From: a virus
Direction: 5' to 3' (one strand)
DNA: 64,000 nt
IMG/VR virus record: IMGVR_UViG_3300029258_003221
Coordinates: 124,001-188,000 of that record
The number at the start of each line of letters is the position of its first letter. The first letter of the stretch is position 1. Shown piece by piece: positions 1 through 64,000 of the stretch. A model generated the notes under the pieces. It ran no database searches and had not been told where the DNA came from. It saw nothing but the letters and a program-made list of their open reading frames with translations. Position numbers and translations under genes: made by a program.

Positions 1-179
1 CAAATGCAAAATTTGATCCCGTTGTAGCTTTGCATTGCTCTATTTTGAATGAGGCTGAATTGGATCGAGCCTTTAAGGAAGGATTGAAAGCATCGGAGAT
101 CATTTCATCTGAAGTGAACCTTGCCCAGAGATATGTGTCTGATCAAACACTGGCTTTAATTCAACATACAGGAGATTAG
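1..179 (+). CDS. C-terminal end of an unidentified protein (partial)
   Basis: An open frame runs from the left edge of the window to a TAG at 177-179; 58 residues are visible and the start lies outside. It ends ...LALIQHTGD. The AGGAG just before the stop codon serves as ribosome site for the gene starting at 185, so the two are probably cotranscribed. The visible part matches no family I can name. Confidence 0.55.
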   Translation, partial: NAKFDPVVALHCSILNEAELDRAFKEGLKASEIISSEVNLAQRYVSDQTLALIQHTGD

Positions 180-184
180 AAAAA

Positions 185-823
185 ATGAAACGACGTGATG
201 CACTCAAAACATTGGGATTTTTTCCTCTGGCTGGAAGCCCTCTAGCGGCCCTCGGCCAAACCTCGTCTATTAACGAAGACCCCAAGCCAAAGTCGATTTG
301 GGATTATCAGGTCAAACACTTCCTGATCGATGCCCACCATGAATTCCTCTTCATCAAACACAATGACAGCAAAGCCGTTGCCTTCCTTGAAGAAGATACC
401 GGTGACCTGATTGTGGCTCGAAATCGAGACAAACTCTCTGAATGCAGACCTGAACGATTCTCTCCAAAAGAAGCCAGAATCGTCAAAGAAAATGAGACAA
501 TGCTCCTGCACCTTGAACAAGGGTCTTATTCTGTCTCAATTGGCCGATCTGAACTCGCCCTCCCAAGAGTTGAATACCGCAAGATCAATGACCAATACTT
601 CTGGCGGTTGACAATAAACAGAGCAGGAGTGGAATTCGAACCTTGTGAAATCCCAGAGTTTGCACATATCTCCTACAAAGGGCCTTCCTACGGAACCCGT
701 GAATACAATGAGTGGGGGTTTAATTTCACAAACCACAAAACAACCAGAAATCTTCCCTTCGAACTTCAGGTTTGTCAGGGGCATTTACCACGTGATAAAT
801 TTTTTCATAATCTACCCATTTAA
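185..823 (+). CDS. Tat-type exported protein of unknown function
   Basis: 212 residues. The N-terminus MKRRDALKTLGFF followed by a short hydrophobic stretch and ALGQ looks like a twin-arginine signal peptide with cleavage near residue 24-26, so the mature part should be outside the cytoplasm. The rest is a hydrophilic, beta-rich looking domain without a family I recognise. AGGAG lies upstream in the end of the previous gene, and the stop is 12 bases before the repeat protein at 836, which suggests one operon. Confidence 0.75.
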   Translation: MKRRDALKTLGFFPLAGSPLAALGQTSSINEDPKPKSIWDYQVKHFLIDAHHEFLFIKHNDSKAVAFLEEDTGDLIVARNRDKLSECRPERFSPKEARIVKENETMLLHLEQGSYSVSIGRSELALPRVEYRKINDQYFWRLTINRAGVEFEPCEIPEFAHISYKGPSYGTREYNEWGFNFTNHKTTRNLPFELQVCQGHLPRDKFFHNLPI

Positions 824-835
824 AGGATTGGAATA

Positions 836-2476
836 ATGAATTTAATTGAACTACTTTCGGTTGGAGGTGTACTTTACTTTACCAATCAGGCAATGAATTC
901 TTACTTTGCTTCTCGTGGCAAAAATATATCTAAACGTCCTGAATTTTCTGAAAGCCAAAAGAACGAATACCTACAAGCCATTGGCAGAAATCGACGACCG
1001 CTGACCGAAAAGGAAAAGAAGTCCCTCGACAATCTGAAAAGCATGTGGGAAAAAGAGATGAAGGATCATCTTGCTGCTCCCCAATACCCAACAACACAAT
1101 CATTCCAATTCCAACTCAGCTCAGAACATTTAACAGAGAAAATTAACGCCTTCAGAAATCGTTACAAGACCACTGAAAACTATACCCATGGCGTTCTTCC
1201 CGGCACTGTCGAAGAGAAGTGTTCTCCTTTTTCTCTAACCAGAGAAGAGAGAGACTCCGGGATCGTTGAAATCTGGAGGAACAAGGAAGGACAATACCAC
1301 CGAGAAGATGGTCCTGCGGTCATCTATGCCAGTGGAGCAGAAGAATGGTATTGGGAAGACAAATTCACACCCGGTCCTACAGAAAGACATGACAACAAAC
1401 TCGTCTGGAGAGACGACAAAGGCGATTGTCATCGAGAATATGGTCCCGCCATTCTCTACAAGAATGGGAAGAGAACTTGGTGCCAGAACGGTGAATTTCA
1501 TCGGGTAGATGGTCCTGCTATCATTCACAGAGATAGATCGGAAGAATGGTGGTGGGAAGGCACACGAACTCCTGCTCCAGAAACTAAAGATTCCGCTCTA
1601 GTTTGGAAAGACGCCAATGGTGATTATCACCGAAACCATGGACCTGCTATCATTTCCAAAGATGGAAATCTTAGATGGTATAAACACGGAAAACGCCATC
1701 GTGTGAATGGACCTGCTGTTGTTTACTCCAGTGGAATTGAATTTTGGTATTGGGAAGGCAATAAAACGCCTGCTCCCATTCGTGAAAATAATCGCTACAT
1801 TTGGGAAAATGAAAACGGTCAATTCCATCGTGAACATGGGCCTGCTATTGTTTACAACAATGGCAAATTAGTTTGGTATAAAAACAACAAACGTCATCGG
1901 GTAGATGGACCTGCTGTTATTTATGCCGATGGCGAAGAAAAATGGTATTGGGAAGGTAATCAAACCCCTACTCCTGTTCGTGAAGGTAATCGTTACGTCT
2001 GGAGAAGGGAAGATGGGCAATTACACCGTGAACATGGACCTGCAATTGTTTATGATAATGGTAGAGGAGTTTTTGATGATGGTAGAGGAGTTTGGTATAA
2101 ACACAATAAACGTCATCGGGTAGATGGCCCTGCTGTTGTTTGTGTCGATGGCACAGAACAATGGTACTGGGAAGGTAATCAAACCCCTGCTCCTGTTCGT
2201 GAAGATATTCGCTACGTCTGGAGAAATGAAATTGGTGAAGCCCATCGTGAACATGGCCCTGCCATTGTTTATGATGATGGCCGTATGTGCTGGTACAAAA
2301 ACAACAAACGTCATCGTGAAGATGGACCTGCCATTATATGTTCTGACGAAGAACCCAAATGGTATTTGAATGGAAAAGAGTATAGCGATCCCACCACAAC
2401 AGATGATGGCTTTATGTTGTGGAGAGACAAATCATTTGTTCCTATGTTTGTATCAAAACGAAGTGAGTTTGTTTAA
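836..2476 (+). CDS. HRxxGPA repeat protein (546 aa), membrane-anchored
   Basis: The first 25 residues are hydrophobic (MNLIELLSVGGVLYFTNQA) and may act as an anchor; residues 25-130 are charged and helical. From about residue 150 to the end run eleven copies of H-R-x-x-G-P-A followed by a short strand and a D/N-G turn, alternating with W-Y-W-E-G-n-x-T-P-A-P and W-Y-K-x-n-K-x-H-R segments. Repeats of this WYKNGKxHRxDGPA type are known from bacteria, phages and giant viruses as MORN-like beta repeats without an assigned activity. It is paralogous to the gene at 2527, 50 bases downstream. Function unknown; a binding or scaffold role is only a guess. Confidence 0.8.
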   Translation: MNLIELLSVGGVLYFTNQAMNSYFASRGKNISKRPEFSESQKNEYLQAIGRNRRPLTEKEKKSLDNLKSMWEKEMKDHLAAPQYPTTQSFQFQLSSEHLTEKINAFRNRYKTTENYTHGVLPGTVEEKCSPFSLTREERDSGIVEIWRNKEGQYHREDGPAVIYASGAEEWYWEDKFTPGPTERHDNKLVWRDDKGDCHREYGPAILYKNGKRTWCQNGEFHRVDGPAIIHRDRSEEWWWEGTRTPAPETKDSALVWKDANGDYHRNHGPAIISKDGNLRWYKHGKRHRVNGPAVVYSSGIEFWYWEGNKTPAPIRENNRYIWENENGQFHREHGPAIVYNNGKLVWYKNNKRHRVDGPAVIYADGEEKWYWEGNQTPTPVREGNRYVWRREDGQLHREHGPAIVYDNGRGVFDDGRGVWYKHNKRHRVDGPAVVCVDGTEQWYWEGNQTPAPVREDIRYVWRNEIGEAHREHGPAIVYDDGRMCWYKNNKRHREDGPAIICSDEEPKWYLNGKEYSDPTTTDDGFMLWRDKSFVPMFVSKRSEFV

Positions 2477-2526
2477 TTCACTTCCGGGCTCCGAACCAAA
2501 ATCACTTATTAAAGAATTGACACATA

Positions 2527-4302
2527 ATGTCCATTACTATCATTCAGGCAATCTCTGTTGCCGCCTTCATCTACTTTGCCCATCGTCTGATTAATCCAAA
2601 AACATCAGACGCAGAGCAAAGTGCAGCTCAAATAACTCAAGACAAAGAATCCGCAAAACAAAAATTACTCAATAGGTTTTATGCCAGTACCGGTTTGCCT
2701 ACTGTAGACGAAGAGCTACGACTACGAAAAAAGACATACAAAGATTATGATACGTTGATTTCAAATCAACAAAAAGAAATACTTGACAAAATCAATACAG
2801 CAACCAAAGAAGCTGCCGACCAAATTAAAGCCGATTCTATACTCAAATCAGGTATGAATGCTGAGGCAAATTCCACTAAATCAGAGAAAACAGATTGGAA
2901 CTGTGAAATCAAATCAGTCGCTGATGTGGATGATGTGTATGGATTTGTTAAAGCTGTCAATAGAAACATCTGCTCTACTTACGCTTCTACTTCGAATAAA
3001 GAAGGCAGCCATATTGTTTGGAGAAACAGTAAAGGACAAATCCATCGACTCGATGGCCCTGCATTTATCTATCGCAATGGTAGAGAAGAATGGTATTGGG
3101 AAGGAAGAAGAACTCCTGCCCCAGCATCAATCACAAGTGATACACTGATGTGGAAACACAATGGTGTTCCCCATCGAGATCATGGTCCCGCTATTGTTGA
3201 TTTTAAAAATGATAGCTTGACATGGTATTTTGATAGTAAGCCACACAGAGACACAGGCCCCGCCAGAACAGCCATCAGCAATTCTTTAAAGAATAATGAA
3301 TGGTATTGGAACGGTCATAAAACTCCTGAACCTCAGTTGGTTAAAGAAGCCAATCCTCAAAAACCCTATAGACGAATTTTGTTTTGGGTCAATGATGATT
3401 CTATTGTGCATCGAGAGCATGGCCCGGCAATCATTACAACACTGAATGATGGTCATCCCAAATATGAGTTCTTTAAAGACGGTCTTGAATATAAAAATGA
3501 TGCTGCTGAAGTAATCCCCAGTGCAGGCATAAGACAATTTCGTCCACCTTATGAACCTCCATTGAGAATGTCTCAGACAGGTAGTCGATACTGGAAAGAT
3601 GGATTCAAAGGATATCACAGACTATGTGGCCCAGCGATCATCTTCTTTGATGGGGAAGAACGATGGTACTGGGAAGGTGAACGAACCACTAATCCTGTTC
3701 GTGAAGACAATCGTCTTGTCTGGAAAGATGATGACGATCAAATTCATCGGAAATATGGACCTGCTGTGGTCTATCCCAATGGAGCACGTGAATATTGGCA
3801 GCACGGCCAAAAACAAACATCATACGGACTTTATGAAAGCCCTCTTGATCCCATTAAACACGATGAACAGATTGAAATTTCTCTAAATTGTTATCATTAT
3901 TACAAAAAGGGAAATCGTCATCGGTTGAATGGACCGGCTGTTATTGATAGTTACACAAAATGGTATTGGAAGGGTAAGCAATGTTGCGACCCAACTGATT
4001 GTGCTCCAGCCGAAGCTAAGGATGGGGCAATTTGGAACTATTTTTGGAAAACCTCAAGTGGAGATTTTCATCGATCTGATGGAGGTCCAGCCTTAGTTTG
4101 TCATTATGAAGATGGTCTTTATCTTGCTTGGTGGGTTTACGGGCAAAAACATCGATCTGATGGCCCAGCGATCATCAATCAAGATAATTCCATTGCCTTT
4201 TACTATCATGGCAAAGAAAAGACTTTGGATGAAATGATTGAACTTTTCCCTGATCAAAAAGAGGAATTACTGAAGTATCAGGGTTTGTCTATTTCTGTTT
4301 AA
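2527..4302 (+). CDS. HRxxGPA repeat protein (591 aa), paralogue of the upstream gene
   Basis: The N-terminus (MSITIIQAISVAAFIYFAHR) is a likely membrane segment, followed by a lysine/glutamate-rich helical stretch to about residue 130. Nine H-R-x-x-G-P-A units follow, separated by W-Y-W-E-G-x-x-T-P-x-P linkers; units are more diverged than in the neighbour, and one reads HRSDGGPA with an inserted glycine. The last 35 residues are acidic and not repetitive. The shared layout with the 836 gene indicates duplication. The 3' end overlaps the minus-strand gene at 4299 by 4 bases. Confidence 0.8.
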   Translation: MSITIIQAISVAAFIYFAHRLINPKTSDAEQSAAQITQDKESAKQKLLNRFYASTGLPTVDEELRLRKKTYKDYDTLISNQQKEILDKINTATKEAADQIKADSILKSGMNAEANSTKSEKTDWNCEIKSVADVDDVYGFVKAVNRNICSTYASTSNKEGSHIVWRNSKGQIHRLDGPAFIYRNGREEWYWEGRRTPAPASITSDTLMWKHNGVPHRDHGPAIVDFKNDSLTWYFDSKPHRDTGPARTAISNSLKNNEWYWNGHKTPEPQLVKEANPQKPYRRILFWVNDDSIVHREHGPAIITTLNDGHPKYEFFKDGLEYKNDAAEVIPSAGIRQFRPPYEPPLRMSQTGSRYWKDGFKGYHRLCGPAIIFFDGEERWYWEGERTTNPVREDNRLVWKDDDDQIHRKYGPAVVYPNGAREYWQHGQKQTSYGLYESPLDPIKHDEQIEISLNCYHYYKKGNRHRLNGPAVIDSYTKWYWKGKQCCDPTDCAPAEAKDGAIWNYFWKTSSGDFHRSDGGPALVCHYEDGLYLAWWVYGQKHRSDGPAIINQDNSIAFYYHGKEKTLDEMIELFPDQKEELLKYQGLSISV

Positions 4303-4592
4303 TTGAAGAAGACAGAAACTTCTTTCATGTAACGTAGCCACCAGCTCGCCACCGTGTCTGACATAAACATCAGCCATGGTTGTGCGAGTACGGCGAAAAT
4401 CACTCCCAGCCCAAAAGATAAAAATCTCCTTGCCATATCTTCTCCTATCATTGTGATTATTGCCATCAAACTGCTTCCTACGGCAAGCATCATGAATGTC
4501 ATGAAATAATTATCGACTTCAAAGTAGAGCCAAGCTAGTCCTACCGAAATACCCGCTAATAACCAAATTAAAATGACCAATAGATATTTCAT
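4299..4592 (-). CDS. Small integral membrane protein (97 aa)
   Basis: Three hydrophobic segments are visible (about residues 4-22, 28-50 and 58-76, for example LLVILIWLLAGISVGLAWLY), then a short amphipathic tail. It converges tail to tail with the repeat protein at 2527. No hexamer GACACC occurs in or around it, so it does not seem to belong to the array that begins at 4.75 kb. No family recognised. Confidence 0.65.
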   Translation of the reverse strand: MKYLLVILIWLLAGISVGLAWLYFEVDNYFMTFMMLAVGSSLMAIITMIGEDMARRFLSFGLGVIFAVLAQPWLMFMSDTVASWWLRYMKEVSVFFN

Positions 4593-4771
4593 GAATTTTT
4601 TCCCGCTGTATATTTGAGCAAGTCGAAATATGAGGCATTCTAAGATAGTCCCAGAATATCAAAAAATTAGATGTTTAAATTTTTGTAACATGAATTGTTT
4701 AAACCCTCTGGTGTGGTAAAATTTCGACTTCTATAACAAATAGGGGGGTGTGGTGTCAGCGGGGAGCCGAG

Positions 4772-4797
4772 GGTGGGGTCTCCCCCACCACCTTTTT
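4772..4797 (+). terminator. Hairpin terminator at the junction before the minus-strand array
   Basis: GGTGGGG (4772-4778) pairs with CCCCACC (4783-4789) across a 4-base loop and is followed by TTTTT at 4793-4797, the layout of an intrinsic terminator on the plus strand. CCGAG/CTCGG outside the stem (4766-4770 and 4799-4803) could extend it. It would stop rightward transcription from the 1-4.3 kb genes before the array. Confidence 0.55.
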
Positions 4798-4847
4798 GGC
4801 TCGGAATTGTTGAATTAAAAGTTTTGCAACACCAATGTTCTGGGTGT

Positions 4848-5075
4848 CTAAGACCAATGTCTTGGCTTCATTACATCTTCCATCCAGCGGATGAATTCCT
4901 CCCGTGTCAGATCTGGAGGAGCCTCCACCGTCTGTATGTCCTCAGCATCACGCTGATCCAGTGATTCAATGAGTGGTGGCTGCTGTTCGGCCCATGCTCG
5001 TCGTGCCTCGTACTCGCTGCTGTCCTGTTCGTCGATGGCTGGACAGTCACCGAGGTCATCCGTATGCCCCTGCAT
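4848..5075 (-). CDS. Small acidic protein, unknown (75 aa)
   Basis: Start ATG at 5075 is chosen because GGGAGCACGACA precedes it; the longer frame to 5123 has no ribosome site and would run through the leader. The product is hydrophilic and ends in ...MKPRHWS. The stop TAG shares its G with the hexamer (TAGACACCC). Its leader carries a degenerate copy, CTCACCCACTAACACC. This is the last gene of the array in reading direction. Confidence 0.65.
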   Translation of the reverse strand: MQGHTDDLGDCPAIDEQDSSEYEARRAWAEQQPPLIESLDQRDAEDIQTVEAPPDLTREEFIRWMEDVMKPRHWS

Positions 5076-5149
5076 TGTCGTGCTCCCGTGGGTGGTGTTA
5101 GTGGGTGAGCCCCAGTGACTCACCCTCTCAACACTACTTAACCGGGTGT

Positions 5150-5596
5150 CTAGTAGTATGCTTTCCTCATCTCCTTTTCAAACATTGCGATGTCATCACG
5201 GCACCGTTGAGCCATGTCCTCCAGCACATGAACAGTTCCGATGACGTGGCTGGCTGGTTGTTCTTTGAGGGTAGCGATTGCCTTCTCAAGGGTTCGCAGT
5301 TCAGTGTGTGCCTTGTCAGCGGCTTCAGAGTTCTGTCGAAAGATCTCATCAGCGTTGGCGTTGAGAGTGTCCTCCCATTCCTGTTCAACTTTGAGGCACT
5401 CTTCCCAGAGTTCCTGTTCCTCGTCTTCAGCTTCCTGCTGGAGCAGGTCTTCGTGTTCCTGAATCAGTGCCTTGCTGAGGGCTCGCTGTGTCTTGCGTCG
5501 TCCCCGTTTGTCGTAAGTGTCAGACCCGTGAGTCAACCAGCAGTCTCCGTTGACCTTGCGTGCTCGTCGTGTGGCGTTGGCGATGGCTGAAACCAT
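5150..5596 (-). CDS. Coiled-coil protein, unknown (148 aa)
   Basis: AGGAGCACAACA precedes ATG 5596. After a basic N-terminus (TRRARKVNGDCW, KRGRRKTQRAL) residues 45-140 are almost continuous charged heptad-like helix rich in E and Q, suggesting a coiled coil. Stop TAG overlaps the hexamer (TAGACACCC). The leader contains the perfect hairpin at 5622-5652. Confidence 0.75.
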   Translation of the reverse strand: MVSAIANATRRARKVNGDCWLTHGSDTYDKRGRRKTQRALSKALIQEHEDLLQQEAEDEEQELWEECLKVEQEWEDTLNANADEIFRQNSEAADKAHTELRTLEKAIATLKEQPASHVIGTVHVLEDMAQRCRDDIAMFEKEMRKAYY

Positions 5597-5621
5597 TGTT
5601 GTGCTCCTGTGTTTCCCTTAT

Positions 5622-5652
5622 GAGTGGGCAGTGTTGTTGTCACTGCCCACTC
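5622..5652 (-). other. Perfect 12-bp intergenic hairpin
   Basis: GAGTGGGCAGTG pairs with CACTGCCCACTC over a 7-base loop; the hexamer GACACCC lies 3 bases 5' of it in the transcript (5656-5662). It sits in the leader of the 5150 gene. No U-run follows on the minus strand, so a simple terminator is not indicated. Confidence 0.6.
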
Positions 5653-5665
5653 TCAGGGTGTCAGC

Positions 5666-5863
5666 TTAGGCAGCCCATGCGTGCTGTCGTGTATCGTTGA
5701 GAGCGGCAGAGAGGGCAGCGTTTGTTGCTTTGGTGGCTGCTGCGTCGTAGCCTCTCAGAAAAGTTTCGCCTTCGTGGCTTTCGGGATCAAGACCATGACT
5801 CATTGGCCATCGATCTTCACCGTGTTTGTAGGCATCCCATCCCATTTGGTAATACTTGTTCAT
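5666..5863 (-). CDS. Small protein, unknown (65 aa), C-terminus WAA
   Basis: GGGGAGAACG precedes ATG 5863. The sequence has a Y-x-x-G-W-x-A-y-x-x-G...F-L-R-G-Y-D-A pattern that recalls ribosome modulation factor-like proteins of phages and bacteria (gW..G...P....lrGy), but the match is weak. It ends in ...QHAWAA, one of several double-alanine ends in the array. TAA is followed after three bases by GACACCC. Confidence 0.65.
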   Translation of the reverse strand: MNKYYQMGWDAYKHGEDRWPMSHGLDPESHEGETFLRGYDAAATKATNAALSAALNDTRQHAWAA

Positions 5864-5909
5864 CGTTCTCCCCTGTTGGTGTTGTGTTGACAGTGTTTGA
5901 GTGGGTGTC

Positions 5910-6113
5910 TCATCCGAGTGGCACTGCTGGCATAATCCGCTTCATCACTGACCTGATCTCGTCGGTGACTTCACCGCCGTTAGCGACATGTCCCGCCAGA
6001 TCAATACATGCAGTGATTGCACTGGTTCTGAGGTATTTGTCATTGCGTGGTGAGTCACCTTTGAAGGCATCAACGTCTTCGGCAGTTCTCTTGTTGTAGT
6101 TCATGTCGAACAT
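5910..6113 (-). CDS. Small helical protein, unknown (67 aa)
   Basis: CAGGAAAACA precedes ATG 6113. The middle (SAITACIDLAGHVANGGEV) is a likely amphipathic helix. TGA is followed directly by GACACCC (5903-5909). No family recognised. Confidence 0.65.
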   Translation of the reverse strand: MFDMNYNKRTAEDVDAFKGDSPRNDKYLRTSAITACIDLAGHVANGGEVTDEIRSVMKRIMPAVPLG

Positions 6114-6237
6114 TGTTTTCCTGTGGGTGTCTTAGAGCAACTGAAAACGAACTGACGGGTTTGCCTTGACCACATTCAGTCCGTTATCAGTTGTTCTACA
6201 TGGCTCAGTCTCAGGAGGAGGAATTGAAGTGTTGCCG

Positions 6238-6435
6238 TTAGGCAGCACGTCGTCGGCTTGATCCCTTCTTAGTTCGTTTCAGGGTCAGCGGTTGTTTCTG
6301 ACGGTCAATCAGACGAACACCGTCAGTGGCGTTGTTTAACATCGCATAGTCGCACCTCGCTTCCTGTTCTTGATCAGAATTATATTCGGTTACACCCATT
6401 CCGGGAGCGATGACAACAAATCGGTTCTTGAACAT
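6238..6435 (-). CDS. Small basic protein, unknown (65 aa), C-terminus RRRAA
   Basis: AAAGGAGAGCCAA precedes ATG 6435, so this start is preferred to the frame's upper end at 6483. The C-terminus TKKGSSRRRAA is strongly basic with a double alanine. The 106 bases after its stop (6131-6237) hold a frame that is open but lacks a start and ends in TAA right before GACACCC, perhaps a gene remnant, plus an imperfect AGAGCAACTGA/TCAGTTGTTCT stem. Confidence 0.65.
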   Translation of the reverse strand: MFKNRFVVIAPGMGVTEYNSDQEQEARCDYAMLNNATDGVRLIDRQKQPLTLKRTKKGSSRRRAA

Positions 6436-6479
6436 TTGGCTCTCCTTTGTTGTTGATGATGTTCTGTTACTGGGTGTCG

Positions 6480-6656
6480 TCAATCACCAACATACCGAGC
6501 GAGTTCCATCTCACGTCTGAGTTTTTTCATCTCTTCCGGTTTGGCGTTGTCCATTCTTTTGCGAACGTCCTGTTGCCAGCATCGGTGATAGTGGTAGTGA
6601 TCTCCGGCGTTTCCTTCGTTAGGTCGGCCACAGAATTTGCACTTACCTTTTTTCAT
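6480..6656 (-). CDS. Small Cys/His zinc-binding type protein (58 aa)
   Basis: CGGAGCGAAACC precedes ATG 6656. MKKGKCKFCGRPNEG starts the protein with a C-x-x-C knuckle, followed by HYHYHRCW, which together could hold one zinc ion. The rest is charged helix (MKKLRREMELARYVGD). Its TGA is followed by CGACACCC. Nucleic-acid binding is possible but not shown. Confidence 0.7.
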   Translation of the reverse strand: MKKGKCKFCGRPNEGNAGDHYHYHRCWQQDVRKRMDNAKPEEMKKLRREMELARYVGD

Positions 6657-6700
6657 GGTTTCGCTCCGTTGTGGTGTTGTTGATGTATGTTTATTAGGTG

Positions 6701-6734
6701 TCCACCGGGACAGGGAGCCAACTGTCCCGGTGGA
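6701..6734 (-). other. Perfect 13-bp intergenic hairpin touching the hexamer
   Basis: TCCACCGGGACAG pairs with CTGTCCCGGTGGA over an 8-base loop. On the minus transcript the 3' arm runs straight into GACACC (6697-6702 plus strand). It lies in the leader of the 6480 gene and has no U-run. Confidence 0.6.
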
Positions 6735-6752
6735 CTCACCACCAACCCACAC

Positions 6753-7043
6753 TCACATATTAAACCATTTGCCGCTGATGGCATCAGCGTATCGTTCCCC
6801 AGTGTAGTGAGGATCATCGCTGTTTATTTTGCTCCAACCGTAGGTTGTCACGTGCATTCGGTACTGCCCTGACGTGGCTTTGTCCCCTCGTTTGCGTCGT
6901 CGTCGTTCAACAGCGTATCGTTGAATCATCTTGTCAAAGCTGTCGAAGGCGAGTTCAATTTCCCGTGGCTTATCAGGGTCACGTTCCATGTGATTGAATT
7001 GTACCCGCATTGAAAAGCTGACAGTTTGCGGGTGTGTAGTCAT
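6753..7043 (-). CDS. Unknown protein (96 aa)
   Basis: GGAAGGACGACAA precedes ATG 7043. A basic patch VERRRRKRGDKA lies in the middle and aromatic residues are frequent in the C-terminal third (YGWSK, HYTGERY, KWFNM). The leader is a clear copy of the block GACACCCACTAACACAACATC. No family recognised. Confidence 0.7.
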   Translation of the reverse strand: MTTHPQTVSFSMRVQFNHMERDPDKPREIELAFDSFDKMIQRYAVERRRRKRGDKATSGQYRMHVTTYGWSKINSDDPHYTGERYADAISGKWFNM

Positions 7044-7084
7044 TTGTCGTCCTTCCGTTGTTGTTGATGTTGTGTTAGTGGGTG

Positions 7085-7237
7085 TCAGCTTTTGACTTCC
7101 ACCTGTTCTCTTGGGTTGACGAAGAACGTGTTTCCTTTGCTGTCCATAGCTTCATTGTCGCCAGTTTTGATACATTCTCCATTCCAGCAGTGAAACGGGC
7201 GATTCTTGGGCAGTGTGTGAAACTCAACCATTTTCAT
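7085..7237 (-). CDS. Small protein, unknown (50 aa)
   Basis: AAGAGGGACGAC precedes ATG 7237. It contains a single C...C pair (FHCWNGECIKTG). The stop TGA lies inside the hexamer (TGACACCC), and its own leader is GACACCCACTAACACAACATC. Confidence 0.65.
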   Translation of the reverse strand: MKMVEFHTLPKNRPFHCWNGECIKTGDNEAMDSKGNTFFVNPREQVEVKS

Positions 7238-7281
7238 GTCGTCCCTCTTAAGGAGTGTTGGTGATGTTGTGTTAGTGGGTG

Positions 7282-7485
7282 TCAGACAAAGCAGGACAGT
7301 GTTTGACTTGGGTGATGAGGTTGAACGGCTTCCCAGCAATTCAGAGCAGGCACCCAGATGCCGCCTGTTGTGTAGTTGGGATTGTCAACGATGAGGAACT
7401 CGGTTGTTCCGTTGTTCTGTCGATCATCGATGACCCAGCCGTGTTTCTCTTCACCGTTGATTGTGTAGAAGGTTTCGTTGTTCAT
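7282..7485 (-). CDS. Small protein, unknown (67 aa)
   Basis: AAAGAG lies 3 bases before ATG 7485 and GACACCCTGTAA lies just upstream. The chain is tryptophan-rich (HGWVIDD, IWVPALNCWEAV) and beta-like. TGA overlaps TGACACCC (7277-7283). Confidence 0.65.
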   Translation of the reverse strand: MNNETFYTINGEEKHGWVIDDRQNNGTTEFLIVDNPNYTTGGIWVPALNCWEAVQPHHPSQTLSCFV

Positions 7486-7504
7486 GGCTCTTTACAGGGT
7501 GTCG

Positions 7505-7630
7505 TCAAGCAGCCCGACGTTCGTATTTCTTTTCCCGTCGTTTAGCTCTTTCCCTGTCCTTTTTTCTTCCTTGTTCACGTTTCTGGCGACGGCGATCTCT
7601 GTCGTGTCCCGTCTCTTCTCTGATGTACAT
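7505..7630 (-). CDS. Tiny highly basic protein (41 aa), C-terminus RRAA
   Basis: ATG 7630 follows directly on the hexamer (AAAGAGACACCCATG). The 41 residues are about half K, R and E, for example GHDRDRRRQKREQGRKK, and end ERRAA. The stop TGA is followed by CGACACCC, so the whole gene lies between two hexamers. Composition suggests nucleic-acid binding or disorder; no family recognised. Confidence 0.6.
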   Translation of the reverse strand: MYIREETGHDRDRRRQKREQGRKKDRERAKRREKKYERRAA

Positions 7631-7657
7631 GGGTGTCTCTTTGAGGGTTTGAAGAAT

Positions 7658-7682
7658 GCCACCGGGATTTGTTCCCGGTGGC
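7658..7682 (-). other. Perfect 10-bp intergenic hairpin
   Basis: GCCACCGGGA pairs with TCCCGGTGGC over a 5-base loop in the 60-base gap downstream of the 7693 gene. No U-run follows on the minus strand. Confidence 0.5.
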
Positions 7683-7692
7683 GTTAGGTTGT

Positions 7693-8094
7693 TTACGCTG
7701 CTCGCTGTGCGGCGAGTTCGGCGTCGGCCTGTTCCATTCCCAGCAGTACCAGAGCCGGGATATTAGTTTGTCCACCTTCCATGTGTTTGAAGGACTCGCA
7801 GAATTCATCCCATTCCCTTGCCGACCGGATAGGCACATCATTGCCGTATCGTGGTTTTTCGTACCATTCGGCGATATTAGGCCCACGTCTCTTGTGGCTG
7901 AACTTCACCGTATCCCCTCGTTTGGTGACACAAACAAAGGTGTTGTCAGTGAAAGTGATTCGATAGCCACCGGGAACCATTGTTTCCTTGAGTTCCCCTT
8001 TCTTGTTGGTTGTCATGATCGGAATCCAGTTTCGCTTTGCTTCTTTGATTCCGATTGGCTTACACGGTTTCAGTGTTTTGATGGCCTGCACCAT
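7693..8094 (-). CDS. Unknown protein (133 aa), C-terminus QRAA
   Basis: CAGGGAGACGATC precedes ATG 8094. Basic beta-rich N-terminal part with K/R clusters, then a helical C-terminal third (REWDEFCESFKHMEGG ... ADAELAAQRAA). No domain recognised. Confidence 0.7.
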   Translation of the reverse strand: MVQAIKTLKPCKPIGIKEAKRNWIPIMTTNKKGELKETMVPGGYRITFTDNTFVCVTKRGDTVKFSHKRRGPNIAEWYEKPRYGNDVPIRSAREWDEFCESFKHMEGGQTNIPALVLLGMEQADAELAAQRAA

Positions 8095-8144
8095 GATCGT
8101 CTCCCTGTTAGGAAAGTGTTGTTGATGTTTTGTTATTGGGTGTC

Positions 8145-8303
8145 TTAGGGGACTTCAACCCAATCGGTATAACCTTTGACTCGCCATGCTTCGTTGTAGA
8201 TATCGTCACCATCGTAATTGACAGTCACAACATCGAACTGTTCGAGGATCAGAGTTCGGAAGTAGAGTTTTCCGTTCTCTCGTTTGAATTCCACCGATTC
8301 CAT
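8145..8303 (-). CDS. Small protein, unknown (52 aa)
   Basis: CGGGAGACGAAACA precedes ATG 8303. The sequence (FKRENGKLYFRTL ... VVTVNYDGDDIYNEAWRVKG) suggests a small beta barrel. TAA is followed directly by GACACCC. Confidence 0.65.
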   Translation of the reverse strand: MESVEFKRENGKLYFRTLILEQFDVVTVNYDGDDIYNEAWRVKGYTDWVEVP

Positions 8304-8341
8304 TGTTTCGTCTCCCGTTGTTGGTAGTCTGTCAGTGGGTG

Positions 8342-8611
8342 TCAGACTCCACAAACTTTGTAGACGAGTTTGGTCCAGAACTTGTAGTCTTTTTCGACGA
8401 GCTGGTCGAAAACTTCCTGACTGGCTTGCATGGCGATGGATTCAAACTGTCCACCAACAACCATTTGTTCTTGCCATTTGCTGTCGGGGAAGGACTCTCG
8501 TTTTTCTTCGGCGATCTTTTTACGACGTTCGTATTCTTTGTCGCCGAGGTTGTTTCTGTGGCGTTGTTCGACTTCATTTTCTGGTGTGATTTCCCATTGA
8601 ACAGCGGACAT
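8342..8611 (-). CDS. Charged helical protein, unknown (89 aa)
   Basis: TGGAGGACGAAC precedes ATG 8611; the frame is open far upstream but that part crosses the hairpin leader. Residues 15-50 are a charged helix (YERRKKIAEEKRE). TGA lies inside TGACACCC at 8337-8343. Confidence 0.65.
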   Translation of the reverse strand: MSAVQWEITPENEVEQRHRNNLGDKEYERRKKIAEEKRESFPDSKWQEQMVVGGQFESIAMQASQEVFDQLVEKDYKFWTKLVYKVCGV

Positions 8612-8656
8612 GTTCGTCCTCCAGTTGAGTGTTAGTTGTTGATGGTTTGTTAGTGG

Positions 8657-8686
8657 GTGTCCCCCGGCGTTGTTGCCGGGGGACAC
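8657..8686 (-). other. Perfect 12-bp hairpin whose stem contains the hexamer
   Basis: GTGTCCCCCGGC pairs with GCCGGGGGACAC over a 6-base loop, so in the transcript the 3' arm ends in GACAC and continues as the leader CCACTAACA. The hexamer is therefore half buried in a stem. It lies between the 8697 stop and the 8342 gene. Confidence 0.65.
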
Positions 8687-8696
8687 GGTTCGTTGG

Positions 8697-9542
8697 TTAT
8701 GCAGCCCGTCGTCGGTTTCCGATGTTGTAGACCTGTTCCATTGCTGCAAAGCAGGCACTTCGGTTTGGTCGGTCGGTATCGTCTCGACAGGAGTTCTGTG
8801 CAATTCGGAATATCTCCGCAGCGGATCGTCGTCCCAGTCGATCTTTGATATCTTCAATTGAGGCGTCACCATAGGCTCTGATGAAATCAACCAGTCCTCT
8901 CAAGAACCCATTGCCACCAGCTTGGTATTCAAGCCCTCGCTTGCTCCTCCACAAACTGAGAATTTCAAACAGTTCGTTGAGAATGTCATGTGAATACGCT
9001 TCGGTAAGGGGTGTCAGAGACCGGATATCTGCCGTTCTGGTGTTGAATCCGGGAGTGTTGGGGATTGAAAATCCCCATTGTGTCAAGCCGTCTTCGATAT
9101 CGACAGCAAAAGGATATTCAGCTTCCAATGCTGCTGAAAATGCGTCCCAGACATTCATTCGACGACTGTTCTGAGTCAGTTCGTGGAAGATTGCAGCACA
9201 AGTTGCTTTGTTGACTCCGAAGTGGATTTCGCAAGTGATGTACTTTTGATGTTCCATCATTTCCATCATCCACAATGTGTGTCGTCCATCAATGGGTAGC
9301 AACTTTCCTTTGACATAGACTAAGATTGGATTTCTCACAGCCCGTCGATTGAAACTGTCTTTGAGTTCCAAGCTGTGCGACTTCACGTGGTCACGGAAGT
9401 TGTAGTTGTTGTTCTTTCCCAACTCGATTTTTTCTCTGTCTACCAGACAGAGATAAGCCAAGCTGGTAAGCTTGCAAAAACATTTTTCAATTCCTGCTTT
9501 GTGGTGTGTTTTTGCCAGTTTCTTAGGCTTAAAATTGTCCAC
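8697..9542 (-). CDS. ParB-like (DUF6551-type) protein (281 aa)
   Basis: GTG 9542 is preceded by GGGGAGAGTAAAC. Residues 60-130 contain V-R-N-P-I-L-V...L-P-I-D-G-R-H-T-L-W-M-M-E, the ParB/Srx-type fold signature (ID G-R/Q-H), and a helical C-terminal half. Proteins of this type occur in phages and plasmids, where a role in DNA or nucleotide binding is inferred rather than shown. It ends NRRRAA. An internal hexamer occurs at 9009 in the third codon frame. A terminator (9619-9649) separates it from the upstream gene, so it probably has its own promoter. Confidence 0.75.
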   Translation of the reverse strand: MDNFKPKKLAKTHHKAGIEKCFCKLTSLAYLCLVDREKIELGKNNNYNFRDHVKSHSLELKDSFNRRAVRNPILVYVKGKLLPIDGRHTLWMMEMMEHQKYITCEIHFGVNKATCAAIFHELTQNSRRMNVWDAFSAALEAEYPFAVDIEDGLTQWGFSIPNTPGFNTRTADIRSLTPLTEAYSHDILNELFEILSLWRSKRGLEYQAGGNGFLRGLVDFIRAYGDASIEDIKDRLGRRSAAEIFRIAQNSCRDDTDRPNRSACFAAMEQVYNIGNRRRAA

Positions 9543-9618
9543 GTTTACTCTCCCCGAGTGTTAGAAAATGTTTTGAGCGTTGTTTGCTCACTGCCCTATC
9601 GCCGGGTGTCAAAAACAT

Positions 9619-9649
9619 CACCCCCGACAACCCGGTATTGTCGGGGGTG
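9619..9649 (-). terminator. Intrinsic-type terminator on the minus strand
   Basis: CACCCCCGACAA and TTGTCGGGGGTG form a perfect 12-bp stem over a 7-base loop; in the minus transcript it is followed by ATGTTTTTGACACCC, so a U-run lies between the stem and the next hexamer. It would end transcription coming from 9.7 kb, with the new unit for the 8697 gene starting at or after the hexamer. Confidence 0.6.
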
Positions 9650-9680
9650 TAAAAATATTTTCTTGTAAAAAGCGACTCAT

Positions 9681-9827
9681 TCAACAGAACCCTGCTGTAT
9701 AGAATCGTAGACGCTTGTCTTTTGGGCCGATTGGCAGTATCATTTCGACTACCACATCAGCCAGTTTGTTCGGCGGCGGTTTACCGCTGTACCGGGCAAA
9801 GTAGAATATCAGAAATGCAAACATCAT
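9681..9827 (-). CDS. Small protein with one hydrophobic segment (48 aa, start uncertain)
   Basis: MMFAFLIFYFARYSGKPPPNK begins with a likely membrane helix and ends with a basic tail. ATG 9824 or 9827 has GGAG only 2-5 bases upstream; a GTG at 9899 (72 aa) is the alternative. The 120 bases upstream hold the hexamer leader and a CTAGTC/GACTAG hairpin. Confidence 0.4.
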   Translation of the reverse strand: MMFAFLIFYFARYSGKPPPNKLADVVVEMILPIGPKDKRLRFYTAGFC

Positions 9828-9957
9828 TGCTCCAGTTTCAGGAAGAACCCAGACCTCCCTGTTTAGCACAGGGCACCCCGATTTCGTGCTCCTAGTCACT
9901 CACAACGAACTGGACTAGCTGGGCGGGCGTTGTTTCGATGAGTTGTTAGTGGGTGTC

Positions 9958-10365
9958 TTACTCAACCCGGTCGTGGACTGAGATTGGTGCAGTGTAGTTA
10001 ATGTCATCATGCACCATTGCATTAGTGGTGCTGATGTAGCTGCCACCAGCCATGACGTGTTTGCCATTGCGAATTGCTCCGACCCACTTGGCGGCATAGG
10101 GGTTATCGAGACTTGGCGGTCCTGATCGTGGCAGGCAGAGGATCAGACTGTCATTGGTCAGGAAGTGACAACCTTTGACAATCTCTCTCACCTGACCATA
10201 TCTGGGCAGATTTCCATCGACATAGACACGCCAGACATTGATTGAGTCTCTTCGGCGGGTGATGCCATCATTGGTGCAGTCGTGGTGATTGATCAGCACC
10301 GTCATTCGGTGAACATGGGCACTGCATCGTTGTGCAATTGTTGGATTGGTCGTGGCGATTGTCAT
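9958..10365 (-). CDS. Unknown protein (135 aa)
   Basis: TGGGGAGAGACA precedes ATG 10365. The sequence is beta-rich with several glycines (VYVDGNLPRYGQVREIVKG, KHVMAGGSYIST). TAA is followed directly by GACACCC, and the leader upstream is GACACCCAGTAACCAACC. No family recognised. Confidence 0.7.
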   Translation of the reverse strand: MTIATTNPTIAQRCSAHVHRMTVLINHHDCTNDGITRRRDSINVWRVYVDGNLPRYGQVREIVKGCHFLTNDSLILCLPRSGPPSLDNPYAAKWVGAIRNGKHVMAGGSYISTTNAMVHDDINYTAPISVHDRVE

Positions 10366-10420
10366 TGTCTCTCCCCAGAGAAATGTTTTGTTGTTGATGG
10401 TTGGTTACTGGGTGTCAGAT

Positions 10421-10560
10421 TGGAGATGGAGGGACTCGAACCCTCGTCCAAACTTATCACGTTATCCCAAACACGAGCGAAACATGGGCCTTTTCTCGTT
10501 GTCGCCTACCCTATAGCGGCGACTGTTCAGCGTGATAGCCTGTCAATACCATTCATCCCC
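10421..10560 (-). ncRNA. Compact tmRNA-like RNA (140 nt)
   Basis: 5' GGGGATG (10554-10560) pairs with CATCTCC (10422-10428), giving a 7-bp acceptor with one G-U, and 10421 supplies the discriminator A. Directly inside lies a perfect T-arm: GAGGG, loop TTCGAGT, CCCTC. The 5' acceptor strand is followed by GGTATTGACAGGC, close to the GGATTCGAC signature of tmRNA, and the T-arm is preceded by TTTGGAC as in tmRNA. TATCACG (10531-10537) pairs with CGTGATA (10455-10461) as a P2-like helix. The body holds only two hairpins (GTCGCC/GGCGAC and ACGAG/CTCGT). There is no anticodon arm, no clear alanine-rich tag; a frame AHVSLVFGIT ends in TGATAA. CCA is not encoded. Half the length of ordinary tmRNA. 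Confidence 0.6.
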
Positions 10561-10726
10561 GAAAGAGTTAACTGTGACACGGCCACCACCACGTTGGCGC
10601 TCCTCGTGACCGTGCCCCCGGTTACTTAACGCCCTACCCTGCCACAACCGGGTGCATCAGGGATTCAGGCCTAGTTGACTTGCCTTTGCCAGAGGCTTAT
10701 TGGAGCGGCTTTGTTACGCTGTTACT
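10561..10726 (-). other. Structured gene-less leader upstream of the tmRNA-like RNA
   Basis: No plausible gene. In the minus transcript CACGGTCAC and GTGGCCGTG form a 9-bp stem with one G-U pair (mismatched on the plus strand), and CCCGGTT/AACCGGG form a second stem. The stretch lies between the end of the 10714 gene and the tmRNA-like 5' end and may be a precursor leader. Confidence 0.4.
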
Positions 10727-11178
10727 GGGTGTCGGACAACACACTCAACACCGGCTTTGTCGCAGATGCCTTTGAGTAGTTCGAGCCAGTTTGGTTGTTT
10801 GTTGAAGATATCCCCGTCGATTCCGAAGATTACTTCTTTCCCATCGTTGTACTCTTCCGAACTTGATCGGATTGCGTAATTACGATCCACAATCCACATG
10901 TGTGGTGTTCGGCTTGACTTCGTTGCCAGTTTACCGGGTGTCCTCAGATAGCACATATGATCGTCACCGAACAAATGTGCATCACTAGAAACCTTGACAC
11001 GAGCCAGATTGAGCCCAATGCCCATTAGTCGTTGACGAATCAGATGCAGCAGGTGAATTTCAGCTCCCCAACCATGAACATGGCGGGTGTATCCACTTGC
11101 CGTAGCTTTTTGGTCGGTGTCCTCTTTCTGGACAACGAGTGTTCCTGAGTCTTTGAACAGATTGAACTTGATTTTCAT
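10714..11178 (-). CDS. Unknown protein (154 aa), C-terminus RHPVTA
   Basis: TGGGGAGAAACA precedes ATG 11178. Mixed alpha/beta chain with K-D-S-G-T-L-V-V near the start and WLELLKGICDKAGVECVV near the end. Its last codons read CGACACCCAGTAACAGCGTAA, so the usual intergenic leader block is translated as the C-terminus here. Internal hexamers at 10937 and 11116. Confidence 0.7.
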   Translation of the reverse strand: MKIKFNLFKDSGTLVVQKEDTDQKATASGYTRHVHGWGAEIHLLHLIRQRLMGIGLNLARVKVSSDAHLFGDDHMCYLRTPGKLATKSSRTPHMWIVDRNYAIRSSSEEYNDGKEVIFGIDGDIFNKQPNWLELLKGICDKAGVECVVRHPVTA

Positions 11179-11220
11179 TGTTTCTCCCCATGAGCGTTGT
11201 TGATGAATTGTCAACGGGTG

Positions 11221-11400
11221 TCATCGAGGGATGAGCCAGACCACTACCCCGCATTGTGAGGACACAAGATAATCAGTCAGGTGCCACAATTTGAGACGAT
11301 CTTCGTGCTGTTGATCCACCACAACCGAAACTGCATTAGTTTCGGTTGTGGGAGTAGTGGCTTTGATGCCGGTCTTTTCAGACCATTGTTTGAGTTTCAT
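11221..11400 (-). CDS. Small protein, unknown (59 aa)
   Basis: GGGGAAAG precedes ATG 11400, which overlaps the upstream stop (TGATG). TGA of this gene lies in TGACACCC. A perfect 13-bp inverted repeat (11319-11351) lies inside the coding region and encodes the TTETNAVSVVV stretch. Confidence 0.6.
   Translation of the reverse strand: MKLKQWSEKTGIKATTPTTETNAVSVVVDQQHEDRLKLWHLTDYLVSSQCGVVVWLIPR
11319..11351 (-). repeat. Perfect 13-bp inverted repeat inside a gene
   Basis: CCACAACCGAAAC and GTTTCGGTTGTGG flank a 7-base loop within the 11221 coding region. It could form a stable mRNA hairpin or be a dyad binding site. Confidence 0.6.
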
Positions 11401-11795
11401 CACTTTCCCCGAAGTTTGTCGGCTTGTCGAACTAAACCCATGACGGGTGTCATCGGCCAGTTAACTCCCTGTTCCATCAGCCAGAATCGGGCTTCAGGTT
11501 CATCATTGAGGAATCGTTCAAATGCCCAGATTGGCATACGATCATCGGTCGGCGTTGACCGCATGACAGCATAAATCAGAACTTTGAAGTTGTCTTTTGC
11601 TACCTGTTCATCGGGTGTCTCGGCTGACTCACCGACAACTGGCCAATAACAACCGTAACCTGCAAGAAAGCCACGTGCGTTATCATCATCATTGAGCCAG
11701 TTGGTGAAGTTGACAATCGGCAGGACTGGAGGATCAAATCCACAATCCATGACCAAGTGATTTCCCAACTCCATCAAGATCTTTTTCAGGTTCAT
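11400..11795 (-). CDS. Unknown protein (131 aa)
   Basis: TGGGGAGAGAAAA precedes ATG 11795. Two similar halves may be present: NFTNWLNDDDNARGFLAGYG and WAFERFLNDEPEARFWLMEQG both read a-f-x-x-x-L-N-D-x-x-x-A-R-x-f-L, which suggests an internal duplication, each with P-V or P-M-T-P-V after a tryptophan. Hexamers at 11446 and 11614 lie in the third codon frame. Confidence 0.7.
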   Translation of the reverse strand: MNLKKILMELGNHLVMDCGFDPPVLPIVNFTNWLNDDDNARGFLAGYGCYWPVVGESAETPDEQVAKDNFKVLIYAVMRSTPTDDRMPIWAFERFLNDEPEARFWLMEQGVNWPMTPVMGLVRQADKLRGK

Positions 11796-11964
11796 TTTTC
11801 TCTCCCCAAATCAGTGCATTGTTCGTTGTGACCTGTCTGACACTTGTTTCTTGGGTGTCAACAGGTTTGACGTGGGCATAGCCCGGTGGGCTGTGCAGCA
11901 CTTGCCCAATGAGTTTGGGATAGTTCACCCGGTTAAACTCATTGTTGACTACCAGAAATGTCAT
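11734..11964 (-). CDS. Unknown protein (76 aa) overlapping the next gene by 62 bases
   Basis: AAGGAGTCATC precedes ATG 11964, which overlaps the upstream stop as ATGA. The frame reads through hexamer 11854 as VDTQETS and through the ribosome site of the 11795 start. An overlap of 62 bases is unusual here; the true end could be altered by a frameshift. Confidence 0.5.
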   Translation of the reverse strand: MTFLVVNNEFNRVNYPKLIGQVLHSPPGYAHVKPVDTQETSVRQVTTNNALIWGEKNEPEKDLDGVGKSLGHGLWI

Positions 11965-12287
11965 GATGACTCCTTGGGTGTCAGCAATGGGAGGAGTGCA
12001 GCGTATTCTTCGCTATTCTCATAGAAATACTCGGTTGTCTTGAGAGTTCCTTCCCAGACAACCACCTGATTGTACTCAGTCAGACCGACAGCGTAGATTC
12101 TGCCGTCATCACCGTCCACCAGAATCATATTCTGATGGTAGGTAGTAAACTTTGGTTTGCCGGTTGTAGTGCGACCGACACGAGAGCCACGTTTGTTGGT
12201 TTCGACGAAGAATTTCGCCGTAACACGTTTGCGACCATGAGGCCAATCTTCGATTGTTGCCTCAGTACGTGGATTACTGAACTTCAT
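11961..12287 (-). CDS. Unknown protein (108 aa)
   Basis: TGGGGAGAGAACA precedes ATG 12287. Basic N-terminal half (PHGRKRVTAKFFVETNKRGS) and a beta-rich centre with D-G-D-D-G-R-I-Y-A-V-G. Hexamer 11977 lies near the C-terminus in LLTPKESS. No family recognised. Confidence 0.7.
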   Translation of the reverse strand: MKFSNPRTEATIEDWPHGRKRVTAKFFVETNKRGSRVGRTTTGKPKFTTYHQNMILVDGDDGRIYAVGLTEYNQVVVWEGTLKTTEYFYENSEEYAALLPLLTPKESS

Positions 12288-12334
12288 TGTTCTCTCCCCA
12301 GAGAAGTTGTTTTGATGTTTTGTTAGTGGGTGTC
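12288..12334 (-). promoter_or_regulatory. Type example of the conserved leader block
   Basis: From the upstream stop: TAG-ACACCC, then ACTAACAAAACATCA, then AACAACTTCTCT, then GGGGAGAGAACA and ATG. Close copies precede genes starting at 6435, 7043, 7237, 8094, 8303, 8611, 10365, 11178, 12287, 14171, 20281, 21706 and 31999, and a copy precedes the tmRNA-like RNA. The shared core is GACACCC-A(C/G)TAACA, 2-4 bases, CATCAACAACA. No sigma-70 type -10 box is evident within it. It may be a promoter of another type or a translational leader. Confidence 0.65.
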
Positions 12335-12516
12335 TAAGGTTTGGCGATACCACGTTCCCGTAGGACAGTATCAGCATCAACACCACGTTTGGCGAGTTCT
12401 TCCCGTGCCTCATAGTACAGGCTCAGGTCTTTCCCGTTAGCACCGAGATCAGCAGTAGCCTCTTTTTCGAGGACGTTCTCAACCTGCCATGTTTTCAGCG
12501 ATGAACAGTAACTCAT
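12334..12516 (-). CDS. Small helical protein, unknown (60 aa)
   Basis: CTGGGGAGAAAACA precedes ATG 12516, which overlaps the upstream stop (ATGA). The N-terminal TWQVENVLEKEATADLG followed by LYYEAREELAKRGVD resembles small helical phage proteins. TAG overlaps the hexamer. Confidence 0.65.
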   Translation of the reverse strand: MSYCSSLKTWQVENVLEKEATADLGANGKDLSLYYEAREELAKRGVDADTVLRERGIAKP

Positions 12517-12776
12517 TGTTTTCTCCCCAGAGTTTTTTCCCATTTGATGGGTGTCATAACCAGCCGAAACATTCGGCCATTTTCTTTTTCGACAAACAGG
12601 ACAAAGTTTCCTTTGTCGTCTGTTTCTGATCCTTTTATGATCCCGATATTATCCAGCCACGTTGACATGGATTCTTCAGGAATAATCGAATCAATTTCAG
12701 CCTGAATCAGGTCGGAAAATGCTTTTGTGACTTTCCGACGCTGATTGGCTTCTTTCCGGGTGTCAGACTTCGACAT
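12513..12776 (-). CDS. Unknown protein (87 aa)
   Basis: ATG 12776 lies inside the end of the upstream gene (14-base overlap), so translation is probably coupled. Basic N-terminus (KSDTRKEANQRRKVTK), hexamer 12759 read as SDTR. Its last codons cover the ribosome site of the next gene. Confidence 0.65.
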   Translation of the reverse strand: MSKSDTRKEANQRRKVTKAFSDLIQAEIDSIIPEESMSTWLDNIGIIKGSETDDKGNFVLFVEKENGRMFRLVMTPIKWEKTLGRKQ

Positions 12777-13107
12777 GATAAAACGCTCTGTCGATTTCTT
12801 TCACGGTGTAGGCGTTGTGCAATTCATTTGCCAACTGTTCCACCAAATCTCGGGCATTACGGTGCAGAACTCCACTGGAGTTTGCCCAACTAGACCCATT
12901 GTCGTTTGACCATTTGCGACCGAGCAGTCGGGCGACGTGTCCGCTGATGTTGGTCAGGGTGTTTCCATCCATGACCATGACAGCGAAATATTTCTTTTCC
13001 GGGTGTCGTCGTCCGTAGTCAATTCGCATTGTGTAGATCGTGGTTCCCAGATCACACAGTCGTTCCAGACGTTTCCGAGCGTTTGCGATTCGTTCAGCGT
13101 TATCCAT
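12763..13107 (-). CDS. Unknown protein (114 aa)
   Basis: TTGAGAACG precedes ATG 13107, which overlaps the upstream gene by 8 bases. Helical basic N-terminus (NARKRLERLCDLG) then a beta core with MDGNTLTNISGHVARLLGRK. Hexamer 13002 is read as R-H-P, the second codon frame. Confidence 0.7.
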   Translation of the reverse strand: MDNAERIANARKRLERLCDLGTTIYTMRIDYGRRHPEKKYFAVMVMDGNTLTNISGHVARLLGRKWSNDNGSSWANSSGVLHRNARDLVEQLANELHNAYTVKEIDRAFYHVEV

Positions 13108-13414
13108 CGTTCTCAATGTCCCTCACTTTGTTGGTAGTGACTTCCCCGCCAGTCATTCCATTCAGGGTGTCAACAAACAGGTCGAGCCATTTGTAACTAA
13201 CGGCTTCTTCGCCAGTCAGTTCAAAGTTGTAGCAGACAATACAACCATTGCTGTTTGGAGGAGGAGCAGGAACAGAATCGGCGAATCCTTTCCACTCAAT
13301 TTTTAGTCCACTCATTGGCCCTGCCATGAACGCAAGCATTGGCTGGAGTGTTTCATTTTCGTGCAGGTTGTAGGGTGCTTTGCCTTTGATTTCGACACGT
13401 TTGACGTTTGACAT
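13100..13414 (-). CDS. Unknown protein (104 aa)
   Basis: TTGGGAGAGATCA precedes ATG 13414, 9 bases after GACACC (13428). Beta-rich; contains PAPPPNSNGCIVCYNF and a VDTLNGMTGG segment where the hexamer (13166) encodes D-T. The leader is about 180 nt and strongly structured (13440-13588). Confidence 0.7.
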   Translation of the reverse strand: MSNVKRVEIKGKAPYNLHENETLQPMLAFMAGPMSGLKIEWKGFADSVPAPPPNSNGCIVCYNFELTGEEAVSYKWLDLFVDTLNGMTGGEVTTNKVRDIENDG

Positions 13415-13439
13415 TGATCTCTCCCAAGGTGTCAAAAAT

Positions 13440-13588
13440 GAGACGGCGACAGCCTACCCCGTGGGCACCGTTACTGGCTACTGGACTGCCCCGTCTCGTG
13501 CAGTACGTTACAGGGTGTCCAATAACACCAACCCGGATAAAGGCCAAATAAGCCTTCGCTCAACTATAGTGCCATCCTTTAACCGGGT
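13440..13588 (-). ncRNA. Structured leader RNA, two closed domains
   Basis: Domain 1: ACCCGG-T-TAAAGG pairs with CCTTTA-T-CCGGGT (13531-13588). Domain 2: GAGACGG pairs with CCGTCTC (13440-13497) around a 44-base interior. Hexamer 13514 lies between them. Together they fill the gap between the 13599 stop and the 13100 gene. No T-arm is present, so these are not tRNAs; a cis-regulatory leader is one reading. Confidence 0.45.
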
Positions 13589-13598
13589 CGGCTAAATG

Positions 13599-14171
13599 TC
13601 ACGCAGTAGCGAGGGAGTAGATTTCCCCGCCGTACCTGATTTCCAGAACATTACTCAACAGATAGTCACGACAATAAATTGCCTTTTCTGTTTTCTGTCG
13701 AGACGATTCTTTTTTCTTGGCGACGAACGGCAGAACTTCTGCCTTATCGACTGGTTCCCCGTCGATTTCGTATCGCCACTCCAATGACCGTTCTACCTTG
13801 AGTTCAAGATAGATCAGTTTGTCACCACCTTTGTTGGTATGACGTACAAAGGGTGTCCCCTTTACACGATGCCCCCACGCTCGTGGGAGTGGCTCGAAGT
13901 GCTCAATGTGACCGTCTGGCGTCAACGGCTGTTCTTCCCTCATTCGCTGGTTGTTGACGCTGTTGGCGTAAATCCAGTTGAGGAAACCATTGACTTCCGA
14001 CCGTTTCTTGAGCCGACCGTCTTTGTGTGCCTGCCAGAACGGATTAGGAACGCCGTCCATTTTTGCACGCAGGTTATGCTCTTTTGTCAGAGCAACGATT
14101 GTTGCCGGGAAGGCAGAAGAATTTCGTGCCAGCAAATCCCGGACAAGTTCAAAACGAGTAATCGTTTTCAT
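13599..14171 (-). CDS. Unknown protein (190 aa), C-terminus LATA
   Basis: TGGGGAGAGAACA precedes ATG 14171. N-terminal helical part (ITRFELVRDLLARNSS) may be a small HTH-like region; the middle is basic, the end beta-rich (EIRYGGEIYSLATA). No catalytic motif seen. The leader copy is GACACCCAGTAACGGGGTG. Confidence 0.7.
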   Translation of the reverse strand: MKTITRFELVRDLLARNSSAFPATIVALTKEHNLRAKMDGVPNPFWQAHKDGRLKKRSEVNGFLNWIYANSVNNQRMREEQPLTPDGHIEHFEPLPRAWGHRVKGTPFVRHTNKGGDKLIYLELKVERSLEWRYEIDGEPVDKAEVLPFVAKKKESSRQKTEKAIYCRDYLLSNVLEIRYGGEIYSLATA

Positions 14172-14222
14172 TGTTCTCTCCCCAGAGAAGTTTTGTTGAT
14201 GTTACACCCCGTTACTGGGTGT

Positions 14223-14414
14223 CTACTTTTCAGGCCACTTGCCTGTCTCGAATGCCTCAGCACATTTCCGCACAAATTCTCGTTCATGCATGTACGTTGC
14301 TTCACGCACTGGTGTGCAATCAATTGTGCGAGATTCCATCGTCTTGAGATTGATGATTTTTCTCGTGCCCAGTCGCCAATTGCGACCGGAATCAGTAATG
14401 TTTACGTGGTCCAT
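14223..14414 (-). CDS. Small protein, unknown (63 aa)
   Basis: CGGGGAGAAACA precedes ATG 14414. Basic, with a C-terminal helix (EREFVRKCAEAFETGKWPEK). TAG overlaps the hexamer. Upstream lies the hairpin 14449-14482. Confidence 0.65.
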   Translation of the reverse strand: MDHVNITDSGRNWRLGTRKIINLKTMESRTIDCTPVREATYMHEREFVRKCAEAFETGKWPEK

Positions 14415-14448
14415 TGTTTCTCCCCGTTGTTTGAAAGCTCTCAACCGT

Positions 14449-14482
14449 CCTGCCCTGTTAGACGGGTGTCCAACAGGGCAGG
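14449..14482 (-). other. 11-bp hairpin with the hexamer in its loop
   Basis: CCTGCCCTGTT pairs with AACAGGGCAGG; the 12-base loop contains GGACACCCGTCT, so the hexamer is presented single-stranded at the tip. The hairpin follows the 14500 stop and a CTCTCCCC element. Confidence 0.65.
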
Positions 14483-14498
14483 CGGCGGGGAGAGTTTC
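14480..14498 (-). repeat. 3' element GAAACTCTCCCCGCCGCC, copy 1
   Basis: The same 18 bases follow the stop codon at 14500 and again at 19243 (copy 19226-19244), each time followed by a GC-rich hairpin. CTCTCCCC is the exact complement of the array's ribosome site GGGGAGAG. Confidence 0.55.
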
Positions 14499-14499
14499 G

Positions 14500-15525
14500 T
14501 TATGCCACCATTTCCAGAGCGAGCTGGAATGCTCGTTCCTTAAAGGCAGCCCCGTCATTCTCGATAACCGACTTGTATCGGTTCTCGTTCGTTGCTCGTT
14601 TGTCACCACGAACAGTCCGACGTTTGCCATGGTCAATAGCCTCAGTCACACTGTTAAACAGTGCCCACCAAGTGCCCTTGACTCCCTTCATCTGCTGTCC
14701 GGGCTGTTTGAACATATAGCGAAGTTCGCCAACCTTTCGGTCGTGAGCATTCTTTGCTCGGTTGTATCCTCGTTCCGTTGAGTACGTTTCCTCAACAGGT
14801 GTCGGATACAGTTCTTCCATGTAATCCGCTGCACGTTCTTTGTCGTATCCCACCAACAGTTTCTGTGCGTTTTCACGAAACAGGGTGAACTGTCGATCAA
14901 ACTGACTGATGGCGTCTTTCGCCGCATCCAGCTTGAGTTTCATGTCACCAGAGTGCCGAATGGCAATCTGATTCGTGTTGCCTTCCAGTGCTGCACGAAC
15001 CGTGTTAGCACAAACGGCACGAACGCTTGTAGGTGTCAGAATTGTTGATCCGCCACCATGCTGAAGTTTCGCCATGACATAGCGAAAACTCACATCGCCG
15101 GGAACAACTTCGTCATAGGACGGCATACGAGCGAGCAGAACAACGCTCTTTCCGCCATTCAGGACGAAGACTGATTCGTATCGAATCACGCCGTCCATGT
15201 GCAGGGAATCGAGAAACTCGAATCCTTCACGGTTCTGGAGTGGTTCGTACTTGTCACCCACTACGTGGAGGAGTTTGCCGGTGTCTGTTCTGACCAGACG
15301 ATACCAACCGTCATCGGCGTTGCCGTCAGTGTCACAGACAGGACGTTTTTCCACCTTGAAGAAAATTGAAGGAAGAATTTCCTCAATTTCCTGTGAACAG
15401 GGTGCCAGACCTTCACCCGGTCGCCAGACTTCACCAAGGCCATGCCATGCGGGTGAATTCGCATAGAGTGCTTCGTGAGCCAATCGACCATCGGACAGTC
15501 TTACTGCTTCAATCTCATGTGACAT
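14500..15525 (-). CDS. DUF932 / TIGR03299-type phage-plasmid protein (341 aa)
   Basis: TGGGAGAGTGACT precedes ATG 15525. MSHEIEAVRLSDGRLAHEAL and the W-H-G-L-G motif at residues 28-31 (SPAWHGLGEVW) are typical of the DUF932 family found in plasmids and phages, as are VRAVCANTVRAAL and the C-terminal WWALFNSVTEAIDHGK. The family has no firm biochemical role; it is often near recombination or plasmid maintenance genes. Hexamers at 14798, 15032 and 15280 are internal. Confidence 0.85.
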   Translation of the reverse strand: MSHEIEAVRLSDGRLAHEALYANSPAWHGLGEVWRPGEGLAPCSQEIEEILPSIFFKVEKRPVCDTDGNADDGWYRLVRTDTGKLLHVVGDKYEPLQNREGFEFLDSLHMDGVIRYESVFVLNGGKSVVLLARMPSYDEVVPGDVSFRYVMAKLQHGGGSTILTPTSVRAVCANTVRAALEGNTNQIAIRHSGDMKLKLDAAKDAISQFDRQFTLFRENAQKLLVGYDKERAADYMEELYPTPVEETYSTERGYNRAKNAHDRKVGELRYMFKQPGQQMKGVKGTWWALFNSVTEAIDHGKRRTVRGDKRATNENRYKSVIENDGAAFKERAFQLALEMVA

Positions 15526-15610
15526 AGTCACTCTCCCAAAAAGAAAACTTTTGTTTTGGCGATTGTTCGCCACTGTCCCATCATAGGGTGTCCACTTTTA
15601 CTCCCAGCGA

Positions 15611-15880
15611 TCAGGAAGTAAGAGTCCAAGGCCGATGGGTAGCCTCGATTCCTTGATTGTCACGAATTTCACGATGATCCTCATCCAGCATATTCGTGAT
15701 AGTATTGCAGTCTCCTCGTGTCAGGTGACCATCCAGCGTCCCTTGAACAATGAATGTCGCTGTGACTGCCGGATGTCGGCGGGACAGATTCTGAATCACA
15801 GCAACATAGTTTTTGTTGTGCCAATCAGCGATCAAATTACTCACTGATCGGTCGATGACTTCGTTGTACTCAGGTGTCAC
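15611..15880 (-). CDS. Unknown protein (89 aa), GTG start inside the hexamer
   Basis: CAGGAGAGTAAGT precedes GTG 15880, and the start itself reads GTGACACC, so start codon and hexamer overlap; the upstream stop (GACACCTGA) also lies here. Helical N-terminal part (EVIDRSVSNLIADWHNKNYV). The frame is open further upstream but without a ribosome site. Confidence 0.65.
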   Translation of the reverse strand: MTPEYNEVIDRSVSNLIADWHNKNYVAVIQNLSRRHPAVTATFIVQGTLDGHLTRGDCNTITNMLDEDHREIRDNQGIEATHRPWTLTS

Positions 15881-16571
15881 ACTTACTCTCCTGATATTTG
15901 GCCCACAGCAGCGGGCATTCGGTTGCCAGCCATTCCAACACGTCACTCAGTGTTCCCGTCTGAGAACTAGCGTGAGTTGCAACAGCGTTGTATTCGTCTT
16001 GCCATTGTTCGGGTGTCGCACCCCATCCAATGCAAAGACCATCTTCCCGCATTCCGTACTGTCGATCCTCAGCATCCTGACGAATGTTCTCAATGTCTGA
16101 TTCCACAGCGGCAATGAACTCCAGACTGTCAACAGTTACACCGTGTCGAGCAGCCACTTCTTTGGCAATGCCTTCCAGCTTCTGTCGTTTCTCAGCCTGT
16201 TGCCTTGCTTCGTGGGTTTCCGGGGTGTCCACTCGTTGAACGATGGCAACACCACAGTTGTACTCAAACAGAGTTTGAAACAGCTCCAAACCATTTTCAT
16301 TTGGAATGCGGGTATCGATCAGAAGATACTTCAGGCAATCCTCATCAAGATTGAAGACAAATTCCTTTGCCATGGCGGCAACGTCACAAGTCTTGTAATA
16401 CCGACGATCACCGTACAAATCAGGATCGTCGTTAATCATGGTGACCACGATAGTGGGAATGCCCACACGCTCAATAATCGTGGAAACATATTTTTCCATT
16501 CGCTGCTTGCGAAAGGCACAAAGTGCGGCCTGTCCATAACCTTCGCCGATGAATTCAAGCATGTCGTTCAT
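15870..16571 (-). CDS. Unknown protein (233 aa)
   Basis: CGGGAGAGACAAA precedes ATG 16571. Alpha/beta N-terminal half (VGIPTIVVTMINDDP, DCLKYLLIDTRIPNENGLELFQTLF) recalls a receiver-like or hydrolase-like fold but lacks the key residues to name it; the centre is a charged helix. It ends in ...ESKCDT with the stop formed by GACACC-TGA. Confidence 0.7.
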   Translation of the reverse strand: MNDMLEFIGEGYGQAALCAFRKQRMEKYVSTIIERVGIPTIVVTMINDDPDLYGDRRYYKTCDVAAMAKEFVFNLDEDCLKYLLIDTRIPNENGLELFQTLFEYNCGVAIVQRVDTPETHEARQQAEKRQKLEGIAKEVAARHGVTVDSLEFIAAVESDIENIRQDAEDRQYGMREDGLCIGWGATPEQWQDEYNAVATHASSQTGTLSDVLEWLATECPLLWAKYQESKCDT

Positions 16572-16624
16572 TTTGTCTCTCCCGAAACAACTTTTGTATT
16601 TGTCACTGTCTGCTTGATGGGTGT

Positions 16625-16689
16625 CAGCTAACTCCCTGACCGTTGGGAGTGTTGTCACATCCTTATCCTACGGAGTAAGGAGTTAGCTG
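16625..16689 (-). ncRNA. Structured leader RNA closed by an 11-bp stem
   Basis: CAGCTAACTCC pairs with GGAGTTAGCTG; inside are CCTTA/TAAGG and CTCC/GGGAG hairpins. The 3' arm of the closing stem continues into GACACCC, sharing bases with it. It lies between the 16726 stop and the 15870 gene. Confidence 0.5.
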
Positions 16690-16725
16690 TAAAGCAGGTT
16701 CAGGAAAAATTCAGCAAAATTTCTG

Positions 16726-17085
16726 TCAGGTTTCTGCGATTTTGCTCTTGAACTCATCAATTCCATAGCAAAGCATTGATCTGTTATCACGATCTACCTT
16801 GCGGTATTTCTCCAGAGCATCTTCGGAGATTTCTTCCCATCCATTGGCCATGCACAGGTAGTATTTGCCCTCAACATGAGCAACGTCACCCATACTGACA
16901 GAGCAAAACGGCTTTGACTGAAACATGTTCTGCCCGTAGTGGAAAATGCGTTCCAGCAGGGCAAACACGTCTTTCTTGCCGTCCGTAGTACAGGCGTAGA
17001 CTTCACTTTCCGGGATATCAACCGGACGAATCTTTTCCACATCCTCAAAAGCCAGCATGTGGACCTTGAATGTAAGGTTAGCCAT
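16726..17085 (-). CDS. Unknown protein (119 aa)
   Basis: TGGGAGAGTGAAG precedes ATG 17085. Ferredoxin-like pattern of strands and helices (NLTFKVHMLAFEDVEKI, RSMLCYGIDEFKSKIAET) without catalytic motifs. It contains no hexamer inside the gene. Confidence 0.7.
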   Translation of the reverse strand: MANLTFKVHMLAFEDVEKIRPVDIPESEVYACTTDGKKDVFALLERIFHYGQNMFQSKPFCSVSMGDVAHVEGKYYLCMANGWEEISEDALEKYRKVDRDNRSMLCYGIDEFKSKIAET

Positions 17086-17087
17086 CT

Positions 17088-17300
17088 TCACTCTCCCAAG
17101 TGTTCTTTGGTGATTGTTGTTGTCACTCTCTTGCCTATTGTCAGGGTGTCGCCAACCTTGAATACTGATGTGGCGTCCTCTAACAACTGATCGGCAGACA
17201 ATGGAGTTCCATTCACTTTGACAGCTTTATGAGAAACTGCTCGACGACTTTCGGCCATCGAGCAGAACTCAAATTGCATCAAAAATTGGTTAACTTTCAT
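17088..17300 (-). CDS. S4-like RNA-binding domain protein (70 aa)
   Basis: ATG 17300 lies 11 bases inside the end of the upstream gene. Residues 1-58 read RRAVSHKAVKVNGTPLSAD...VFKVGDTLTIGKR, which matches the S4 fold (basic helix, V-x-V-N-G, then V-x-x-G-D-x-l-x-i). S4 proteins of this size bind structured RNA such as rRNA or tRNA. In an array with two tRNA-like RNAs this is a tempting partner, but that is inference. Confidence 0.7.
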   Translation of the reverse strand: MKVNQFLMQFEFCSMAESRRAVSHKAVKVNGTPLSADQLLEDATSVFKVGDTLTIGKRVTTTITKEHLGE

Positions 17301-17853
17301 CAGACTCATTCTGACATAATTCAGAACAGTAACACTCTCGATGCCAGTCTTCGTCGGTGTCCTCAAATGCCTCATGACAATTCAGACAGATTTCAACTGA
17401 TGGTGTGAAGTGATGTTGTTCGGCACAATACTCTGAGCAACAATCATACTCGCCGGTATCAGCGTTGCCGTATTTGTTCTTGCCGAGAAAATCTCCACAC
17501 TGAGCACACTTGGGTAAGTTCTCGTCGAACTCCTTAGCCCCAGCGATAAGAGTGTTGTAGGTGTCCTCATTGGCTGGTTCACAGTCCAATGGCATACTTG
17601 TGCCATGTGTAAACCCACAACCAATGTGGATTTCCTCGTCAGAATCAGCCTGCCATGCCTTGGCAATGGAAATTGCTGTTTCAACTGCTTCGGTCATGTT
17701 GGTGAATGTCTCAAATTCACCAACATATTTTTTGACCAGAGCATCAGGGCCGGTGTAATCAATGCCACCCTGAGTGATTTCGACAGTCGGGTGTTCTTCA
17801 CCCCAGCGTTTCTGTCGTGTAACGGTAAACTCATTGACTGCGATAGTCATCAT
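17290..17853 (-). CDS. Protein with C-terminal zinc-binding Cys cluster (187 aa)
   Basis: TGGGAGAGTGTT precedes ATG 17853. N-terminal 100 residues are alpha/beta without motif. The C-terminal 80 residues hold CAQCGDFLG, DCCSEYCAEQHH, ICLNCHEAFED and CYCSELCQ, enough for two zinc sites of the treble-clef or MYM/TRASH type. Hexamers 17356 and 17560 encode E-D-T. Confidence 0.75.
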   Translation of the reverse strand: MMTIAVNEFTVTRQKRWGEEHPTVEITQGGIDYTGPDALVKKYVGEFETFTNMTEAVETAISIAKAWQADSDEEIHIGCGFTHGTSMPLDCEPANEDTYNTLIAGAKEFDENLPKCAQCGDFLGKNKYGNADTGEYDCCSEYCAEQHHFTPSVEICLNCHEAFEDTDEDWHRECYCSELCQNESDES

Positions 17854-17891
17854 AACACTCTCCCAAGTGAACAGGTTGTTTGAACAACTCG

Positions 17892-18089
17892 TTACCGGGT
17901 GTCGTGTTCCTTACGAACCTTCCGGTAGCATTCAATAAATTCAGCGTCAAATGAAGAACGCCATCCACAGCGGCAACGAAACTGATTCCCATCCCACTCT
18001 GTTCGTGGATGACCTTTACGACAACCATCACTCCCACAGTAAGGGGAGTATCCCGGTCGTGTCAGAAGATTCTTACGAACAATGCTCAT
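17892..18089 (-). CDS. Small zinc-ribbon type protein (65 aa)
   Basis: ATG 18089 overlaps the upstream stop (ATGA). Y-C-G-S-D-G-C-R-K-G-H-P...F-R-C-R-C-G-W gives two Cys pairs and a His. The gene ends D-T-R-stop formed by GACACCCGGTAA, so the leader block of the next gene is used as the end of this one. Confidence 0.65.
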   Translation of the reverse strand: MSIVRKNLLTRPGYSPYCGSDGCRKGHPRTEWDGNQFRCRCGWRSSFDAEFIECYRKVRKEHDTR

Positions 18090-18442
18090 ATCAGTTCATC
18101 AATCTTCTTAACTTCGATTCGGGTGTCATCTTCAGCCCAGCACAATCCACTGTGAAGGACAGCACACAAATCGCCGTCATCATTCCGGCGACATTCATGC
18201 ACACGCCCAGACACTGGGAACTTCACGATGTAACGCTGTTCATCGCCAAACTTGTTGATTTCGTTTTTCTGGCAGAAGTCAACCAGAGTCTGGCCTTCCT
18301 CCAACATGCCGAGATAATTTGCCCTTACACCTTCAGTGTTCTTGATGGCAGTCGGCACGGCCTGTTCAGGTGCGTCACAATCGACTTTCGCAACCCAGCG
18401 ATTCGCTGAATTGACGTATATTGCTACGACGTAGGTGTTCAT
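18086..18442 (-). CDS. Unknown protein (118 aa)
   Basis: TTGGGAGAGAG precedes ATG 18442, which overlaps the previous stop (ATGA); the ribosome site lies inside the previous coding region. Beta-rich start (TYVVAIYVNSANRWVAKVDC) then CRRNDDGDLCAVLHSGLC with three Cys. Hexamer 18122 is read as DDTR. Confidence 0.7.
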   Translation of the reverse strand: MNTYVVAIYVNSANRWVAKVDCDAPEQAVPTAIKNTEGVRANYLGMLEEGQTLVDFCQKNEINKFGDEQRYIVKFPVSGRVHECRRNDDGDLCAVLHSGLCWAEDDTRIEVKKIDELI

Positions 18443-18726
18443 CTCTCTCCCAAACCTTTCATGGTGTCATCTTCACCAAGATAGCGAACATCACCAATAT
18501 CAGCGGTGTCAGCTTCGTAGTCTCTGACTAATTCAAAAGCAGCAGTAACTACACGATGTTGGTCGTAAGCTTCTGAGAAGTTAGATGGCATACAGGATGA
18601 CATTCCAACAGTCCACCCGTCACCATAATTGGCCAAAAGAACAACATCATAAGGAGTGTTTTTATTGTCTGTGTAACCACGAACTTCAACACCAGTTGTG
18701 CCTGCTTTTTTCAGTTCGACTTTCAT
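18439..18726 (-). CDS. Unknown protein (95 aa)
   Basis: ATG 18726 overlaps the upstream stop (ATGA). Contains G-G/T-T-G-V-E-V-R-G-Y and FELVRDYEADTADIGD; two hexamers only 42 bases apart (18463, 18505) both encode D-T. Confidence 0.65.
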   Translation of the reverse strand: MKVELKKAGTTGVEVRGYTDNKNTPYDVVLLANYGDGWTVGMSSCMPSNFSEAYDQHRVVTAAFELVRDYEADTADIGDVRYLGEDDTMKGLGER

Positions 18727-18899
18727 CGTCGGTTCTTCTTCCTGTTTTGTCGTGCCCGTTTCTTGGCTGCACGATTTTTTCGTTTGATTGATCGTTCTTC
18801 AGGTGAAGTGAAGTAACCTCTTCGTGATGGTTGATCAGGTGTCATCGACCCCAAAGCAATCATCCCCATTGTCAACATCGCCATGTCCCGTTGATTCAT
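18723..18899 (-). CDS. Small protein with basic C-terminal tail (58 aa)
   Basis: AAGGAAAACAG precedes ATG 18899. A methionine-rich hydrophobic start (MLTMGMIALGS) is followed by a long basic tail (KRKNRAAKKRARQNRKKNRR). It could bind nucleic acid. It overlaps the upstream gene by 65 bases. Confidence 0.6.
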   Translation of the reverse strand: MNQRDMAMLTMGMIALGSMTPDQPSRRGYFTSPEERSIKRKNRAAKKRARQNRKKNRR

Positions 18900-19176
18900 C
18901 TGTTTTCCTTTCTCCAATTTCACAACCAACCAGCAATGCCGACAGCATATTGCCCGAAGATTCTTGAACACGTTTGAGTTCATCTCGGACAGCAGCACCA
19001 CAAGCATCACTTACTATCTTTGCTGACTGAACGATTATTTCTGCATGCTTTTCACAGCGAGCAGCCAGTCGATCCAGTCCCAAATGTCTGGCTGATTCAG
19101 CGGTGTCACGAAGTGAATAAGCAATGTCATTGAATTGCTCGTGCATTTCGTAAACGACGTTAATCATTTCTTTCAT
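18835..19176 (-). CDS. Helical protein, unknown (113 aa)
   Basis: AGGAAATGTCTG precedes ATG 19176. Long amphipathic helices (SLRDTAESARHLGLDRLAARCEKHAE) resemble small helical-bundle phage proteins; the tail is acidic and ends VDDT, with the stop formed at the hexamer (GACACCTGA). Confidence 0.65.
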   Translation of the reverse strand: MKEMINVVYEMHEQFNDIAYSLRDTAESARHLGLDRLAARCEKHAEIIVQSAKIVSDACGAAVRDELKRVQESSGNMLSALLVGCEIGERKTDESTGHGDVDNGDDCFGVDDT

Positions 19177-19225
19177 CAGACATTTCCTGTTTTAAGCCAA
19201 CCACCCATGCAGAATTGCAGAGGGG

Positions 19226-19244
19226 TGGCGGCGGGGAGAGTTTC
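19226..19244 (-). repeat. 3' element GAAACTCTCCCCGCCGCC, copy 2
   Basis: Second copy of the element at 14480, again just after a stop codon and followed by a hairpin CCACCC/GGGTGG (about 19203-19226) with an inner TGCA/TGCA stem. It may be part of a transcript 3' end. Confidence 0.5.
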
Positions 19245-19557
19245 AAACCGTGCCAGCAATTGCTGACACGGTGGGGAGAGTACCATCGTGTACCACGAAT
19301 TCCTCAATGTTCTTGTCTTCAATTCGGTGATAGGTGTCACTCACTGGGATAGTGACATAAACTCTGCCACCAGCTTCAACTGTGATATTATCCTCAGTGA
19401 TCTGCACCACCTTTGCCTTGAGTCTGTCGGCTCTTTTCTTCGCCACTCCCAGACGGCGATAAGTTTTTACGCAGGTGTTTGTACTTCCCCAATTAGCGAA
19501 ACTTCGCCAACGGTTATCACGACACATACGCATGCCGTCTTTGATTAGAAAAATCAT
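19243..19557 (-). CDS. Unknown protein (104 aa)
   Basis: GGGAGCTGGAA precedes ATG 19557, overlapping the upstream stop (ATGA). Basic first half (KTYRRLGVAKKRADRLKAK) and a beta-barrel-like second half (VVQITEDNITVEAGGRVYVTIP). Hexamer 19333 encodes SDTY. Confidence 0.7.
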   Translation of the reverse strand: MIFLIKDGMRMCRDNRWRSFANWGSTNTCVKTYRRLGVAKKRADRLKAKVVQITEDNITVEAGGRVYVTIPVSDTYHRIEDKNIEEFVVHDGTLPTVSAIAGTV

Positions 19558-19883
19558 TTCCAGCTCCCTGCATCAAGTTTCAATTCTTTCCGAATTAGCT
19601 TCAACGCAGTCTCAATGTGGGTGTCATGCAACGTCACTCCATTGTCGTCGTATGACTGGAAATTTTCGTCGTGAGGAACCAAACGAACCCACGTTCCATT
19701 CGCAAAACATGGATGATTGTCGTTGTACTGCAACTGATTTGTCAGTTTGTGGTACAATGCCCACATGAGTTGACAGCCATTTCGATCCTCAGCGAAGTCA
19801 CGACAATTCTGCGGCCCCAGATGATCCGCAATAGTACGAATCCCGTTTTTCAACTGTTCGTACCGGACTTGTGACATTTTCAT
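19554..19883 (-). CDS. Unknown protein (109 aa)
   Basis: TGGGGAGAGAGTA precedes ATG 19883, overlapping the previous stop (TAATG). Helical N-terminus, then a beta stretch NGTWVRLVPHDENFQS and a C-terminal helix. Hexamer 19620 is read as HDTH. Confidence 0.7.
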   Translation of the reverse strand: MKMSQVRYEQLKNGIRTIADHLGPQNCRDFAEDRNGCQLMWALYHKLTNQLQYNDNHPCFANGTWVRLVPHDENFQSYDDNGVTLHDTHIETALKLIRKELKLDAGSWK

Positions 19884-20281
19884 TACTCTCTCCCCAAGTT
19901 TCTGTGATCACCACCACACAGGTAACAACCGTCAAGTCTGTCACACTCTTCAGGTGTCCACGGTGAGTCACACTGAATCACCTCAGTCTCTACTGCCTTG
20001 ATCGCCACAATCTGTGCGGCCTCATAAGCATCAGACAAAGGATTCGGACCCATGTTATCTCGATGGCAATAATACCAGATATCGAGATAGTCAGCCTTCG
20101 GCATGACAACACGGACAATACACGACGGAGCCGGATCAGGATATTCTCCTGTGTCGGAGTAATCATTGGGACAGGTGTCACCCCAATCCGGCTCCGTGTC
20201 CACACGACAGTCTACGGCATTTCTTGCACAATCCAAAACCGCACCGTCGCCGTAGTAGCTGATATATCGTTCGACGTTCAT
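19883..20281 (-). CDS. Acidic Cys-containing protein, unknown (132 aa)
   Basis: GGGGAGAGAGTG precedes ATG 20281. The end CDRLDGCYLCGGDHRNLGRE has a C...C-x-x-C-x-x-x-H set that might bind zinc. Leader copy GACACCTGATATTTGTTCATC. Hexamers at 19953 and 20175 are internal. Confidence 0.7.
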   Translation of the reverse strand: MNVERYISYYGDGAVLDCARNAVDCRVDTEPDWGDTCPNDYSDTGEYPDPAPSCIVRVVMPKADYLDIWYYCHRDNMGPNPLSDAYEAAQIVAIKAVETEVIQCDSPWTPEECDRLDGCYLCGGDHRNLGRE

Positions 20282-20324
20282 CACTCTCTCCCCTAAAGTT
20301 GTGTTGATGAACAAATATCAGGTG

Positions 20325-20717
20325 TCAAACAGCAGCCATCTTCATGTAAAGAACAACCTGCTGAGCACTCATTTTGTAAACCTTGCCGTTCGACACGCTC
20401 TTCACCAGAATCGGATACTTTTTGGCACGAGTATTCGCACCAATGATCTCGAACGTGTCATTGCCGTTGCTGATCTCTTTTCCAAGATCATCAGGGGACA
20501 GACCCCACAGAACAGCATTTCGCTTGAAAGTTTCGCCGTCCTTCGTGTTCACTGAACCATCAGAGTTTTCAGTTCCAACTTCCAGCTTGAACGTGGCTGT
20601 TGTGTGATTGAATGAAGCACGACCAACATCAATTTTCACACCATCAAAGTCCAGATGTTCATCCAGAGCTGACTGGATGGCGTCACGAAGTTCACGTACT
20701 TTTGCCCTGTCAAACAT
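20325..20717 (-). CDS. Conserved phage-type protein (130 aa), C-terminus KMAAV
   Basis: CAGGGAGAATCAA precedes ATG 20717. MFDRAKVRELRDAIQSALDE, then G-V-K-I-D-V-G-R-A-S-F, FKLEV and a basic end NTRAKKYPILVKSVSNGKV match a pattern I know from many phage hypothetical proteins (helix, then a small barrel ending in KYP-x-x). No function is known to me. TGA lies in the hexamer. Confidence 0.7.
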   Translation of the reverse strand: MFDRAKVRELRDAIQSALDEHLDFDGVKIDVGRASFNHTTATFKLEVGTENSDGSVNTKDGETFKRNAVLWGLSPDDLGKEISNGNDTFEIIGANTRAKKYPILVKSVSNGKVYKMSAQQVVLYMKMAAV

Positions 20718-20766
20718 TTGATTCTCCCTGTTGAAAAGAATTGTCTTACACCCAACTGTCAGGGTG

Positions 20767-21015
20767 TCAAACTTGAACAAGCAACCAGTAATGTGGCGTT
20801 GAATGATTGCAGTTAACAGTAGTCTTTTTAGGACGGTATGTCAGCCAACCGCCCACAGACCAGCCCAGATAAAAACCCATCAGACATTTGCTGCGACCTT
20901 CAGCCAATAGCTTTCGGTCGTAGATTTCAGTGTCTTCAGGCAATTGTTCGCCTGCGGTTATCTCTCGATAACCATCAGGGCAAGGCCACTGTTTCCGAAC
21001 TTGACTCTTCGCCAT
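20767..21015 (-). CDS. Unknown protein (82 aa)
   Basis: TGGGAGAGTCAA precedes ATG 21015. WPCPDGYREITAGEQLPEDTE starts a domain seen in small phage proteins (p-GYR-l--ge-i--gD). TGA lies in TGACACCC; leader GACACCTGATTTGGGAGAG is very short. Confidence 0.7.
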   Translation of the reverse strand: MAKSQVRKQWPCPDGYREITAGEQLPEDTEIYDRKLLAEGRSKCLMGFYLGWSVGGWLTYRPKKTTVNCNHSTPHYWLLVQV

Positions 21016-21029
21016 TTGACTCTCCCAAA

Positions 21030-21242
21030 TCAGGTGTCAACAAAAAACACTTTGGCGGTCAAAGTGAGATCCTCCAACAGTTCAGTACAAACACCATTCC
21101 TGCCGATGTTTTTGTCGTCCCACTGAACCCACACAAATCCATCAAGATCCTTTGCCCCATCTTCTGGTGGGTCAATAACACGACCACCACAGGGACGAGA
21201 TTTGCTTTGATTTAGAACTACTGTGCCGGGTCCAATTTTCAT
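21030..21242 (-). CDS. Small SH3-like protein, unknown (70 aa)
   Basis: ATG 21242 overlaps the previous stop (TGATG). KIGPGTVVLN...DGFVWVQWDD...EDLTL has the layout of a small barrel that reads like phage DUF-type SH3 proteins. It ends VFFVDT, the stop formed by GACACC-TGA. Confidence 0.65.
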   Translation of the reverse strand: MKIGPGTVVLNQSKSRPCGGRVIDPPEDGAKDLDGFVWVQWDDKNIGRNGVCTELLEDLTLTAKVFFVDT

Positions 21243-21706
21243 CAGTCTAACCCCAATGCTTCACGTCCAACAAACTTGCCTTCGGTGAAACCAAGTGAAT
21301 ACAGAATGTCCGATGCCAGAGTGTTGCCGACTTCATAGTCACACTCTTCATCACCTTCGATCCATTCGGTGTCCTCACACAACCGTCTGAGGAATACTGG
21401 AAAACTCTCCGGGCTGATATCACAGTCAAGAGTGGTCGCCAGCACCAGCTTGTCGCCAGTCTTCCAGTATTTGGTGTCAGATGTCGCAGTGATAGACCGC
21501 TCACCGTTGCTGAATGAATCCCCACGGGCAGGAACATAGCAAGCCTGCAATCGACTATCGATGCCGATGTTCACCATCTTAGTGGCTACTCGGGCTTCAT
21601 CCTCACAGGTGATGCTCATGGTGAAATTCTCACCAGCACATGCCCTGATGATATCATCGTACTGGTACGTGTAACCGTTGCAGAAAAGCTGTCGTGTGTC
21701 GTCCAT
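21242..21706 (-). CDS. Unknown protein (154 aa)
   Basis: CTGGGAGAGAAACG precedes ATG 21706. Acidic; contains FTMSITCEDEARVATKMVNIG and a W-I-E-G-D-E-E-C-D-Y segment. It is the first gene after a terminator, and its leader (GACACCCAGTAAATTGTCATC) must contain or follow the promoter. Confidence 0.7.
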   Translation of the reverse strand: MDDTRQLFCNGYTYQYDDIIRACAGENFTMSITCEDEARVATKMVNIGIDSRLQACYVPARGDSFSNGERSITATSDTKYWKTGDKLVLATTLDCDISPESFPVFLRRLCEDTEWIEGDEECDYEVGNTLASDILYSLGFTEGKFVGREALGLD

Positions 21707-21750
21707 CGTTTCTCTCCCAGATAAGGTTGTTGATGACAATTTACTGGGTG

Positions 21751-21795
21751 TCAAATAAAAAAGGCACCCGGTGACTAACATCATCACCGGGTGCC
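21751..21795 (-). terminator. Intrinsic terminator after the ParB gene
   Basis: GGCACCCGGTGA (21763-21774) and TCACCGGGTGCC (21784-21795) form a perfect 12-bp stem over 9 bases, followed on the minus transcript by TTTTTTATTT and then GACACCC. This is the clearest terminator in the array and places the hexamer at or near the start of the next transcript. Confidence 0.8.
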
Positions 21796-21816
21796 TCAAC
21801 AGGGGACGACAGGGCG

Positions 21817-22764
21817 TCAAGCTGCCTTTCGCTTACTAGGCTTCTTCTGTTCCAGTCGGCGGAAAGCATTGTCCATCTGTTTGTCAGACTTGTTACCTGC
21901 CTGCCACTCAAGCAGGACATTCATCACATCATGAAAGTCCTCGAACTTTTCGTCTTCCAGACGTGAGTTCAGGTAAGTCTTCAGTTCCCGAATCGAGCGG
22001 GTAATGCTCTTAGCAGGCTTCTGGTCCGAAGGTGCCGGAGCTTCACCGAAAATCGCATCAGCTTCCGAATCATCATCGTCCACGTCGGCGAGATGATGAT
22101 CTCGCAACTGTGATCGAACATCCGAACCACTCACCTTGCCGTTGTCCTTCTGACACTTGGCGATGATTGCTGCTCGTTCCTCGGTGTCCACATCCAGCAG
22201 ATCAACAGCAACCTGCGTCGGAAGCTGACCAAGGTGAACCATTCGCTGCTCCTCATCACTCAGAGACAGCAGCTTGCGGAGCTTGCCAACCTGAGTCACA
22301 GAACAACCATAAAACTTGGCGATGTCCGTGTCACTGTCACCGTGCTCACGCATCCGGTTCTGGTTGTGAGCATCGTCGATGTCCGAACAAGCATTTCGCT
22401 CGTTGTTCTCGGCGATATTGCGGTACAAAGCTTCCTTATCGTTGCAATCGGCAACGATCACCTTGAGCGTGAACTCGGGATCATGGTACTGAACCCCTTC
22501 GTGCTCAAATCCACTGCGGATCAGACGGGCAGCAGCAGTTCGGGTGAATCCCAGAACCAACTGAAGTTTTTTGTCCTGAACTCGGCGAGCCATGACCGGC
22601 TGCAACTGAGTCTTTTCCAACATGGAAATTGCACGACTGATGATATCAGCCTCTGTCGGTGCAAATTTCCGACCTCGAAGATCGTCCTTGACGATGATTT
22701 CGTTGGGATCAACGAAAAAGTAATCCCGACGCTTCACGTCACCTGCGTTCAATGCCGTAGCCAT
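21817..22764 (-). CDS. ParB/Spo0J family partition-type protein (315 aa)
   Basis: GAGGACTACAGA precedes ATG 22764 (the frame's upper end at 22806 has no ribosome site). Residues 15-110 contain an N-terminal ParB domain with LQLVLGFTRTAAARLI and a Y-R-N-I-A-E-N-N-E-R-N box, the GEN-R-like motif. A helix-turn-helix follows (DTDIAKFYGCSVTQVGKLRKLLSL, LPTQVAVDLLDV). The C-terminus is helical and ends KRKAA. ParB proteins bind DNA sites near origins and, with ParA, move plasmids or chromosomes; no parA is in the window. It is followed by a terminator and preceded by a tRNA-like RNA. Confidence 0.85.
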   Translation of the reverse strand: MATALNAGDVKRRDYFFVDPNEIIVKDDLRGRKFAPTEADIISRAISMLEKTQLQPVMARRVQDKKLQLVLGFTRTAAARLIRSGFEHEGVQYHDPEFTLKVIVADCNDKEALYRNIAENNERNACSDIDDAHNQNRMREHGDSDTDIAKFYGCSVTQVGKLRKLLSLSDEEQRMVHLGQLPTQVAVDLLDVDTEERAAIIAKCQKDNGKVSGSDVRSQLRDHHLADVDDDDSEADAIFGEAPAPSDQKPAKSITRSIRELKTYLNSRLEDEKFEDFHDVMNVLLEWQAGNKSDKQMDNAFRRLEQKKPSKRKAA

Positions 22765-22802
22765 TCTGTAGTCCTCTGCAAAACTAGGAAAAAAGTTGTC
22801 AT

Positions 22803-22955
22803 TCACACTGTCTTGTCGGGTGTCACTGATCGCTCATTGTGCCACTCAACATCCACTACACCCTGTGCATCACTACGAGTTAAACCCTTTTCTTCATAGG
22901 CTCGAACTCGCTTCTCGTATTCTGCCCATTCCTCTGGGGTCTTAGGATGAATCAT
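22803..22955 (-). CDS. Small charged protein, unknown (50 aa)
   Basis: ATG 22955 (MIHPKTPEEWAEYEKRVRAY) is 20 bases from the 3' end of the tRNA-like RNA; AAGGG lies upstream. Helical, with hexamer 22819 read as VTP near the end. It directly precedes the ParB gene. Confidence 0.55.
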   Translation of the reverse strand: MIHPKTPEEWAEYEKRVRAYEEKGLTRSDAQGVVDVEWHNERSVTPDKTV

Positions 22956-22974
22956 CAATAAAACCCTTGTTCGG

Positions 22975-23089
22975 TGATGCAGGAGAGACTTGAACTCCCA
23001 TTTCAGCAAACCTTCAACATACTTTTCCCGTGTCTCTCGGGCCTTTCTGCCAAAGGAGACATATTTGCTGAACTCTACCTGACTGCACC
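22975..23089 (-). ncRNA. tRNA-like RNA with pseudoknot, no anticodon arm (115 nt)
   Basis: GGTGCAG (23083-23089) pairs with CTGCATC (22976-22982), a 7-bp acceptor with one G-U; 22975 gives discriminator A, followed by CC. Immediately inside is a T-arm: GGGAG, loop TTCAAGT, CTCTC (22983-22999), matching TTCRANY. Instead of D and anticodon arms there is a perfect 9-bp helix TTCAGCAAA/TTTGCTGAA (23064-23072 and 23002-23010) holding a body with TGTCTC/GAGACA, CCTTT/AAAGG and a CCCG/CGGG pairing that makes an H-type pseudoknot. No tmRNA-type GGATTCGAC follows the 5' end. It lies between the 23155 and 22803 genes, same strand. Confidence 0.55.
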
Positions 23090-23154
23090 ATGTGTTTCAA
23101 AATGAGGGACAAGCAACACACTCATCCCCCGTGGGACTTCCTCTCTGTCTTTTC

Positions 23155-23607
23155 TTACTGGGTGTCCACTTTGGGAACCAATGGCAATCTGTCGCCTTCA
23201 CCAAACATATATTCCTCTGGATCATCCTTGAAACGAACTACGCACTCGTAATATGACTTCGAGTGGTCCTCAAAGACAGATTCAACTGTCTTCTCATGAC
23301 AAATCGTGTCAGTTTCATATATCACGGTGTCACCTTTATTCAAATCACAAGGCTCAACCGTAAATGTCTCTGGAATATCCGTTTCCCGACTAACAGCTCC
23401 CATGATGGCACCCATCACAGTCAATGGTTCTTCTGCCCATTCAGAAGCTTCCCACATAACCATCTCAAAACCGTTTGAGTCCACCAACCGAACATATTCA
23501 CATTCAGCCGGATAAGCAGGACAAACCAGTCGGAGACCATTAGGAAGCAAAACACTGCATTCCTTCTCTCGATCAATCGGTCCATACTGCGGGTTAAATG
23601 GCCCCAT
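23155..23607 (-). CDS. Unknown protein (150 aa), ends DTQ at the hexamer
   Basis: AGGAGCGAGATTG precedes ATG 23607. Beta-rich first half (CSVLLPNGLRLVCPAYPAEC) and acidic second half. The stop is built from the leader block: GAC-ACC-CAG-TAA. GGAGCGAGATTGA occurs twice around this start (23608-23620 and 23664-23677). Confidence 0.7.
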   Translation of the reverse strand: MGPFNPQYGPIDREKECSVLLPNGLRLVCPAYPAECEYVRLVDSNGFEMVMWEASEWAEEPLTVMGAIMGAVSRETDIPETFTVEPCDLNKGDTVIYETDTICHEKTVESVFEDHSKSYYECVVRFKDDPEEYMFGEGDRLPLVPKVDTQ

Positions 23608-23663
23608 CAATCTCGCTCCTTTTCAAAAAAACAGGATCACTCAGCTTCCGATTCACCGATGAA

Positions 23664-24155
23664 TCAATCTCGCTCCCCAAAAGGAAATAATGCAGATCGT
23701 GCCTCATTAAATGCCTTCTCTGCCTCTTTGAACTTCTTACGGGCTTTTATCACGGTGTCCACACTGTGATTCGTTCGGTACTCCGGTGGAGAGTAAATCC
23801 GACTCACAAACCCACTCTGAATATCAGCAACATAAACGGTTTTCTCTGAGTAAATAGCCTCGCCACACTCCCTGCCTTCTTCAGTGTATGTCTCACAACA
23901 CTTGACCAGATAAGAAACACTGTATTCCAACCCATTCCGCACAATCATTTGCAGAATAGGATCTGAAGGAAACTGTGATTCAATTTCCTTCAATTTGTCC
24001 TCAATCTTCTTGAACAAACCACCAGACTGTTTCCTGATGCTCTCACCAACATACTCACTGAAAAATTCAGCCAGTACAGGAAAAATCTCATTCGCTATCC
24101 GACTGGCTGTATTCTCGCCACGTACTCGAATTTCGAGCTTAGTTTGATTTCCCAT
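23664..24155 (-). CDS. Unknown protein (163 aa)
   Basis: TAGGGGAGAGAC precedes ATG 24155. Long amphipathic N-terminal helices (ENTASRIANEIFPVLAEFFSEY), Cys pair VKCCETYTEEGRECG, C-terminal charged helix. Its last codons (GERD) are one copy of the duplicated GGAGCGAGATTGA. Confidence 0.7.
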   Translation of the reverse strand: MGNQTKLEIRVRGENTASRIANEIFPVLAEFFSEYVGESIRKQSGGLFKKIEDKLKEIESQFPSDPILQMIVRNGLEYSVSYLVKCCETYTEEGRECGEAIYSEKTVYVADIQSGFVSRIYSPPEYRTNHSVDTVIKARKKFKEAEKAFNEARSALFPFGERD

Positions 24156-24164
24156 GTCTCTCCC

Positions 24165-24263
24165 CTAGTAGTTGAATGGAATGTCGCCTTTGGGCCAAAA
24201 GGCTGCAATGACAAATGGTATTGTCAATGCAGCAACCAAAAGCAGTGTTGTCAGAGTGTTCAT
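24165..24263 (-). CDS. Tiny membrane peptide (32 aa)
   Basis: ATG 24263 follows directly on GACACCC (TTAGGACACCCATG). MNTLTTLLLVAALTIPFVIAA is a single membrane helix followed by FWPKGDIPFNY. The stop TAG shares bases with the ribosome site of the next gene. Small single-span peptides of this sort are common in phages; function unknown. Confidence 0.6.
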   Translation of the reverse strand: MNTLTTLLLVAALTIPFVIAAFWPKGDIPFNY

Positions 24264-24270
24264 GGGTGTC

Positions 24271-24492
24271 CTAATCTACAATCGGGGCATTCAACCCACC
24301 TTGGGTCAAATAACGACGAACATCAGTCAGGTAATAAATTGGCTCGTTGTTTGAAGTGAGACCAATAGTCTGACCATCCATCCACTGAGAAAAATTCCCC
24401 CAATCACAGTTCAGACGTTGAAACTCCTGACGGAGCAATGTCTCCGTATAGCCCAAATCATGATCGGGATCAGCAAGTTGTTGGAAAAGCAT
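24271..24492 (-). CDS. Unknown protein (73 aa) with duplicated start region
   Basis: ATG 24492 starts MLFQQLADPDHDLGYTETLL. A 31-bp tandem duplication (24459-24523) repeats the start codon and first 10 codons upstream; because 31 is not a multiple of 3 the upper copy gives MLFQQLADPDHAFPTTC and stops, so only the lower ATG opens the gene. TAG overlaps GGACACCC. Confidence 0.6.
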   Translation of the reverse strand: MLFQQLADPDHDLGYTETLLRQEFQRLNCDWGNFSQWMDGQTIGLTSNNEPIYYLTDVRRYLTQGGLNAPIVD

Positions 24493-24523
24493 GATCGGGA
24501 TCAGCAAGTTGTTGGAAAAGCAT
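24459..24523 (-). repeat. 31-bp tandem duplication over a start codon
   Basis: The unit CATGATCGGGATCAGCAAGT plus TGTTGGAAAAG occurs twice in a row without mismatch. It duplicates the start of the 24271 gene out of frame and lies directly next to hexamer 24526. Confidence 0.85.
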
Positions 24524-24531
24524 GAGGTGTC

Positions 24532-24750
24532 CTACAGGTAATAATGCCAAGGCTTGCCGTCCATCTCCAGCACATCGTCTTCATCACCCAATAACTCAGC
24601 TATCTGAGTCAGTGATTTACGAGCACTGCCGTACAGCTTATCTGCCTCTGTGTCATCCAAAGATGATTCTCTGGATCGCTGAATGTCCGAAACATAAGAC
24701 CAAAACAACTCTCTGAGCCGTGTTTCGGACATTTGTGTTAAATCAAGCAT
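24532..24750 (-). CDS. Acidic helical protein, unknown (72 aa)
   Basis: AGGG lies 9 bases before ATG 24750, inside the end of the upstream gene. Helices TRLRELFWSYVSDIQRSRES and ARKSLTQIAELLGDEDDV. TAG abuts GGACACC (TAGGACACC). Confidence 0.6.
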   Translation of the reverse strand: MLDLTQMSETRLRELFWSYVSDIQRSRESSLDDTEADKLYGSARKSLTQIAELLGDEDDVLEMDGKPWHYYL

Positions 24751-24929
24751 GATGGCCCTGCTGGCAAGTCCTGCTTCCAATAAGCCTGACCAACACCGAT
24801 GTAATGATAAGTCGTGTAAACGTGTGATCCGTTGTGCCGTTGCACTTTAGTCAGATCAGAATTCCGACAACCTCCGAGCTGACAATAAGCTCGGTAAGAT
24901 ATCTGATTGTCATGTGTTGCTGGTATCAT
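24738..24929 (-). CDS. Unknown protein (63 aa), start joined to the hexamer
   Basis: AAAGGACACCC runs directly into ATG 24929, so ribosome site, hexamer and start are one unit. MIPATHDNQISYRAYCQLGG; tyrosine-rich centre (SHVYTTYHYIGVGQAYW). Overlaps the upstream gene by 20 bases. Confidence 0.6.
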   Translation of the reverse strand: MIPATHDNQISYRAYCQLGGCRNSDLTKVQRHNGSHVYTTYHYIGVGQAYWKQDLPAGPSCLI

Positions 24930-25182
24930 GGGTGTCCTTTGCGAAATTCTTGCCTTGCCCAAGAGGACCGGCCTTTAATTCCACATCCTCATCCCCAACA
25001 TGATCCTGCAACAATTTCATCTCACGTTTCAGCAAAATGTGATCGTCGCCAGAACCACAAGCCATCACCCCTGTACGCAACACTGTTGCAATGTTGCCTA
25101 CAGCTTCAGTGCGACCATAGTAAGATGCACCACTGGTAATTGACTTAAATACGTTGGGCATTAGCCTTTTCCTTGTAGCCAT
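24910..25182 (-). CDS. Unknown basic protein (90 aa)
   Basis: ATG 25182 (MATRKRLMPNVFKSITSG) has no Shine-Dalgarno; instead the start codon touches the 9-bp stem closing the 25182-25303 leader structure. Contains TEAVGNIATVLRTGVMACGSG, typical of small phage proteins. Ends KDTHDTSNT across the hexamer. Confidence 0.6.
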   Translation of the reverse strand: MATRKRLMPNVFKSITSGASYYGRTEAVGNIATVLRTGVMACGSGDDHILLKREMKLLQDHVGDEDVELKAGPLGQGKNFAKDTHDTSNT

Positions 25183-25303
25183 GAGGGATAGTGCTGTTGC
25201 GTCATTTGTGCCTTGTGCTTTTGAGAGGTTGGAGTGATGCCGCTAAGCATTTCGCATACTTCAAAGAAGCTTACGCTTTGAGTTGGCTGTTAGTTATCCC
25301 TCA
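25182..25303 (-). ncRNA. Leader RNA closed by a 9-bp stem at the start codon
   Basis: TGAGGGATA (25295-25303) pairs perfectly with TATCCCTCA (25182-25190), whose last base belongs to the ATG of the 24910 gene. Inner hairpins include CAAAG/CTTTG and ATGC/GCAT. The hexamer (25314-25320) lies 10 bases outside. Layout fits a cis element controlling start-codon access. Confidence 0.5.
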
Positions 25304-25645
25304 TTATTTCATTGGGTGTCCTCAAAAACAGAGATTATACTGAATCCGTTCTCCATCATCAGCCTCTTTTCCACCAAGCGGAGTTCGCTCATGACCCTAG
25401 TCTTGACCTCTACGGTCTGAAGGCATGTGACGGCTATTCGCTTCATTGGTGGGAATCAGCAAGGTCGCAAAACGTAAACACGACTTGGCTTCGTCGGGGA
25501 TACTTAGCCCCAATTATGTCGCCACCACGTTGCCACGTGACTTTGACGAGACTTATATTGCCCTACTTGCTTCCCTCTGTTGTTTCAAGAAAAGGATGAT
25601 CTTGTCTTGTGAACTTCGTTTCCCGACAAGACCACCCTTTTCGTG
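25304..25645 (-). other. Gene-less stretch of about 340 bases with a 17-bp hairpin
   Basis: No minus-strand frame of useful length. At 25590-25641 a long stem closes on the minus transcript (GAAAAGGGTGGTCTTGTC with GACAAGATCATCCTTTTC, two G-U pairs, loop 18); on the plus strand two of these pairs would be mismatches, so the structure belongs to the minus RNA. Smaller hairpins GGGG/CCCC and CACG/CGTG lie between. It may be an untranslated RNA of unknown class. Plus-strand frames here lack ribosome sites. Confidence 0.4.
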
Positions 25646-25912
25646 TTATCCTTCAGTGGTGTCCACAAAGATTGTATGGTCGTAATCCCCCGCAGGATCT
25701 CCGCTTTGTACAATCTCCTGATCCAGATCATCCACGACTACAGTGGGATCGCCCTCTGTTGTTGACAACGTAATCCACAATCGATCATCTACAGTCTTAG
25801 TGGTTCGGTCATAGACCGTTGTTGATTCACAGCGGGGTTCCCCACCTTTCCTCGTCACAATCCTGATCCTGTCGAGATCAGCGGCGAGAACTTCTCGTGC
25901 TGTTGCTGCCAT
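25646..25912 (-). CDS. Unknown protein (88 aa)
   Basis: TGAGGACGCCTA precedes ATG 25912; GGACGCC is a one-base variant of the hexamer in the position it takes elsewhere. MAATAREVLAADLDRIRIV then a beta-rich acidic part with D-D-R-L-W-I-T-L-S. Resembles small phage proteins that begin with a-t-a-R-E. Confidence 0.65.
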   Translation of the reverse strand: MAATAREVLAADLDRIRIVTRKGGEPRCESTTVYDRTTKTVDDRLWITLSTTEGDPTVVVDDLDQEIVQSGDPAGDYDHTIFVDTTEG

Positions 25913-25921
25913 TAGGCGTCC

Positions 25922-26320
25922 TCAGTATTGATAGAGGCGTGGGTCCAACCACAGGAAAATCAACAGAGCCACCTGAAAAAACGCCACACACGATGTTATC
26001 AACATCGCACGCTTATATTTTCGTTTCATCACCAACAAAGAGTACATCACCACAAGTGTGCCGAACAACTTTGTTGATACGAATAAGTCAGGTGTCCCAT
26101 GTCCCGCTTCAAGCAGGACCAAACCTACTGGATTCCATTCATTGTCCATGATGCTTTCCTGATATTCAATTACCAGATAAGCGTCATAGAATGAGATCGA
26201 TACAATGGTCAGAAGTAACAGGGCAAATGCGTTCTGGTGTGCTATCCGTGCCACGGGTCTTTCCTTCGTTAATTGACCTTTCTTGTATTCGCCTGTTAGT
26301 GAAATGCTGATCGAACTCAT
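25922..26320 (-). CDS. Integral membrane protein (132 aa)
   Basis: AAGGGATTGGTC precedes ATG 26320. Three or four hydrophobic segments: FALLLLTIVSISFYDAYLVI, LFGTLVVMYSLLVM and MLITSCVAFFQVALLIFLWL. Hexamer 26091 lies in the loop before the second. No family recognised. Confidence 0.7.
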   Translation of the reverse strand: MSSISISLTGEYKKGQLTKERPVARIAHQNAFALLLLTIVSISFYDAYLVIEYQESIMDNEWNPVGLVLLEAGHGTPDLFVSTKLFGTLVVMYSLLVMKRKYKRAMLITSCVAFFQVALLIFLWLDPRLYQY

Positions 26321-26594
26321 GACCAATCCCTTGACATTAGATTTTCCTATGATGTGGGTTTTTTGCCCTATGAGACCATTTTCTTAGGGTTCGCAAGGGG
26401 TTTTCTGCCCAATGAGAACGAACATGAACACTGACTAGGCCAAACTTTTTCAGATTTCCAGCAGAGTTCCTGTGAAAATGGGTAAGGTTTTGCCCTTATT
26501 CACTCTTGCTTATGTCCTCATATTGGGTGTCCTTTTGTGACTTTGGCCCTGATTCGCTGTCTAAGGCTTCTATTTTCGATTGTAAGAGCCTCAA
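26321..26594 (-). other. Gene-less stretch of 274 bases
   Basis: I see no gene. TTTTGCCC recurs three times (about 26358, 26400 and 26489, two followed by ATGAGA), and a CCCTA/TAGGG hairpin can form. One hexamer at 26525. It could hold the promoter of the membrane protein at 25922. Confidence 0.35.
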
Positions 26595-26954
26595 TTAGCA
26601 GAGAGGGGGTGTTGTTCTCAGATTCGCAGCGATGGCTTGTGTGAGATTTACGGAATTACAACCAAAAGTGCCTTCTGGGAGAGGTTTTGTCTGCGGGTTA
26701 TTTCCCTGCCAAAATGCCTCAAAGTTGATGTTTCCTGCTGCCTTAGTAACGGGTGTCGGATTGGAGACTTCGCAGATAAACATGATGGAGGGGTATTGTT
26801 CCATGAAGTGTTCTGCGTTGTCATAATCATCGAAGACGAACAGTTGTGATCGTTCGATAACAGGGTGTGTCCATTTGCCCGCTTTGTAGGTCACCATAAA
26901 GTCTGGCACGCCATGCAGCGAGGTTAATGCTGGGCTGACAACTTTGAAATACAT
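26595..26954 (-). CDS. Unknown protein (119 aa), start joined to the hexamer
   Basis: TAGGGACACCC is directly followed by ATG 26954 (MYFKVVSPALTSLHGVPDF). Beta-rich with YDNAEHFMEQYPSIMFICEVSNP, then a glutamine/asparagine-rich tail. Pattern of small phage proteins that begin with a conserved strand and end with an aromatic helix; not named. Confidence 0.65.
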   Translation of the reverse strand: MYFKVVSPALTSLHGVPDFMVTYKAGKWTHPVIERSQLFVFDDYDNAEHFMEQYPSIMFICEVSNPTPVTKAAGNINFEAFWQGNNPQTKPLPEGTFGCNSVNLTQAIAANLRTTPPLC

Positions 26955-26965
26955 GGGTGTCCCTA

Positions 26966-27208
26966 TTAGGCGTTTGCCTGTGCCTGAATCATCTGTTGTT
27001 CGTATGTGTCGATTTGTTCCAGACTCAACCATTCCGGCTTCTCTTTGAGCCTGTTCCAAAGTTCTTTCATCTTGGCGATTTGATCTTTGATGTTTCCTGC
27101 CCAAAGATGTTTGATGTAAGGGCAGGTGTTCACAAAGTATTCACAATCCATCTGCAACCGAGACAGGAGCATGTAATCAAATTTGATTGCTTCGGCTTCT
27201 GCTGACAT
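26966..27208 (-). CDS. LPD11-like helical domain protein (80 aa)
   Basis: AGGAGACACCCAAATACC precedes ATG 27208. FDYMLLSRLQMDCEYF ... KHLWAGNIKDQIAKMKELW ... KPEWLSLEQIDTYEQQM is the pattern L-L-S-R-L-x-x-D-C-x-Y...H-L-W...Q-I-x-x-M that I associate with large polyvalent protein-associated domain 11, found as a part of giant phage polyproteins and as small free proteins. Function unknown. TAA is followed by TAGGGACACCC. Confidence 0.65.
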   Translation of the reverse strand: MSAEAEAIKFDYMLLSRLQMDCEYFVNTCPYIKHLWAGNIKDQIAKMKELWNRLKEKPEWLSLEQIDTYEQQMIQAQANA

Positions 27209-27237
27209 GGTATTTGGGTGTCTCCTATTAGTCGCTA

Positions 27238-27504
27238 TTAGTCTGATTTATTGTCCAGACTATTATTGAGCGTTCCCGGTTGATAGGCTTGTGTGCCTGT
27301 GGGCACGTGCTTATGAATGATGGATTGAGCCAGTTCAGGCTGACAATCGATATCCACCACATCATAATTTGAGTGTCCGAGTTGTTTTGTGAGTGTATCC
27401 CATCCATGTGGGAAGGGATGTTCGATTCCTTTGTAGACAGTTGGGTCGAGTGCTCCGACGATATCACCATCATGGATGGCGACCATGACTGCTGAGTATT
27501 TCAT
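27238..27504 (-). CDS. Unknown protein (88 aa)
   Basis: ATG 27504 follows CTGAGACAACC, a near-copy of the hexamer. Contains GIEHPFPHGWDTLTKQLGH and a His-rich centre. Ribosome site weak. No family recognised. Confidence 0.6.
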   Translation of the reverse strand: MKYSAVMVAIHDGDIVGALDPTVYKGIEHPFPHGWDTLTKQLGHSNYDVVDIDCQPELAQSIIHKHVPTGTQAYQPGTLNNSLDNKSD

Positions 27505-27511
27505 GGTTGTC

Positions 27512-27952
27512 TCAGAACCTTTCGTTGATGATTTCGACCAGTTCTGCCCCGTACTTTTGTTTGAGGGCTTTTTTGATGTTGAGGTTGTATGGTCTTGCGA
27601 CGGTGAGGCATTCGCCTTCGGGGGTTGATTTGAGGCGAAAAACGGTTTTTGTTTTGCACCATTTTTTGTACTGTTTTTCGGTTTCCTGTTTTTCTATCAG
27701 GGTGTCAATGAACAAGTCAATATCCATTGGCAGTCCTTCAGGGAAATGTTCTGAAGGAAGTGGCGGCTGAGATTCAGCGTGTTCAGTGATAGCTTTCTCA
27801 GCTTTATCATCTTTCCAATGATAATTGTTGCATCCACCAGTTCCGCTGTTTTCGACTGTTCCGACACGTTTACCATCGAGATAGATGGAAGCGGTGAAGG
27901 CGACTCCTCTTGATGTTTCGAGGAATTTGATGTTTTTGAGAACAATGTTCAT
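27512..27952 (-). CDS. Unknown protein (146 aa)
   Basis: ATG 27952 overlaps the previous stop (ATGA). N-terminus (NIVLKNIKFLETSRGVAFTASIYLDGKRVGTV) is a small sandwich seen in phage hypothetical proteins with the motif S-x-E-T-x-A-F-x-A-x-l-y-x-d-G-k-k-v-G-x-v-x-N-x-G-x-G-G; the C-terminal half is helical and lysine-rich. Function unknown. Confidence 0.7.
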   Translation of the reverse strand: MNIVLKNIKFLETSRGVAFTASIYLDGKRVGTVENSGTGGCNNYHWKDDKAEKAITEHAESQPPLPSEHFPEGLPMDIDLFIDTLIEKQETEKQYKKWCKTKTVFRLKSTPEGECLTVARPYNLNIKKALKQKYGAELVEIINERF

Positions 27953-28206
27953 GGGAGACCTTTTTCGAGTAGTTCATCCAGTGGAATACTCAGATCGCTG
28001 TGATGAGTGTATTCGATGACTGGAAATGTTGGAATAGTGTTCCCTTCAGGTGTCCCATTCCACGCATAATCTTTGAACATGGCGAATGGTCTACCATCCT
28101 CAATCCACATGAGGTAGGCAAAGGGCAGGTCACAGAACGGGTTATTATAATCCACATTGACTTTGGGTTCACCAAAGAAATCGGATGCTTTCAGGTTTTC
28201 GCTCAT
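27949..28206 (-). CDS. Unknown protein (85 aa)
   Basis: TTAGGATAATCA precedes ATG 28206. Contains FCDLPFAYLMWIEDGRPFAMFKDYAW, aromatic-rich. Hexamer 28049 encodes G-T-P. No family recognised. Confidence 0.65.
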   Translation of the reverse strand: MSENLKASDFFGEPKVNVDYNNPFCDLPFAYLMWIEDGRPFAMFKDYAWNGTPEGNTIPTFPVIEYTHHSDLSIPLDELLEKGLP

Positions 28207-28214
28207 TGATTATC

Positions 28215-28712
28215 CTAACTGCTGTAATCGACAAACTTTCCTGTTCGTTCGACGTGAGAATCTGATGCTTCGGTTTTACCCTGCACGTAGAGTTTACCTT
28301 TACATTTTTGTCCATCATCGGAAGCGGACAAACTGAGGTTAAACCGTGCGATTTTTCCATCGGGTCGTCTGACTTCGACGCAGACAACCTGTTGGAAGTG
28401 CGTATTTAGTTCATGGGTGTCCAGAGTGAGGAAGATTCTGGGGTGCCATGTGGTATCGGGTTTGACTGTTCTTTGTGTATCGATTTGGAGACGGTGAGCT
28501 TCAGCACAGAATTTGGCAACTTCCTCTGCCATTTTGTCTCTGTTTTCGTTCCTTTCGTTGCCATTGAAGTAGGGGGCTTCGGAACAAGTGAGGATACGAT
28601 CACCATCCCGATTGATACCATGACCGTCATAGTGGTATCGACCTTTGGGGAATGCTTTTGCGTTCTTTTGTTCTGTGGTGGTAGGGTACAGATCAAATGC
28701 AGTGTCAGACAT
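28215..28712 (-). CDS. Unknown protein (165 aa)
   Basis: CGGAGAGAACC precedes ATG 28712. Helical middle (DKMAEEVAKFCAEAHRLQID) and beta-rich end (VVCVEVRRPDGKIARFNLSLSAS). The leader contains the pseudoknotted element 28735-28823. Confidence 0.7.
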   Translation of the reverse strand: MSDTAFDLYPTTTEQKNAKAFPKGRYHYDGHGINRDGDRILTCSEAPYFNGNERNENRDKMAEEVAKFCAEAHRLQIDTQRTVKPDTTWHPRIFLTLDTHELNTHFQQVVCVEVRRPDGKIARFNLSLSASDDGQKCKGKLYVQGKTEASDSHVERTGKFVDYSS

Positions 28713-28734
28713 GGTTCTCTCCGTTGGTTGAATA

Positions 28735-28823
28735 AGTCCGAAATCCCCCGTGGCAATCGACCGGGCACAGGGTATGAACCGGGCACAGGTTGATTGTCAT
28801 ACCCACGAGTTATGTTTCGGACT
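28735..28823 (-). ncRNA. Structured leader RNA with pseudoknot
   Basis: AGTCCGAAA and TTTCGGACT close the element with 9 perfect pairs. Inside, GGGTATGA (28770-28777) pairs with TCATACCC (28797-28804), while CGTGG and CAATC (28749-28758) can pair with CCACG and GATTG (28792-28807), so the helices interlock. An 11-base direct repeat CCGGGCACAGG occurs at 28761 and 28779. It ends 23 bases before the 28712 start. Confidence 0.5.
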
Positions 28824-28843
28824 ATGTTTTGATGTTTCGTTGT

Positions 28844-29113
28844 TTACAGGGTGTCAACAGTGGCGATGGAGACAGACCAGCACTTTTCGTTGTAATAATC
28901 ACCCGGATTAGGTGAAAATTCGTTGTGAGTTTCAAATTCTTTTTTGATGGTTTCTTTTTCTTTGTCGCTGACTTCTTCTCCTCGAAAGTCGTTCAATTTA
29001 TTCACAGTCATTTTCACACCTTTTTCGATAGCTTCATCGTGGGTGTCTGCTTGTGCAACAGCCCCGATTTCAGGTCCGAAAGTGGAATTTTGTGAATAAA
29101 TGATCAGGAGCAT
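28844..29113 (-). CDS. Unknown protein (89 aa), ends in hexamer
   Basis: AAGGAATTGACGT precedes ATG 29113, which lies 10 bases inside the upstream gene. MLLIIYSQNSTFGPEIGAVAQADTHDEAIEKG looks like a small alpha/beta protein. Stop formed as GAC-ACC-CTG-TAA. Confidence 0.65.
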   Translation of the reverse strand: MLLIIYSQNSTFGPEIGAVAQADTHDEAIEKGVKMTVNKLNDFRGEEVSDKEKETIKKEFETHNEFSPNPGDYYNEKCWSVSIATVDTL

Positions 29114-29664
29114 ACGTCAATTCCTTCGGGGACAAATTTTGCTTTGAGAGCATCGGAGACATTTCGACCGTAATACTGGGACTGAAAACCACGTCCGACA
29201 GCTTTTGAGGGTTCGAGATCTTCTCCGGTGATTTGTTTGTAAACGTCGGTGCAGAACTTAGCCCAATTAAAGTCAGTGTATTGTTTGGGCATGGTCAGGC
29301 CGACAGATTCCAGATCTTCAACTTCGATGAACATCTTTCCGTAGCTTGCCCATTCAAACTTCTTTGCGAGTCTGATGGCATTACGTGTCCGGGTGTCCAT
29401 TGTGACCAGCGGGTGGTCTTCTCCCAGCAGGGAGGATGGGTCAGAGTGAACTTTTTTCAGTTCATCGTACATTTCGAGTGGTGACAGGTGTTCGGTGTTG
29501 GTGATTTTCCAACTTCCAGCGTATTCCCCAATGTTTGTGCAATCTCCGTCGTTAATATCCTGAGCAATCTGAGCGATTGTTTCAGGGGTGTATGCTCCGT
29601 CAGAGAACACGGTGATTTCGATGGTTGTTTTCTGGAGTGTCATATTGTCACCAATTGTTTGCAT
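29104..29664 (-). CDS. Unknown protein (186 aa)
   Basis: CGGGGCATA precedes ATG 29664, which overlaps the previous stop (TAATG). N-terminal part (IEITVFSDGAYTPETIAQIAQDINDG) and a C-terminal part rich in W/Y with helices. Hexamer 29392 encodes M-D-T-R. No family recognised. Confidence 0.65.
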   Translation of the reverse strand: MQTIGDNMTLQKTTIEITVFSDGAYTPETIAQIAQDINDGDCTNIGEYAGSWKITNTEHLSPLEMYDELKKVHSDPSSLLGEDHPLVTMDTRTRNAIRLAKKFEWASYGKMFIEVEDLESVGLTMPKQYTDFNWAKFCTDVYKQITGEDLEPSKAVGRGFQSQYYGRNVSDALKAKFVPEGIDVCS

Positions 29665-29867
29665 TATGCCCCGCCTGAACTGGGATATTCTTTGATTCTT
29701 TGGTCAATTGACCGTTGGAGATTTTCTTTTGTTGAAGCGTGTTGTGTCACGCCGAATCGTGTTCCTTCCCATCGACCTGTTTTGGGTCTGTAATCATTGT
29801 AGGTGAGTTTCCATCCTCTGTACTCACCCTGATCGAACAGAATTTCGATTGTTTCTTGATTGTTCAT
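29664..29867 (-). CDS. Unknown protein (67 aa)
   Basis: AAAGGAACTGGACACCCT precedes ATG 29867, with hexamer between ribosome site and start. A start at 29933 (MKHSCCSTRKCVHKY...) would add a Cys/His-rich extension but lacks a ribosome site. YRGWKLTYNDYRPKTGRWEG, basic and aromatic. The end PSSGGA overlaps the next start. Confidence 0.65.
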   Translation of the reverse strand: MNNQETIEILFDQGEYRGWKLTYNDYRPKTGRWEGTRFGVTQHASTKENLQRSIDQRIKEYPSSGGA

Positions 29868-30017
29868 AGGGTGTCCAGTTCCTTTGGGATATTTGTGAAC
29901 ACATTTACGAGTTGAGCAACAACTGTGCTTCATAGTCTGATTGGAATTCTACAATCGGACGAGGGCGAACAATTGTCTTCTTTCTGATTTCGGTTCGCTC
30001 ATGTGTTGTTCTTTTGT

Positions 30018-30386
30018 TTAGGCAGGTGTCATCATGTTTTTGAGTTTGACGTTGAAGTATTCACTGAGCATTTCGAGATCAGCAATTGCGTCAACGATAT
30101 CACGTTGTTCAAGGTGTTTGAGAGCATCCTTTGCCCAGAACGAGATACCATCGGCATTGAGGATGGTTTCCCTTGAGATTGGTTTGCTAACGATATCGTT
30201 GTCAGATTCGGAGGACGGGTAGAGTCGTCCATTGACATCCCACGTGTCAGGGATTCCGTTTGGGTATTCTCCGCAGGCGACATGCTCAACAACTTTGTTG
30301 ACAGTGACGAGTTCACCGCAGCGGGTACGATAGATTCCGGGTTCATCAATGATGGTTGGTTTTCCGATGTGGTTGACGTGTCTCAT
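30018..30386 (-). CDS. Unknown protein (122 aa)
   Basis: ATG 30386 overlaps the previous stop (ATGA). EPGIYRTRCGELVTVNKVVEHVACGEYPNG suggests a small barrel with two Cys; the C-terminus is helical. Ends MMTPA at the hexamer. Confidence 0.65.
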   Translation of the reverse strand: MRHVNHIGKPTIIDEPGIYRTRCGELVTVNKVVEHVACGEYPNGIPDTWDVNGRLYPSSESDNDIVSKPISRETILNADGISFWAKDALKHLEQRDIVDAIADLEMLSEYFNVKLKNMMTPA

Positions 30387-30796
30387 GTTTTGCTAAAGTC
30401 CTTTTCACCAAAGTGAATTTTTGAGAGTTTGTTTCTGTTTTCTGGTTTGAACGACCAGTTTTTCAGTAGTGGGTGTTCGGGATCGTATTCAGCGATATCG
30501 TCAGCCAGCACAAGAGACTGAGCCTGTTCGATAGCGTGACAAAATCGACTGGTAGCGAAACAATCCAATCGTCGGAACGTGGTAATAGCGTAATCACCGA
30601 CTCCCCTGATTCTGTCTGTTTCATTTACCGGCAGGTGTCTCACATAGATTTTGAGTCCGGTTGTGATAGATCGGAGGACATTTGCCACTTTTTCAGCAGC
30701 TTTTGGAGAAGCAAACCGCCAATGAGTCTGTTCATCAAGATAATACTCATTTACAGTTGATTTATGCTTCTCATTTTCAAATACAGTTTGGTGCAT
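30383..30796 (-). CDS. Unknown protein (137 aa)
   Basis: GGGATAATCCTC precedes ATG 30796. Alpha/beta, with THWRFASPKAAEKVANVLRS and YAITTFRRLDCF. Hexamer 30634 is read as RHLP, the second codon frame. No family recognised. Confidence 0.65.
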   Translation of the reverse strand: MHQTVFENEKHKSTVNEYYLDEQTHWRFASPKAAEKVANVLRSITTGLKIYVRHLPVNETDRIRGVGDYAITTFRRLDCFATSRFCHAIEQAQSLVLADDIAEYDPEHPLLKNWSFKPENRNKLSKIHFGEKDFSKT

Positions 30797-30849
30797 GAGG
30801 ATTATCCCATATTAGAGTAACGATTCGTTACAGAGCCTCTGAGGGTGTC

Positions 30850-31284
30850 TCAGAAGTCGATGCCATCGTCATAGTATCCATTGTTTTCATAGATGGGATC
30901 TGTTTCGTCCATATCGAGATCATCAATGTTGAGGGTGTATTCACCATTTTTGCTTTCGATCCAGTCGAGAATCTTTTCATGAATGGCGAGGATTTGTTTT
31001 TCGTAGGCTTCACCCCGTCGTTGATCGCTTGCGTTGATTTCTTTGTTTAGACAAAGATCGGTGCGATTTTTGATTCTTTTGAGGAAAGCGGCAGCGGGAC
31101 CGGCAGTTTCGCAGCCATAGCCTTCCCACCAATAATCTCCATCGTTGTAGTAACGATAAACGAGACGATTGATCGCTCTTAGCACTTCCCCTTCGATAGT
31201 TTCACAGTTGCCCATGCAGGACACGAGAGTATCGAACAGTTTTTCATTTCGTGCTTCGTTTTTGTCGGAGACAAAGATGGTCAT
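30850..31284 (-). CDS. Unknown protein (144 aa)
   Basis: TAAGGAAAGAAT precedes ATG 31284. Helical; EGEVLRAINRLVYRYYNDGDYWWEGYGCETAGPAAAFL matches a pattern common in phage and plasmid proteins (vlR-l----YRyyNDGD---GYG-e-----a-fL). Acidic tail. TGA is followed by GACACCC. Confidence 0.7.
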   Translation of the reverse strand: MTIFVSDKNEARNEKLFDTLVSCMGNCETIEGEVLRAINRLVYRYYNDGDYWWEGYGCETAGPAAAFLKRIKNRTDLCLNKEINASDQRRGEAYEKQILAIHEKILDWIESKNGEYTLNIDDLDMDETDPIYENNGYYDDGIDF

Positions 31285-31293
31285 ATTCTTTCC

Positions 31294-31548
31294 TTAGAGT
31301 TCATCAATGGTAAGAGTGACGGTTGGACGATTGATACGTCCATAGAGGCTATCATTTCTGGCACATTTAACTTCGGCGGTTTCGGGGTCAACGTAGAAGG
31401 TAAATTCTTTGACGTATGTTCCCGCTTCGAGTCTGGTCATATCGTGGGTGTCAGGAATTGCTTTGAGGACGTTGGTGAGCAGTTTTCGTCCTTTTTCAAA
31501 GTCATCACCGATGATATCTGTGTCGATATTCAGGCTGATTGCGGACAT
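31294..31548 (-). CDS. Unknown protein (84 aa)
   Basis: TAAGGAACAAACC precedes ATG 31548. Small alpha/beta chain (DFEKGRKLLTNVLKAIPDTHDM, YVKEFTFYVDPETAEVKC). Hexamer 31447 encodes PDTH. Confidence 0.65.
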   Translation of the reverse strand: MSAISLNIDTDIIGDDFEKGRKLLTNVLKAIPDTHDMTRLEAGTYVKEFTFYVDPETAEVKCARNDSLYGRINRPTVTLTIDEL

Positions 31549-31558
31549 GGTTTGTTCC

Positions 31559-31999
31559 TTATGTGTATTTTGCGGGTGTTCCCTTGCATCCTGTATCGTG
31601 GTAAGTCACACAACCGTAGAAGTCACCTTTTTTACGGTGAGCGAGGAGGGCACCACATTTACATTGAGTGACCTTTGCTTTTTCTTCTCTCAGAGCGTTT
31701 GTGAGATTATTTTTCCATCCTTTAACTCTGAGGCATCGACGTGTTTTGTTGAGTTTCTGTGGGTGTCCATTTTGTTTCACGAACAACTGGATGCGGATAG
31801 CATCTTTGCCAACTTCCCGACTATTGCCATCGGGGTTAATGCCTGAGTAGATGCGGCAGGAGACAGTATGTCCGTGAATTGTGGTAGTTTTGCCATAGAC
31901 AAGTTCAGTTGTTCCATCGATTGACATTGGGTGGAATCCCCATTGTTTAACGACGGTGTTTTCAAATTCAACTTTGGTGATATTGTGGTAACAACTCAT
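31559..31999 (-). CDS. Protein with C-terminal zinc-ribbon-like end (146 aa)
   Basis: CGGGAGAACAAA precedes ATG 31999. Beta-rich body; the end VTQCKCGALLAHRKKGDFYGCVTYHDTGCKGT has C-x-C and C...C that resemble a topoisomerase-type zinc ribbon with cKg--r-G-FygC. Nucleic-acid binding likely but not shown. Leader copy GACACCCGGTAACAAAACATC. Confidence 0.7.
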   Translation of the reverse strand: MSCYHNITKVEFENTVVKQWGFHPMSIDGTTELVYGKTTTIHGHTVSCRIYSGINPDGNSREVGKDAIRIQLFVKQNGHPQKLNKTRRCLRVKGWKNNLTNALREEKAKVTQCKCGALLAHRKKGDFYGCVTYHDTGCKGTPAKYT

Positions 32000-32031
32000 T
32001 TTGTTCTCCCGGTGAGTGATTGGATGTTTTG

Positions 32032-32223
32032 TTACCGGGTGTCAGCTTTTGCGAGTGACCGCTGGCAAGCTGCGAGAGCGTTTTCAAGTTGTTCGGCAGT
32101 TTTGGGAGCGAGCAAAACTGTTTCTCGTAATTTTGGGAGATCAGGATGATAACCCAATTCAGTTTCTTGGAATCTCGCCCCGCAATTTGGTTTGATTCTG
32201 ATTTCGTTGAGTAATTGTTTACC
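32032..32223 (-). CDS. Open frame of 61 codons without a usual start codon
   Basis: The frame QLLNEIRIKPNCGARFQETE...ELENALAACQRSLAKADTR ends DTR-TAA at the hexamer like real genes of the array, but no ATG, GTG or well-placed TTG opens it. GAGGTAAACA lies just upstream, overlapping the stop of the 32219 gene. Explanations: ATT or TTA initiation, a +1 slip at AGG-TAA of the upstream gene, or decay of the start. Natural composition argues it is or was coding. Confidence 0.45.
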   Translation of the reverse strand, partial: GKQLLNEIRIKPNCGARFQETELGYHPDLPKLRETVLLAPKTAEQLENALAACQRSLAKADTR

Positions 32224-32458
32224 TCAGATGAAGTTTCTGTCCACCTTTGATGATCCAGTGACTTGCTACGTTGGAGTAGCAGGTAGCGTAGACACGATAA
32301 AGTCGGTTATCGAGTCGGACCATTGTATCGGTAGTGATTTTGCTTCCGTAACCATCTTCTGATTGTCCGGGAGCGAGATTCAGGATTCCGCCACGTCGTT
32401 TGACAGGTCGATTGATTCGTTCGGCACTGTCTGGGATATATTCAATCTTCGATTTCAT
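32219..32458 (-). CDS. Unknown basic protein (79 aa)
   Basis: AGGGAATTTTGCG precedes ATG 32458, inside the end of the upstream gene (17-base overlap). Basic with INRPVKRRGGILNLAP. The stop AGG-TAA is a possible slip site into the following frame. Confidence 0.65.
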   Translation of the reverse strand: MKSKIEYIPDSAERINRPVKRRGGILNLAPGQSEDGYGSKITTDTMVRLDNRLYRVYATCYSNVASHWIIKGGQKLHLR

Positions 32459-32810
32459 CGCAAAATTCCCTGAATTGATCGGTTAGTGTCCCGTCATCAT
32501 TGAAGACTTCGATTTCGTCATCGACAGTTTTCAGGAGCAGCGGGTAAGGCTCATTGCAGTTCATTGGGTGTCCAAAGCATAGAAATGAACCGTTATTGTA
32601 GAACCGCATGTTTGGAGATTCGATGCTGCCATCGGACGGATCTTGGATGATGTTAAATTGGTTGCCTACGTGCTCATATTTGAGATTAGCAGGAGTGGCT
32701 GTTCCATCTTTGTCACATCCATTGTGAATGAGTAGAACGAGTTGTCCAAGGCATTTGAGCAACTTTGATTCGTTGAACAGGTCTCTTGGCACAACACGTT
32801 GGTAGCTCAT
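32442..32810 (-). CDS. Unknown protein (122 aa)
   Basis: GAGGACACCCA precedes ATG 32810, which overlaps the previous stop (ATGA). Contains LLIHNGCDKDGTATPAN and an acidic end. Hexamer 32567 is read as GHPM, the second codon frame. Confidence 0.65.
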   Translation of the reverse strand: MSYQRVVPRDLFNESKLLKCLGQLVLLIHNGCDKDGTATPANLKYEHVGNQFNIIQDPSDGSIESPNMRFYNNGSFLCFGHPMNCNEPYPLLLKTVDDEIEVFNDDGTLTDQFREFCDEIED

Positions 32811-33049
32811 TGGGTGTCCTCTTTTGTCGGCGGTGGTTGCCCGGTCCCGAACTTAACAAGTCTTAGTGTCCCGTCTTCATCAGGTTCATAGATGGTGGGT
32901 TTGCACCTAAAGTGATCTCTGGTGAACAGTTCAACTTTGGTTGGGTAGTCTTCATTGCCGTGCAGTACGGCAACTTTGTAACCATTGGTTGAGACGTTGT
33001 GAGTTTCCTGTAACCAATTCAGGTCTTCAGGTTCTGTTAGAATTGGCAT
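32807..33049 (-). CDS. Unknown protein (80 aa), flanked by hexamers
   Basis: TTGAGGACACCC is directly followed by ATG 33049 (MPILTEPEDLNWLQETHNV). Beta-rich. Ends KEDTQ with the stop inside GACACCCAATGA, so both ends of the gene lie on hexamers. Confidence 0.65.
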   Translation of the reverse strand: MPILTEPEDLNWLQETHNVSTNGYKVAVLHGNEDYPTKVELFTRDHFRCKPTIYEPDEDGTLRLVKFGTGQPPPTKEDTQ

Positions 33050-33061
33050 GGGTGTCCTCAA

Positions 33062-33214
33062 TTACAGGGCAGTCAACATCATCAACATTTCACAAAGAAG
33101 AAAATCCACATTGAGTTGTGCGGCAACTTCTCCGGGTTCAACAGTCTTTTCTGACTTGAAAAGATGAAGATCGGTTTTGTCGTCGTATTTGTGGATTAAA
33201 CAAAAAAGAGTCAC
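33062..33214 (-). CDS. Small protein, unknown (50 aa), GTG start
   Basis: TTGAGGAGATTTCT precedes GTG 33214. MTLFCLIHKYDDKTDLHLFK ... VAAQLNVDFLLCEMLMMLTAL; compact alpha/beta. The spacing and ribosome site make it a likely gene although short. Confidence 0.55.
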   Translation of the reverse strand: MTLFCLIHKYDDKTDLHLFKSEKTVEPGEVAAQLNVDFLLCEMLMMLTAL

Positions 33215-33224
33215 AGAAATCTCC

Positions 33225-33494
33225 TCAATCGTCGTAGTCCGGGTTCATATCACAACCAGCCTTTTCCAGACAGGCATTGATGGTTGCTTTACTGGGGTAT
33301 CTGCCTTTGTAGAGAATTCCCCAATAAAAAGTCTGTCCGTGTGGATTTTCTTTTTCAGGAGCAGACTTTACTTCGTTGGTCTTGAGTGAGGTGTCTCCTG
33401 TCATTCCTTTGAGCATATCCAGCACAACGGGAATTTCGTGGTAGTCTTCAACTTGAAACGCAGCGGGCAGATCAATTGTCACTTTGTTTTTCAT
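33225..33494 (-). CDS. Unknown protein (89 aa)
   Basis: AAGGAACTCTACA precedes ATG 33494 (23-base overlap with the upstream gene). HEIPVVLDMLKGMTGDTSLKTNE with hexamer 33390 encoding GDTS; C-terminus acidic. Confidence 0.65.
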   Translation of the reverse strand: MKNKVTIDLPAAFQVEDYHEIPVVLDMLKGMTGDTSLKTNEVKSAPEKENPHGQTFYWGILYKGRYPSKATINACLEKAGCDMNPDYDD

Positions 33495-33774
33495 TGTAGA
33501 GTTCCTTGCATTCCCTGATTACACGAAGTCTACCGGGATCATATTCCCGGCAATACTGCATGAAGTCTGTACAATAGAGTCTGAGGATCTTAGCACATTC
33601 TTCGTTGTTTTCAGCTTTCCTGTACGCTTCCATGAGTGACAGCGTACTTGTAAACGAATAGTCGCTTACAAATTCAATTGCCACATCAGCATGGGTGTAA
33701 CATTTTTCTTCCATGCCGTGACCAATACGATCCGCCATTTTCTTGGCGAGAATTTCTCGTGCTGTTGGTTTCAT
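33472..33774 (-). CDS. Helical protein, unknown (100 aa)
   Basis: TTGAGGACACCCAAC precedes ATG 33774. MKPTAREILAKKMADRI begins like several small phage proteins; three Cys in the second half (ECAKILRLYCTDFMQYC). No family recognised. Confidence 0.65.
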   Translation of the reverse strand: MKPTAREILAKKMADRIGHGMEEKCYTHADVAIEFVSDYSFTSTLSLMEAYRKAENNEECAKILRLYCTDFMQYCREYDPGRLRVIRECKELYNEKQSDN

Positions 33775-33785
33775 GTTGGGTGTCC

Positions 33786-33962
33786 TCAAACGATTGGTCG
33801 TTCTTCGGTGTATCCGATCATTTCTGTGTGAGTGATTTCCCCGTTATGTCCTTCGGGAGAAGGGAAATCATATTCACAATCGTCGATGATTTCATCGGGG
33901 GTGGTATCTTTGCCGTGTTCAATTTCAACTTCGATGACGACGAAAAGGGTTGTCTTGGGCAT
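33786..33962 (-). CDS. Small phage-type protein (58 aa)
   Basis: AGGAGAAGAATACA precedes ATG 33962. MPKTTLFVVIEVEIEHGKDT, then DDCEYDFPSPEGHNGEITHT and ERPIV: a strand, a D-C-x-Y-D-F box and a short C-terminal strand, a layout I know from small phage and plasmid proteins of unknown role. TGA is followed by GGACACCC. Confidence 0.65.
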   Translation of the reverse strand: MPKTTLFVVIEVEIEHGKDTTPDEIIDDCEYDFPSPEGHNGEITHTEMIGYTEERPIV

Positions 33963-34314
33963 TGTATTCTTCTCCTAACAAAGTTTCGACTTGTTCTCTG
34001 TCGAAGCGAGATTCCATCAGTCGATTCCATGCCTCATGAGTGGCATCGATGTTTCGACCGAACCGCTTGTGAACAGATTGAATCATATCTCGGTGGTGAT
34101 CAACAGTGAATCGTTCACCGTTGGTAGTAGTCACGTAGTCAGGGCAACTGACTGCTGCATCAAGACGGTCGAGGATATTACCCTGATCGTCTACGATGAT
34201 ATACTCACAGTCAAACAGGAGAGCGGCGATTTGTCGTTCAGTTGTTGACAAATCGTCTTTATGGTGTCCAGAAAGACGTGCAGCAACTTTGGTGAGTGTT
34301 TCGTGAGCGGTCAT
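33925..34314 (-). CDS. Unknown protein (129 aa)
   Basis: AGGGGAAACC precedes ATG 34314. Helical with DCEYIIVDDQGNILDRLDAA and RFTVDHHRDMIQS. It overlaps the 33786 gene by 37 bases in another frame. Hexamer 34263 lies near the start as GHH. Confidence 0.65.
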   Translation of the reverse strand: MTAHETLTKVAARLSGHHKDDLSTTERQIAALLFDCEYIIVDDQGNILDRLDAAVSCPDYVTTTNGERFTVDHHRDMIQSVHKRFGRNIDATHEAWNRLMESRFDREQVETLLGEEYNAQDNPFRRHRS

Positions 34315-34322
34315 GGTTTCCC

Positions 34323-34814
34323 CTACTTATGCTTAACTGCTGCCATCCACGCCATTGCTTCATCTGCATTGACGTTTTGGTAGTGAATGTAGTTTTCCCA
34401 TTCCTCTTTGTCGGAATGGTAGAAGTACCGATAACAGTCGTAACTGGAATGAGATGTTTCTTTGAAAGTCAGAACAACATAAACATTGTTGTCATCACGC
34501 ATTTCAGCGATGACTTCAAAAGCATCTTCAATTGGTTTTCTGAATTCTTTGAGCTTGTCATCTTTTCGTTTTTTCGGCTGTTGTCTCAGAAACTCTGAAA
34601 CTGCTTCCTGTTCACCGGGTGTCAAAGACAGGCTGAGTGACCTTACCATTTCGAGTCTGTCCAGATTCAGTTCTTTCAGTCCATGCTGAATCCAGAGGTC
34701 TTCCCGACTATCGTAGATAGTGGCGTTTTCATAGCCCGGAGCCATAACAACATTGTTGTTTTTTGTGTCTTCAATGATTCGGAAGGGTCCGAGGTTTGTT
34801 TCGTTGAATGCCAT
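34323..34814 (-). CDS. Unknown protein (163 aa)
   Basis: TTAGGACACCTTC precedes ATG 34814: hexamer between ribosome site and start. Charged helix in the middle (RQQPKKRKDDKLKEFRK) and an aromatic end (YDCYRYFYHSDKEEWENYIHY). Confidence 0.65.
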   Translation of the reverse strand: MAFNETNLGPFRIIEDTKNNNVVMAPGYENATIYDSREDLWIQHGLKELNLDRLEMVRSLSLSLTPGEQEAVSEFLRQQPKKRKDDKLKEFRKPIEDAFEVIAEMRDDNNVYVVLTFKETSHSSYDCYRYFYHSDKEEWENYIHYQNVNADEAMAWMAAVKHK

Positions 34815-34823
34815 GAAGGTGTC

Positions 34824-35138
34824 CTAAAACAATGGAAGGTCAAACGACCTTTTAGCTTCACAACCGTTGCGTCCTCCGCTTGGATGTGAATACATGAAGT
34901 GGTATTCGACGGAGAGTTTTCTTTCCTCAAAGAGATACACTCTCACCCCAACAACAAGAGTTTCCATCATAAGCGCAATGACGCCGATGGTTGAAGTGCT
35001 GATGGGTTGTTCTGGCAGAATTGCTTCGTGATAGTTCCCTAGTTCTGACTTTCTGAGTTTCACCTTTATGGTGATATTCAGGTCATTGAAGATTGTCTGT
35101 TCTGCCTTTTCCTGTGCTTTGGCGAGCATGTCTTTCAT
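34824..35138 (-). CDS. Unknown protein (104 aa)
   Basis: TTAGGAATAACC precedes ATG 35138. Helical start (AKAQEKAEQTIFNDLN), then a hydrophobic stretch STIGVIALMMETLVVGVRVYL that could be a buried strand or membrane-associated segment. Confidence 0.65.
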   Translation of the reverse strand: MKDMLAKAQEKAEQTIFNDLNITIKVKLRKSELGNYHEAILPEQPISTSTIGVIALMMETLVVGVRVYLFEERKLSVEYHFMYSHPSGGRNGCEAKRSFDLPLF

Positions 35139-35146
35139 GGTTATTC

Positions 35147-35680
35147 CTAAGCAACGTATTGTGGTAGTCGGGTCTCGAATGCCAGTTTTTCAACTGGAGT
35201 CATGTGGTATCTTTGATTTTTGATGACTCTGGCAATCACTGCATCGTGAAATGCCATGACGTTTTCCGGGGTGTCGTGTACTACAATCTCCTTGGATTCA
35301 AAGGCAGGATAGTACCCATCCATCACCTGAACATCACCTGATGGGACGTGAAAATCCCCTTGAGCATAAACTTCGTACATTGTTACTGGGAGAACGATCA
35401 GCCGACTTGTTGAAAAATCCCAGTGTCTATTTTGTCCATAGCCTGTCGTCCATGATCGTTTGCCTTGGATTGCCAGTGAAACGGCACGATCAAAATCTTT
35501 GAATGCGAAGAATCCTGTTTCTTCATCATCGACACGGATTCGTTCGTTTGATGGGTAGTGCAGTCCTTTTTTAAGACACATAAAGAAGGCAGATACCAAA
35601 TTGCCATCTTTATCTTTGGCAAAGATTTTGAACGCTTCCTGCTGTTTGATTTCAGCATTGTTTTTGATCGTGAGTCCCAT
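35147..35680 (-). CDS. Unknown protein (177 aa), C-terminus QYVA
   Basis: AGAGGACACCTGATA precedes ATG 35680. Beta-rich; W-T-T-G-Y-G-Q-N-R-H-W-D-F and SAFFMCLKKGLHYPSN stand out. No family recognised. Confidence 0.7.
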   Translation of the reverse strand: MGLTIKNNAEIKQQEAFKIFAKDKDGNLVSAFFMCLKKGLHYPSNERIRVDDEETGFFAFKDFDRAVSLAIQGKRSWTTGYGQNRHWDFSTSRLIVLPVTMYEVYAQGDFHVPSGDVQVMDGYYPAFESKEIVVHDTPENVMAFHDAVIARVIKNQRYHMTPVEKLAFETRLPQYVA

Positions 35681-35682
35681 TA

Positions 35683-35850
35683 TCAGGTGTCCTCTTCTTT
35701 GAAGATTGGCATAGTTTTCCAGTCGTCTACGCCATAAGGATGTTCTGAATCGTAAAACCGTTCATTGATACGAGCGACACAGTGTCCTGAAAATCGTCCG
35801 CATTTTTCACAGTCATTCGTTTCACAGTGCTTCTGCTTCTGCGATTTCAT
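35683..35850 (-). CDS. Small Cys-cluster protein (55 aa), ends EEDT
   Basis: ATG 35850 follows GACACCTG inside the upstream gene (29-base overlap). CETNDCEKCGRFSGHCVAR gives four Cys in a zinc-knuckle spacing. Stop is formed by GACACC-TGA. Confidence 0.6.
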   Translation of the reverse strand: MKSQKQKHCETNDCEKCGRFSGHCVARINERFYDSEHPYGVDDWKTMPIFKEEDT

Positions 35851-36484
35851 CAGGTGTCGGAATTTTGACGAAACTTCCGTAATGACTTCCATCACCAGCA
35901 AAGGTGATATGAGCATCAGGATAATCGCTAATCACTCCAAACAAGTCCTGTCGGATAGCGTCTTCGATGTCGTCTCCGACGTGACCTTGCCTTGAGTAGT
36001 CTGTTTCGATTGTTTCTTTGATTTCTTGTCCACAATGTTCACAGTCTGTAATTTTGTGGATTTCAAAGTAATGACAAGTGCCATTGCACCAGTCAGTGTA
36101 TCGTTCGAGGAAGCGTTTTGCGTCCTTTTCTCGTTCATCGGGTGTCTTGGCACCCATGTCCTCAGCTTTGTGGTTCCAGAGCAAAATGCCAGCACAACTG
36201 GTATTATCCCATGTGCTACTAGGACCAGTTCCATGAATTGACCACATTCCCAAACCGTGTTCGTAATAGTCGAGCAGGAAAGCGAATCCCTGCTCAAACT
36301 TTTCCTTCAGTTCTTCGGTGGCAGGAACGATCTTGCCGTTTTCAAACTTGAGGTAGTTTTCGGGATCTTCATAGTTGATGAACTTTGAAGAAAAGCTAAT
36401 TGGTTTCCATTCACAGTCATAACTCGCAGGGTTCAGATGTTCTGCATCGAGATCAGGACTGATTGTGATTCGGATGTTCGTCAT
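35822..36484 (-). CDS. Unknown protein (220 aa)
   Basis: GGGGAAAATA precedes ATG 36484. Contains W-D-N-T-S-C-A-G-I-L-L-W, a helical KRFLERYTDWCNGTCHYFEIHK and H-K-I-T-D-C-E-H-C-G-Q-E, a possible single zinc site, and an acidic end AEAEAL. No family recognised. Confidence 0.7.
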   Translation of the reverse strand: MTNIRITISPDLDAEHLNPASYDCEWKPISFSSKFINYEDPENYLKFENGKIVPATEELKEKFEQGFAFLLDYYEHGLGMWSIHGTGPSSTWDNTSCAGILLWNHKAEDMGAKTPDEREKDAKRFLERYTDWCNGTCHYFEIHKITDCEHCGQEIKETIETDYSRQGHVGDDIEDAIRQDLFGVISDYPDAHITFAGDGSHYGSFVKIPTPDEIAEAEAL

Positions 36485-36510
36485 TATTTTCCCCTTTGTT
36501 GAAAGAATTG

Positions 36511-36590
36511 CCCCTGATTGTTCTGGCACTCCTCCACGTGCATACGGCGTTTACCAGCACTATGGTTGGCTACCTGCATCCAATCAGGGG
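36511..36590 (-). ncRNA. Structured leader RNA closed by a perfect 10-bp stem
   Basis: CCCCTGATTG (36511-36520) pairs with CAATCAGGGG (36581-36590) around 60 bases with further short pairings. It sits between hexamer 36610 and the start of the 35822 gene. Confidence 0.5.
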
Positions 36591-36600
36591 ACTTGTTTCT

Positions 36601-36804
36601 TTATGACTGGGTGTCGTCAAAAGACGATTCCAGCAGTACAGGGTGATCTTCATCCAGTGATGGATGATCTTCACCAGCGATTCTCAACTCAGCGGCAAAA
36701 CATTCATTGTCGCCGTGATCACAGAGCATCTCAATGGTCACATCGGAATCCAGTTGCTCATCGGTCCAGTTAGCCATTTCAGCCTGAAGTTCTCTGTATG
36801 TCAT
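36601..36804 (-). CDS. Conserved small plasmid/phage protein (67 aa)
   Basis: TGGAAAGCTGAAATCA precedes ATG 36804; the frame above it lacks a ribosome site. MTYRELQAEMANWTDEQLDS...DVTIEM ... LDEDHPVLL is a pattern shared by many small hypothetical proteins (MTy-eL---l--lt-eQLd-dVt------e--------LDp-HPvL). Ends SSFDDTQS across the hexamer. Confidence 0.7.
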   Translation of the reverse strand: MTYRELQAEMANWTDEQLDSDVTIEMLCDHGDNECFAAELRIAGEDHPSLDEDHPVLLESSFDDTQS

Positions 36805-36881
36805 TGATTTCAGCTTTCCAGATTGTAGCGACGTGCGGAACAGAAATTGATTGGGCAGATTTCCAGTGGTCCCCACTTGTA

Positions 36882-36995
36882 TTATCTGCCGTTGTAGGTA
36901 ATTGAGGGTTCGCAATTTTTGTTGAAGTGTGCGAAACTCATTCCAACGATGATATGATCGTCGGCTTCACTGATTACGGTGTATCCTTTGGACAT
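36882..36995 (-). CDS. Tiny protein (37 aa)
   Basis: GAGGTTGTT precedes ATG 36995, inside the end of the upstream gene. MSKGYTVISEADDHIIVGMS then HFNKNCEPSITYNGR; one Cys. Compact strands suggest a real small protein. Confidence 0.5.
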   Translation of the reverse strand: MSKGYTVISEADDHIIVGMSFAHFNKNCEPSITYNGR

Positions 36996-37255
36996 AACAA
37001 CCTCATTTGTTCTGTTCGGAAGGGTTGTGTAACTTCATCCCGAATACGTTGAAAAGCATGAGACATAGCCACATCAACGGTTGCCACATCAGCAGGATCA
37101 ATATCCAGATCGTCCATCAATGTGACTATTGCTTCGTCCAGAATCTGTCTGACCAGATCGCAGGTCATTGGGATTCTTTTGTATGCTTCCTGTTGAACGT
37201 GCTTTGGCATAGCACGTTGTTCGGGAGTCATATTTTGTTCAGATGAAGTTGTCAT
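36974..37255 (-). CDS. Helical protein, unknown (93 aa)
   Basis: ATG 37255 lies 13 bases after GACACC with only a weak ribosome site. MTTSSEQNMTPEQRAMPKHV, then helices with DLVRQILDEAIVTLMDDLDID. No family recognised. Confidence 0.6.
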   Translation of the reverse strand: MTTSSEQNMTPEQRAMPKHVQQEAYKRIPMTCDLVRQILDEAIVTLMDDLDIDPADVATVDVAMSHAFQRIRDEVTQPFRTEQMRLLCPKDTP

Positions 37256-37260
37256 GGCTT

Positions 37261-38025
37261 TTATACAGGTGTCCCCGATAGTGTGGTGAACAGCCTGAGA
37301 TATTCTTTGGGGTTCTTTTTCATCAGAGTTTCGATGGCATCGAGAATCTTCTGAGGATTGTTTTCCTTTCCTCTTGCCCGCTGCCCTTCTTCAATTGCCC
37401 GACTGACCGCTGCTACCTTCTGCCATTTAGCAGCGATAGACTTCTGTTCATCGGTCATCGGAGGAACTGACAGATCGATAGGTTCAAGGTCTGTCGGGTC
37501 GATATCCCCCACCCTTGGCTTTGCCTCATAAATGTTTGAGTAGTTCGGAGTGAATGAGGTTTTGACGTTATCGCTGCCAAACTTTTCACCGAGTACCATT
37601 GCCGGGTAGTAGTTATAAGAGATTGAACCATCGACGTTTCGTCGTGGGAGATCGTACTCTCTCCACTGACCGACAAGAGCAATCGGCTTCAACTTTGTTT
37701 CACCATCTTCAATGAAGGCTTCACAACGCACATAGTTGTTGAATCCGTTGTTGTAGTGAACAATCTGTCCCGGCTTCAGAGAAGCATAGAAACTTTCGTG
37801 GTCATCAGCTCTGCCTGACCAGAATTCTTCTGAAGACAAAGCAAGATGAATTTCTTCTCTGGTGAAGGCACGGGTCACACCGGAATAATCCGGGCAATCA
37901 ACAATCTGGCAAATCCAGACTCCCTGTCCACGGGAATGTTTGACTTCCCAACATGGGTTCGCATCAGCATGATGCCAATGAAACTTCAGACCTTTGGTGA
38001 TTCGTTTGCGAGTTGCTGTCGGCAT
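37261..38025 (-). CDS. Unknown protein (254 aa)
   Basis: CAGGGGACAACA precedes ATG 38025. First 70 residues basic with W-H-H-A-D-A-N-P-C-W and a G-V-T-R-A-F-T-R-E-E-I-H-L-A box; the middle reads like a small SH3 or barrel (LKPGQIVHYNNGFNNYVRCE); the C-terminal 80 residues are helical. Ends LSGTPV at the hexamer. No enzyme motif seen. Confidence 0.7.
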   Translation of the reverse strand: MPTATRKRITKGLKFHWHHADANPCWEVKHSRGQGVWICQIVDCPDYSGVTRAFTREEIHLALSSEEFWSGRADDHESFYASLKPGQIVHYNNGFNNYVRCEAFIEDGETKLKPIALVGQWREYDLPRRNVDGSISYNYYPAMVLGEKFGSDNVKTSFTPNYSNIYEAKPRVGDIDPTDLEPIDLSVPPMTDEQKSIAAKWQKVAAVSRAIEEGQRARGKENNPQKILDAIETLMKKNPKEYLRLFTTLSGTPV

Positions 38026-38049
38026 TGTTGTCCCCTGTTGAAGTATTGG

Positions 38050-38403
38050 TTATGTACTGTTGATGGGTGTCAACGAAGTACAGGAATTGACTTTTAGATA
38101 CGCTCTTGTTGAACCATAGGATTCGCCATAGATCGGTTCGTAAGTGAAATTAGCTTTACGAGACAGAAGTTGTCTGACTATCGGATCGAGTCGAACAGCA
38201 TCTGCGAGAGTATCATAGGTGACAACAACGCACGACATACGGTCGCCATCCCATCCACGGGTATCATCTTTGGCTGAATGTAAACCACGATCTTCCTTCA
38301 GTTCTTTGTTTACATCATCAGCAAGAGCAGTTGCTCTTTCGTATCCGCACATCAGATCGTATGCCACTCTGACGTAACGTTCTTCTTTTCTGATATGTGG
38401 CAT
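38050..38403 (-). CDS. Unknown protein (117 aa)
   Basis: AAAGGCAACTC precedes ATG 38403. Helical basic N-terminus, then MSCVVVTYDTLADAVRLDPIV and a Y/G-rich segment. Hexamer 38066 lies near the C-terminus as SLTP. Confidence 0.65.
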   Translation of the reverse strand: MPHIRKEERYVRVAYDLMCGYERATALADDVNKELKEDRGLHSAKDDTRGWDGDRMSCVVVTYDTLADAVRLDPIVRQLLSRKANFTYEPIYGESYGSTRAYLKVNSCTSLTPINST

Positions 38404-38421
38404 GAGTTGCCTTTGTAAGTC

Positions 38422-38500
38422 GGGACGGGGTGCATAACCCGTGCGTTTTATTGCACAATCATTTTACTTTTACAGATTGTGTTGGTTATTCCCCCGTCCC
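38422..38500 (-). ncRNA. Multi-branched RNA element between two genes
   Basis: GGGACGGGG (38422-38430) pairs with CCCCGTCCC (38492-38500); inside, TAACC/GGTTA, GTGC/GCAC and CACAATC/GATTGTG form a branched fold. The right arm overlaps the last codons of the 38486 gene. No U-run follows, so it may be a leader of the 38050 gene or a 3' structure. Confidence 0.5.
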
Positions 38501-38986
38501 CGTGTTTCTTTGTTTGAGAATTGTTTCTCGTGCTTCGATATGGGGTGTCAACTCTGATGAGGTTTTCACCCCTTTGAGTTGTTTCTTACGTCGTTCTCGG
38601 TTGGAATGGGTTTCGTGCCAGTCCTTAATTGCCTCTGCCATCACTTCTTCTGGGTTCAGCCCATTGTCTTCCGCATAGACTTCAACAAAGTCTACGATAT
38701 CCCGTCCAAGCTGAACGGTGGCATTGACTGTTCGTGCTTCAATCAGATGATCAGCAATAACATCCTGTGAGACAAAGTTTGCACGTTGATAGACAAGAAA
38801 TAATCTGGCAGCAATTCGCTTTTGGGCGAAGTGTGCTTTGTCTCGCACGTCCAGTTCATCATCGGCGTTGAGTCGGTTTTCCAGCACACAATAGAACGAA
38901 TACAGGGGACTCTGCATGTCCTTTGTTTCTTCGATGGTGCTGTTTATCAGATGAGTGAACTGTTCAACGGATTTTTTGTCAATCAT
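38486..38986 (-). CDS. Helical protein, unknown (166 aa)
   Basis: TAGGAGCAACC precedes ATG 38986. Long helices (VRDKAHFAQKRIAARLFLVYQ, LGRDIVDFVEVYAEDNG), basic patch SNRERRKKQLKGVK. Its 3' end forms part of the RNA element at 38422-38500. Confidence 0.7.
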   Translation of the reverse strand: MIDKKSVEQFTHLINSTIEETKDMQSPLYSFYCVLENRLNADDELDVRDKAHFAQKRIAARLFLVYQRANFVSQDVIADHLIEARTVNATVQLGRDIVDFVEVYAEDNGLNPEEVMAEAIKDWHETHSNRERRKKQLKGVKTSSELTPHIEARETILKQRNTGTGE

Positions 38987-38994
38987 GGTTGCTC

Positions 38995-39522
38995 CTATGC
39001 AACTTCGTGAAGTTTGTCGATGTACTCTTTGGCTTTATCGTAACCCCAAGCATGGATCATTTGACCGTCTTTGGTTACGTCTTCTTCAGGAAAGAGGGTG
39101 TCAGCTTTTTTATCAACGATGGTTTGTGACCAGTCGATGACGATGACACGTTTTCGCCATCCTGTTTTGATGTGACCGATTTCAGTAGTCACAATGTGCC
39201 AGACAGGATAAAAGGGTCTGTTGAGGTATTCGTTAGGAATGTCCTGAACGAAAATAGAACGATCACCAAAACAAGCGAGAAGTTGTTCTTTTTCGTTCTG
39301 GTTTCTTTGTTGAATCTCCGGGTCGTGAATAGATTCCAGATCTTCCAGTGCATAGAAAACCTTTTCGGTACACTGTCTGAAGACACGTGTTTCTTCGTAT
39401 GTTAAATCCTGAAGATCCAGCTTGGTTTTTACCAGTAGAACTGCACCATACGAAGCGCTGTCGATGCTGTGAGCAAATTCGTAACCAGCAGCTTTGAGGT
39501 TGTCTATATCTCTGAGGTTCAT
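38995..39522 (-). CDS. Unknown protein (175 aa), C-terminus HEVA
   Basis: AAAGGATAAACAAT precedes ATG 39522. Contains W-R-K-R-V-I-V-I-D-W-S-Q-T-I-V-D-K-K, which recalls a phosphatase-like D-x-x-x-T-I/V, but a second Asp at D+2 is missing so no activity is claimed. Hexamer 39097 encodes A-D-T-L. Confidence 0.65.
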   Translation of the reverse strand: MNLRDIDNLKAAGYEFAHSIDSASYGAVLLVKTKLDLQDLTYEETRVFRQCTEKVFYALEDLESIHDPEIQQRNQNEKEQLLACFGDRSIFVQDIPNEYLNRPFYPVWHIVTTEIGHIKTGWRKRVIVIDWSQTIVDKKADTLFPEEDVTKDGQMIHAWGYDKAKEYIDKLHEVA

Positions 39523-39527
39523 ATTGT

Positions 39528-39881
39528 TTATCCTTTGATTGCCTGCATGGCAGCTTCCTCTGTTTCTCCGAGGAAATCTCCATAAACTCTGTGAGTGGGG
39601 TCATCCCCTTGAAACCAATATCCTGTTCGGGTGTCCCCGAATCGGTCTTCTGCTTTCACGTAAGTACAACCAAGTGCTATCAGTTGCTCATGGGCTGAAG
39701 CAGTGGCTTTGCAGATTGAGACCGTGATTTGATCGACGACATAGCAAAGTGTGCCAGTTTCAATATCACAGGCATTCCAATTTCCATTGCCACTGTTCTT
39801 TTGGAGTTTCACATGCTCCAAGTCATCGATGTAGAATTTTGCACCGGGAGCAAGGTCGCCGAATTTGATTTGGGTCAACAT
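39528..39881 (-). CDS. Small barrel protein, paralogue of the 39893 gene (117 aa)
   Basis: AAGGAACACAGC precedes ATG 39881. FGDLAPGAKFYIDDLEHVKL ... NWNACDIETGTLCYV shares F-x-x-L-x-P-G-x-x-F, the v-K-L strand and N-A-C-x-I-x-T-G-x-L-C-x-V with the next gene, so the two are tandem duplicates. Similar small proteins occur in many plasmids. Function unknown. Confidence 0.7.
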   Translation of the reverse strand: MLTQIKFGDLAPGAKFYIDDLEHVKLQKNSGNGNWNACDIETGTLCYVVDQITVSICKATASAHEQLIALGCTYVKAEDRFGDTRTGYWFQGDDPTHRVYGDFLGETEEAAMQAIKG

Positions 39882-39892
39882 GCTGTGTTCCT

Positions 39893-40492
39893 TTAGCCTA
39901 TCAAATTATCATTGCCGCACCAGTCAGATTCAGCAACGTGGTAGCACTCCAAGGACAGACTCACGAAACCTTGCCTTTGTATGTGGCATTCCAGTGTTTC
40001 AGGGTCGGTATAAACCTGTGAAGAGGTGTCAGCAAATTCATTTTCAATTTCAGTATGGATATCAAACAGACCTACAGCATCATTGCTTGGATCGTGTTTG
40101 TTCCAGTTTTTGATTGCCTCTCCGAGTCGTCGTTTGATTTCATTTTCACTCACATCAAACAACGCACACCCCTCTACCGCAACAATGATTGGATGCTCTG
40201 AATGGCTCAGATAGAAACGAAACGGCTGAACTGCCCCTTGGATCTCAGCTCTAACCTCACAATTCTTGTGTTCGGGAACTTCACACAGACAGCCTGTGCT
40301 GATCTCACAGGCGTTGAAATTGTTTGTTGGTTCATCAAGTTTGACATGACATTTGATGTCACCCCAGTTCTCAGCCCAGAATCTTTGTCCGGGCAGAACT
40401 TCGCTGAATGGTTTTTGAATGGTGCGATTTGGCTTCATTGTGAGGGCGATATCAGAGGACATATCGAAAGATGCGGAATTTGATTGAGTCAC
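39893..40492 (-). CDS. Two-part protein with the same barrel as its neighbour (199 aa)
   Basis: AAGGCGAACT precedes GTG 40492; an ATG 30 bases in is the alternative. Residues 25-75 (FSEVLPGQRFWAENWGDIK ... FNACEISTGCLCEV) repeat the domain of the 39528 gene; the remaining 120 residues are a separate acidic part with CALFDVSENEIKRRLGEAIK. Hexamer 40025 encodes A-D-T-S. Confidence 0.7.
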   Translation of the reverse strand: MTQSNSASFDMSSDIALTMKPNRTIQKPFSEVLPGQRFWAENWGDIKCHVKLDEPTNNFNACEISTGCLCEVPEHKNCEVRAEIQGAVQPFRFYLSHSEHPIIVAVEGCALFDVSENEIKRRLGEAIKNWNKHDPSNDAVGLFDIHTEIENEFADTSSQVYTDPETLECHIQRQGFVSLSLECYHVAESDWCGNDNLIG

Positions 40493-40553
40493 AGTTCGCC
40501 TTAGTAGTTGAATTTAGTAATCGGCTTGAGTGATGCTACCCTATAAGGGTGTC

Positions 40554-40745
40554 TCAATCTTTGTAGATCAATTGTTTATCATAATCCGGTGCAAGATCGG
40601 ATTCAAAACACTTGACCTTCGACCCATCCTCTAATTCGATTGTAACGGGTCTGTTGCGTAACAAACTGATTTGATGAATTGCAGACACAGTACAAAGATT
40701 CCCTTTATACCGTGCTTTCCTGCCAACGTAGATGACGATTGCCAT
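40554..40745 (-). CDS. Small barrel protein, unknown (63 aa)
   Basis: TTAGGAACATT precedes ATG 40745; the longer frame has no ribosome site. MAIVIYVGRKARYKGNLCTV then PVTIELEDGSKVKC has the look of an SH3-like fold. TGA is followed by GACACCC. Confidence 0.65.
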   Translation of the reverse strand: MAIVIYVGRKARYKGNLCTVSAIHQISLLRNRPVTIELEDGSKVKCFESDLAPDYDKQLIYKD

Positions 40746-40752
40746 AATGTTC

Positions 40753-40989
40753 CTAAGCGTAGGTATGCGGAAGTTTCTTTGGTGACCCATCAACGAGTCG
40801 ATAAGCCCCGATGAAAGCACCTGTGAATTTGTTTTGAACGTCCAGCACTTCACCTTCGTTGAACACCTTGGAATGAAGCGCTCTGTCGAGAGCAATATCA
40901 AAAGTTTCTGCTTCAAAGTAATGTCCCTGTCGTTTCGAGAAGTCTCCATCTTCGTACATTTCGGGACGTGTGACACGAATTTCAATCAT
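40753..40989 (-). CDS. Unknown protein (78 aa)
   Basis: AAAGGAAGAACA precedes ATG 40989. IEIRVTRPEMYEDGDFSKRQGHYFEA, typical of small phage proteins with an R-Q-G-H-y-i-e-A strand; helical middle. Function unknown. Confidence 0.65.
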   Translation of the reverse strand: MIEIRVTRPEMYEDGDFSKRQGHYFEAETFDIALDRALHSKVFNEGEVLDVQNKFTGAFIGAYRLVDGSPKKLPHTYA

Positions 40990-41000
40990 TGTTCTTCCTT

Positions 41001-41222
41001 TCAGGATGGGATGGTACAGCGGAAACATCCGTTGCCATCATCCACGAGTTTTTCAGCCTCAATCATGGCATCGAGAAACTGGTTGGCTTCCTGTTCATTG
41101 AGGCTTGTCAGTTTAACCAGTTCGTTTATCAGGTGTCCACGTGAGTTGTTGCCCTTTTCACATTCTGTCCCGACAACGGAGACATAGAAGTGAACATCAA
41201 GTGTAAGAATTGGATTTACCAT
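41001..41222 (-). CDS. Unknown protein (73 aa)
   Basis: TGGAGTTTCCACA precedes ATG 41222, overlapping the previous stop. Contains RGHLINELVKLTSLNEQEANQ; hexamer 41132 is read as RGHL, the second codon frame. Confidence 0.6.
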   Translation of the reverse strand: MVNPILTLDVHFYVSVVGTECEKGNNSRGHLINELVKLTSLNEQEANQFLDAMIEAEKLVDDGNGCFRCTIPS

Positions 41223-41482
41223 TGTGGAAACTCCAACCAAAATTGGCCAATGATTTCTTTTTTGTCAACGGAGACGATAGTTCGTGTATGATGTGTCTTG
41301 CCGTTAATTTCGTATGTGGTGTCAACCATTTGTGCATCGGGATGGTTTTGTTCGTTTTCAAACAACCAAACAGAAACAGTGTGGTTCAGAAACCCAATTG
41401 CGGTGTAAACGGAAACCTCTTCATATCCGGCAACCTGCCTTTGTTCACCATTAAATTCAGACAGGATCTGTACTGTTGCCAT
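41216..41482 (-). CDS. Unknown protein (88 aa)
   Basis: CGGAGAAA precedes ATG 41482, 26 bases inside the upstream gene. Beta-rich with YTAIGFLNHTVSVWLFENEQ. Hexamer 41318 encodes V-D-T-T. Confidence 0.6.
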   Translation of the reverse strand: MATVQILSEFNGEQRQVAGYEEVSVYTAIGFLNHTVSVWLFENEQNHPDAQMVDTTYEINGKTHHTRTIVSVDKKEIIGQFWLEFPQW

Positions 41483-41648
41483 TTTCTCCGCTTTCAATCA
41501 AATGAAGAGCAGTAAAGAACCAAACGCACCCCACGAAGCTATAAATGAAAACTTCCAGTGCAGCCTTTATCCCACCAACTGATGCAATGAAGACAAAGAA
41601 TGTCACAAACATTGCAACGATCATCGCAATTCCGATGTATTTTTTCAT
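41457..41648 (-). CDS. Small membrane protein (63 aa)
   Basis: AAAGGACACCTG precedes ATG 41648, which overlaps the previous stop (TGATG). Two hydrophobic segments (IAMIVAMFVTFFVFIASVGG, EVFIYSFVGCVWFFTALHLI). Confidence 0.7.
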   Translation of the reverse strand: MKKYIGIAMIVAMFVTFFVFIASVGGIKAALEVFIYSFVGCVWFFTALHLIESGENGNSTDPV

Positions 41649-41923
41649 CAGGTGTCCTTTCTGTTCGATTCTCTTGCCTTTTCCAAATCAATGATTTGGG
41701 GTTCCTGTTCGTTGATGTCTTTGTAAACAATCAGTCGCAGAGAACCATTGTAGTATTCGATACCAAGAGGAGAACCGTGACCATCTTCACTGGTCGCATC
41801 ACCATATCCTTCAGGCAGTACCCAAAGGATATCACTGGTCCCGTCGAATTCGATATTCAGCTTCGGTCGCTGAGCGTTCGGGTTGTCTCCGCAATCGATA
41901 AGTTGATGTTTTGCGATTGCCAT
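41648..41923 (-). CDS. Unknown protein (91 aa), ends RKDT
   Basis: GAAGGAAACAACA precedes ATG 41923. KLNIEFDGTSDILWVLPEGYG and SPLGIEYYNGSLRLIVYKDI suggest a small beta fold. Stop formed by GACACC-TGA, shared with the next start. Confidence 0.65.
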   Translation of the reverse strand: MAIAKHQLIDCGDNPNAQRPKLNIEFDGTSDILWVLPEGYGDATSEDGHGSPLGIEYYNGSLRLIVYKDINEQEPQIIDLEKARESNRKDT

Positions 41924-42155
41924 TGTTGTTTCCTTCGAGTTGATTGATTCTTTGTTCAAGGTGTTCGATTTGTTTTAGGTGGGTGTTCAGTATCTCCCAC
42001 TGTTCCTGTGTCCAGTTGGATGGCTTCCCTGACAAAGTGTACTTGGCATTTTCTTTTTCAGAATTCAAGCAGACAATAAGAACAATGCCCAACAGAATAG
42101 AAGAAGCAACAATGAACAGCATCATGCAAAATGAAAGCAGTTTGTGAAAACTCAT
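41832..42155 (-). CDS. Membrane-anchored coiled-coil protein (107 aa)
   Basis: TGAGGAAGCAACA precedes ATG 42155 (ATGA overlap). An N-terminal membrane helix (MMLFIVASSILLGIVLIVC) is followed by a charged helix with EQRINQLEGNNNG. The last 30 residues overlap the 41648 gene by 92 bases in another frame, so the true end could be shorter. Confidence 0.6.
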   Translation of the reverse strand: MSFHKLLSFCMMLFIVASSILLGIVLIVCLNSEKENAKYTLSGKPSNWTQEQWEILNTHLKQIEHLEQRINQLEGNNNGNRKTSTYRLRRQPERSATEAEYRIRRDQ

Positions 42156-42355
42156 TGTTGCTTCCTCAAGTGTGGAAATTCATCTGAGACCTTCACTACC
42201 TCAACATCCAAAATGAGATGTGGGTTAAAGTAAACAGTGATTTCTTCTGGGTCAGATGCTATGGCATCTGTTACGTGACTGATTTCTTTGATCGGAACAA
42301 AGTCTTCAGCGTCCAAGTCCACAGCGAGCGTAACGTAGACACGTCTTCCTGCCAT
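42152..42355 (-). CDS. Small protein, unknown (67 aa)
   Basis: GGAGAAGAACTGGA precedes ATG 42355. GRRVYVTLAVDLDAEDFVPI; alpha/beta. It overlaps the upstream gene by 85 bases in another frame. Confidence 0.55.
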   Translation of the reverse strand: MAGRRVYVTLAVDLDAEDFVPIKEISHVTDAIASDPEEITVYFNPHLILDVEVVKVSDEFPHLRKQQ

Positions 42356-42876
42356 TCCAGTTCTTCTCCATAGTCAGGGGGATCGATTCGTGTTCCACTG
42401 TCGTGGTAGGTGTCCAGTTTTACCTTACGACACTTCCAGTCACGACACAGAACCACAGCGACAATAGAATCACTGGATTCACGTGTGTTTTGGTGACATT
42501 CAACAGACTCAATGTAAAGCACACGTCGGATGCGTGGTGGTTCAGGATCATCAAAGGTCGCTTCGTACTCAACACTGATCAGTTCGTTAGCATCATTGCG
42601 ACCAAACTTGCGATGCATGACCGGGGTATTGTCAGCATACCACTGCTTTGTTTCTGCCCAATCTTTGTGTGTTTCCTCAGTGATTCGTACCAGTTCAGGT
42701 CCGGTTTCAGAAACCTCACTGAGTGACTGTTCCATACGTCGGTTGTCTTCGTCGATCTCATTCCAGAGATCAACCATATAATCTTCTGGCTGTTGTCCGG
42801 TTCGCTGTGCTTCTTCGGCAATAAACTCAAAGTGAGTCATTACAGTGCAACCAGTTACAGGGTCGGTCTTCGGCAT
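42271..42876 (-). CDS. Unknown protein (201 aa)
   Basis: TAAGGAAACAAACA precedes ATG 42876. Helical acidic first half with FIAEEAQRTGQQPEDYMVDL, beta-rich second half with YIESVECHQNTRESSDSIV. Hexamer 42409 encodes D-T-Y. The C-terminal 28 residues overlap the 42152 gene. Confidence 0.65.
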   Translation of the reverse strand: MPKTDPVTGCTVMTHFEFIAEEAQRTGQQPEDYMVDLWNEIDEDNRRMEQSLSEVSETGPELVRITEETHKDWAETKQWYADNTPVMHRKFGRNDANELISVEYEATFDDPEPPRIRRVLYIESVECHQNTRESSDSIVAVVLCRDWKCRKVKLDTYHDSGTRIDPPDYGEELEWQEDVSTLRSLWTWTLKTLFRSKKSVT

Positions 42877-42925
42877 TGTTTGTTTCCTTAATGGGAGTTG
42901 TTGAATGCCGGTTTACCGGGTGTCT

Positions 42926-43201
42926 TTAAGCAGGCACTCGACGCCAAACGATCATCCTCATGATTTCTGCAATCCGTTCGAGTCTTGGTTCCATTGTAGG
43001 ATCAAGATCATTGATCGCATAGAAATCTGGATTCTTGCCCATTACGTCAATGTCTACTTTTCGGGTTTCTTCGCCATGTGGTGGAGAATAGAACGAGTTT
43101 TCTTCTCCCGTTTCGTATTCAACGATAGCATCGACGAGTTTCGCCAGACGTTCGTATTCACCCAAAGTGTAAGGGGCGATTGCCAGATTCTTGTTAATCA
43201 T
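42926..43201 (-). CDS. Unknown protein (91 aa), ends RVPA
   Basis: AGAGGAGTGACA precedes ATG 43201. LGEYERLAKLVDAIVEYETGEE and a C-terminal helix RLERIAEIMRMIVWRRV. TAA is followed by AGACACCC. Confidence 0.65.
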   Translation of the reverse strand: MINKNLAIAPYTLGEYERLAKLVDAIVEYETGEENSFYSPPHGEETRKVDIDVMGKNPDFYAINDLDPTMEPRLERIAEIMRMIVWRRVPA

Positions 43202-43203
43202 TG

Positions 43204-43554
43204 TCACTCCTCTGGTGGATCATCCAGCAACAGAACTGCCATTGTTGTTGGAGATTTGTCTTCATGAGTCGATCTGAAGTTTGTTGGACCGCAACCAAGT
43301 GCCATCACTCGTTGTGTGGGAACTTTGGCTGAACCATTTTCAACATGGTGTCCAGTTTTGTGTGCCATAATATCAACGCACTTCGGAACACCTACTTCAG
43401 AGTAAGAGCAAAAAGCAAAGGTCACATGCTGACCATTTGACAGAACGCAACTTAGTGTTGAGTGACCATCGGGAACATCGATGGTAATATGAGGACCATT
43501 GTTGTAAACGGGATACCCGTCTGCTTCTGCCTGTTCACGTGTCCTAGTTTCCAT
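43204..43554 (-). CDS. Unknown protein (116 aa)
   Basis: GGAAGATACTA precedes ATG 43554, overlapping the previous stop (TAATG). Beta-rich with HVTFAFCSYSEVGVPKCVDIM. Hexamer 43347 is read as GHHV, the second codon frame. Confidence 0.65.
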   Translation of the reverse strand: METRTREQAEADGYPVYNNGPHITIDVPDGHSTLSCVLSNGQHVTFAFCSYSEVGVPKCVDIMAHKTGHHVENGSAKVPTQRVMALGCGPTNFRSTHEDKSPTTMAVLLLDDPPEE

Positions 43555-43745
43555 TAGTATCTTCCTTCCACTTTGTGTACCATTGATTCAGTAGATTTGG
43601 AATTTGCTGTATTTCGGATTGCGTCTAAAGTCTGGACAACCTGTTCATCAATCCACGAATCAATGTTTGGGATATGTGAATTGTTCTGAAGAAATCGAAG
43701 TCTCAGACTCTTGACTGCAAACTCCCATGCGTCATTCTGTTTCAT
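43554..43745 (-). CDS. Helical protein, unknown (63 aa)
   Basis: ATAGGAGACATCC precedes ATG 43745; GACATCC is a one-base variant of the hexamer. WEFAVKSLRLRFLQNNSHI and QVVQTLDAIRNTANSK are helices. Confidence 0.6.
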   Translation of the reverse strand: MKQNDAWEFAVKSLRLRFLQNNSHIPNIDSWIDEQVVQTLDAIRNTANSKSTESMVHKVEGRY

Positions 43746-43754
43746 GGATGTCTC

Positions 43755-44024
43755 CTATGGAAGATAATCACCAATGTGATGATCTGGTTTTCTGATACCA
43801 TCCTTGGTAACAAGGTTTACCGTTTTCCCATTAGTAACACGCAGTTCCACACCAGAGGGCACATGATAATCTATGATTTCTCCAGTAATGTTGGTAACAA
43901 TGGTTACTCGTTTCTTCCTGAAGGCATCTTTGAACATAGCTCCAGCAAATCCGCCGATAAGACCAGCAACCATGCCAAGTGTAATCAAAGATGAATTATC
44001 GATACTGTCAAACAGTTCAAGCAT
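43755..44024 (-). CDS. Membrane-anchored protein (89 aa)
   Basis: AAGGAACATC precedes ATG 44024. LITLGMVAGLIGGFAGAMF is a membrane helix followed by the basic DAFRKKR (positive-inside) and a small beta domain (VTIVTNITGEIIDYHVPSG) in the cytoplasm. Confidence 0.7.
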   Translation of the reverse strand: MLELFDSIDNSSLITLGMVAGLIGGFAGAMFKDAFRKKRVTIVTNITGEIIDYHVPSGVELRVTNGKTVNLVTKDGIRKPDHHIGDYLP

Positions 44025-44032
44025 GATGTTCC

Positions 44033-44401
44033 TTAGACGTTAGGTAGAGATCGATCTTCCACTCGAACATTCTGGACAAAGATTTGTGCCAGTTTCATGC
44101 TTGCTTCATTGCGAAGATCGCACGTACTGGCACTGACTCCCTTTTCGGCAAGATGTTCCAGCCAGCCAACACAGAATCGAGTGATGCCCTGTTGCAGTGT
44201 TCGGTGATCTCGGGACATTTTGTCAATGGCATAAGCACATGCTTCGTCGCCACTCATCTTGTTGACGAATTGGGAGAACGTCTCAGCGAATTCTTCACCA
44301 CGTTTCTGATCCTTATAGTCAATTTCAGACTGTGGACCTTCTTCAATGCGGTCGAATGCTGAGGAGTATGAAGTTCGGTAGAATTTGGTTTCAGTGGTCA
44401 T
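44033..44401 (-). CDS. Helical protein, unknown (122 aa)
   Basis: CAGGAGTCGATGA precedes ATG 44401. Helices FAETFSQFVNKMSGDEACAY and RTLQQGITRFCVGWLEHLAE. The leader carries GACACCTGATAATTAACC. No family recognised. Confidence 0.65.
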   Translation of the reverse strand: MTTETKFYRTSYSSAFDRIEEGPQSEIDYKDQKRGEEFAETFSQFVNKMSGDEACAYAIDKMSRDHRTLQQGITRFCVGWLEHLAEKGVSASTCDLRNEASMKLAQIFVQNVRVEDRSLPNV

Positions 44402-44447
44402 TCATCGACTCCTGCAATGTTAGAGGTAACAATCAACAGGTTAATTA

Positions 44448-44753
44448 TCAGGTGTCTTTGATGAACAAGACAGCTTGATTTGCTGAACCTGAAAACAGCA
44501 CTTCGTCTTCAACGTCATCATCTGGATACGGATACACAGTAGCCACTATCCCGTTTCCTTTGCCTTTATCACAGAAATTAACGTAATAGTCTGATTCCCT
44601 AGAAAGGTTAAAATCCTCACCGCCAAAACCTACGCCATGACCTGAAAACTCAAACCCAATCTCGCCCAATTCCCTCATTGCTTTGGCAATCGGCCAACGT
44701 GGCTCATACCACTCAATTTCCTGTTCGATATCTTTTTGGGCTTGTGTGGTCAT
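44448..44753 (-). CDS. Unknown protein (101 aa), ends IKDT
   Basis: AAAGGGAAATC precedes ATG 44753. Glycine-rich centre (GFEFSGHGVGFGGEDFNL) in a beta context. Stop formed by GACACC-TGA. Confidence 0.65.
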   Translation of the reverse strand: MTTQAQKDIEQEIEWYEPRWPIAKAMRELGEIGFEFSGHGVGFGGEDFNLSRESDYYVNFCDKGKGNGIVATVYPYPDDDVEDEVLFSGSANQAVLFIKDT

Positions 44754-44771
44754 GATTTCCCTTTGGGTGTC

Positions 44772-45056
44772 TTAGAAAGGAATGTCTCGGGTTTCATTGT
44801 ACCCAATGACATTGTTGCGAACTTTGCGTCGTGCTTTGTTTGCTGCCTTAGCAGCGTCTTCGTGTCCCTGATCTCCGCAACCGTAACCGTGTCGTTCTTG
44901 CACATAAGCGTGAGCGAAAGTAGCTTGAATGGCAATTCCCTCAATTTCATCTGCTAACTTCTGACGGTCAACATTACTCAGATCATTGATAAATGACTGA
45001 AAGTCAACAGGTGCCAGTTCAAACAACATTTTGGTTGCGTTTTCAGACAGTGACAT
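44772..45056 (-). CDS. Unknown protein (94 aa)
   Basis: AAGGACACCTAAT precedes ATG 45056. Helical; QATFAHAYVQERHGYGCGDQGHEDAAKAANKARRKVR matches a pattern common in phage proteins (f--aYv-eR-gyGcGD-GH--A-k-an-aR--vR). Function unknown. Confidence 0.7.
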   Translation of the reverse strand: MSLSENATKMLFELAPVDFQSFINDLSNVDRQKLADEIEGIAIQATFAHAYVQERHGYGCGDQGHEDAAKAANKARRKVRNNVIGYNETRDIPF

Positions 45057-45057
45057 A

Positions 45058-45357
45058 TTAGGTGTCCTTCATTAGTGGGTAGCACTTTTCGTAGTCGAGA
45101 ATGCACACTTCGTGTCCGAATGCTTCGATTTCTGTACCGTCTTCAAAACGAATCAAGTACATATCTTCTTTGCCTTCTTCGTGGTCAGTGGCGTTTTTGA
45201 ATTCCTGTGTCTTTTTGATCACAGTAAAAGCCTTGCCAACATGCTCTGCATATTGATCAAATGGTGACGTGAAAAACTGTCGGAACTGATCATTCTCATA
45301 GTGCAGAGTCGTGATCACTCGATCACGTTTGGCAATTTCCGGGCTATCTGTGAACAT
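45058..45357 (-). CDS. Unknown protein (99 aa), ends MKDT
   Basis: AAAGGACACCTGAAT precedes ATG 45357. Helical centre with EHVGKAFTVIKKTQEFKNAT; RFEDGTEIEAFGHEV near the end. Both gene ends lie on hexamers. Confidence 0.65.
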   Translation of the reverse strand: MFTDSPEIAKRDRVITTLHYENDQFRQFFTSPFDQYAEHVGKAFTVIKKTQEFKNATDHEEGKEDMYLIRFEDGTEIEAFGHEVCILDYEKCYPLMKDT

Positions 45358-45370
45358 ATTCAGGTGTCCT

Positions 45371-45775
45371 TTATTTGGCAACAACTTCGATGCAGCCATC
45401 ATTTTCGATGACTTTATCGAACTGATAACAACGATCTGCTTTCCATGTTCGGATGTGAAGTTTGTCATCTTCATCAACCCAAAGCATTACAGAGTTGTCA
45501 GGACCACGCTGGTCTCTGTCCCCTGTAACTTTGATTTCGACTGGCTTGCCCGGTCGAACCCTGCAACGCTGAATCTTTGCGGCATCATGGTCGAACGGTT
45601 GAAACTCGTCATCGTTCCTACTGGGTGTCTGCAATTGGATTTTGTAATCCTTGCAGAGATCTTCCAGACTTCTTATTTTTTCAACTGCGTCGTTGTATTC
45701 CCTCTGAAGTTGTTCAAGGGTTTTAATGTCGTGAAGCAGGTCGAAGCTATAAGGCAATTCTGTCTGTGTTGTCAT
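45371..45775 (-). CDS. Unknown protein (134 aa)
   Basis: ATG 45775 overlaps the previous stop (ATGA). N-terminal coiled-coil helix (LEQLQREYNDAVEKIRSLEDL) and a C-terminal beta domain (LHIRTWKADRCYQFDKVIEN). Confidence 0.65.
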   Translation of the reverse strand: MTTQTELPYSFDLLHDIKTLEQLQREYNDAVEKIRSLEDLCKDYKIQLQTPSRNDDEFQPFDHDAAKIQRCRVRPGKPVEIKVTGDRDQRGPDNSVMLWVDEDDKLHIRTWKADRCYQFDKVIENDGCIEVVAK

Positions 45776-46161
45776 TTCATAACTCCATCTTCACTAAGCG
45801 CTGCCAAGATTGCGGCCCAGTGTGCAAGGTTATTTTTCTTCAGTTCATCAACACGTTCTGTGAACTTTGGATCATGTCCATCAACTTTGAGGATTGCATG
45901 AGCAAACCAACGCAGTGCTTTAGGATAATCCGGGTGTGAATCTCCATCTTTCACACATTGATCCTGTGTTTTTGCTTCATTGAAGATAGCAGCAGCAATC
46001 AAAGTGGGTTCACCACCCATGTCTGACTGGGATGGAATTCCCCATCCTTCAAACATCCACTCACGAGCATTGTCTACAATGCCTTCGAGAGAGAATCCAT
46101 CAACGTCCAATTTTCCGTCGTTGACAAGATCCAAAAGTTGGTCTGTGGGAGTTGTAATCAT
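45772..46161 (-). CDS. Unknown protein (129 aa)
   Basis: GGAAGATA precedes ATG 46161, overlapping the previous stop. GGEPTLIAAAIFNEAKTQDQ and HPDYPKALRWFAHAILKVDG point to a helical fold. It has no hexamer inside the gene. Confidence 0.65.
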   Translation of the reverse strand: MITTPTDQLLDLVNDGKLDVDGFSLEGIVDNAREWMFEGWGIPSQSDMGGEPTLIAAAIFNEAKTQDQCVKDGDSHPDYPKALRWFAHAILKVDGHDPKFTERVDELKKNNLAHWAAILAALSEDGVMK

Positions 46162-46361
46162 TATCTTCCTTCCCATTGATCTCGATCAGCGAACTGTGAT
46201 TTAGTGGGTGTCTGAATTGTAGCTTTCATGTGCTTCATACGAAGACCCTCCGTGATCTTCGCCAAATTCTCACGGACGGTACACAGCATTCCTCTTTCGA
46301 GCTGAGCCTGTGTTTCAAGTGCCAGAATGTAAAGTTCTCTATCATCCATTGGTTTTGGCAT
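46161..46361 (-). CDS. Helical protein, unknown (66 aa)
   Basis: AGAGGAAGACTTCC precedes ATG 46361. RELYILALETQAQLERGMLC and a basic centre. Hexamer 46207 encodes Q-T-P. Confidence 0.6.
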   Translation of the reverse strand: MPKPMDDRELYILALETQAQLERGMLCTVRENLAKITEGLRMKHMKATIQTPTKSQFADRDQWEGR

Positions 46362-46614
46362 GGAAGTCTTCCTCTGAATATGGAATGTCTTTCAACCGCA
46401 CATAATATCCATGAACGGTCGAAATGATGTCCATGTCTTCCATGACTTCAAGATACTTATTCCATTCATCACCAATGGCATCAAAAAGAGCCTGATGTTC
46501 ACTGTGACCAGCATTAGTGGCACGATCTATGATTTCCTTAGATGATTCACAATACTTGCCGTATGCTTCATCTAAGGTCTCACGTTCTTCTGGCGTTAGA
46601 TCTCTGGTGTTCAT
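46342..46614 (-). CDS. Acidic helical protein, unknown (90 aa)
   Basis: ATG 46614 overlaps the previous stop (ATGA). MNTRDLTPEERETLDEAYGK; ends YSEEDFHAKTNG, overlapping the next gene by 20 bases. Confidence 0.6.
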   Translation of the reverse strand: MNTRDLTPEERETLDEAYGKYCESSKEIIDRATNAGHSEHQALFDAIGDEWNKYLEVMEDMDIISTVHGYYVRLKDIPYSEEDFHAKTNG

Positions 46615-46853
46615 GTTTCGGCATTTTCGGCTGGTTGAATTTCGGATGGCCAAAACTCTGGTTTATCGGGCCAAGTTGTCTTACAAATCTCTGACCAGAC
46701 TCTGAGTATTGCTTGATAAAGCGGTTCTCCGTCCTTCGGCTTGTGCCAGTTGTTGTAGTCAAGCACAAATCTGAATCGATCTTCTTCAAGAAGATAATAG
46801 ACCGATTCAGTTCGTCCGTCGTTGTATTTAATTCGGGTTGTGTGTTGAATCAT
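46611..46853 (-). CDS. Unknown protein (80 aa)
   Basis: ATG 46853 overlaps the previous stop (ATGA). Aromatic-rich with RFRFVLDYNNWHKPKDGEPL and KPEFWPSEIQPAENAET. No family recognised. Confidence 0.6.
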   Translation of the reverse strand: MIQHTTRIKYNDGRTESVYYLLEEDRFRFVLDYNNWHKPKDGEPLYQAILRVWSEICKTTWPDKPEFWPSEIQPAENAET

Positions 46854-47128
46854 GCTTCACTCACAGGTGGGTTCCGTCTTGAGATAAGTCTCATTTCAGA
46901 TATGTGGGTGTCACAAGTGACATCACCCCACCAAACCACATAACAATCGGGATCACCTTCCCGTGGTCCGTCTCCGTCAACAAAGGTCACATCAGGATTG
47001 TAATAATCAACATCGCTTCGTCTTCGGACTTCGCCCAGTGTTCCCAACGGAACTTCCATGTCAGAATTAGGGTCTTCACTGACCAACCTTTGTGTGGCTT
47101 TGACGATATCGCCAATTTGGTATTGCAT
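46850..47128 (-). CDS. Small barrel protein, unknown (92 aa)
   Basis: AGAGGGATAAAT precedes ATG 47128. MQYQIGDIVKATQRLVSEDP ... VPLGTLGEV and YVVWWGDVTCDTHISEMRL fit a KOW/SH3-type fold seen in many phage proteins of the form G-d-x-V-x-v...V-P-x-G-t-x-G-x-V. Hexamer 46907 encodes C-D-T-H. Confidence 0.7.
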   Translation of the reverse strand: MQYQIGDIVKATQRLVSEDPNSDMEVPLGTLGEVRRRSDVDYYNPDVTFVDGDGPREGDPDCYVVWWGDVTCDTHISEMRLISRRNPPVSEA

Positions 47129-47130
47129 AT

Positions 47131-47367
47131 TTATCCCTCTGCTGGAAAACCCTGAGCCAACAAAACTTCAGCTACTTTTTTAGAGATCCTCAAGCCTTTG
47201 GATTCACCATCATGGTAAACGACATTAAGTCGGCAACCATTGAATCCGGGCGGGAGACCCACTGTCACATGCTGCATTTTTGGAAGAATGCGAACGCCAT
47301 CTGTGTGACAGGCATGTTCTGAGCTTGTTGAAGGGAGGTTTTCATTCGGTTCAAACATTTGAAACAT
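47131..47367 (-). CDS. Unknown protein (78 aa)
   Basis: TGGAGAAGTAAAA precedes ATG 47367. LPPGFNGCRLNVVYHDGESKG followed by a helix. No hexamer inside; one lies in the leader at 47391. Confidence 0.65.
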   Translation of the reverse strand: MFQMFEPNENLPSTSSEHACHTDGVRILPKMQHVTVGLPPGFNGCRLNVVYHDGESKGLRISKKVAEVLLAQGFPAEG

Positions 47368-47402
47368 TTTTACTTCTCCAAAGGTAGAAGGGTGTCAAGA
47401 AA

Positions 47403-47942
47403 TTAAATTGCTACTTTGTCCCACCATTGAACATAAGTGCCATCAAGCATAGCGTTCCAGTCACGCCATGCAGCAGGATCAATTCTTTTGGACCATGCCA
47501 TGCTTTCAGGTCCAGTTTTGAGAAAAGCCCGGTACTTGGCGTAATTGTACTTCTCCTGTGCCAATTCCTCAACAGTTTTGTTGAGTGCTTTTTTGGCACC
47601 CTGTACTGAGATTGTGCAGGCCCGACTTTTCCAATTTGGATCAGCAAGATTGGTTTTAGATAATTCGATTTCTCGTTCAGCACGTTCAACAAAGTAATGC
47701 CAGACCTTTGCTTTATCGGCAGCTTGCTTATCTGCTTCGGCAATTGCTTCACGAACTGTTCGGAATGCACCGATTGTTGACATTCCTTCACGGAGGACAC
47801 AACGCTGATCTTCAGTCAGATGCCAGAGTTTACGTTTGTCAGATAGTTTCGGTGTAATGATCGTGAAGTTTTCACATTCACTACGTCGAATGACGATCTC
47901 ACAATTCTTTGTTTTCTCTTTCGCAGGCTGACTGAATTTCAT
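47403..47942 (-). CDS. Helical protein, unknown (179 aa)
   Basis: TGGAGAACTTTTGAC precedes ATG 47942. Charged helices (FRTVREAIAEADKQAADKAK, YFVERAEREIELSKTNLA) and an aromatic C-terminus (YVQWWDKVAI). The leader contains the RNA element 47977-48054. Confidence 0.7.
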   Translation of the reverse strand: MKFSQPAKEKTKNCEIVIRRSECENFTIITPKLSDKRKLWHLTEDQRCVLREGMSTIGAFRTVREAIAEADKQAADKAKVWHYFVERAEREIELSKTNLADPNWKSRACTISVQGAKKALNKTVEELAQEKYNYAKYRAFLKTGPESMAWSKRIDPAAWRDWNAMLDGTYVQWWDKVAI

Positions 47943-47976
47943 GTCAAAAGTTCTCCATTTGTTGCCAAGGGACCGG

Positions 47977-48054
47977 GTGCGAGCCGGACTGACTTCCCTA
48001 CTCCCCCCCTGTCTGGGGGAGAGTCATCCCTACCATAGTCAGCAATGGTCGCAC
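47977..48054 (-). ncRNA. Structured leader RNA, nested helices
   Basis: GTGCGA/TCGCAC (47977-47982 and 48049-48054), CTGACT/AGTCAG (47989-47994 and 48037-48042) and CTCCCCC/GGGGGAG (48001-48007 and 48015-48021) stack as three nested helices around a 7-base loop. It fills the gap between the 48067 and 47403 genes. Confidence 0.5.
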
Positions 48055-48066
48055 TAAGGAAGCGGT

Positions 48067-48279
48067 CTATGCCTCATTCTCAGTGCTTAGGGTTTGTATC
48101 TTTTTCTGAATAGCTTCAACCACCTGATCCATTGTTGGTGGAAGTGAGTCTTTGTGTTTTGTTGTTATGAAGGTGTCCACAGATGCAACCCATGTCTTCA
48201 CAGTCCAACCTCCGGTTTGACCATCAGCTCGAAAGTGAACATCACCCACATTATCTCGTATCCAATCAGAGTGTTTCAT
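48067..48279 (-). CDS. Unknown protein (70 aa)
   Basis: AGAGGCAAAGTG precedes ATG 48279, overlapping the previous stop (TGATG). DVHFRADGQTGGWTVKTWVAS then a helix VVEAIQKKIQTLSTENEA. Hexamer 48172 encodes V-D-T-F. Confidence 0.65.
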   Translation of the reverse strand: MKHSDWIRDNVGDVHFRADGQTGGWTVKTWVASVDTFITTKHKDSLPPTMDQVVEAIQKKIQTLSTENEA

Positions 48280-48626
48280 CACTTTGCCTCTGGTTTCAAA
48301 ATCACTTCAAAGTGCTTCAGAACATCTTTCACCTTTTCAGGTGTCAAACCTGTCTTCTCAGCGACTTTGTTGATTCTTTTGTCATGAATTTCATTTAGGC
48401 TATTCATGTAGCCTTCATCAATGATGGTTTCAACATCAATGTCTTCTCCACCATATTCAGTTGGATGGTGAACAGAAGATGAATTCATCCACTGTTGAAC
48501 TCCAGCATCACAAAGTGTTTTACCCATATTCAGACAACCCTCACGAGTGCAAGGGAATACCAGCTCAGGTTCACCACAATGGATTTTACCATCTTCAACG
48601 TCAAGGTAAGAAAACATATCACTCAT
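48279..48626 (-). CDS. Unknown protein (115 aa)
   Basis: TTAGGATAGTGAT precedes ATG 48626. Beta N-terminal part with Cys pair (CTREGCLNMGKTLCDAG); the C-terminal KVAEKTGLTPEKVKDVLKHFE resembles the HU-type helix pattern (l-e-tgl-k--v--vl--l) and may bind DNA. Hexamer 48340 encodes L-T-P. Confidence 0.65.
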   Translation of the reverse strand: MSDMFSYLDVEDGKIHCGEPELVFPCTREGCLNMGKTLCDAGVQQWMNSSSVHHPTEYGGEDIDVETIIDEGYMNSLNEIHDKRINKVAEKTGLTPEKVKDVLKHFEVILKPEAK

Positions 48627-48635
48627 ATCACTATC

Positions 48636-49193
48636 CTAATCCCGTGTTTGTTCTGAGACATATACGTGGGCACGTCGCCCAACGATGATGCGTTCGTTCT
48701 TTCCCGGAAATCTCAACGGAGGATGTGTTTCGTGAAAGATGAACTGCTTGTCATGATCTATCAGGTGTCCTTGAGGAAGTTCAGGGAACTTCGGTCCACG
48801 ACCTTTAACAAGGGCAATGTCCCCCTGTCGCTGAACGATGTTGTTTGCTCGACCATTCCAAATCCATTGAAGAGCCGAAAACACTTGTCTACAATCAGAG
48901 GGAACACAATGTGAAAAGTAAGTCCCTGCCTCGTTTCTCCCAACGAGAAATACAGACTGTGAATGGTGAGGGCCGAACTTATAACTTCTGGCATAAATCC
49001 TCTTGCGATGAACGGCAATGAGACCTAACCCTGCGCCGCCCATATCACAAAATGGTGCCGACTCCGCTTTCTTGGGGGCAACAAAGTCAAGAGCCTTGGT
49101 TGTGTGATAATCACCCTTTGCACTTCCATGTTCATCATAGAATTGTTCTGCAAGACGAGCCAGCTTTAGTGTCCGTTGAACAGCAGTTGCCAT
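48636..49193 (-). CDS. Protein related to the C-terminal half of the 58980 gene (185 aa)
   Basis: TAAGGAAATATC precedes ATG 49193. SVFLVGRNEAGTYFSHCVPS ... IVQRQGDIALVKGRG shares the order v-L-x-G-x-x-E-x-G-T-Y-F...P...v-x-R-Q-G-(D/E) with the longer 58980 protein. The family occurs in plasmids and phages of planctomycete-like genomes. No activity known. Confidence 0.7.
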   Translation of the reverse strand: MATAVQRTLKLARLAEQFYDEHGSAKGDYHTTKALDFVAPKKAESAPFCDMGGAGLGLIAVHRKRIYARSYKFGPHHSQSVFLVGRNEAGTYFSHCVPSDCRQVFSALQWIWNGRANNIVQRQGDIALVKGRGPKFPELPQGHLIDHDKQFIFHETHPPLRFPGKNERIIVGRRAHVYVSEQTRD

Positions 49194-49243
49194 GATATTT
49201 CCTTAGACAAAAATTTTGATTAGTCACTGAATGATGATTTCCA

Positions 49244-49480
49244 TCATTCTCTTGACAAAATGAGATCCGTTCCATCATCCACCAATACGGTGTCTTTGCC
49301 ATACTTAGCTTGGAGTCGTTCTTTAACTTCATCAAAGTCTAAGTGAACACACATCTCTGCGGTAAATCCACCAGTGTAGCCAGTAACGAACTGGTATTTC
49401 CCATTGTTTCTGTAGTCAGGAGTAATCCGGGTCAATTCGCCGCCGAATAGACGGTCCATCGTGAGTTGTCTTTCACTCAT
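49244..49480 (-). CDS. Unknown protein (78 aa)
   Basis: TTGGAGAGTGAT precedes ATG 49480. ITPDYRNNGKYQFVTGYTGG and AKYGKDTVLVDDGTDL; small alpha/beta. A GAATGATG/CATCATTC hairpin (49229-49249) covers its stop codon. Confidence 0.65.
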   Translation of the reverse strand: MSERQLTMDRLFGGELTRITPDYRNNGKYQFVTGYTGGFTAEMCVHLDFDEVKERLQAKYGKDTVLVDDGTDLILSRE

Positions 49481-49481
49481 A

Positions 49482-50069
49482 TCACTCTCCAAGAATGAGC
49501 ATTTTGTTGTCGATAGGAATAAATCCGGGAATACCAACATCTTCAGCAACCCACCTGTAAATGGGTTCTGCCAGATTTCCCAGATGGTGAAGAGGCTGAC
49601 TGGCAATCCAGCCAACACGTTGAGCACACAGGGTGTCATCATCTGTTTCAAACACAGACTGACAGTATGCTTTAACTGGCCCTTCAGGCAGCTTGTATTG
49701 ATTTTGTTCCGGTGCGTGTGGTGGTGGAGGGAGCATGAATACTTCTTTCAGCCTATTACTTCCAAAGTCGTAGTTGGTATTGTTGGCTGTGTCCACAAAG
49801 ATGTAGGGTTCAACATCCTCAAAGACCCATCGTGTAGGATCAACAAGGGTGTCCCCATCGATGATCCAACCATGATGATGAAACTCAAACCTGCCAAATC
49901 GGGAAGTTGGAGCAATCGGCCCACAATACTGACCATAGACTGCCTTGCCGGGAATCAACTTGTGTTTGACCAGTTGACAGGCAATGCCGTAGCAATTGCC
50001 TGCCCACTCATCTAATGGCCAGCCGATAAACTCAGCAGCTTTAGCTGGATTCAATGGGTGCTTTGACAT
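49482..50069 (-). CDS. Papain-like or NlpC/P60-like candidate (195 aa)
   Basis: ATG 50069 lies inside the upstream stop region. Residues about 24-31 read A-G-N-C-Y-G-I-A with the Cys at the start of a helix, followed by G-K-A-V-Y-G-Q-Y; then F-H-H-H-G-W-I-I-D-G near residue 65 and L-V-D-P-T-R-W-V-F-E near 75-85. A Cys-His-Asp order in this spacing is typical of papain-fold peptidases and amidases and of transglutaminase-like proteins. Active or substrate-binding role is inferred only. Hexamers at 49632 and 49848. Confidence 0.6.
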   Translation of the reverse strand: MSKHPLNPAKAAEFIGWPLDEWAGNCYGIACQLVKHKLIPGKAVYGQYCGPIAPTSRFGRFEFHHHGWIIDGDTLVDPTRWVFEDVEPYIFVDTANNTNYDFGSNRLKEVFMLPPPPHAPEQNQYKLPEGPVKAYCQSVFETDDDTLCAQRVGWIASQPLHHLGNLAEPIYRWVAEDVGIPGFIPIDNKMLILGE

Positions 50070-50072
50070 AAC

Positions 50073-50255
50073 TCAGATTCCATCTTCTTTTAGAGTTTCG
50101 TAATCTTTTCGCAAATTTTCTGCGTCTGTTTCAAAACCGTTTTTCAACGATGGAACTTTGAACTTGCGTCTTTGTTTTGGAGGAAACAACGTAAATGTTG
50201 CCATGCCCTCCATAATCGAAGCCATGCCTTTGAGGATGAACCGAAACCAATTCAT
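50073..50255 (-). CDS. Small basic protein, unknown (60 aa)
   Basis: ATG 50255 overlaps the previous stop (ATGA). MNWFRFILKGMASIMEGMAT may be an amphipathic or membrane-associated helix, followed by a basic and then acidic helix. Confidence 0.6.
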   Translation of the reverse strand: MNWFRFILKGMASIMEGMATFTLFPPKQRRKFKVPSLKNGFETDAENLRKDYETLKEDGI

Positions 50256-50839
50256 GCAATTGCCTTGCCGTCATGAAGTTGTTGAACATGAGCAGCAAAT
50301 CGGAACTGATAATCATCAACCTGAATCAGAACCAGATCAGCCGGGTTTTCAGCACTGTCGGCACAATACTTTTCACCCAAACAAAGTTCAGCATACTTTT
50401 CAGCAACTTGTTCGTCGTTCAACTTAGTGATATTGGGAATGAAAGAATCCAATTTTCCACAACGAACAACCTCAAGAGTGTTCTGTGGATCGTTGACAAG
50501 AACATCTCGCCAAAACTCAACCAACTCTGTTTTTGCCTGAGTAAGTGTGAGGATCTTGGTGTTTTTGAAGGATCGTCTTTCCTGAGCTTTCAGGAATTCA
50601 TCCCAATTGTCGTAGTCTTCCAGTTCGATCTGGAAGGGGCCATCCCAGTCACGTATCCACTGAGGGGTGCAACCTTCGTTACGAAGAGCATTACGCCGCT
50701 CATGTTCTTCGTGAAAATCGAAGTCGATAACATTGACTGGCACAGACCAGATCAGGCATCTGTCGCCACCGGGGGAGACAATAGCCTTGTTTTCGGTCTC
50801 CCATGCTTGGGGAATGAATCGAAGTCGGATGGTGTTCAT
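50252..50839 (-). CDS. Unknown protein (195 aa), C-terminus KAIA
   Basis: AAAGGATAAATTAAC precedes ATG 50839. Beta N-terminal part with SPGGDRCLIWSVPVNVIDFD, acidic W-rich middle (WIRDWDGPFQIELEDYDNWD), helical end. No family recognised. Confidence 0.65.
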   Translation of the reverse strand: MNTIRLRFIPQAWETENKAIVSPGGDRCLIWSVPVNVIDFDFHEEHERRNALRNEGCTPQWIRDWDGPFQIELEDYDNWDEFLKAQERRSFKNTKILTLTQAKTELVEFWRDVLVNDPQNTLEVVRCGKLDSFIPNITKLNDEQVAEKYAELCLGEKYCADSAENPADLVLIQVDDYQFRFAAHVQQLHDGKAIA

Positions 50840-50891
50840 GTTAATTTATCCTTTTGATAAAAGTGATTCGATGTTTGTTAGATGGGTGTCA

Positions 50892-51164
50892 TCAATAGTC
50901 GCTGGGCATCAAAATCGTAGTCACGCTTCGATCCCATTCTGTGATGATCCATAGAGTGCCACCACTGGTATCAAAAGATGACATGACACGTGACCCATTT
51001 TCAAGAGCAGCATCGTTTAGCTTGATATCGCCTGTACTTTGATTGCCCCAATCACCAGCAAAATGACGATTGAGAAGTTCCCTTCCATCAATGCTGTGTT
51101 CTTCCATGAAGTCAACAGCATTGGATGTTGCCACAGTTTGTTCGGATGTGAATTTTGGAATCAT
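50892..51164 (-). CDS. Conserved plasmid/phage protein (90 aa)
   Basis: GGAAAAAGCAGC precedes ATG 51164. LLNRHFAGDWGNQSTGD ... ALENGSRVMSSFDTSGG ... LWIITEWDRSVTTILMPSDY matches a well-spread family of small plasmid and phage proteins (h-sGDWG-----D---N--al--G-R--S-------WiITE-DRs-TTiLlP-dY) without known function. TGA lies next to TGACACCC. Confidence 0.8.
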   Translation of the reverse strand: MIPKFTSEQTVATSNAVDFMEEHSIDGRELLNRHFAGDWGNQSTGDIKLNDAALENGSRVMSSFDTSGGTLWIITEWDRSVTTILMPSDY

Positions 51165-51220
51165 GCTGCTTTTTCCGCTGCTTTAGTTCTTTCAAGTCGG
51201 TGAAAAACTTTGATGTGCAT
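51161..51220 (-). CDS. Tiny basic peptide (19 aa), C-terminus EKAA
   Basis: MHIKVFHRLERTKAAEKAA starts at ATG 51220 after GGTGAACTAAA and its TGA overlaps the next ATG (ATGA), the same junction style as full genes in this stretch. Could be a real micro-protein or a coupling leader. Confidence 0.35.
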   Translation of the reverse strand: MHIKVFHRLERTKAAEKAA

Positions 51221-51221
51221 T

Positions 51222-51479
51222 TTAGTTCACCAAAATAGCGTTACAGAAATTGAGAGCAACTCGTTGTTGGGTGTCCGTTTCCGGTGCATGGTAGTCAACA
51301 ACAAGAAATTCATCCTTGCCATCAAACTCTGGTCCTTTGACCTTGCAGACCTTTGGTGCAATGCTGGTGACTTTACCAACCATACCGGGCTGGAACACGA
51401 TTTTGGGAGTGATCCCATAACCGCTGTAATATCCTTCCACGGGCAGCTTGCATGTCACTTTGTCACCAACACCAATCAT
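51222..51479 (-). CDS. Small barrel protein of a widespread phage type (85 aa)
   Basis: AAAGGCAGAATA precedes ATG 51479. MIGVGDKVTCKLPVEGYYSG ... FQPGMVGKVTSIAPKV ... DEFLVVDYHAPETDTQQRVAL fits a KOW/SH3-like family common in plasmids and phages (F-PGm-G-V---aP-V---------vVDf-----g--qRv-l). Hexamer 51270 encodes T-D-T-Q. Confidence 0.75.
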   Translation of the reverse strand: MIGVGDKVTCKLPVEGYYSGYGITPKIVFQPGMVGKVTSIAPKVCKVKGPEFDGKDEFLVVDYHAPETDTQQRVALNFCNAILVN

Positions 51480-51982
51480 TATTCTGCCTTTATCAAAGTT
51501 TTGATGTCATCGGGAACGTGCTGGATTTCTTCATCAATCCAAACAGACAATGACCATTCAGGCATTGTCGCTTTCACGTATTCTTCATAGGTGTCGTAAC
51601 TGTTCGTTTTAGGCTTTGTTTCACCAACACCATCATCGATGATTCTGGCATCAAAATGAACAGCCAGTGGTTCCCTTAGCTCACGTTCAACCCACCATAG
51701 AAAATTCCAGTTGTGACCATGCTGGAATTCAATACAGGGCATCTCTGTGTAATCCTCAGCTTCCTGATATTCTTCATCAGGATTGAATGTCTTGCCTGTC
51801 CAGAACTGGAGAGCGATATGCTGTTCCAGCTTGTGTCGGAGGGTCCAGATTGTATAGGTTGGTTTCTCGTGACGAACCAACATGAATTGAGGGAACTTCT
51901 TACGAACGATGCCCTCGATGAATGAGTGAATTTCATCATCAGAGGGCATCGTTTTTGGAATCACAGCAGCAAGATTTGCCAT
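51479..51982 (-). CDS. Unknown protein (167 aa)
   Basis: ATG 51982 lies directly at the upstream stop; ribosome site weak. W-T-L-R-H-K-L-E-Q-H-I-A-L-Q-F-W-T and FLWWVERELREPLAVHFDARI make a tryptophan-rich alpha/beta protein. Hexamer 51590 encodes Y-D-T-Y. Confidence 0.65.
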   Translation of the reverse strand: MANLAAVIPKTMPSDDEIHSFIEGIVRKKFPQFMLVRHEKPTYTIWTLRHKLEQHIALQFWTGKTFNPDEEYQEAEDYTEMPCIEFQHGHNWNFLWWVERELREPLAVHFDARIIDDGVGETKPKTNSYDTYEEYVKATMPEWSLSVWIDEEIQHVPDDIKTLIKAE

Positions 51983-52750
51983 TTAGATATTCAGATCGAA
52001 GCCTGAAAACTCCTCAGAGTAAACTTCGTTTCCGTCCTTTCCTTCTTTTTCCTGTTCGGCGAGATACTGATCTCGTGCCCAGATGACGAACCAACTCTGA
52101 GCAATATCGGTCAGTCTCATCTCAAAGTAGTTCTCACCGTCGATGACAAAACTCACCAGTCGCTTTTTGACCTTAGCAATTCGTTCATCATCAACGAACT
52201 CATTACCTTTCATCTGGGTGTCAACAACTTGTTCCAAGGTGTTCTTGACGGCTTCTCGGAACTCTTCGTTATCGCCGTAATCACGGTCGTGACAAGCATT
52301 GTGAACAACCTGACCTGCCAATGGCAAAGAATCCAACAGGTCACCATAACCATCGTCACCTTTGTCCTCGACCACATTAAACAGAGGCTTGTACAAAGCT
52401 CGTTTGTAATGCTCCCATGTCTTAGCGAAGCGAAGTGCTTCATCAAAGGTGTAGGGGCATTCTTCGTAGCGATAGCCGCCTCTGGAATCCCAGACCTGAA
52501 CCTTGCCAGCAGCACTCTGCACTCGGAAAAACTCTGAGATAGCATCCTTTGCTGCATCCTGTCGGGTGATTCGTTCGACAACGAGCGGTCGGAAATACTT
52601 CTCAAGGATTTCCCAAAACCGATCACCATCCAACACAGGCAGTTCTTCCATGTAGTGGCGAAAGGCTTTACCAAACTTGGCACCGACACGGTTGTATTCC
52701 AGTGCCAGTTCCTGTGCATCGATTGTTTCCATATCAAACAGTTTGGTCAT
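51983..52750 (-). CDS. Helical protein, unknown (255 aa)
   Basis: AGAGGAAAACA precedes ATG 52750. ELPVLDGDRFWEILEKYFRP, WDSRGGYRYEECPYTFDEALRFAKTW and a long helical end. Reads like plasmid proteins of a shared but unnamed family. Hexamer 52217 encodes V-D-T-Q. Confidence 0.65.
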   Translation of the reverse strand: MTKLFDMETIDAQELALEYNRVGAKFGKAFRHYMEELPVLDGDRFWEILEKYFRPLVVERITRQDAAKDAISEFFRVQSAAGKVQVWDSRGGYRYEECPYTFDEALRFAKTWEHYKRALYKPLFNVVEDKGDDGYGDLLDSLPLAGQVVHNACHDRDYGDNEEFREAVKNTLEQVVDTQMKGNEFVDDERIAKVKKRLVSFVIDGENYFEMRLTDIAQSWFVIWARDQYLAEQEKEGKDGNEVYSEEFSGFDLNI

Positions 52751-53720
52751 TGTTTTCCTCTCTTAGTTTGAATCGTGAATAGATGAATTCGCTGCCACTA
52801 AGCTTTTCATAATCAGGAAAATCATAGTAGTGCTCGAAATCCCAAGTGCCATGAGGAACATTCAGCTTCACAGTGTCCTGTTTGCTCTTCACTTCCTTGT
52901 ACCGGGTGTCACCAATAGTATTGAGATCAGCGGCTTCCCATCGCCAGACATCAAGACAAAGTTCGCCAATCTTCTCATGCCCTTCAATCAGTCCGTATTC
53001 TTCCTTTTGATCTTCTGTAAGATCATTATATTCCTCTTGAGACATATTATCGAAGATTTGATCCTGTTTGTAACAACACCCCATAATAATTGATGTAGAG
53101 TCATTAGGGTGCGTATAGATACCAACACTCATGTTGCCCATTTGACCACAGGCTACATTTTGATCGGCTTTGTATTTTGTGACATTGATTCGGCCACGGA
53201 TTGCGTTAAGAGACCAATCCTCAGTGTATTTCTTGTCCTTCGGACAATCATCAACGATTCTGAAAATGTTAGCAAATATCAACGGACTCTGAACATTGAT
53301 GCTGCCAGTGAGTGGTCTTGGCTCATGCAATTCACAAAGGGTGTCTAAAGGCACCTTCAGATGCTCTCTCTTTTCTGGATCGAAGTAACCACGAAGAGTC
53401 AATCTATCGCCATCAAAAACCCATTTGAGATGACGCCCACAGTTAAAGCAAAAAACGCCATCTGAAGCCCAGTTTTCCTTAACTTCATCTCCCTCTTGCA
53501 CCTGCTTGTCTAAAAGAAGCTGATAGTGTGAACGCATCTGAGCATCAGATACATTTCTCCAATTGCCATCATTAGATCCATTTGCTAAAGCTACAGTGTC
53601 ATCACAGTCTTCAATGAACCGCAATGGATTGATGTTGTGACCTTGGGTGTCAAGAACAATAGAACCATCCTTGACTTTCTCAGCTATTTCCTGAAACCTC
53701 ATACAAGCCTCGCTTTTCAT
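52734..53720 (-). CDS. Unknown protein (328 aa)
   Basis: ATG 53720 is taken as start; a TTG at 53735 after CGAGGA is possible. Residues 85-115 hold F-C-F-N-C-G-R-H-L, a zinc-knuckle-like pair, and the C-terminal 50 residues are aromatic (WDFEHYYDFPDYEKL). Four hexamers (52905, 53340, 53646 and 52734 region neighbours) encode D-T. One of the larger unknowns of the array. Confidence 0.65.
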   Translation of the reverse strand: MKSEACMRFQEIAEKVKDGSIVLDTQGHNINPLRFIEDCDDTVALANGSNDGNWRNVSDAQMRSHYQLLLDKQVQEGDEVKENWASDGVFCFNCGRHLKWVFDGDRLTLRGYFDPEKREHLKVPLDTLCELHEPRPLTGSINVQSPLIFANIFRIVDDCPKDKKYTEDWSLNAIRGRINVTKYKADQNVACGQMGNMSVGIYTHPNDSTSIIMGCCYKQDQIFDNMSQEEYNDLTEDQKEEYGLIEGHEKIGELCLDVWRWEAADLNTIGDTRYKEVKSKQDTVKLNVPHGTWDFEHYYDFPDYEKLSGSEFIYSRFKLREENNDQTV

Positions 53721-53728
53721 TTTCCATG

Positions 53729-54163
53729 TTACCAATCCTCGTGATAGTCGTAATCACATTCGAGTTCAATGTCGTGAATCTGATCAGTGTAGAAGTCAAA
53801 CAACTGCTCACCGACCTCCTTTGTCAGTTGAAGGGTGTCCCCATCGCATGTCGTGACATACGCATCGTCATACAATCTCTCATCATCCCCTTCTGGTGGA
53901 TAACCTAGATTATCTGGACCACCATACATACTTCCGGGATCGTTGAACCCGGAACTCAGAAAGTCGATGGTCAGTTCACCTTCAACAACAGGTGTGTGAC
54001 AACGAAGTAGAGAGTTGGCGAGTCGCCTAATCCAACTTTTGGATTGGAGGCAAGGTGACACAAAGTTGATTTCATTCCCATCAACATCGAACACCTTACC
54101 GTTGCCAATCATAGTGATTTCGATATTGAACTGTCCCGATACGTTACGCCATTGAGTTTTCAT
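53729..54163 (-). CDS. Unknown protein (144 aa)
   Basis: AGGACAGGAAG precedes ATG 54163 (MKTQWRNVSGQFNIEITMIG). A start at MPSTIELFLKQDTQ (54238) after GGGTGAGTTT is an alternative that would make the hexamer 54200 internal. Acidic C-terminal half with HDIELECDYDYHEDW. Confidence 0.65.
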   Translation of the reverse strand: MKTQWRNVSGQFNIEITMIGNGKVFDVDGNEINFVSPCLQSKSWIRRLANSLLRCHTPVVEGELTIDFLSSGFNDPGSMYGGPDNLGYPPEGDDERLYDDAYVTTCDGDTLQLTKEVGEQLFDFYTDQIHDIELECDYDYHEDW

Positions 54164-54242
54164 CTTCCTGTCCTTTCGTAGTAGGATAGGATTGTATTGG
54201 GTGTCTTGTTTTAGGAACAGTTCTATTGTTGATGGCATAAAC

Positions 54243-54869
54243 TCACCCATTAGGGTGATAGATGACTTGAAGAGCCTCCAGAATCTGTGTGCCTGTCAGT
54301 ACGTCACCATAGTTTGCTCCGGTGACTTCACGAAAAGACTTACAAGACCCTGATTCGTATCGTTCGCCCCATACTTTGAGTTCATATTGTGACTCTTTGC
54401 CCCAAATAGGACTTTCAGCAAGACTAAACTTACCATTTCCTTCAAGAGAAATCACTTCAAACATATACAAAAATATACCATCGCCTGAGACAGCAACATA
54501 ATTGTCGCCCAACTCATAACGAATAGCAGAAGCACATGGATAGGAGATTGACCAAATGCCAATCTTCTCAGAAGTAGAGATCGTCTCGTGCCACTGTTTC
54601 AGGATTGATGGATAATTGTTTACCCTTTCTTTGAACCACTTATCGTGGTCATCCATTCTTTGTTTGAAAGCAAGTTCTTTTTTGGCACTCAACCCAAAGT
54701 CTGGATCATCTTTGAGTTGTTCCAGAAGATCATAGCGATCTGCCAAACCAAGTTGATCTGTGATTTCTTCAACGAAATCTTGAGGCGTTCCAGCAAGGTC
54801 CATGACTTTCTGTAAAGTCAAAGATTCGTCGCTGTAAATCGCATCAATAAATTCTTGGTTCAACTCCAT
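54243..54869 (-). CDS. Unknown protein (208 aa) with triplicated start sequence
   Basis: ATG 54869 (MELNQEFIDAIYSDESLTLQ) is preceded by two more ATGGAGTTGAAAA units; each unit supplies GGAG 8 bases ahead of the next ATG. Acidic helical first half, beta-rich second half with GIWSISYPCASAIRYELGD. No family recognised. Confidence 0.65.
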   Translation of the reverse strand: MELNQEFIDAIYSDESLTLQKVMDLAGTPQDFVEEITDQLGLADRYDLLEQLKDDPDFGLSAKKELAFKQRMDDHDKWFKERVNNYPSILKQWHETISTSEKIGIWSISYPCASAIRYELGDNYVAVSGDGIFLYMFEVISLEGNGKFSLAESPIWGKESQYELKVWGERYESGSCKSFREVTGANYGDVLTGTQILEALQVIYHPNG

Positions 54870-54893
54870 TTTTCAACTCCATTTTTCAACTCC
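54861..54893 (-). repeat. 13-bp tandem repeat at a start codon
   Basis: ATGGAGTTGAAAA occurs twice, followed by a third partial copy ATGGAGTTGAA that is the real start of the 54243 gene. The unit is 13 bases, so upstream ATGs lie out of frame. Confidence 0.8.
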
Positions 54894-55089
54894 AAAAATG
54901 ACACTGGCAGGACTGGTTACCTGCAATGCTTCTGGTGGACGTAGCTATCGTCATGTATATACCCTCCAGCTCCGCCTGTCATTGACGTTCTGGATTGTGG
55001 GGCAGCGACCCCCTTTGCACCTCCACAAACCTCTTCTCTGGATTTCTCCTCCAAGTGCGTTAGGTTTCCGCCACAGTGTCATGTACGCA
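54894..55089 (-). other. Gene-poor stretch of about 195 bases
   Basis: No gene of usual size. A 22-codon frame (ATG 54953, MTIATSTRSIAGNQ...) follows a good ribosome site GGAGGGTATATAC and ends in the 13-bp repeat; it could be a leader peptide. No hexamer here. Confidence 0.3.
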
Positions 55090-55284
55090 TTATGTCGAAT
55101 GAACGATTGCGATGCAACCCTCTCCGATCTCCATCACCCCATCATCAAGGGCAATTTCCAATTCATCTTCAGTCACATCAGGATTAACTGAACGGCACCA
55201 CTGTCGAAACAGTGCTTGTGCCACCTGCACGTTTTCCGGGGTGTCCTCATAGGACACAAGTTCATCGATCAAAAAAATTCTCAC
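55090..55284 (-). CDS. Acidic protein, unknown (64 aa), GTG start
   Basis: TAGGAACA lies 0-4 bases before GTG 55284; an ATG at 55305 is possible. RIFLIDELVSYEDTPENVQV with hexamer 55240 encoding E-D-T-P; C-terminal D-D-G-V-M-E-I-G-E-G strands. It overlaps the 55262 gene by 23 bases. Confidence 0.55.
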   Translation of the reverse strand: MRIFLIDELVSYEDTPENVQVAQALFRQWCRSVNPDVTEDELEIALDDGVMEIGEGCIAIVHST

Positions 55285-55390
55285 TGTTCCTACAGTCAAT
55301 AACATTGACTGTGCTGATTCGCTTGGCTGTCACTTGATTGTCTCCTGATTCACTTCTTGGATTGAGAGCAATATCCCACAAAACATTCAT
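55262..55390 (-). CDS. Small protein, unknown (42 aa)
   Basis: CAGGAGATCGTTTC precedes ATG 55390, which overlaps the previous stop (ATGA). MNVLWDIALNPRSESGDNQV then KRISTVNVIDCRNSENFFDR. Ribosome site and junction style support it. Confidence 0.55.
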   Translation of the reverse strand: MNVLWDIALNPRSESGDNQVTAKRISTVNVIDCRNSENFFDR

Positions 55391-55794
55391 GAAACGATCT
55401 CCTGAACTCGTCTACCTGAAACAAGGTAGTCTTTCTTGTAGTAACGGACATACTGTCGTCGGTTATGACGAACACGCTGGTCTGCAATTTTGATGAGTGA
55501 TTGCAGTTCGTTGATTCTATCTGAATCAATTTCAAACTCAATATGACAACCACCCATCATCAAACCAGAAGTTGCCTCAACTCGTATGCCATGTTCTTTA
55601 AGAACTTCATCCCGAAACATGGCTTCCAGCATGTTGTCAACTGATTCAGTAGTGGGTGTTCTTGTTTTGGCAATACGATCACCTTGGAATGATGAACCAA
55701 GCTCCGTATACACCACATCCACGTCGGATTCAGGCCAAATCACATGCAGCTTGAAACCGATGTTGCCGAGTGTTGTTTGAACTGGTTTAGTCAT
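55387..55794 (-). CDS. Unknown protein (135 aa)
   Basis: ATG 55794 overlaps the previous stop (ATGA). FKLHVIWPESDVDVVYTELG, then a helix and a basic C-terminus with VRHNRRQYVRYYKKDY. No family recognised. Confidence 0.65.
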   Translation of the reverse strand: MTKPVQTTLGNIGFKLHVIWPESDVDVVYTELGSSFQGDRIAKTRTPTTESVDNMLEAMFRDEVLKEHGIRVEATSGLMMGGCHIEFEIDSDRINELQSLIKIADQRVRHNRRQYVRYYKKDYLVSGRRVQEIVS

Positions 55795-56375
55795 GCTGCG
55801 AAATCCAATGGGAAGTAGTATCGATGACAAGGATTGCCCCAGTCAAACCTCTGACGAGGGAGTTTGTATTTAGCTTTCAGCTTCCTGAACAACACTTTGT
55901 TGGGCGCTGTCCTCATGTTAGACAGATAAAACTTCATGCCTTTGTTGCGATAGTATTCCGCAGCATAAAGCAACATCTGTTCCGCCAGTCCCTGACGACG
56001 AAATGGCTCATCGACACTGATGAATTCTTCAAAAGGTTTGTCCACGAAAAAATTCTGGAATGAACGAAAGTCATCTTGATGATGTTTGTTCATGTAAGCT
56101 AATGCTTCTTCACGGGACAGTTCCTTCCTGTGGTTAATCCATCCCCAGTATTCCGGCTTTCCACTTTCAAACTTTTCGACAGCACCACACCAGCCATTGA
56201 CCTTATCCAAAAAGCTGACAATTCCAAGAGGATAAAACTTGGGAATGTTCTCGTGAGGAATGTATGAGCACTTCAGATAGGCAATTTCTTCACCTTCATG
56301 GTGAACACTAACCCGATCCACAACCCAACCTCGATTGGGACGTTCTGTATCAAGTTTTATTGAGAAGTCATACAT
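55791..56375 (-). CDS. GNAT-family acetyltransferase-like protein (194 aa), C-terminus FAA
   Basis: GAGGAAATGTTG precedes ATG 56375 (TGATG junction). Residues 115-150 read E-F-I-S-V-D-E-P-F-R-R-Q-G-L-A-E-Q-M-L-L-Y-A-A-E-Y, the GNAT motif A (strand, then Q/R-x-x-G-x-A/G acetyl-CoA loop), followed by G-M-K-F-Y-L-S and a C-terminal YYFPLDF strand. GNAT enzymes move an acetyl group from acetyl-CoA to amines; the substrate here is unknown. Confidence 0.75.
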   Translation of the reverse strand: MYDFSIKLDTERPNRGWVVDRVSVHHEGEEIAYLKCSYIPHENIPKFYPLGIVSFLDKVNGWCGAVEKFESGKPEYWGWINHRKELSREEALAYMNKHHQDDFRSFQNFFVDKPFEEFISVDEPFRRQGLAEQMLLYAAEYYRNKGMKFYLSNMRTAPNKVLFRKLKAKYKLPRQRFDWGNPCHRYYFPLDFAA

Positions 56376-56932
56376 CAACATTTCCTCAGTGGAAAAAGTG
56401 AATAATCAACATCAACCCAAGTGATTTCGATATGAGGCACAAAGAACTCAGTTTCATGAGGGAAGATTTTGATCAATTTTCTCCACAGTGCTTGTGCTTC
56501 TGTTGTGGCACTGTGATATGATGTTTTCAGTTTGCCGTACTTTTTCAGTATGGTGCTGTAAGCCTTTGTTCCAATCCCACGACCAATTAGTCGGGTGTCA
56601 TAAATGTCTGAGTGAATAAATCCACCACACACTTCAAACAGACCAACCACGGATCGAAATCCTTTCGGGCATTTACCATCCTGAAACTGAAGCTGGAAAG
56701 ACTCTTCATCTTCATGGTCAAGTTGAACCAACTCTAACCGTTCCATGAAATCGTCCACCAAAGGCTTATACCTCACCTTTGGTGGACGCAATGAAGTGAA
56801 GCGGATTTTTTGACTCTTCAACCATTGACGGCACTCTGCTTTTGTGAAGAAGTACCTTGGTTGATCTTCAGTGACAAACCAGTCTTTGCCTGATTTGTAT
56901 GACCAAAGATGTGATTCTCGAAAAGCCTTCAT
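56375..56932 (-). CDS. GNAT-like protein (185 aa)
   Basis: GAAGGTGGATC precedes ATG 56932. The last 75 residues show LIGRGIGTKAYSTILKKYGK with the R-G-x-G acetyl-CoA loop, then SATTEAQALWRKLIKIFPHE, which is the usual t-a-A-x-x-l-W-x-k-L of GNAT proteins. The N-terminal 80 residues are basic and different. Its neighbour 55791 is also GNAT-like, so the two may act together or derive from duplication. Confidence 0.7.
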   Translation of the reverse strand: MKAFRESHLWSYKSGKDWFVTEDQPRYFFTKAECRQWLKSQKIRFTSLRPPKVRYKPLVDDFMERLELVQLDHEDEESFQLQFQDGKCPKGFRSVVGLFEVCGGFIHSDIYDTRLIGRGIGTKAYSTILKKYGKLKTSYHSATTEAQALWRKLIKIFPHETEFFVPHIEITWVDVDYSLFPLRKC

Positions 56933-56941
56933 GATCCACCT

Positions 56942-57592
56942 TCAACAAAAGTCATTGATGTACTGGCAGATGGTCCATCCTTCAGCGCCTTTCAACGGGA
57001 AGTATTCATCGTAGGCATGAGTTTGCGTTCCGAATCCTTCTTCCCATGTGATGTTGCCGCCATCTTCAATAAACTTTTCAACAGCAGCAACAACCTCTTT
57101 AGGAGGCAGGTCTTCATCGGGCCATCTTATATCGCCCCACGTATTGTGAAATCCCCAAGATTCGCCCTCTGGACTTTTGAGACAAAACCAATCGGAATTG
57201 TCACGCTCCCAGAGATAAGCAGCCTCTTGGTTTACTGCTTCAACCAAATCCCAGAAGTCTTTGGTTGTCGCATTATCATGTAGGGTGTCACCGGGAACTT
57301 CGGCATCCGATCCCTCGACAATTGAGGAAACAGAAACACCCACTATTTCTTGTCCAGCGGCACGCATATCATCAAATGACCCAAGTTTCCCAAGATCATC
57401 GCAGTACAACCATATCGGATCATCTGCTTTCGGTCCATCACTGTAACACGGTCGTGCTGGGTGATCTCCCGGAAGGTTCTTGATCAGAAATCCGATACTT
57501 GGTCCACAGTCTGTGTATTTGTAGACCGTGCGGTAAATGTACCAAAGGTTGTCTGCACCAAATTCTTCAGCTAAATCCTGTACAAGTTTCAT
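56942..57592 (-). CDS. Unknown protein (216 aa)
   Basis: TGGAGAAAAGAC precedes ATG 57592. Acidic alpha/beta protein with PIWLYCDDLGKLGSFDDMRA, a Trp-rich segment (SPEGESWGFHNTWGDIRWPD) and PLKGAEGWTICQYINDF. Hexamer 57284 encodes G-D-T-L. Confidence 0.65.
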   Translation of the reverse strand: MKLVQDLAEEFGADNLWYIYRTVYKYTDCGPSIGFLIKNLPGDHPARPCYSDGPKADDPIWLYCDDLGKLGSFDDMRAAGQEIVGVSVSSIVEGSDAEVPGDTLHDNATTKDFWDLVEAVNQEAAYLWERDNSDWFCLKSPEGESWGFHNTWGDIRWPDEDLPPKEVVAAVEKFIEDGGNITWEEGFGTQTHAYDEYFPLKGAEGWTICQYINDFC

Positions 57593-57885
57593 GTCTTTTC
57601 TCCAATGTTAGGTGTTGAGCCTAACGGTGGAGAACCGCTATTAACATTAGCAGCGACCCACAAACTGTACCGTGGTCCGTCCTTGCAAGCAGAGGGACTG
57701 CAACCATTGATCGGCCTTTATTTGCTCACCGGACTTTGGACTCTTTCGTTCCGATTTCCAGTGAATCCCCACCGATTCGGCAGGGACGGGAAGACTAGCG
57801 AGTGCGAGTGATCATAGTCATGGCATGTCTCCTATGGGTTTGAGTTTGGAAGTTGATCAATATCTGGTTTGTTGTTGGGTGTCGC
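57593..57885 (-). other. Gene-less 293-base leader with alternative pairings
   Basis: AATGTTA (57604-57610) can pair with TAACATT (57642-57648), or its GTTA with extra GG (57607-57612) can pair with CCTAAC (57620-57625); the two are mutually exclusive, as in attenuator-like switches. The rest has only very short frames, one beginning after ATAGGAGAC. Hexamer at 57878 closes the stretch. Confidence 0.4.
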
Positions 57886-58074
57886 TTATTGCACTTTTCT
57901 GGCAATAGAAACAGCTACTTGTCGATTGGCCTCGGCAAGATTGTTCAATGATTCACTTATTTGCGAACCAGCCACAAGTAATGCTGCCGCTATGATCCTT
58001 GAATCTGATGACGCTATCGAAATTTTTTCAGAGACATGCTGATATGCCTCATCGAAATCATCTTTTTTAATCAC
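57886..58074 (-). CDS. Helical protein, unknown (62 aa), GTG start
   Basis: GGGGAGGTTGATA precedes GTG 58074, 8 bases inside the upstream gene. SRIIAAALLVAGSQISESLNNLAEANRQVAVSIARKVQ is one long amphipathic helix. TAA is followed by GCGACACCC. Confidence 0.6.
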   Translation of the reverse strand: MIKKDDFDEAYQHVSEKISIASSDSRIIAAALLVAGSQISESLNNLAEANRQVAVSIARKVQ

Positions 58075-58561
58075 TATCAACCTCCCCTTCGATCTCTGGA
58101 ACACCAACAAGCAACTCCCTGATTTGTTCCTGAGAGACTTTGATGTCAATTACCTTGAAAACCCCTTCCCCTTCCAGCTTTTCCTTTTCTTGTTTTTGCT
58201 TTTCAATGAACCACTCGGGACTTTCTTCATTAGTGTATTCATCAACGACAGCAAGTGCTTCAGGAGCATATTCGCCATCGTATGATTCATTGCGTTGGAA
58301 AAACAGAACGTGGAGTTTCATTGTTGGTTCCTCGTCTTCTTCGATAGGCGTTAGAAACGGGTCTTCTGTGTAAGCATGTTGCTCTCCCTCATCCAACAAT
58401 GCTATCATGCCAACCATAAGAGCATGAAGAGCATGATGCTCTGGCTCCCTTTGTTTCCTAGTGAGTTGATCAAAAACCTCTTTCATTTGCACCAAATGAT
58501 CATGGGCATCATGTTGGGTTTTGACGTACCCCATTGGAGTTTTAAGAAGTCTTGATTTCAC
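58067..58561 (-). CDS. Apparent fusion of two small plasmid-type proteins (164 aa)
   Basis: GTG 58561 follows GGAGTCATGGT. Residues 1-80 (QMKEVFDQLTRKQREPEHHA ... VGMIALLDEG) and residues 81-164 (MKLHVLFFQRNESYDGEYAPE ... EWFIEKQKQEKEKLE) each resemble small proteins I know as separate genes, and GAGGAACCAACA precedes the internal ATG at 58321. The join is in frame; either a fusion or two products from one frame. Confidence 0.6.
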   Translation of the reverse strand: MKSRLLKTPMGYVKTQHDAHDHLVQMKEVFDQLTRKQREPEHHALHALMVGMIALLDEGEQHAYTEDPFLTPIEEDEEPTMKLHVLFFQRNESYDGEYAPEALAVVDEYTNEESPEWFIEKQKQEKEKLEGEGVFKVIDIKVSQEQIRELLVGVPEIEGEVDSD

Positions 58562-58980
58562 ACCATGACTCCACTTGGGATGTATCTGTCACAAACATCA
58601 GAAAGCATTGATGCCCAGCGTGCAGCCTCCATCTCATCTGCACGTTCATTTGCGTTTTGACGTTGCAGGATTTTAAGCTGCACTTCCTCAAGTTCACGTC
58701 TGCGTTCTGAATCCGAAACAGCAAACTTTGATTGATCTCTTGAGATCTCAAGCTGTACACGTTCCTGATCTTCTCTGAGTTGCTGAAGGGTGTCTATTTG
58801 TTTAAGACGCCTTTGAACCAGCTCATTTAACTCAGATTGAATCTGTTGACAGGCATCATGCCAATGTCCTGCCTCACGAACAAGTCGAAGATTTGCTCGA
58901 ATGTATTTGACCTGTGGATAGAAGGTCAAATTTTCAAAAGCTATCCGATCCTGTTCGTCTTCCAGTTCTTCTTCTGTCAT
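58558..58980 (-). CDS. Coiled-coil protein (140 aa)
   Basis: ATG 58980 overlaps the previous stop (TGATG). Residues 35-115 form a heptad-rich coiled coil (LNELVQRRLKQIDTLQQLRE, ERRRELEEVQLKILQRQ). Hexamer 58789 encodes I-D-T-L. Likely oligomeric; partner unknown. Confidence 0.65.
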   Translation of the reverse strand: MTEEELEDEQDRIAFENLTFYPQVKYIRANLRLVREAGHWHDACQQIQSELNELVQRRLKQIDTLQQLREDQERVQLEISRDQSKFAVSDSERRRELEEVQLKILQRQNANERADEMEAARWASMLSDVCDRYIPSGVMV

Positions 58981-60119
58981 CAATCAACTCCATCAACACT
59001 CACGCTACGAAGTGCAGTATTTTTGTGCAAAGCATACCAACCTTCAGGCTTCACGGTTGCATGATCATCGTGTTCCATCCTTGGATCGTGACAATAAATC
59101 GTGCCTTCATGAACCATGCCTTCGCCGAAAAGATAATGCCTGTTCGCATTTTCATCATCAATTGGCATAATGATGCTTTCTTCAAATAGAGCATCGCAAC
59201 CAACTTCAGATGGCAAATTCTTTCTGGAAACAGGAACAAAGAACCATTCACCTTGCCTCAGAACATTTCCTTTACGTGCTTCCGGTGGTTTCAAACACTC
59301 ATAGGCATCTTCAACAGATGTAACTCGCTCAGGCAGAACACAACCGAAGTAAGTCCCTTCGTCCTGACCAATCAAATAAGTTTCGTCATTTTTGTTATTG
59401 TAAAGAACGACTGTTGCTGAACAGTGCCAACAGTGACTAAGCAATGTAAAGCCCTGTTTAGGTGGCTTTAATTTGTATTCTGGCTTACCTGCTTTTAGAT
59501 GTTCCTTGTCAGATTTACGGAGGTCAATTCTCTGATCAGGGATGTATGCAAGAATTGTCAATTCCATTGACCGCAACATCTTAACAACATCTTCAACATG
59601 GGCACCTGTCAGTTCGGAAAGACAACGAAAACTAACAGTGGGCATAGCTTCCAATCCACTGTCTTCGGCAATGGGGTACTTACAGGAATTCTCTTCCATA
59701 GCCCCATCCCAACCTTCTTCTTCAGCGTCCCCATTGAGAACAACAACATGCTTGTGTTTCTTGTTGAATTTATTGACGGGGTATTCTTTGAGCAAAACAG
59801 CACTCGGGACTTGATCAAAAGACAATTCAAAGTCGCCATATTCAAATCCATAGAAAGCCCCATCGTACAATGCAACCAAATAATTGTCAGTAAGGTAAAC
59901 AGGATAAACTGGTCCTTTTTGTTCTCGGTAGGGCCTCATTGCTAAATTGGTTGAAATATCTTCCAGCAGAAATCGCCCAAGATTCGTTCTCTTGTAAAGT
60001 TCCCTTCTCATGTCATCTGTGATATTACGATAAACAAGCATCATCCCTTTATCACTGAGAACAAAAGGGTTTGATGTGAAAATGTCATGTTGTTTTTCGG
60101 CTTTTGTCAGACGTGGCAT
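58980..60119 (-). CDS. Large unknown protein (379 aa) of the RQGEWFFVP type
   Basis: AAGGACATTCATC precedes ATG 60119. N-terminal half alpha/beta with VSFRCLSELTGAHVEDVVKM; centre F-T-L-L-S-H-C-W-H-C with C-x-x-C; then TYLIGQDEGTYFGCVLPERV, NVLRQGEWFFVPVSR and H-Y-L-F-G-E-G-M-V-H-E-G-T-I-Y-C-H-D-P. The C-terminal half is shared with the 48636 protein. Known in plasmid and phage genomes as a conserved hypothetical. No catalytic set identified, although the H/C-rich order could bind metal. Confidence 0.7.
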   Translation of the reverse strand: MPRLTKAEKQHDIFTSNPFVLSDKGMMLVYRNITDDMRRELYKRTNLGRFLLEDISTNLAMRPYREQKGPVYPVYLTDNYLVALYDGAFYGFEYGDFELSFDQVPSAVLLKEYPVNKFNKKHKHVVVLNGDAEEEGWDGAMEENSCKYPIAEDSGLEAMPTVSFRCLSELTGAHVEDVVKMLRSMELTILAYIPDQRIDLRKSDKEHLKAGKPEYKLKPPKQGFTLLSHCWHCSATVVLYNNKNDETYLIGQDEGTYFGCVLPERVTSVEDAYECLKPPEARKGNVLRQGEWFFVPVSRKNLPSEVGCDALFEESIIMPIDDENANRHYLFGEGMVHEGTIYCHDPRMEHDDHATVKPEGWYALHKNTALRSVSVDGVD

Positions 60120-60130
60120 GATGAATGTCC

Positions 60131-60799
60131 TTAAAGTTGAATGTTTTTTGAATTTCCAATGAGTTCAAACGGCATAACCACGTTATCCGTCCACCCTTTG
60201 AGTTCACGCTCGGTGTCCAATAACAATTGGTCAAAAGAATAAGCTTCAAACCTCAGAGTTTTTTCTCCTATGAAACTCTGTCCGCTGTTATTTTTTGTGC
60301 ATTTTATAGACGTGCCTCTTCCCCCGCTTCCGGGAAAGATAAGAAGACTGGACTCATAGAAGTCATATCGTTCACCGACCTTTGATTTCCAAAAGACAGT
60401 AACTCCTCTGTCAGTGACATAATCATCAATTCGTTGATCAGGCACAAATTGAACAAACGCATCCGAATAAAAAATGAACCATCCATGTTCAACAAAAATG
60501 TCGAATGAATTTCCTCTGACAATCAAGCTGTCAATGCCTCTGGACTCATCCCCATATTCACCAGTGAGATAATGAGTTTCAATTTTCCCATAGACATCTT
60601 TGTATGCACGACCACCGGCTTTTACATCATCTTCAAGAATGCGTAACGCTTCCTCAAAGTTAATGGATTCCCCATAGTATTTTTCTGATTCTCCCTCTTT
60701 CTCCAAAGAAAGGACACGAAGACCTCCACCAGAGCGGAATCCGTGCAACTTAAAGCCATCAAAGAGAGCGACTTGAATTGATTCACGCTTCGATTGCAT
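60131..60799 (-). CDS. Unknown protein (222 aa)
   Basis: GGAGGATTTTGAACTTG precedes ATG 60799, 17 bases inside the upstream gene. Beta-rich with YVTDRGVTVFWKSKVGERYD and V-P-D-Q-R-I-D-D-Y, a string also seen as I-P-D-Q-R-I-D in the 58980 protein. Glycine-rich loop LLIFPGSGGRGTS. Hexamer 60212 encodes L-D-T-E. Confidence 0.65.
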   Translation of the reverse strand: MQSKRESIQVALFDGFKLHGFRSGGGLRVLSLEKEGESEKYYGESINFEEALRILEDDVKAGGRAYKDVYGKIETHYLTGEYGDESRGIDSLIVRGNSFDIFVEHGWFIFYSDAFVQFVPDQRIDDYVTDRGVTVFWKSKVGERYDFYESSLLIFPGSGGRGTSIKCTKNNSGQSFIGEKTLRFEAYSFDQLLLDTERELKGWTDNVVMPFELIGNSKNIQL

Positions 60800-61211
60800 C
60801 AAGTTCAAAATCCTCCAGAACGTGTTCATCCACAGCATCAGTGCGGATTTGTCCATTTGGGAACACGTTCAAAATGTAGAAGGTGTCTTCTTTGTGCAAT
60901 TCTGATTGCATTAGATATGCCACCTGCTTGACTGCATCTTCGTAGGAAAGGTGAGGGTATTCAGTGTCACCATCAATGCCCCACTGCATCAACTCACCAG
61001 AGCCACAGGCAGCAGCAACCCAAAATCCAACCTGACCACAATCAGTCTGGTCAAGACAATCTTCTTCAAGATTGTGAGCAAAGACTTCTTCACAGTGGCC
61101 TTGATCTTCCCTGATCTCAATACAGGGAGCAACTGTACTAAACTGAATGCCTTCGTCAACATCAATGTATGCCAAAAGGTGACCTGTATTGGTGCAAATC
61201 TTGAGTTTCAT
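60783..61211 (-). CDS. Unknown acidic protein (142 aa), C-terminus IEA
   Basis: ATG 61211 overlaps the previous stop (ATGA). Five Cys in the first half (EDCLDQTDCGQVGFWVAAACG). Hexamer 60882 encodes E-D-T-F. No family recognised. Confidence 0.65.
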   Translation of the reverse strand: MKLKICTNTGHLLAYIDVDEGIQFSTVAPCIEIREDQGHCEEVFAHNLEEDCLDQTDCGQVGFWVAAACGSGELMQWGIDGDTEYPHLSYEDAVKQVAYLMQSELHKEDTFYILNVFPNGQIRTDAVDEHVLEDFELDAIEA

Positions 61212-61483
61212 GCTACTGCCTTTTTGGTCAAAAGTTCAGCCACACCATAAGCGTATTTTGAAGTGTAATCAACGTGGCCTGATGAAGTGGTTTCAATGCG
61301 AAACAAATCTTCGACAGATGGGGGTTTCACCCCATTTTGTTCTGCCCATTTAATCGCAGCTTGATGAATGGCGTTTCTTTCATTTTCAATCCATTCATCG
61401 GACTCACATACTGAACGATACTCCTGTTCCGCAACAAGAGCATCGTACAAAGTCCGTGCTGGTTCAAAATGAGGACGGAACAT
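61208..61483 (-). CDS. Helical protein, unknown (91 aa), C-terminus KKAVA
   Basis: GAAAGAAAAACT precedes ATG 61483; the frame above lacks a ribosome site. ARTLYDALVAEQEYRSVCES then KWAEQNGVKPPSVEDLFRIE. It has no hexamer. Confidence 0.65.
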   Translation of the reverse strand: MFRPHFEPARTLYDALVAEQEYRSVCESDEWIENERNAIHQAAIKWAEQNGVKPPSVEDLFRIETTSSGHVDYTSKYAYGVAELLTKKAVA

Positions 61484-61493
61484 AGTTTTTCTT

Positions 61494-61868
61494 TCAGGCA
61501 ACTTTGTCGTAAACGGCATCCAAAGCAGTTTCGATAGCCTCTTCGACAACCAGTTTGATATGACCTTCAACGGGTGTCCCCTTTTGTTCAAAAGCATTTA
61601 CTAAAGCAAGAGTGAAACTCTCAATGGTGTTGAGAGCCGTGTTGTATTCAGCACGGGCGATAATTTCATCTTCAGATTCACTTGCTGAAGGATTGTATGC
61701 GTCGTGGGTATATTCAGCTTTTGATCCATCACAACTGTAAAAACAATTTGATGTATCACAATGAGGGCAAACTTCACGATCCAAATCACTGACGATGGAA
61801 CCGCCACCTTCGCCATCAGTGTCAATTGTCAGAGTCATGCCATGGCAGGAAAGGTTAATGATCTTCAT
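61494..61868 (-). CDS. Conserved plasmid protein with CxxC pair (124 aa), C-terminus DKVA
   Basis: AAGGAGTACAAC precedes ATG 61868. MKIINLSCHGMTLTI...GGGSIVSDL...CPHCDTSNCFYSCDGSKA and a helical second half match a family spread over plasmids of many bacteria (MkIinL---gmTltl----g----S-l----CP-c----C---CD-sqa). Role unknown; the Cys set could bind metal. Hexamer 61573 encodes G-T-P. Confidence 0.8.
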   Translation of the reverse strand: MKIINLSCHGMTLTIDTDGEGGGSIVSDLDREVCPHCDTSNCFYSCDGSKAEYTHDAYNPSASESEDEIIARAEYNTALNTIESFTLALVNAFEQKGTPVEGHIKLVVEEAIETALDAVYDKVA

Positions 61869-61919
61869 GTTGTACTCCTTGTGAGAATTAAGTCATCAAG
61901 ATCCATTAAATGGGTGTCT

Positions 61920-62360
61920 TCAAGCGTTGTTCACAATGTCGAGCAGCGGATTCTTCAACGGTTCAATTTCACGAACATCCTTCAGGTAATCCAACCACTC
62001 TGGTCGGTCATGGTTTCGGACATTCAGTTTGTTGTCTACCCATTTGGCAGCATCTTCCAATACCTGTTCTTTTGTGTCTACGAGATTCCATCCGGTGTCA
62101 TGAATGAGACAATTGCTTTTGAAACGCCAACCCCAACAGGTTTTGCGTTCTACGACCTGCGGGACAGAATCCCCAATGGATCGCTTGGGCAACTTAAAGT
62201 CAATTTGACAAACTTCGTCGCCAGCAGCGATGACAATAAATGCTGGTTCAATGTGAATCCCAACTTGACTCTTTCGCTCATCGCTCATGTCAGCATCGAC
62301 ATAACCCCAGCGAACCCATTCACCATGTTTGATCTGGATGTGCCAACCGTCTTCATTCAT
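61920..62360 (-). CDS. Unknown protein (146 aa)
   Basis: GAGGAAACGTGGAAAAACC precedes ATG 62360, which overlaps the previous stop (ATGA). W-rich strands (EWVRWGYVDADM, KTCWGWRFKSNC) and helical end. TGA is followed by AGACACCC. Confidence 0.65.
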   Translation of the reverse strand: MNEDGWHIQIKHGEWVRWGYVDADMSDERKSQVGIHIEPAFIVIAAGDEVCQIDFKLPKRSIGDSVPQVVERKTCWGWRFKSNCLIHDTGWNLVDTKEQVLEDAAKWVDNKLNVRNHDRPEWLDYLKDVREIEPLKNPLLDIVNNA

Positions 62361-62583
62361 GGTTTTTCCACGTTTCCTCGTCGAAAGATTGCATCAACTT
62401 TTTCATCATCGACGAAAGTTTTGGTCACTGAAATGCCACGTTGTTTTCGGTATTCCTGAATGTCAAGAACAGCCTGTCGCCAACGTGGATAAAGTGGATC
62501 GGGGCGGCATAGCCTATCTTGAGCATCGTGCCAATAAACGCTGTTGCATTGGCACAGGCTGAAATGAATGTTCTTCGTTTCAT
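62357..62583 (-). pseudogene. Frameshifted small gene (about 75 codons)
   Basis: ATG 62583 overlaps the upstream stop (ATGA) and opens MKRRTF, but the natural continuation lies in another frame: HFSLCQCNSVYWHDAQDRLC ... AVLDIQEYRKQRGISVTKTF ... DAIFRRGNVEKP, which is a phage/plasmid-type protein. The distance from ATG to the TGA at 62357-62359 is 227 bases, not a multiple of 3. A -1 slip after ACA-TTC would restore it. True mutation, sequencing error or programmed slip cannot be told apart here. Confidence 0.55.
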
Positions 62584-62861
62584 GTCACGATTTCCTTAAC
62601 TTGTTCCCAGTTGTATGGGGAGTCGCCAATAAAAATTGTCAATTCATCTTCCTGAATTTGACACAAAAGATTGTCAAGAACGATGTTATTACGACGATCT
62701 TCCATGATCAACCGAAGAACATCAAGATCATCATCTGGAATTGAATCCCAGAGATTTCCATAGGCTGATCCGTAGTCATCGTAAATCCGATAACCAAAGG
62801 AAACATGCCCTGTTCTCACGTCTTCAAATTTAGTTGGCTCAATGCAAAGTCGGTTACTCAT
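62580..62861 (-). CDS. Conserved small phage/plasmid protein (93 aa)
   Basis: CAGGAGCTATCTGA precedes ATG 62861. TKFEDVRTGHVSFGYRIYDD ... NLWDSIPDDDLDVLRLIMED ... WEQVKEIV matches a common small family (k-t-v--g--~G-R-yDDY---Y-N--d-iPddd---L--v). Function unknown. Confidence 0.75.
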   Translation of the reverse strand: MSNRLCIEPTKFEDVRTGHVSFGYRIYDDYGSAYGNLWDSIPDDDLDVLRLIMEDRRNNIVLDNLLCQIQEDELTIFIGDSPYNWEQVKEIVT

Positions 62862-62877
62862 TCAGATAGCTCCTGAT

Positions 62878-63150
62878 TTAGATTTTAGGCGAACGAGTTG
62901 TTACAGGAACACCTTTGAATTTCTTCTCAGTGTTCTTTGGAAGAATACCTGAAGTGATCAACTGATCTTCAATGTCTTCAAGCATGGAATCTATTTGATC
63001 GTCCATGTCGTTGTAGAAGAGAACACCACTCTCAATAACATCATGATTCAGATTGCCATGAATCTCTTCAATTTGATCTTGCGAGAGATTTAAACCATGT
63101 GCATCAGTGACAATCTGAATATCATCGATTGTAGTTTCCCAAGCTGACAT
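62878..63150 (-). CDS. Conserved small phage/plasmid protein (90 aa)
   Basis: ATAGGAGAAATTT precedes ATG 63150. MSAWETTIDDIQIVTDAHGL ... LNHDVIESGVLFYNDMDDQI ... IEDQLITSGIL fits a spread family (WETT--Dv--vl--h---------l---~-~--eaAL-G~dmd-Qt----~EIe-QL---g). Function unknown. Confidence 0.75.
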   Translation of the reverse strand: MSAWETTIDDIQIVTDAHGLNLSQDQIEEIHGNLNHDVIESGVLFYNDMDDQIDSMLEDIEDQLITSGILPKNTEKKFKGVPVTTRSPKI

Positions 63151-63168
63151 AAATTTCTCCTATTCTGA

Positions 63169-63324
63169 TTATCTGATCCCATCAAGCTTTTCTTGAAGAA
63201 TGATTCTTTCTTTTTCGTATTCACCAATAGTCGCTTTATGTGATTGAGTTTTCACAAACAGCAACACAATGATTACAGCCAGCACAAGGATGAACAGGAC
63301 ATTTGATTTCAGCCAATTCCACAT
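63169..63324 (-). CDS. Small membrane protein with coiled tail (51 aa)
   Basis: ATAGGAGAAAACA precedes ATG 63324. MWNWLKSNVLFILVLAVIIV continues the hydrophobic run to LLFV, then a basic and charged helix (YEKERIILQEKLDGIR). Typical single-span phage or plasmid peptide. Confidence 0.6.
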   Translation of the reverse strand: MWNWLKSNVLFILVLAVIIVLLFVKTQSHKATIGEYEKERIILQEKLDGIR

Positions 63325-63333
63325 TGTTTTCTC

Positions 63334-63597
63334 CTATGCAACTGCGAGTTTTCTTACAAACTCTTCACGGGTGTCCCCAACTGTTTCCCAAAAAGACCGA
63401 CCTTCAAATGAATCAAGTCTTTCTTTGACACTGACGTTCTCAACATCAGACATCTTCAACCAACGACCGACAACATTTGCGTGTTCTTCAGATCGTGTCA
63501 CAACACAAACAAAACGATCATTTGTGATATTGACAGCAACAACTGGAACACAGTTATCCAGCAAACATTTAAGTTTCAGCTCTGCAACCTGTGGCAT
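63334..63597 (-). CDS. Unknown protein (87 aa), C-terminus KLAVA
   Basis: GAAGGCAAG precedes ATG 63597. KLKCLLDNCVPVVAVNITND then helices; hexamer 63370 encodes G-D-T-R. The leader holds the element 63611-63681. Confidence 0.65.
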   Translation of the reverse strand: MPQVAELKLKCLLDNCVPVVAVNITNDRFVCVVTRSEEHANVVGRWLKMSDVENVSVKERLDSFEGRSFWETVGDTREEFVRKLAVA

Positions 63598-63610
63598 CTT
63601 GCCTTCTTTC

Positions 63611-63681
63611 AGTTAAAGTTTCCAAAACAAAAGGAATAGACAACCGATGGCTTTGTTCTACCCGCTACGGCAGTTTTAACT
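63611..63681 (-). ncRNA. Leader stem-loop closed by AGTTAAA/TTTAACT
   Basis: AGTTAAA (63611-63617) pairs with TTTAACT (63675-63681) with about 57 bases between. Weaker than other elements of this kind (A-U rich, 7 bp). Confidence 0.35.
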
Positions 63682-63748
63682 ATCTGGACTAGCCCTTTAG
63701 CATCAGGCACTGCTTACTTCATCCAGTTTTGCACGGTTGCTGATTCCA

Positions 63749-63991
63749 TTACGATTCTTCATCAGGTGTCTCATTTGGACCTTCCAGCTTCCCCTGATCA
63801 TCGACATGAGGAAGCAGGAATTGCTCCAACTGATCTTTCAGGGCCTCAAGACCGAGTGCTTCAACCTTGCTGGTAAAGAACCCTTCAACCTCACCTTTTG
63901 CTTCAGTTACAGTTCGATCAATCGCCTCATTGAACTGACTCTGAATGAAAGGAACAGTTGATCGCAGCTTAGAGACAACAGCACCAACCAT
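63749..63991 (-). CDS. Helical acidic protein, unknown (80 aa)
   Basis: ATG 63991 (MVGAVVSKLRSTVPFIQSQF) has no clear ribosome site before the window edge; it could extend further upstream. ALKDQLEQFLLPHVDDQG and an acidic end with N-E-T-P-D-E-E-S, where the hexamer encodes E-T-P. Confidence 0.55.
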   Translation of the reverse strand: MVGAVVSKLRSTVPFIQSQFNEAIDRTVTEAKGEVEGFFTSKVEALGLEALKDQLEQFLLPHVDDQGKLEGPNETPDEES

Positions 63992-64000
63992 TCTGCGAAG

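Follow-up and report, generated by a model that had tools for sequence, protein, structure and literature searches.

A one-way six-letter word as a putative, phage-specific gene start signal in a huge bacterial virus

Why would a huge bacterial virus carry one exact six-letter DNA word about once per gene, always facing the way the gene is read? Here we address this question for the word GACACC in virus record IMGVR_UViG_3300029258_003221 (234,631 bp), starting from a window of 64,000 nucleotides (positions 124,001 to 188,000 of the record), which is the whole stretch of DNA first analysed. A preliminary description, made from the sequence alone, had counted about 153 copies on the coding strand of a 59-kb gene array, with none in reverse orientation and none in the flanking 4.7 kb, and had proposed lagging-strand primer sites of a T7-type primase as one reading. 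Relatives use the same arrangement with other words, and the word most likely marks where transcription of each gene starts, in a code that each virus changes.

The word and its array

The observation was confirmed exactly. The plus strand of the window contains 153 GGTGTC and no GACACC, which corresponds to 153 sense and 0 antisense copies of GACACC, whereas 14.4 copies would be expected in the window array at even base composition, 13.5 under an order-0 model and 19.1 under an order-2 Markov model (11.2 for the reverse orientation). GACACC is the top 6-mer by order-4 z-score in the window and by order-2 z-score in the array. Beyond the window, the array runs to about 212 kb of the record, with a total of 180 sense copies (22.9 expected) and 0 antisense copies (16.2 expected), and its density falls from 37 to 11 copies per 10 kb. 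The rest of the record is depleted in both orientations (5 and 15 copies against ~23 and ~22 expected), and the word is near absent from other minus-strand gene blocks. The interval of about 390 bases given in the preliminary description is an average; local spacing ranges from ~286 to ~830 and is more regular than Poisson near the edge (CV 0.42–0.45). A chimeric assembly was rejected because an independent 55.7-kb contig of the same phage reproduces the array and its sharp edge, and because the whole record shares the same absent palindromes.

The preliminary description was also right that the word is not a product of protein or codon bias, a point it had set as a test. By our gene calls, 106 of the 153 copies in the window lie inside sense coding sequences; over the coding sequences of the array all three frames are used (78/35/16), and shuffling of synonymous codons gave 26.8 ± 4.5 copies against 129 observed. 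A degenerate transcription factor motif was rejected because no one-mismatch variant of GACACC is comparably enriched. The features of the array are listed in Table 1.

Table 1. Features of the GACACC array and its flank (window coordinates; LR756511, G004 and G007 are relatives of the phage).
Position	Strand	Feature	Details
4752..63770	-	Array of 153 exact GACACC (coding strand) among minus-strand small genes	First and last copies at 4752 and 63765-63770; continues to about 88 kb in window numbering (record 212 kb)
1..4751	+	Flank without the word in either orientation	Plus-strand repeat-protein genes (836-2476, 2527-4302) converge on the dense end of the array
7278..7283	-	Typical leader copy	...TGTCT-GACACC-CACTAACACAACATCACCAACA...; start codon of the next gene (7085-7237) 46 nt downstream
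8656..8661	-	Copy directly abutting a hairpin	Hairpin CCCCGGCAACAACGCCGGGG (8661-8681); before gene 8342-8611
10411..10416	-	Copy 4 nt after the 3' end of the phage tmRNA	Before gene 9958-10365
10421..10560	-	tmRNA gene (Rfam RF00023, 53.7 bits)	Non-coding unit of the array also bounded by the word (10728 upstream, 10411 downstream)
15587..15592	-	Copy 67 nt before the start of the DUF932 gene	Homologues carry GCTGTAC 36 nt (LR756511) and TTGTACC 54 nt (G004) upstream
14500..15525	-	DUF932 protein gene	PF06067, E=4.8e-38
20763..20768	-	Copy 51 nt before gene 20325-20717	Homologue in G004 has its word 36 nt upstream
38066..38071	-	Copy 46 nt before gene 37261-38025	Homologue in G007 has GGTACGCT 48 nt upstream
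44451..44456	-	Copy 55 nt before gene 44033-44401	Homologue in LR756511 has GCTGTAC 41 nt upstream
31447..31452	-	Intragenic copy 168 nt before gene 30850-31284	Homologues have their word 46 nt (LR756511) and 37 nt (G004) upstream

Linkage to genes and dialects in relatives

The word is linked to genes, not to spacing or to a fixed DNA strand. In the phage of the window (G000), 117 gene units carry exactly one copy, compared to 79.8 ± 7.2 after circular shifting; the observed 117 was reached in none of 2000 shifts. A total of 64% of the copies are located within 180 nt upstream of a start (40% expected); in the relative LR756511 (19.5–100 kb), the corresponding figures are 91% and 43%. Intergenic copies sit at a nearly fixed distance of ~46 nt before the next start codon, and the medians of six sets range from 40 to 54 nt, while the distances to stop codons scatter in most sets. 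However, units over 600 nt in this phage carry 2.6 copies, and the many intragenic copies are not predicted by a strict rule of one promoter per gene.

Relatives were identified by their terminase and are designated by accession number or by a contig handle (G003, G004 and so on). Several have the same arrays with other exact, one-way words, including AGCTGTAC (LR756511), TTGTACCA, TTGTACCC and CCGGTACGCT, and the core words have almost no one-mismatch variants. In LR756511, the word flips together with the genes at 19 kb. The capsids of G004 and LR756511 are 92% identical and their words differ, yet the same orthologous genes carry the word at the same distance (16 in both, 3 and 9 in one only, 25 in neither; odds ratio 15, P=1.2e-4). 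G000 shows the same weakly (5/2/3/13), in a small test that depends on the distance cut-off (P=0.026, 0.22 and 0.027 at 75, 120 and 180 nt). Most array terminators with a hairpin and a T-run are followed by the word (15 of 18 in G004, 7 of 9 in LR756511 at 0–19 kb, 4 of 7 in G003), and none lie just downstream of it.

No clear array was seen in G005, G006, G011, G012, G015, G016, LR756508 (400 kb searched) or the cultured Microcystis phage Mel-JY01, although several of these are fragments. Scanning of k-mers also produced false leads, namely tRNA T-arms in LR756511 at 240–300 kb, a 36-bp tandem repeat (GAGTGAACCA) in G007, and a giant-protein repeat in G003 at 260–300 kb. A comparison of G004 with G024 for gain or loss of cassettes gave no result because the two look like the same phage. 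A paired stem upstream of the word gave only a weak signal in G004 and G000 and none elsewhere.

Sequence logos of G000, G003, G004, LR756511 and G007 show no conventional −35/−10 pair around the core, and the array leaders of G000 and G004 show no other enriched promoter hexamers. Late genes of most relatives show TATATA, and G003 has a separate, T4-early-like class (TTTACAACC...GTGGTATnAT), which does fit a sigma-70-type promoter. A profile search with PF00940 found no T7-type RNA polymerase over threshold in G000, LR756511, G003, G004 and G007, several of which are fragments (T7 control, 9.9e-110), and searches for multisubunit RNA polymerases were also negative. A sigma-70-family factor is encoded at 90260–91228 of G003, at 80491–81333 of G007 and in LR756511; none was found in the contigs of G000, G004, G008 or G009, which are fragments.

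Interpretation and comparison with known systems

We consider it most likely (probability about 0.6) that GACACC is the invariant core of a phage-specific transcription-start signal, either a promoter element or the box of a promoter activator, which stands in the direction of transcription before most genes of an auxiliary/early gene array. In this view, a dedicated factor, for example a phage sigma factor or an activator working with host RNA polymerase, would read the core with near-absolute specificity and start an mRNA with a leader of a few tens of bases. Each phage of this huge T4-like lineage would have its own word and presumably a matching factor, and wrong-way copies or copies elsewhere would be selected against because they would start antisense or mistimed transcripts. 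A review states that jumbo phages lacking RNA polymerase often encode sigma factors that are likely used at phage-specific promoters (PMC13282480). The analysis itself demonstrates the exactness and polarity of the word, its linkage to individual genes, its anchoring to starts, the dialects, and the retention by orthologues in two relatives; that the signal acts as DNA at initiation, and which factor reads it, is inferred from sequence alone, without transcript data.

The interpretation offered in the preliminary description was only partly supported. The primase reading is not supported, since relatives use words without the GTC of a T7-type primase site (AGCTGTAC, TTGTACCA, CCGGTACGCT), the words track gene starts, and polarity follows the genes. 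Other DNA-strand functions, such as a KOPS-like translocation signal or another replication or packaging polarity mark with gene linkage as a by-product of free intergenic space, are very unlikely for the same reasons and because orthologues keep the word gene by gene and one per gene exceeds what spacing alone would give, although polarity is kept for ~85 kb in G000 and ~300 kb in LR756511, with density falling away from one point and spacing more regular than Poisson. Recombination boundaries, another of its suggestions, are not supported because most copies in this phage are inside genes, unlike integron-like cassette sites, and intergenic copies are anchored to the next start. An anti-restriction orientation bias, as for the type III EcoP15I sites in T7, would fit a non-palindromic exact hexamer in strictly one orientation and the absence of many palindromes from the record, but it does not explain the 8-fold enrichment, the per-gene linkage or the start anchoring, and is the least likely of the alternatives.

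Its suggestion of an mRNA signal comes closest. Long polycistronic early transcripts may be cut at the word by a sequence-specific endonuclease (RegB- or MazF-like), with upstream hairpins and tmRNA/tRNA protecting the resulting 3' ends, or the word may be a 5'-leader element, which is not excluded. The exact sense-strand hexamer without tolerance would fit this reading, as would the copies abutting hairpins and tmRNA/tRNA 3' ends in two phages, the intergenic copies of G000 that also hug the upstream stop codon, its flanking hairpins that rarely have T-runs, and the weak excess of site-specific pairing next to the word in G000 and G004. Nevertheless, we regard it as unlikely, because an mRNA site does not require the absence of antisense copies, distances in the relatives are anchored to the next start rather than the previous stop, and the order of terminator, word and gene in G004 and LR756511 favours a DNA-level start signal. 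Stoperator-like sites, at which a phage repressor or roadblock protein would bind to silence the array after the early phase, as the L5 repressor does, are more doubtful still. Copies distributed inside genes would fit G000, but the tight distances to the next start and the position of copies after terminators do not, 180 exact copies far exceed the roughly 25–30 per genome of L5, and no lysogeny genes were seen, without a dedicated search for them.

A further-reaching reading, which remains tentative, is that the exact word is private to each phage and is replaced at most or all of ~100 sites at once as the recognising factor changes, while each gene keeps its signal in place. This would be a coevolving regulatory dialect, comparable to DNA-uptake dialects but for transcription. 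If the main reading is correct, it would provide a rule for annotating gene starts and expression class in huge uncultivated phages from sequence alone, several natural pairs of word and reader for studying how a regulator and ~100 of its sites change together, and possibly orthogonal promoters. It makes the otherwise opaque small-gene arrays of huge phages testable.

In the literature searched, no paper on LR756511 or on such arrays was found, and the closest known systems each differ from the array words. The Start-Associated Sequences (SAS/ESAS) of Cluster K mycobacteriophages (PMC3203893) are likewise asymmetric repeated words, almost always in one orientation, confined to the non-structural half and located before gene starts; they are absent from hosts, and the ESAS consensus differs between phages. 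However, SAS is 13 bp long, lies 3–7 bp from the start and contains the Shine-Dalgarno core, whereas the core here is 6–16 bp, lies ~40–55 nt upstream without a Shine-Dalgarno core (none in GACACC), reaches up to 180 copies and changes wholesale between close relatives. The stoperators of Cluster A mycobacteriophages (L5 repressor sites; PMC6550527) share the asymmetry, the predominantly single orientation relative to transcription and the genome-specific motifs that track a recognising protein, but the words described here are start-anchored and follow terminators, and no repressor or lysogeny was identified. The early, middle and late promoters of T4-like phages are also phage-wide sets, read by host RNA polymerase with phage factors, but the array words have no −35/−10 pair and are a separate class confined to the array. 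The promoters of phage-encoded RNA polymerases (T7-type; phiKZ/AR9 nvRNAP) are likewise short, exact, polar and phage-specific start signals, but no T7-type or Rpb2-type polymerase was detected in the phages searched.

The array of GACACC words
The stretch under study, positions 124001–188000 of a 234,631-bp IMG/VR virus record, contains 153 copies of GGTGTC and no copy of GACACC on its plus strand, i.e. 153 copies of GACACC on the coding strand of the gene array and none in reverse, and neither form occurs in positions 1–4751. Over the whole array, at 128.7–212 kb of the record, there are 180 sense copies against 22.9 expected from an order-2 Markov model, and 0 antisense copies against 16.2 expected; GACACC is the most over-represented and the most strand-asymmetric 6-mer in this region. 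Elsewhere in the record, both orientations are depleted. The density falls from 37 to 11 copies per 10 kb away from a sharp edge, and an independent 55.7-kb contig of the same phage (G000) shows the same edge. Within called coding sequences, 129 copies were observed against 26.8 ± 4.5 after shuffling of synonymous codons, and 0 reversed copies against 11.8 ± 3.0. None of the 18 one-mismatch variants approaches the enrichment of the exact word. The observation made in the preliminary description, a strand-specific hexamer that is not explained by codon bias, is therefore confirmed and strengthened.

The record also lacks several other short sequences. CCWGG (265 expected at order 0), CAGCTG, CTGCAG, GTCGAC, GGATCC, TCTAGA and CGATCG are all absent from its 234 kb (loci L001–L010), and TTCGAA is absent from the array (50 expected) but occurs 44 times elsewhere.

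Arrays with other words in related phages
The terminase of G000 (PHROG 2, T4-like) is 53% identical to that of LR756511.1, a 595-kb uncultured phage; the two genomes are broadly collinear in the structural module and share array genes. Searches of viral contigs with the terminase and portal returned many further relatives, numbered here with G. In LR756511, the over-represented one-way word is AGCTGTAC, with 55 copies of its GCTGTAC core on the plus strand in 0–19 kb among plus-strand genes, and then on the minus strand among minus-strand genes, with density again falling away from the meeting point, although this strand switch at 19 kb could be an assembly inversion. Contig G004 (341 kb) has AATTGCRATTGTACCA (84 copies of TTGTACC, sense only within the array), G003 (533 kb) has TTTGTACCCTA (17 copies), G007 has GTTTCYTCCYGGTACGCT (37 sense, 0 reversed), and G009 and G008/G014 have still others, 40–50 bases long. 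The cores in LR756511, G003, G004 and G007 share GTAC, and GACACC is the most divergent of these five. In LR756511 and G004, the exact core has almost no one-mismatch variants. Many words were scanned in this k-mer discovery, but the z-scores and zero reverse counts of the main arrays are far beyond what that would explain. No clear array was seen in contigs G005, G006, G011, G012, G015 and G016, several of which may lack the region, or in two more distant phages; most records are fragments of uncultured phages.

Features of the array and of related records (window, the stretch under study; L numbers denote loci of the respective genome)
Genome	Coordinates	Feature
G000	record 128.7–212 kb	GACACC array
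G000	window 836–4302	Two plus-strand proteins built of repeated DGPA/WYWEG-type (MORN-variant-like) units just left of the array edge
G000	window 10421–10560	Phage-encoded tmRNA inside the array, tag DNEKRPMFRSCLG
G000	window 14500–15525	DUF932 gene
G000	L003:6804–9329	Portal gene; the protein carries an intein-like insertion of ~230 residues (CLAGDT...VHNC), also in the LR756511 portal
G000	L002:11337–12443 and L008:11813–12991	Two TnpB-like (IS605 OrfB / Cas12f-like) genes
LR756511	L015, ~19.0–19.3 kb	Switch of array polarity and gene direction; two opposite copies of the word flank a near-palindromic stretch
LR756511	190451–191336 (L024:10451–11336)	Sigma-70-family gene reading as two adjacent ORFs (one with region 4); intact homologues in G003 and G007
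G003	L155–L174, 0–200 kb	About 20 T4-early-like promoters, TTTACAACC-N12-GTGGTATnAT, almost all in the gene direction
G007	L210, 115371–116986	43 tandem copies of a 36-bp repeat with GAGTGAACCA and ATTTTAACA

Linkage to gene starts and orthologous genes
Genes were called with a simple codon-usage script rather than a standard annotator. In G000, 117 start-to-start units have exactly one copy of the word, against 79.8 ± 7.2 when the copies are shifted circularly (0 of 2000 shifts), and 64% of the copies lie within 180 nt upstream of a start, against 40%; in LR756511 (19.5–100 kb), the latter value is 91% against 43%. Intergenic copies have median start distances of 40–54 nt with narrow spread in six sets, whereas distances to the previous stop scatter in most sets. 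Copies per unit are nearly flat between 200 and 600 nt in the dense part of G000 but rise to 2.6 in units above 600 nt, so that long genes carry extra copies or contain uncalled genes. Two thirds of the copies in the window lie inside genes (106 of 153), which remains odd, whereas most copies in G003, G004, G007 and LR756511 (0–19 kb) are intergenic; the intragenic copies do not cluster at a fixed distance from the next start, and the word in G000 is also the shortest.

Terminators with a hairpin and T-run in the arrays are followed by the word in 15 of 18 cases in G004, 7 of 9 in LR756511 (0–19 kb) and 4 of 7 in G003, and are never closely preceded by it. This order (terminator, word, ~42 nt, SD and start) is that of separate transcription units, but it does not hold in G000 (3 of 19) or in LR756511 beyond 19 kb (1 of 54).

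LR756511 and G004 are close (capsid 92%, terminase 79% identical), yet their words differ. Among reciprocal-best orthologues in the arrays, 16 carry the phage's own word within 75 nt in both phages, 3 only in G004, 9 only in LR756511 and 25 in neither (odds ratio 15, P = 1.2e-4). The distances agree, as in 46/53, 45/43, 37/42, 54/58 and 51/55 nt, and 12 of the 16 pairs lie on opposite record strands. The DUF932 gene has GACACC 67 nt upstream in G000, GCTGTAC 36 nt upstream in LR756511 and TTGTACC 54 nt upstream in G004. Over all comparable array genes of G000, the association is 5/2/3/13 (P = 0.026 at 75 nt, 0.22 at 120 nt, 0.027 at 180 nt), which is suggestive only.

Inferred function and comparison with known systems
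The analysis establishes an exact, polar and start-anchored signal, about one per gene, with a phage-specific word that is kept gene by gene; that it acts in transcription initiation is inferred from sequence alone. Other upstream signals exist for other gene classes (TATATA before late genes of most relatives, and the T4-early-like promoters in G003), so the word looks like a third class confined to the array. No phage RNA polymerase was detected in the phages searched. A sigma-70-family factor with regions 2 and 4 is present in G003 and G007; in LR756511 it reads as two adjacent ORFs, region 4 being detected there. Jumbo phages lacking polymerases are reported likely to use such factors at phage-specific promoters (PMC13282480). 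We therefore favour a promoter element or activator box, with a probability of about 0.6.

The main rival, which we consider unlikely but possible, is an RNA-level cleavage or leader role, because in G000 the copies touch stop codons, hairpins and the 3' end of the tmRNA, and T-runs are rare. The orthologue comparisons tie the word to the gene and not to a DNA strand, and are hard to reconcile with a primase, replication-polarity or restriction role. The interpretation in the preliminary description is partly supported: its leading proposal, lagging-strand primer sites of a T7-type primase, is not supported, whereas the mRNA processing signal that it also listed corresponds to the main rival.

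No description of arrays like these in huge phages was found in the papers searched, which did not include most subscription literature. Start-Associated Sequences (SAS) of Cluster K mycobacteriophages (PMC3203893) and stoperators of Cluster A (PMC6550527) share the one-way orientation and the phage-specific consensus, and SAS also share the restriction to non-structural genes. However, SAS differ by sitting in the ribosome-binding site, and stoperators differ by acting as repressor roadblocks.
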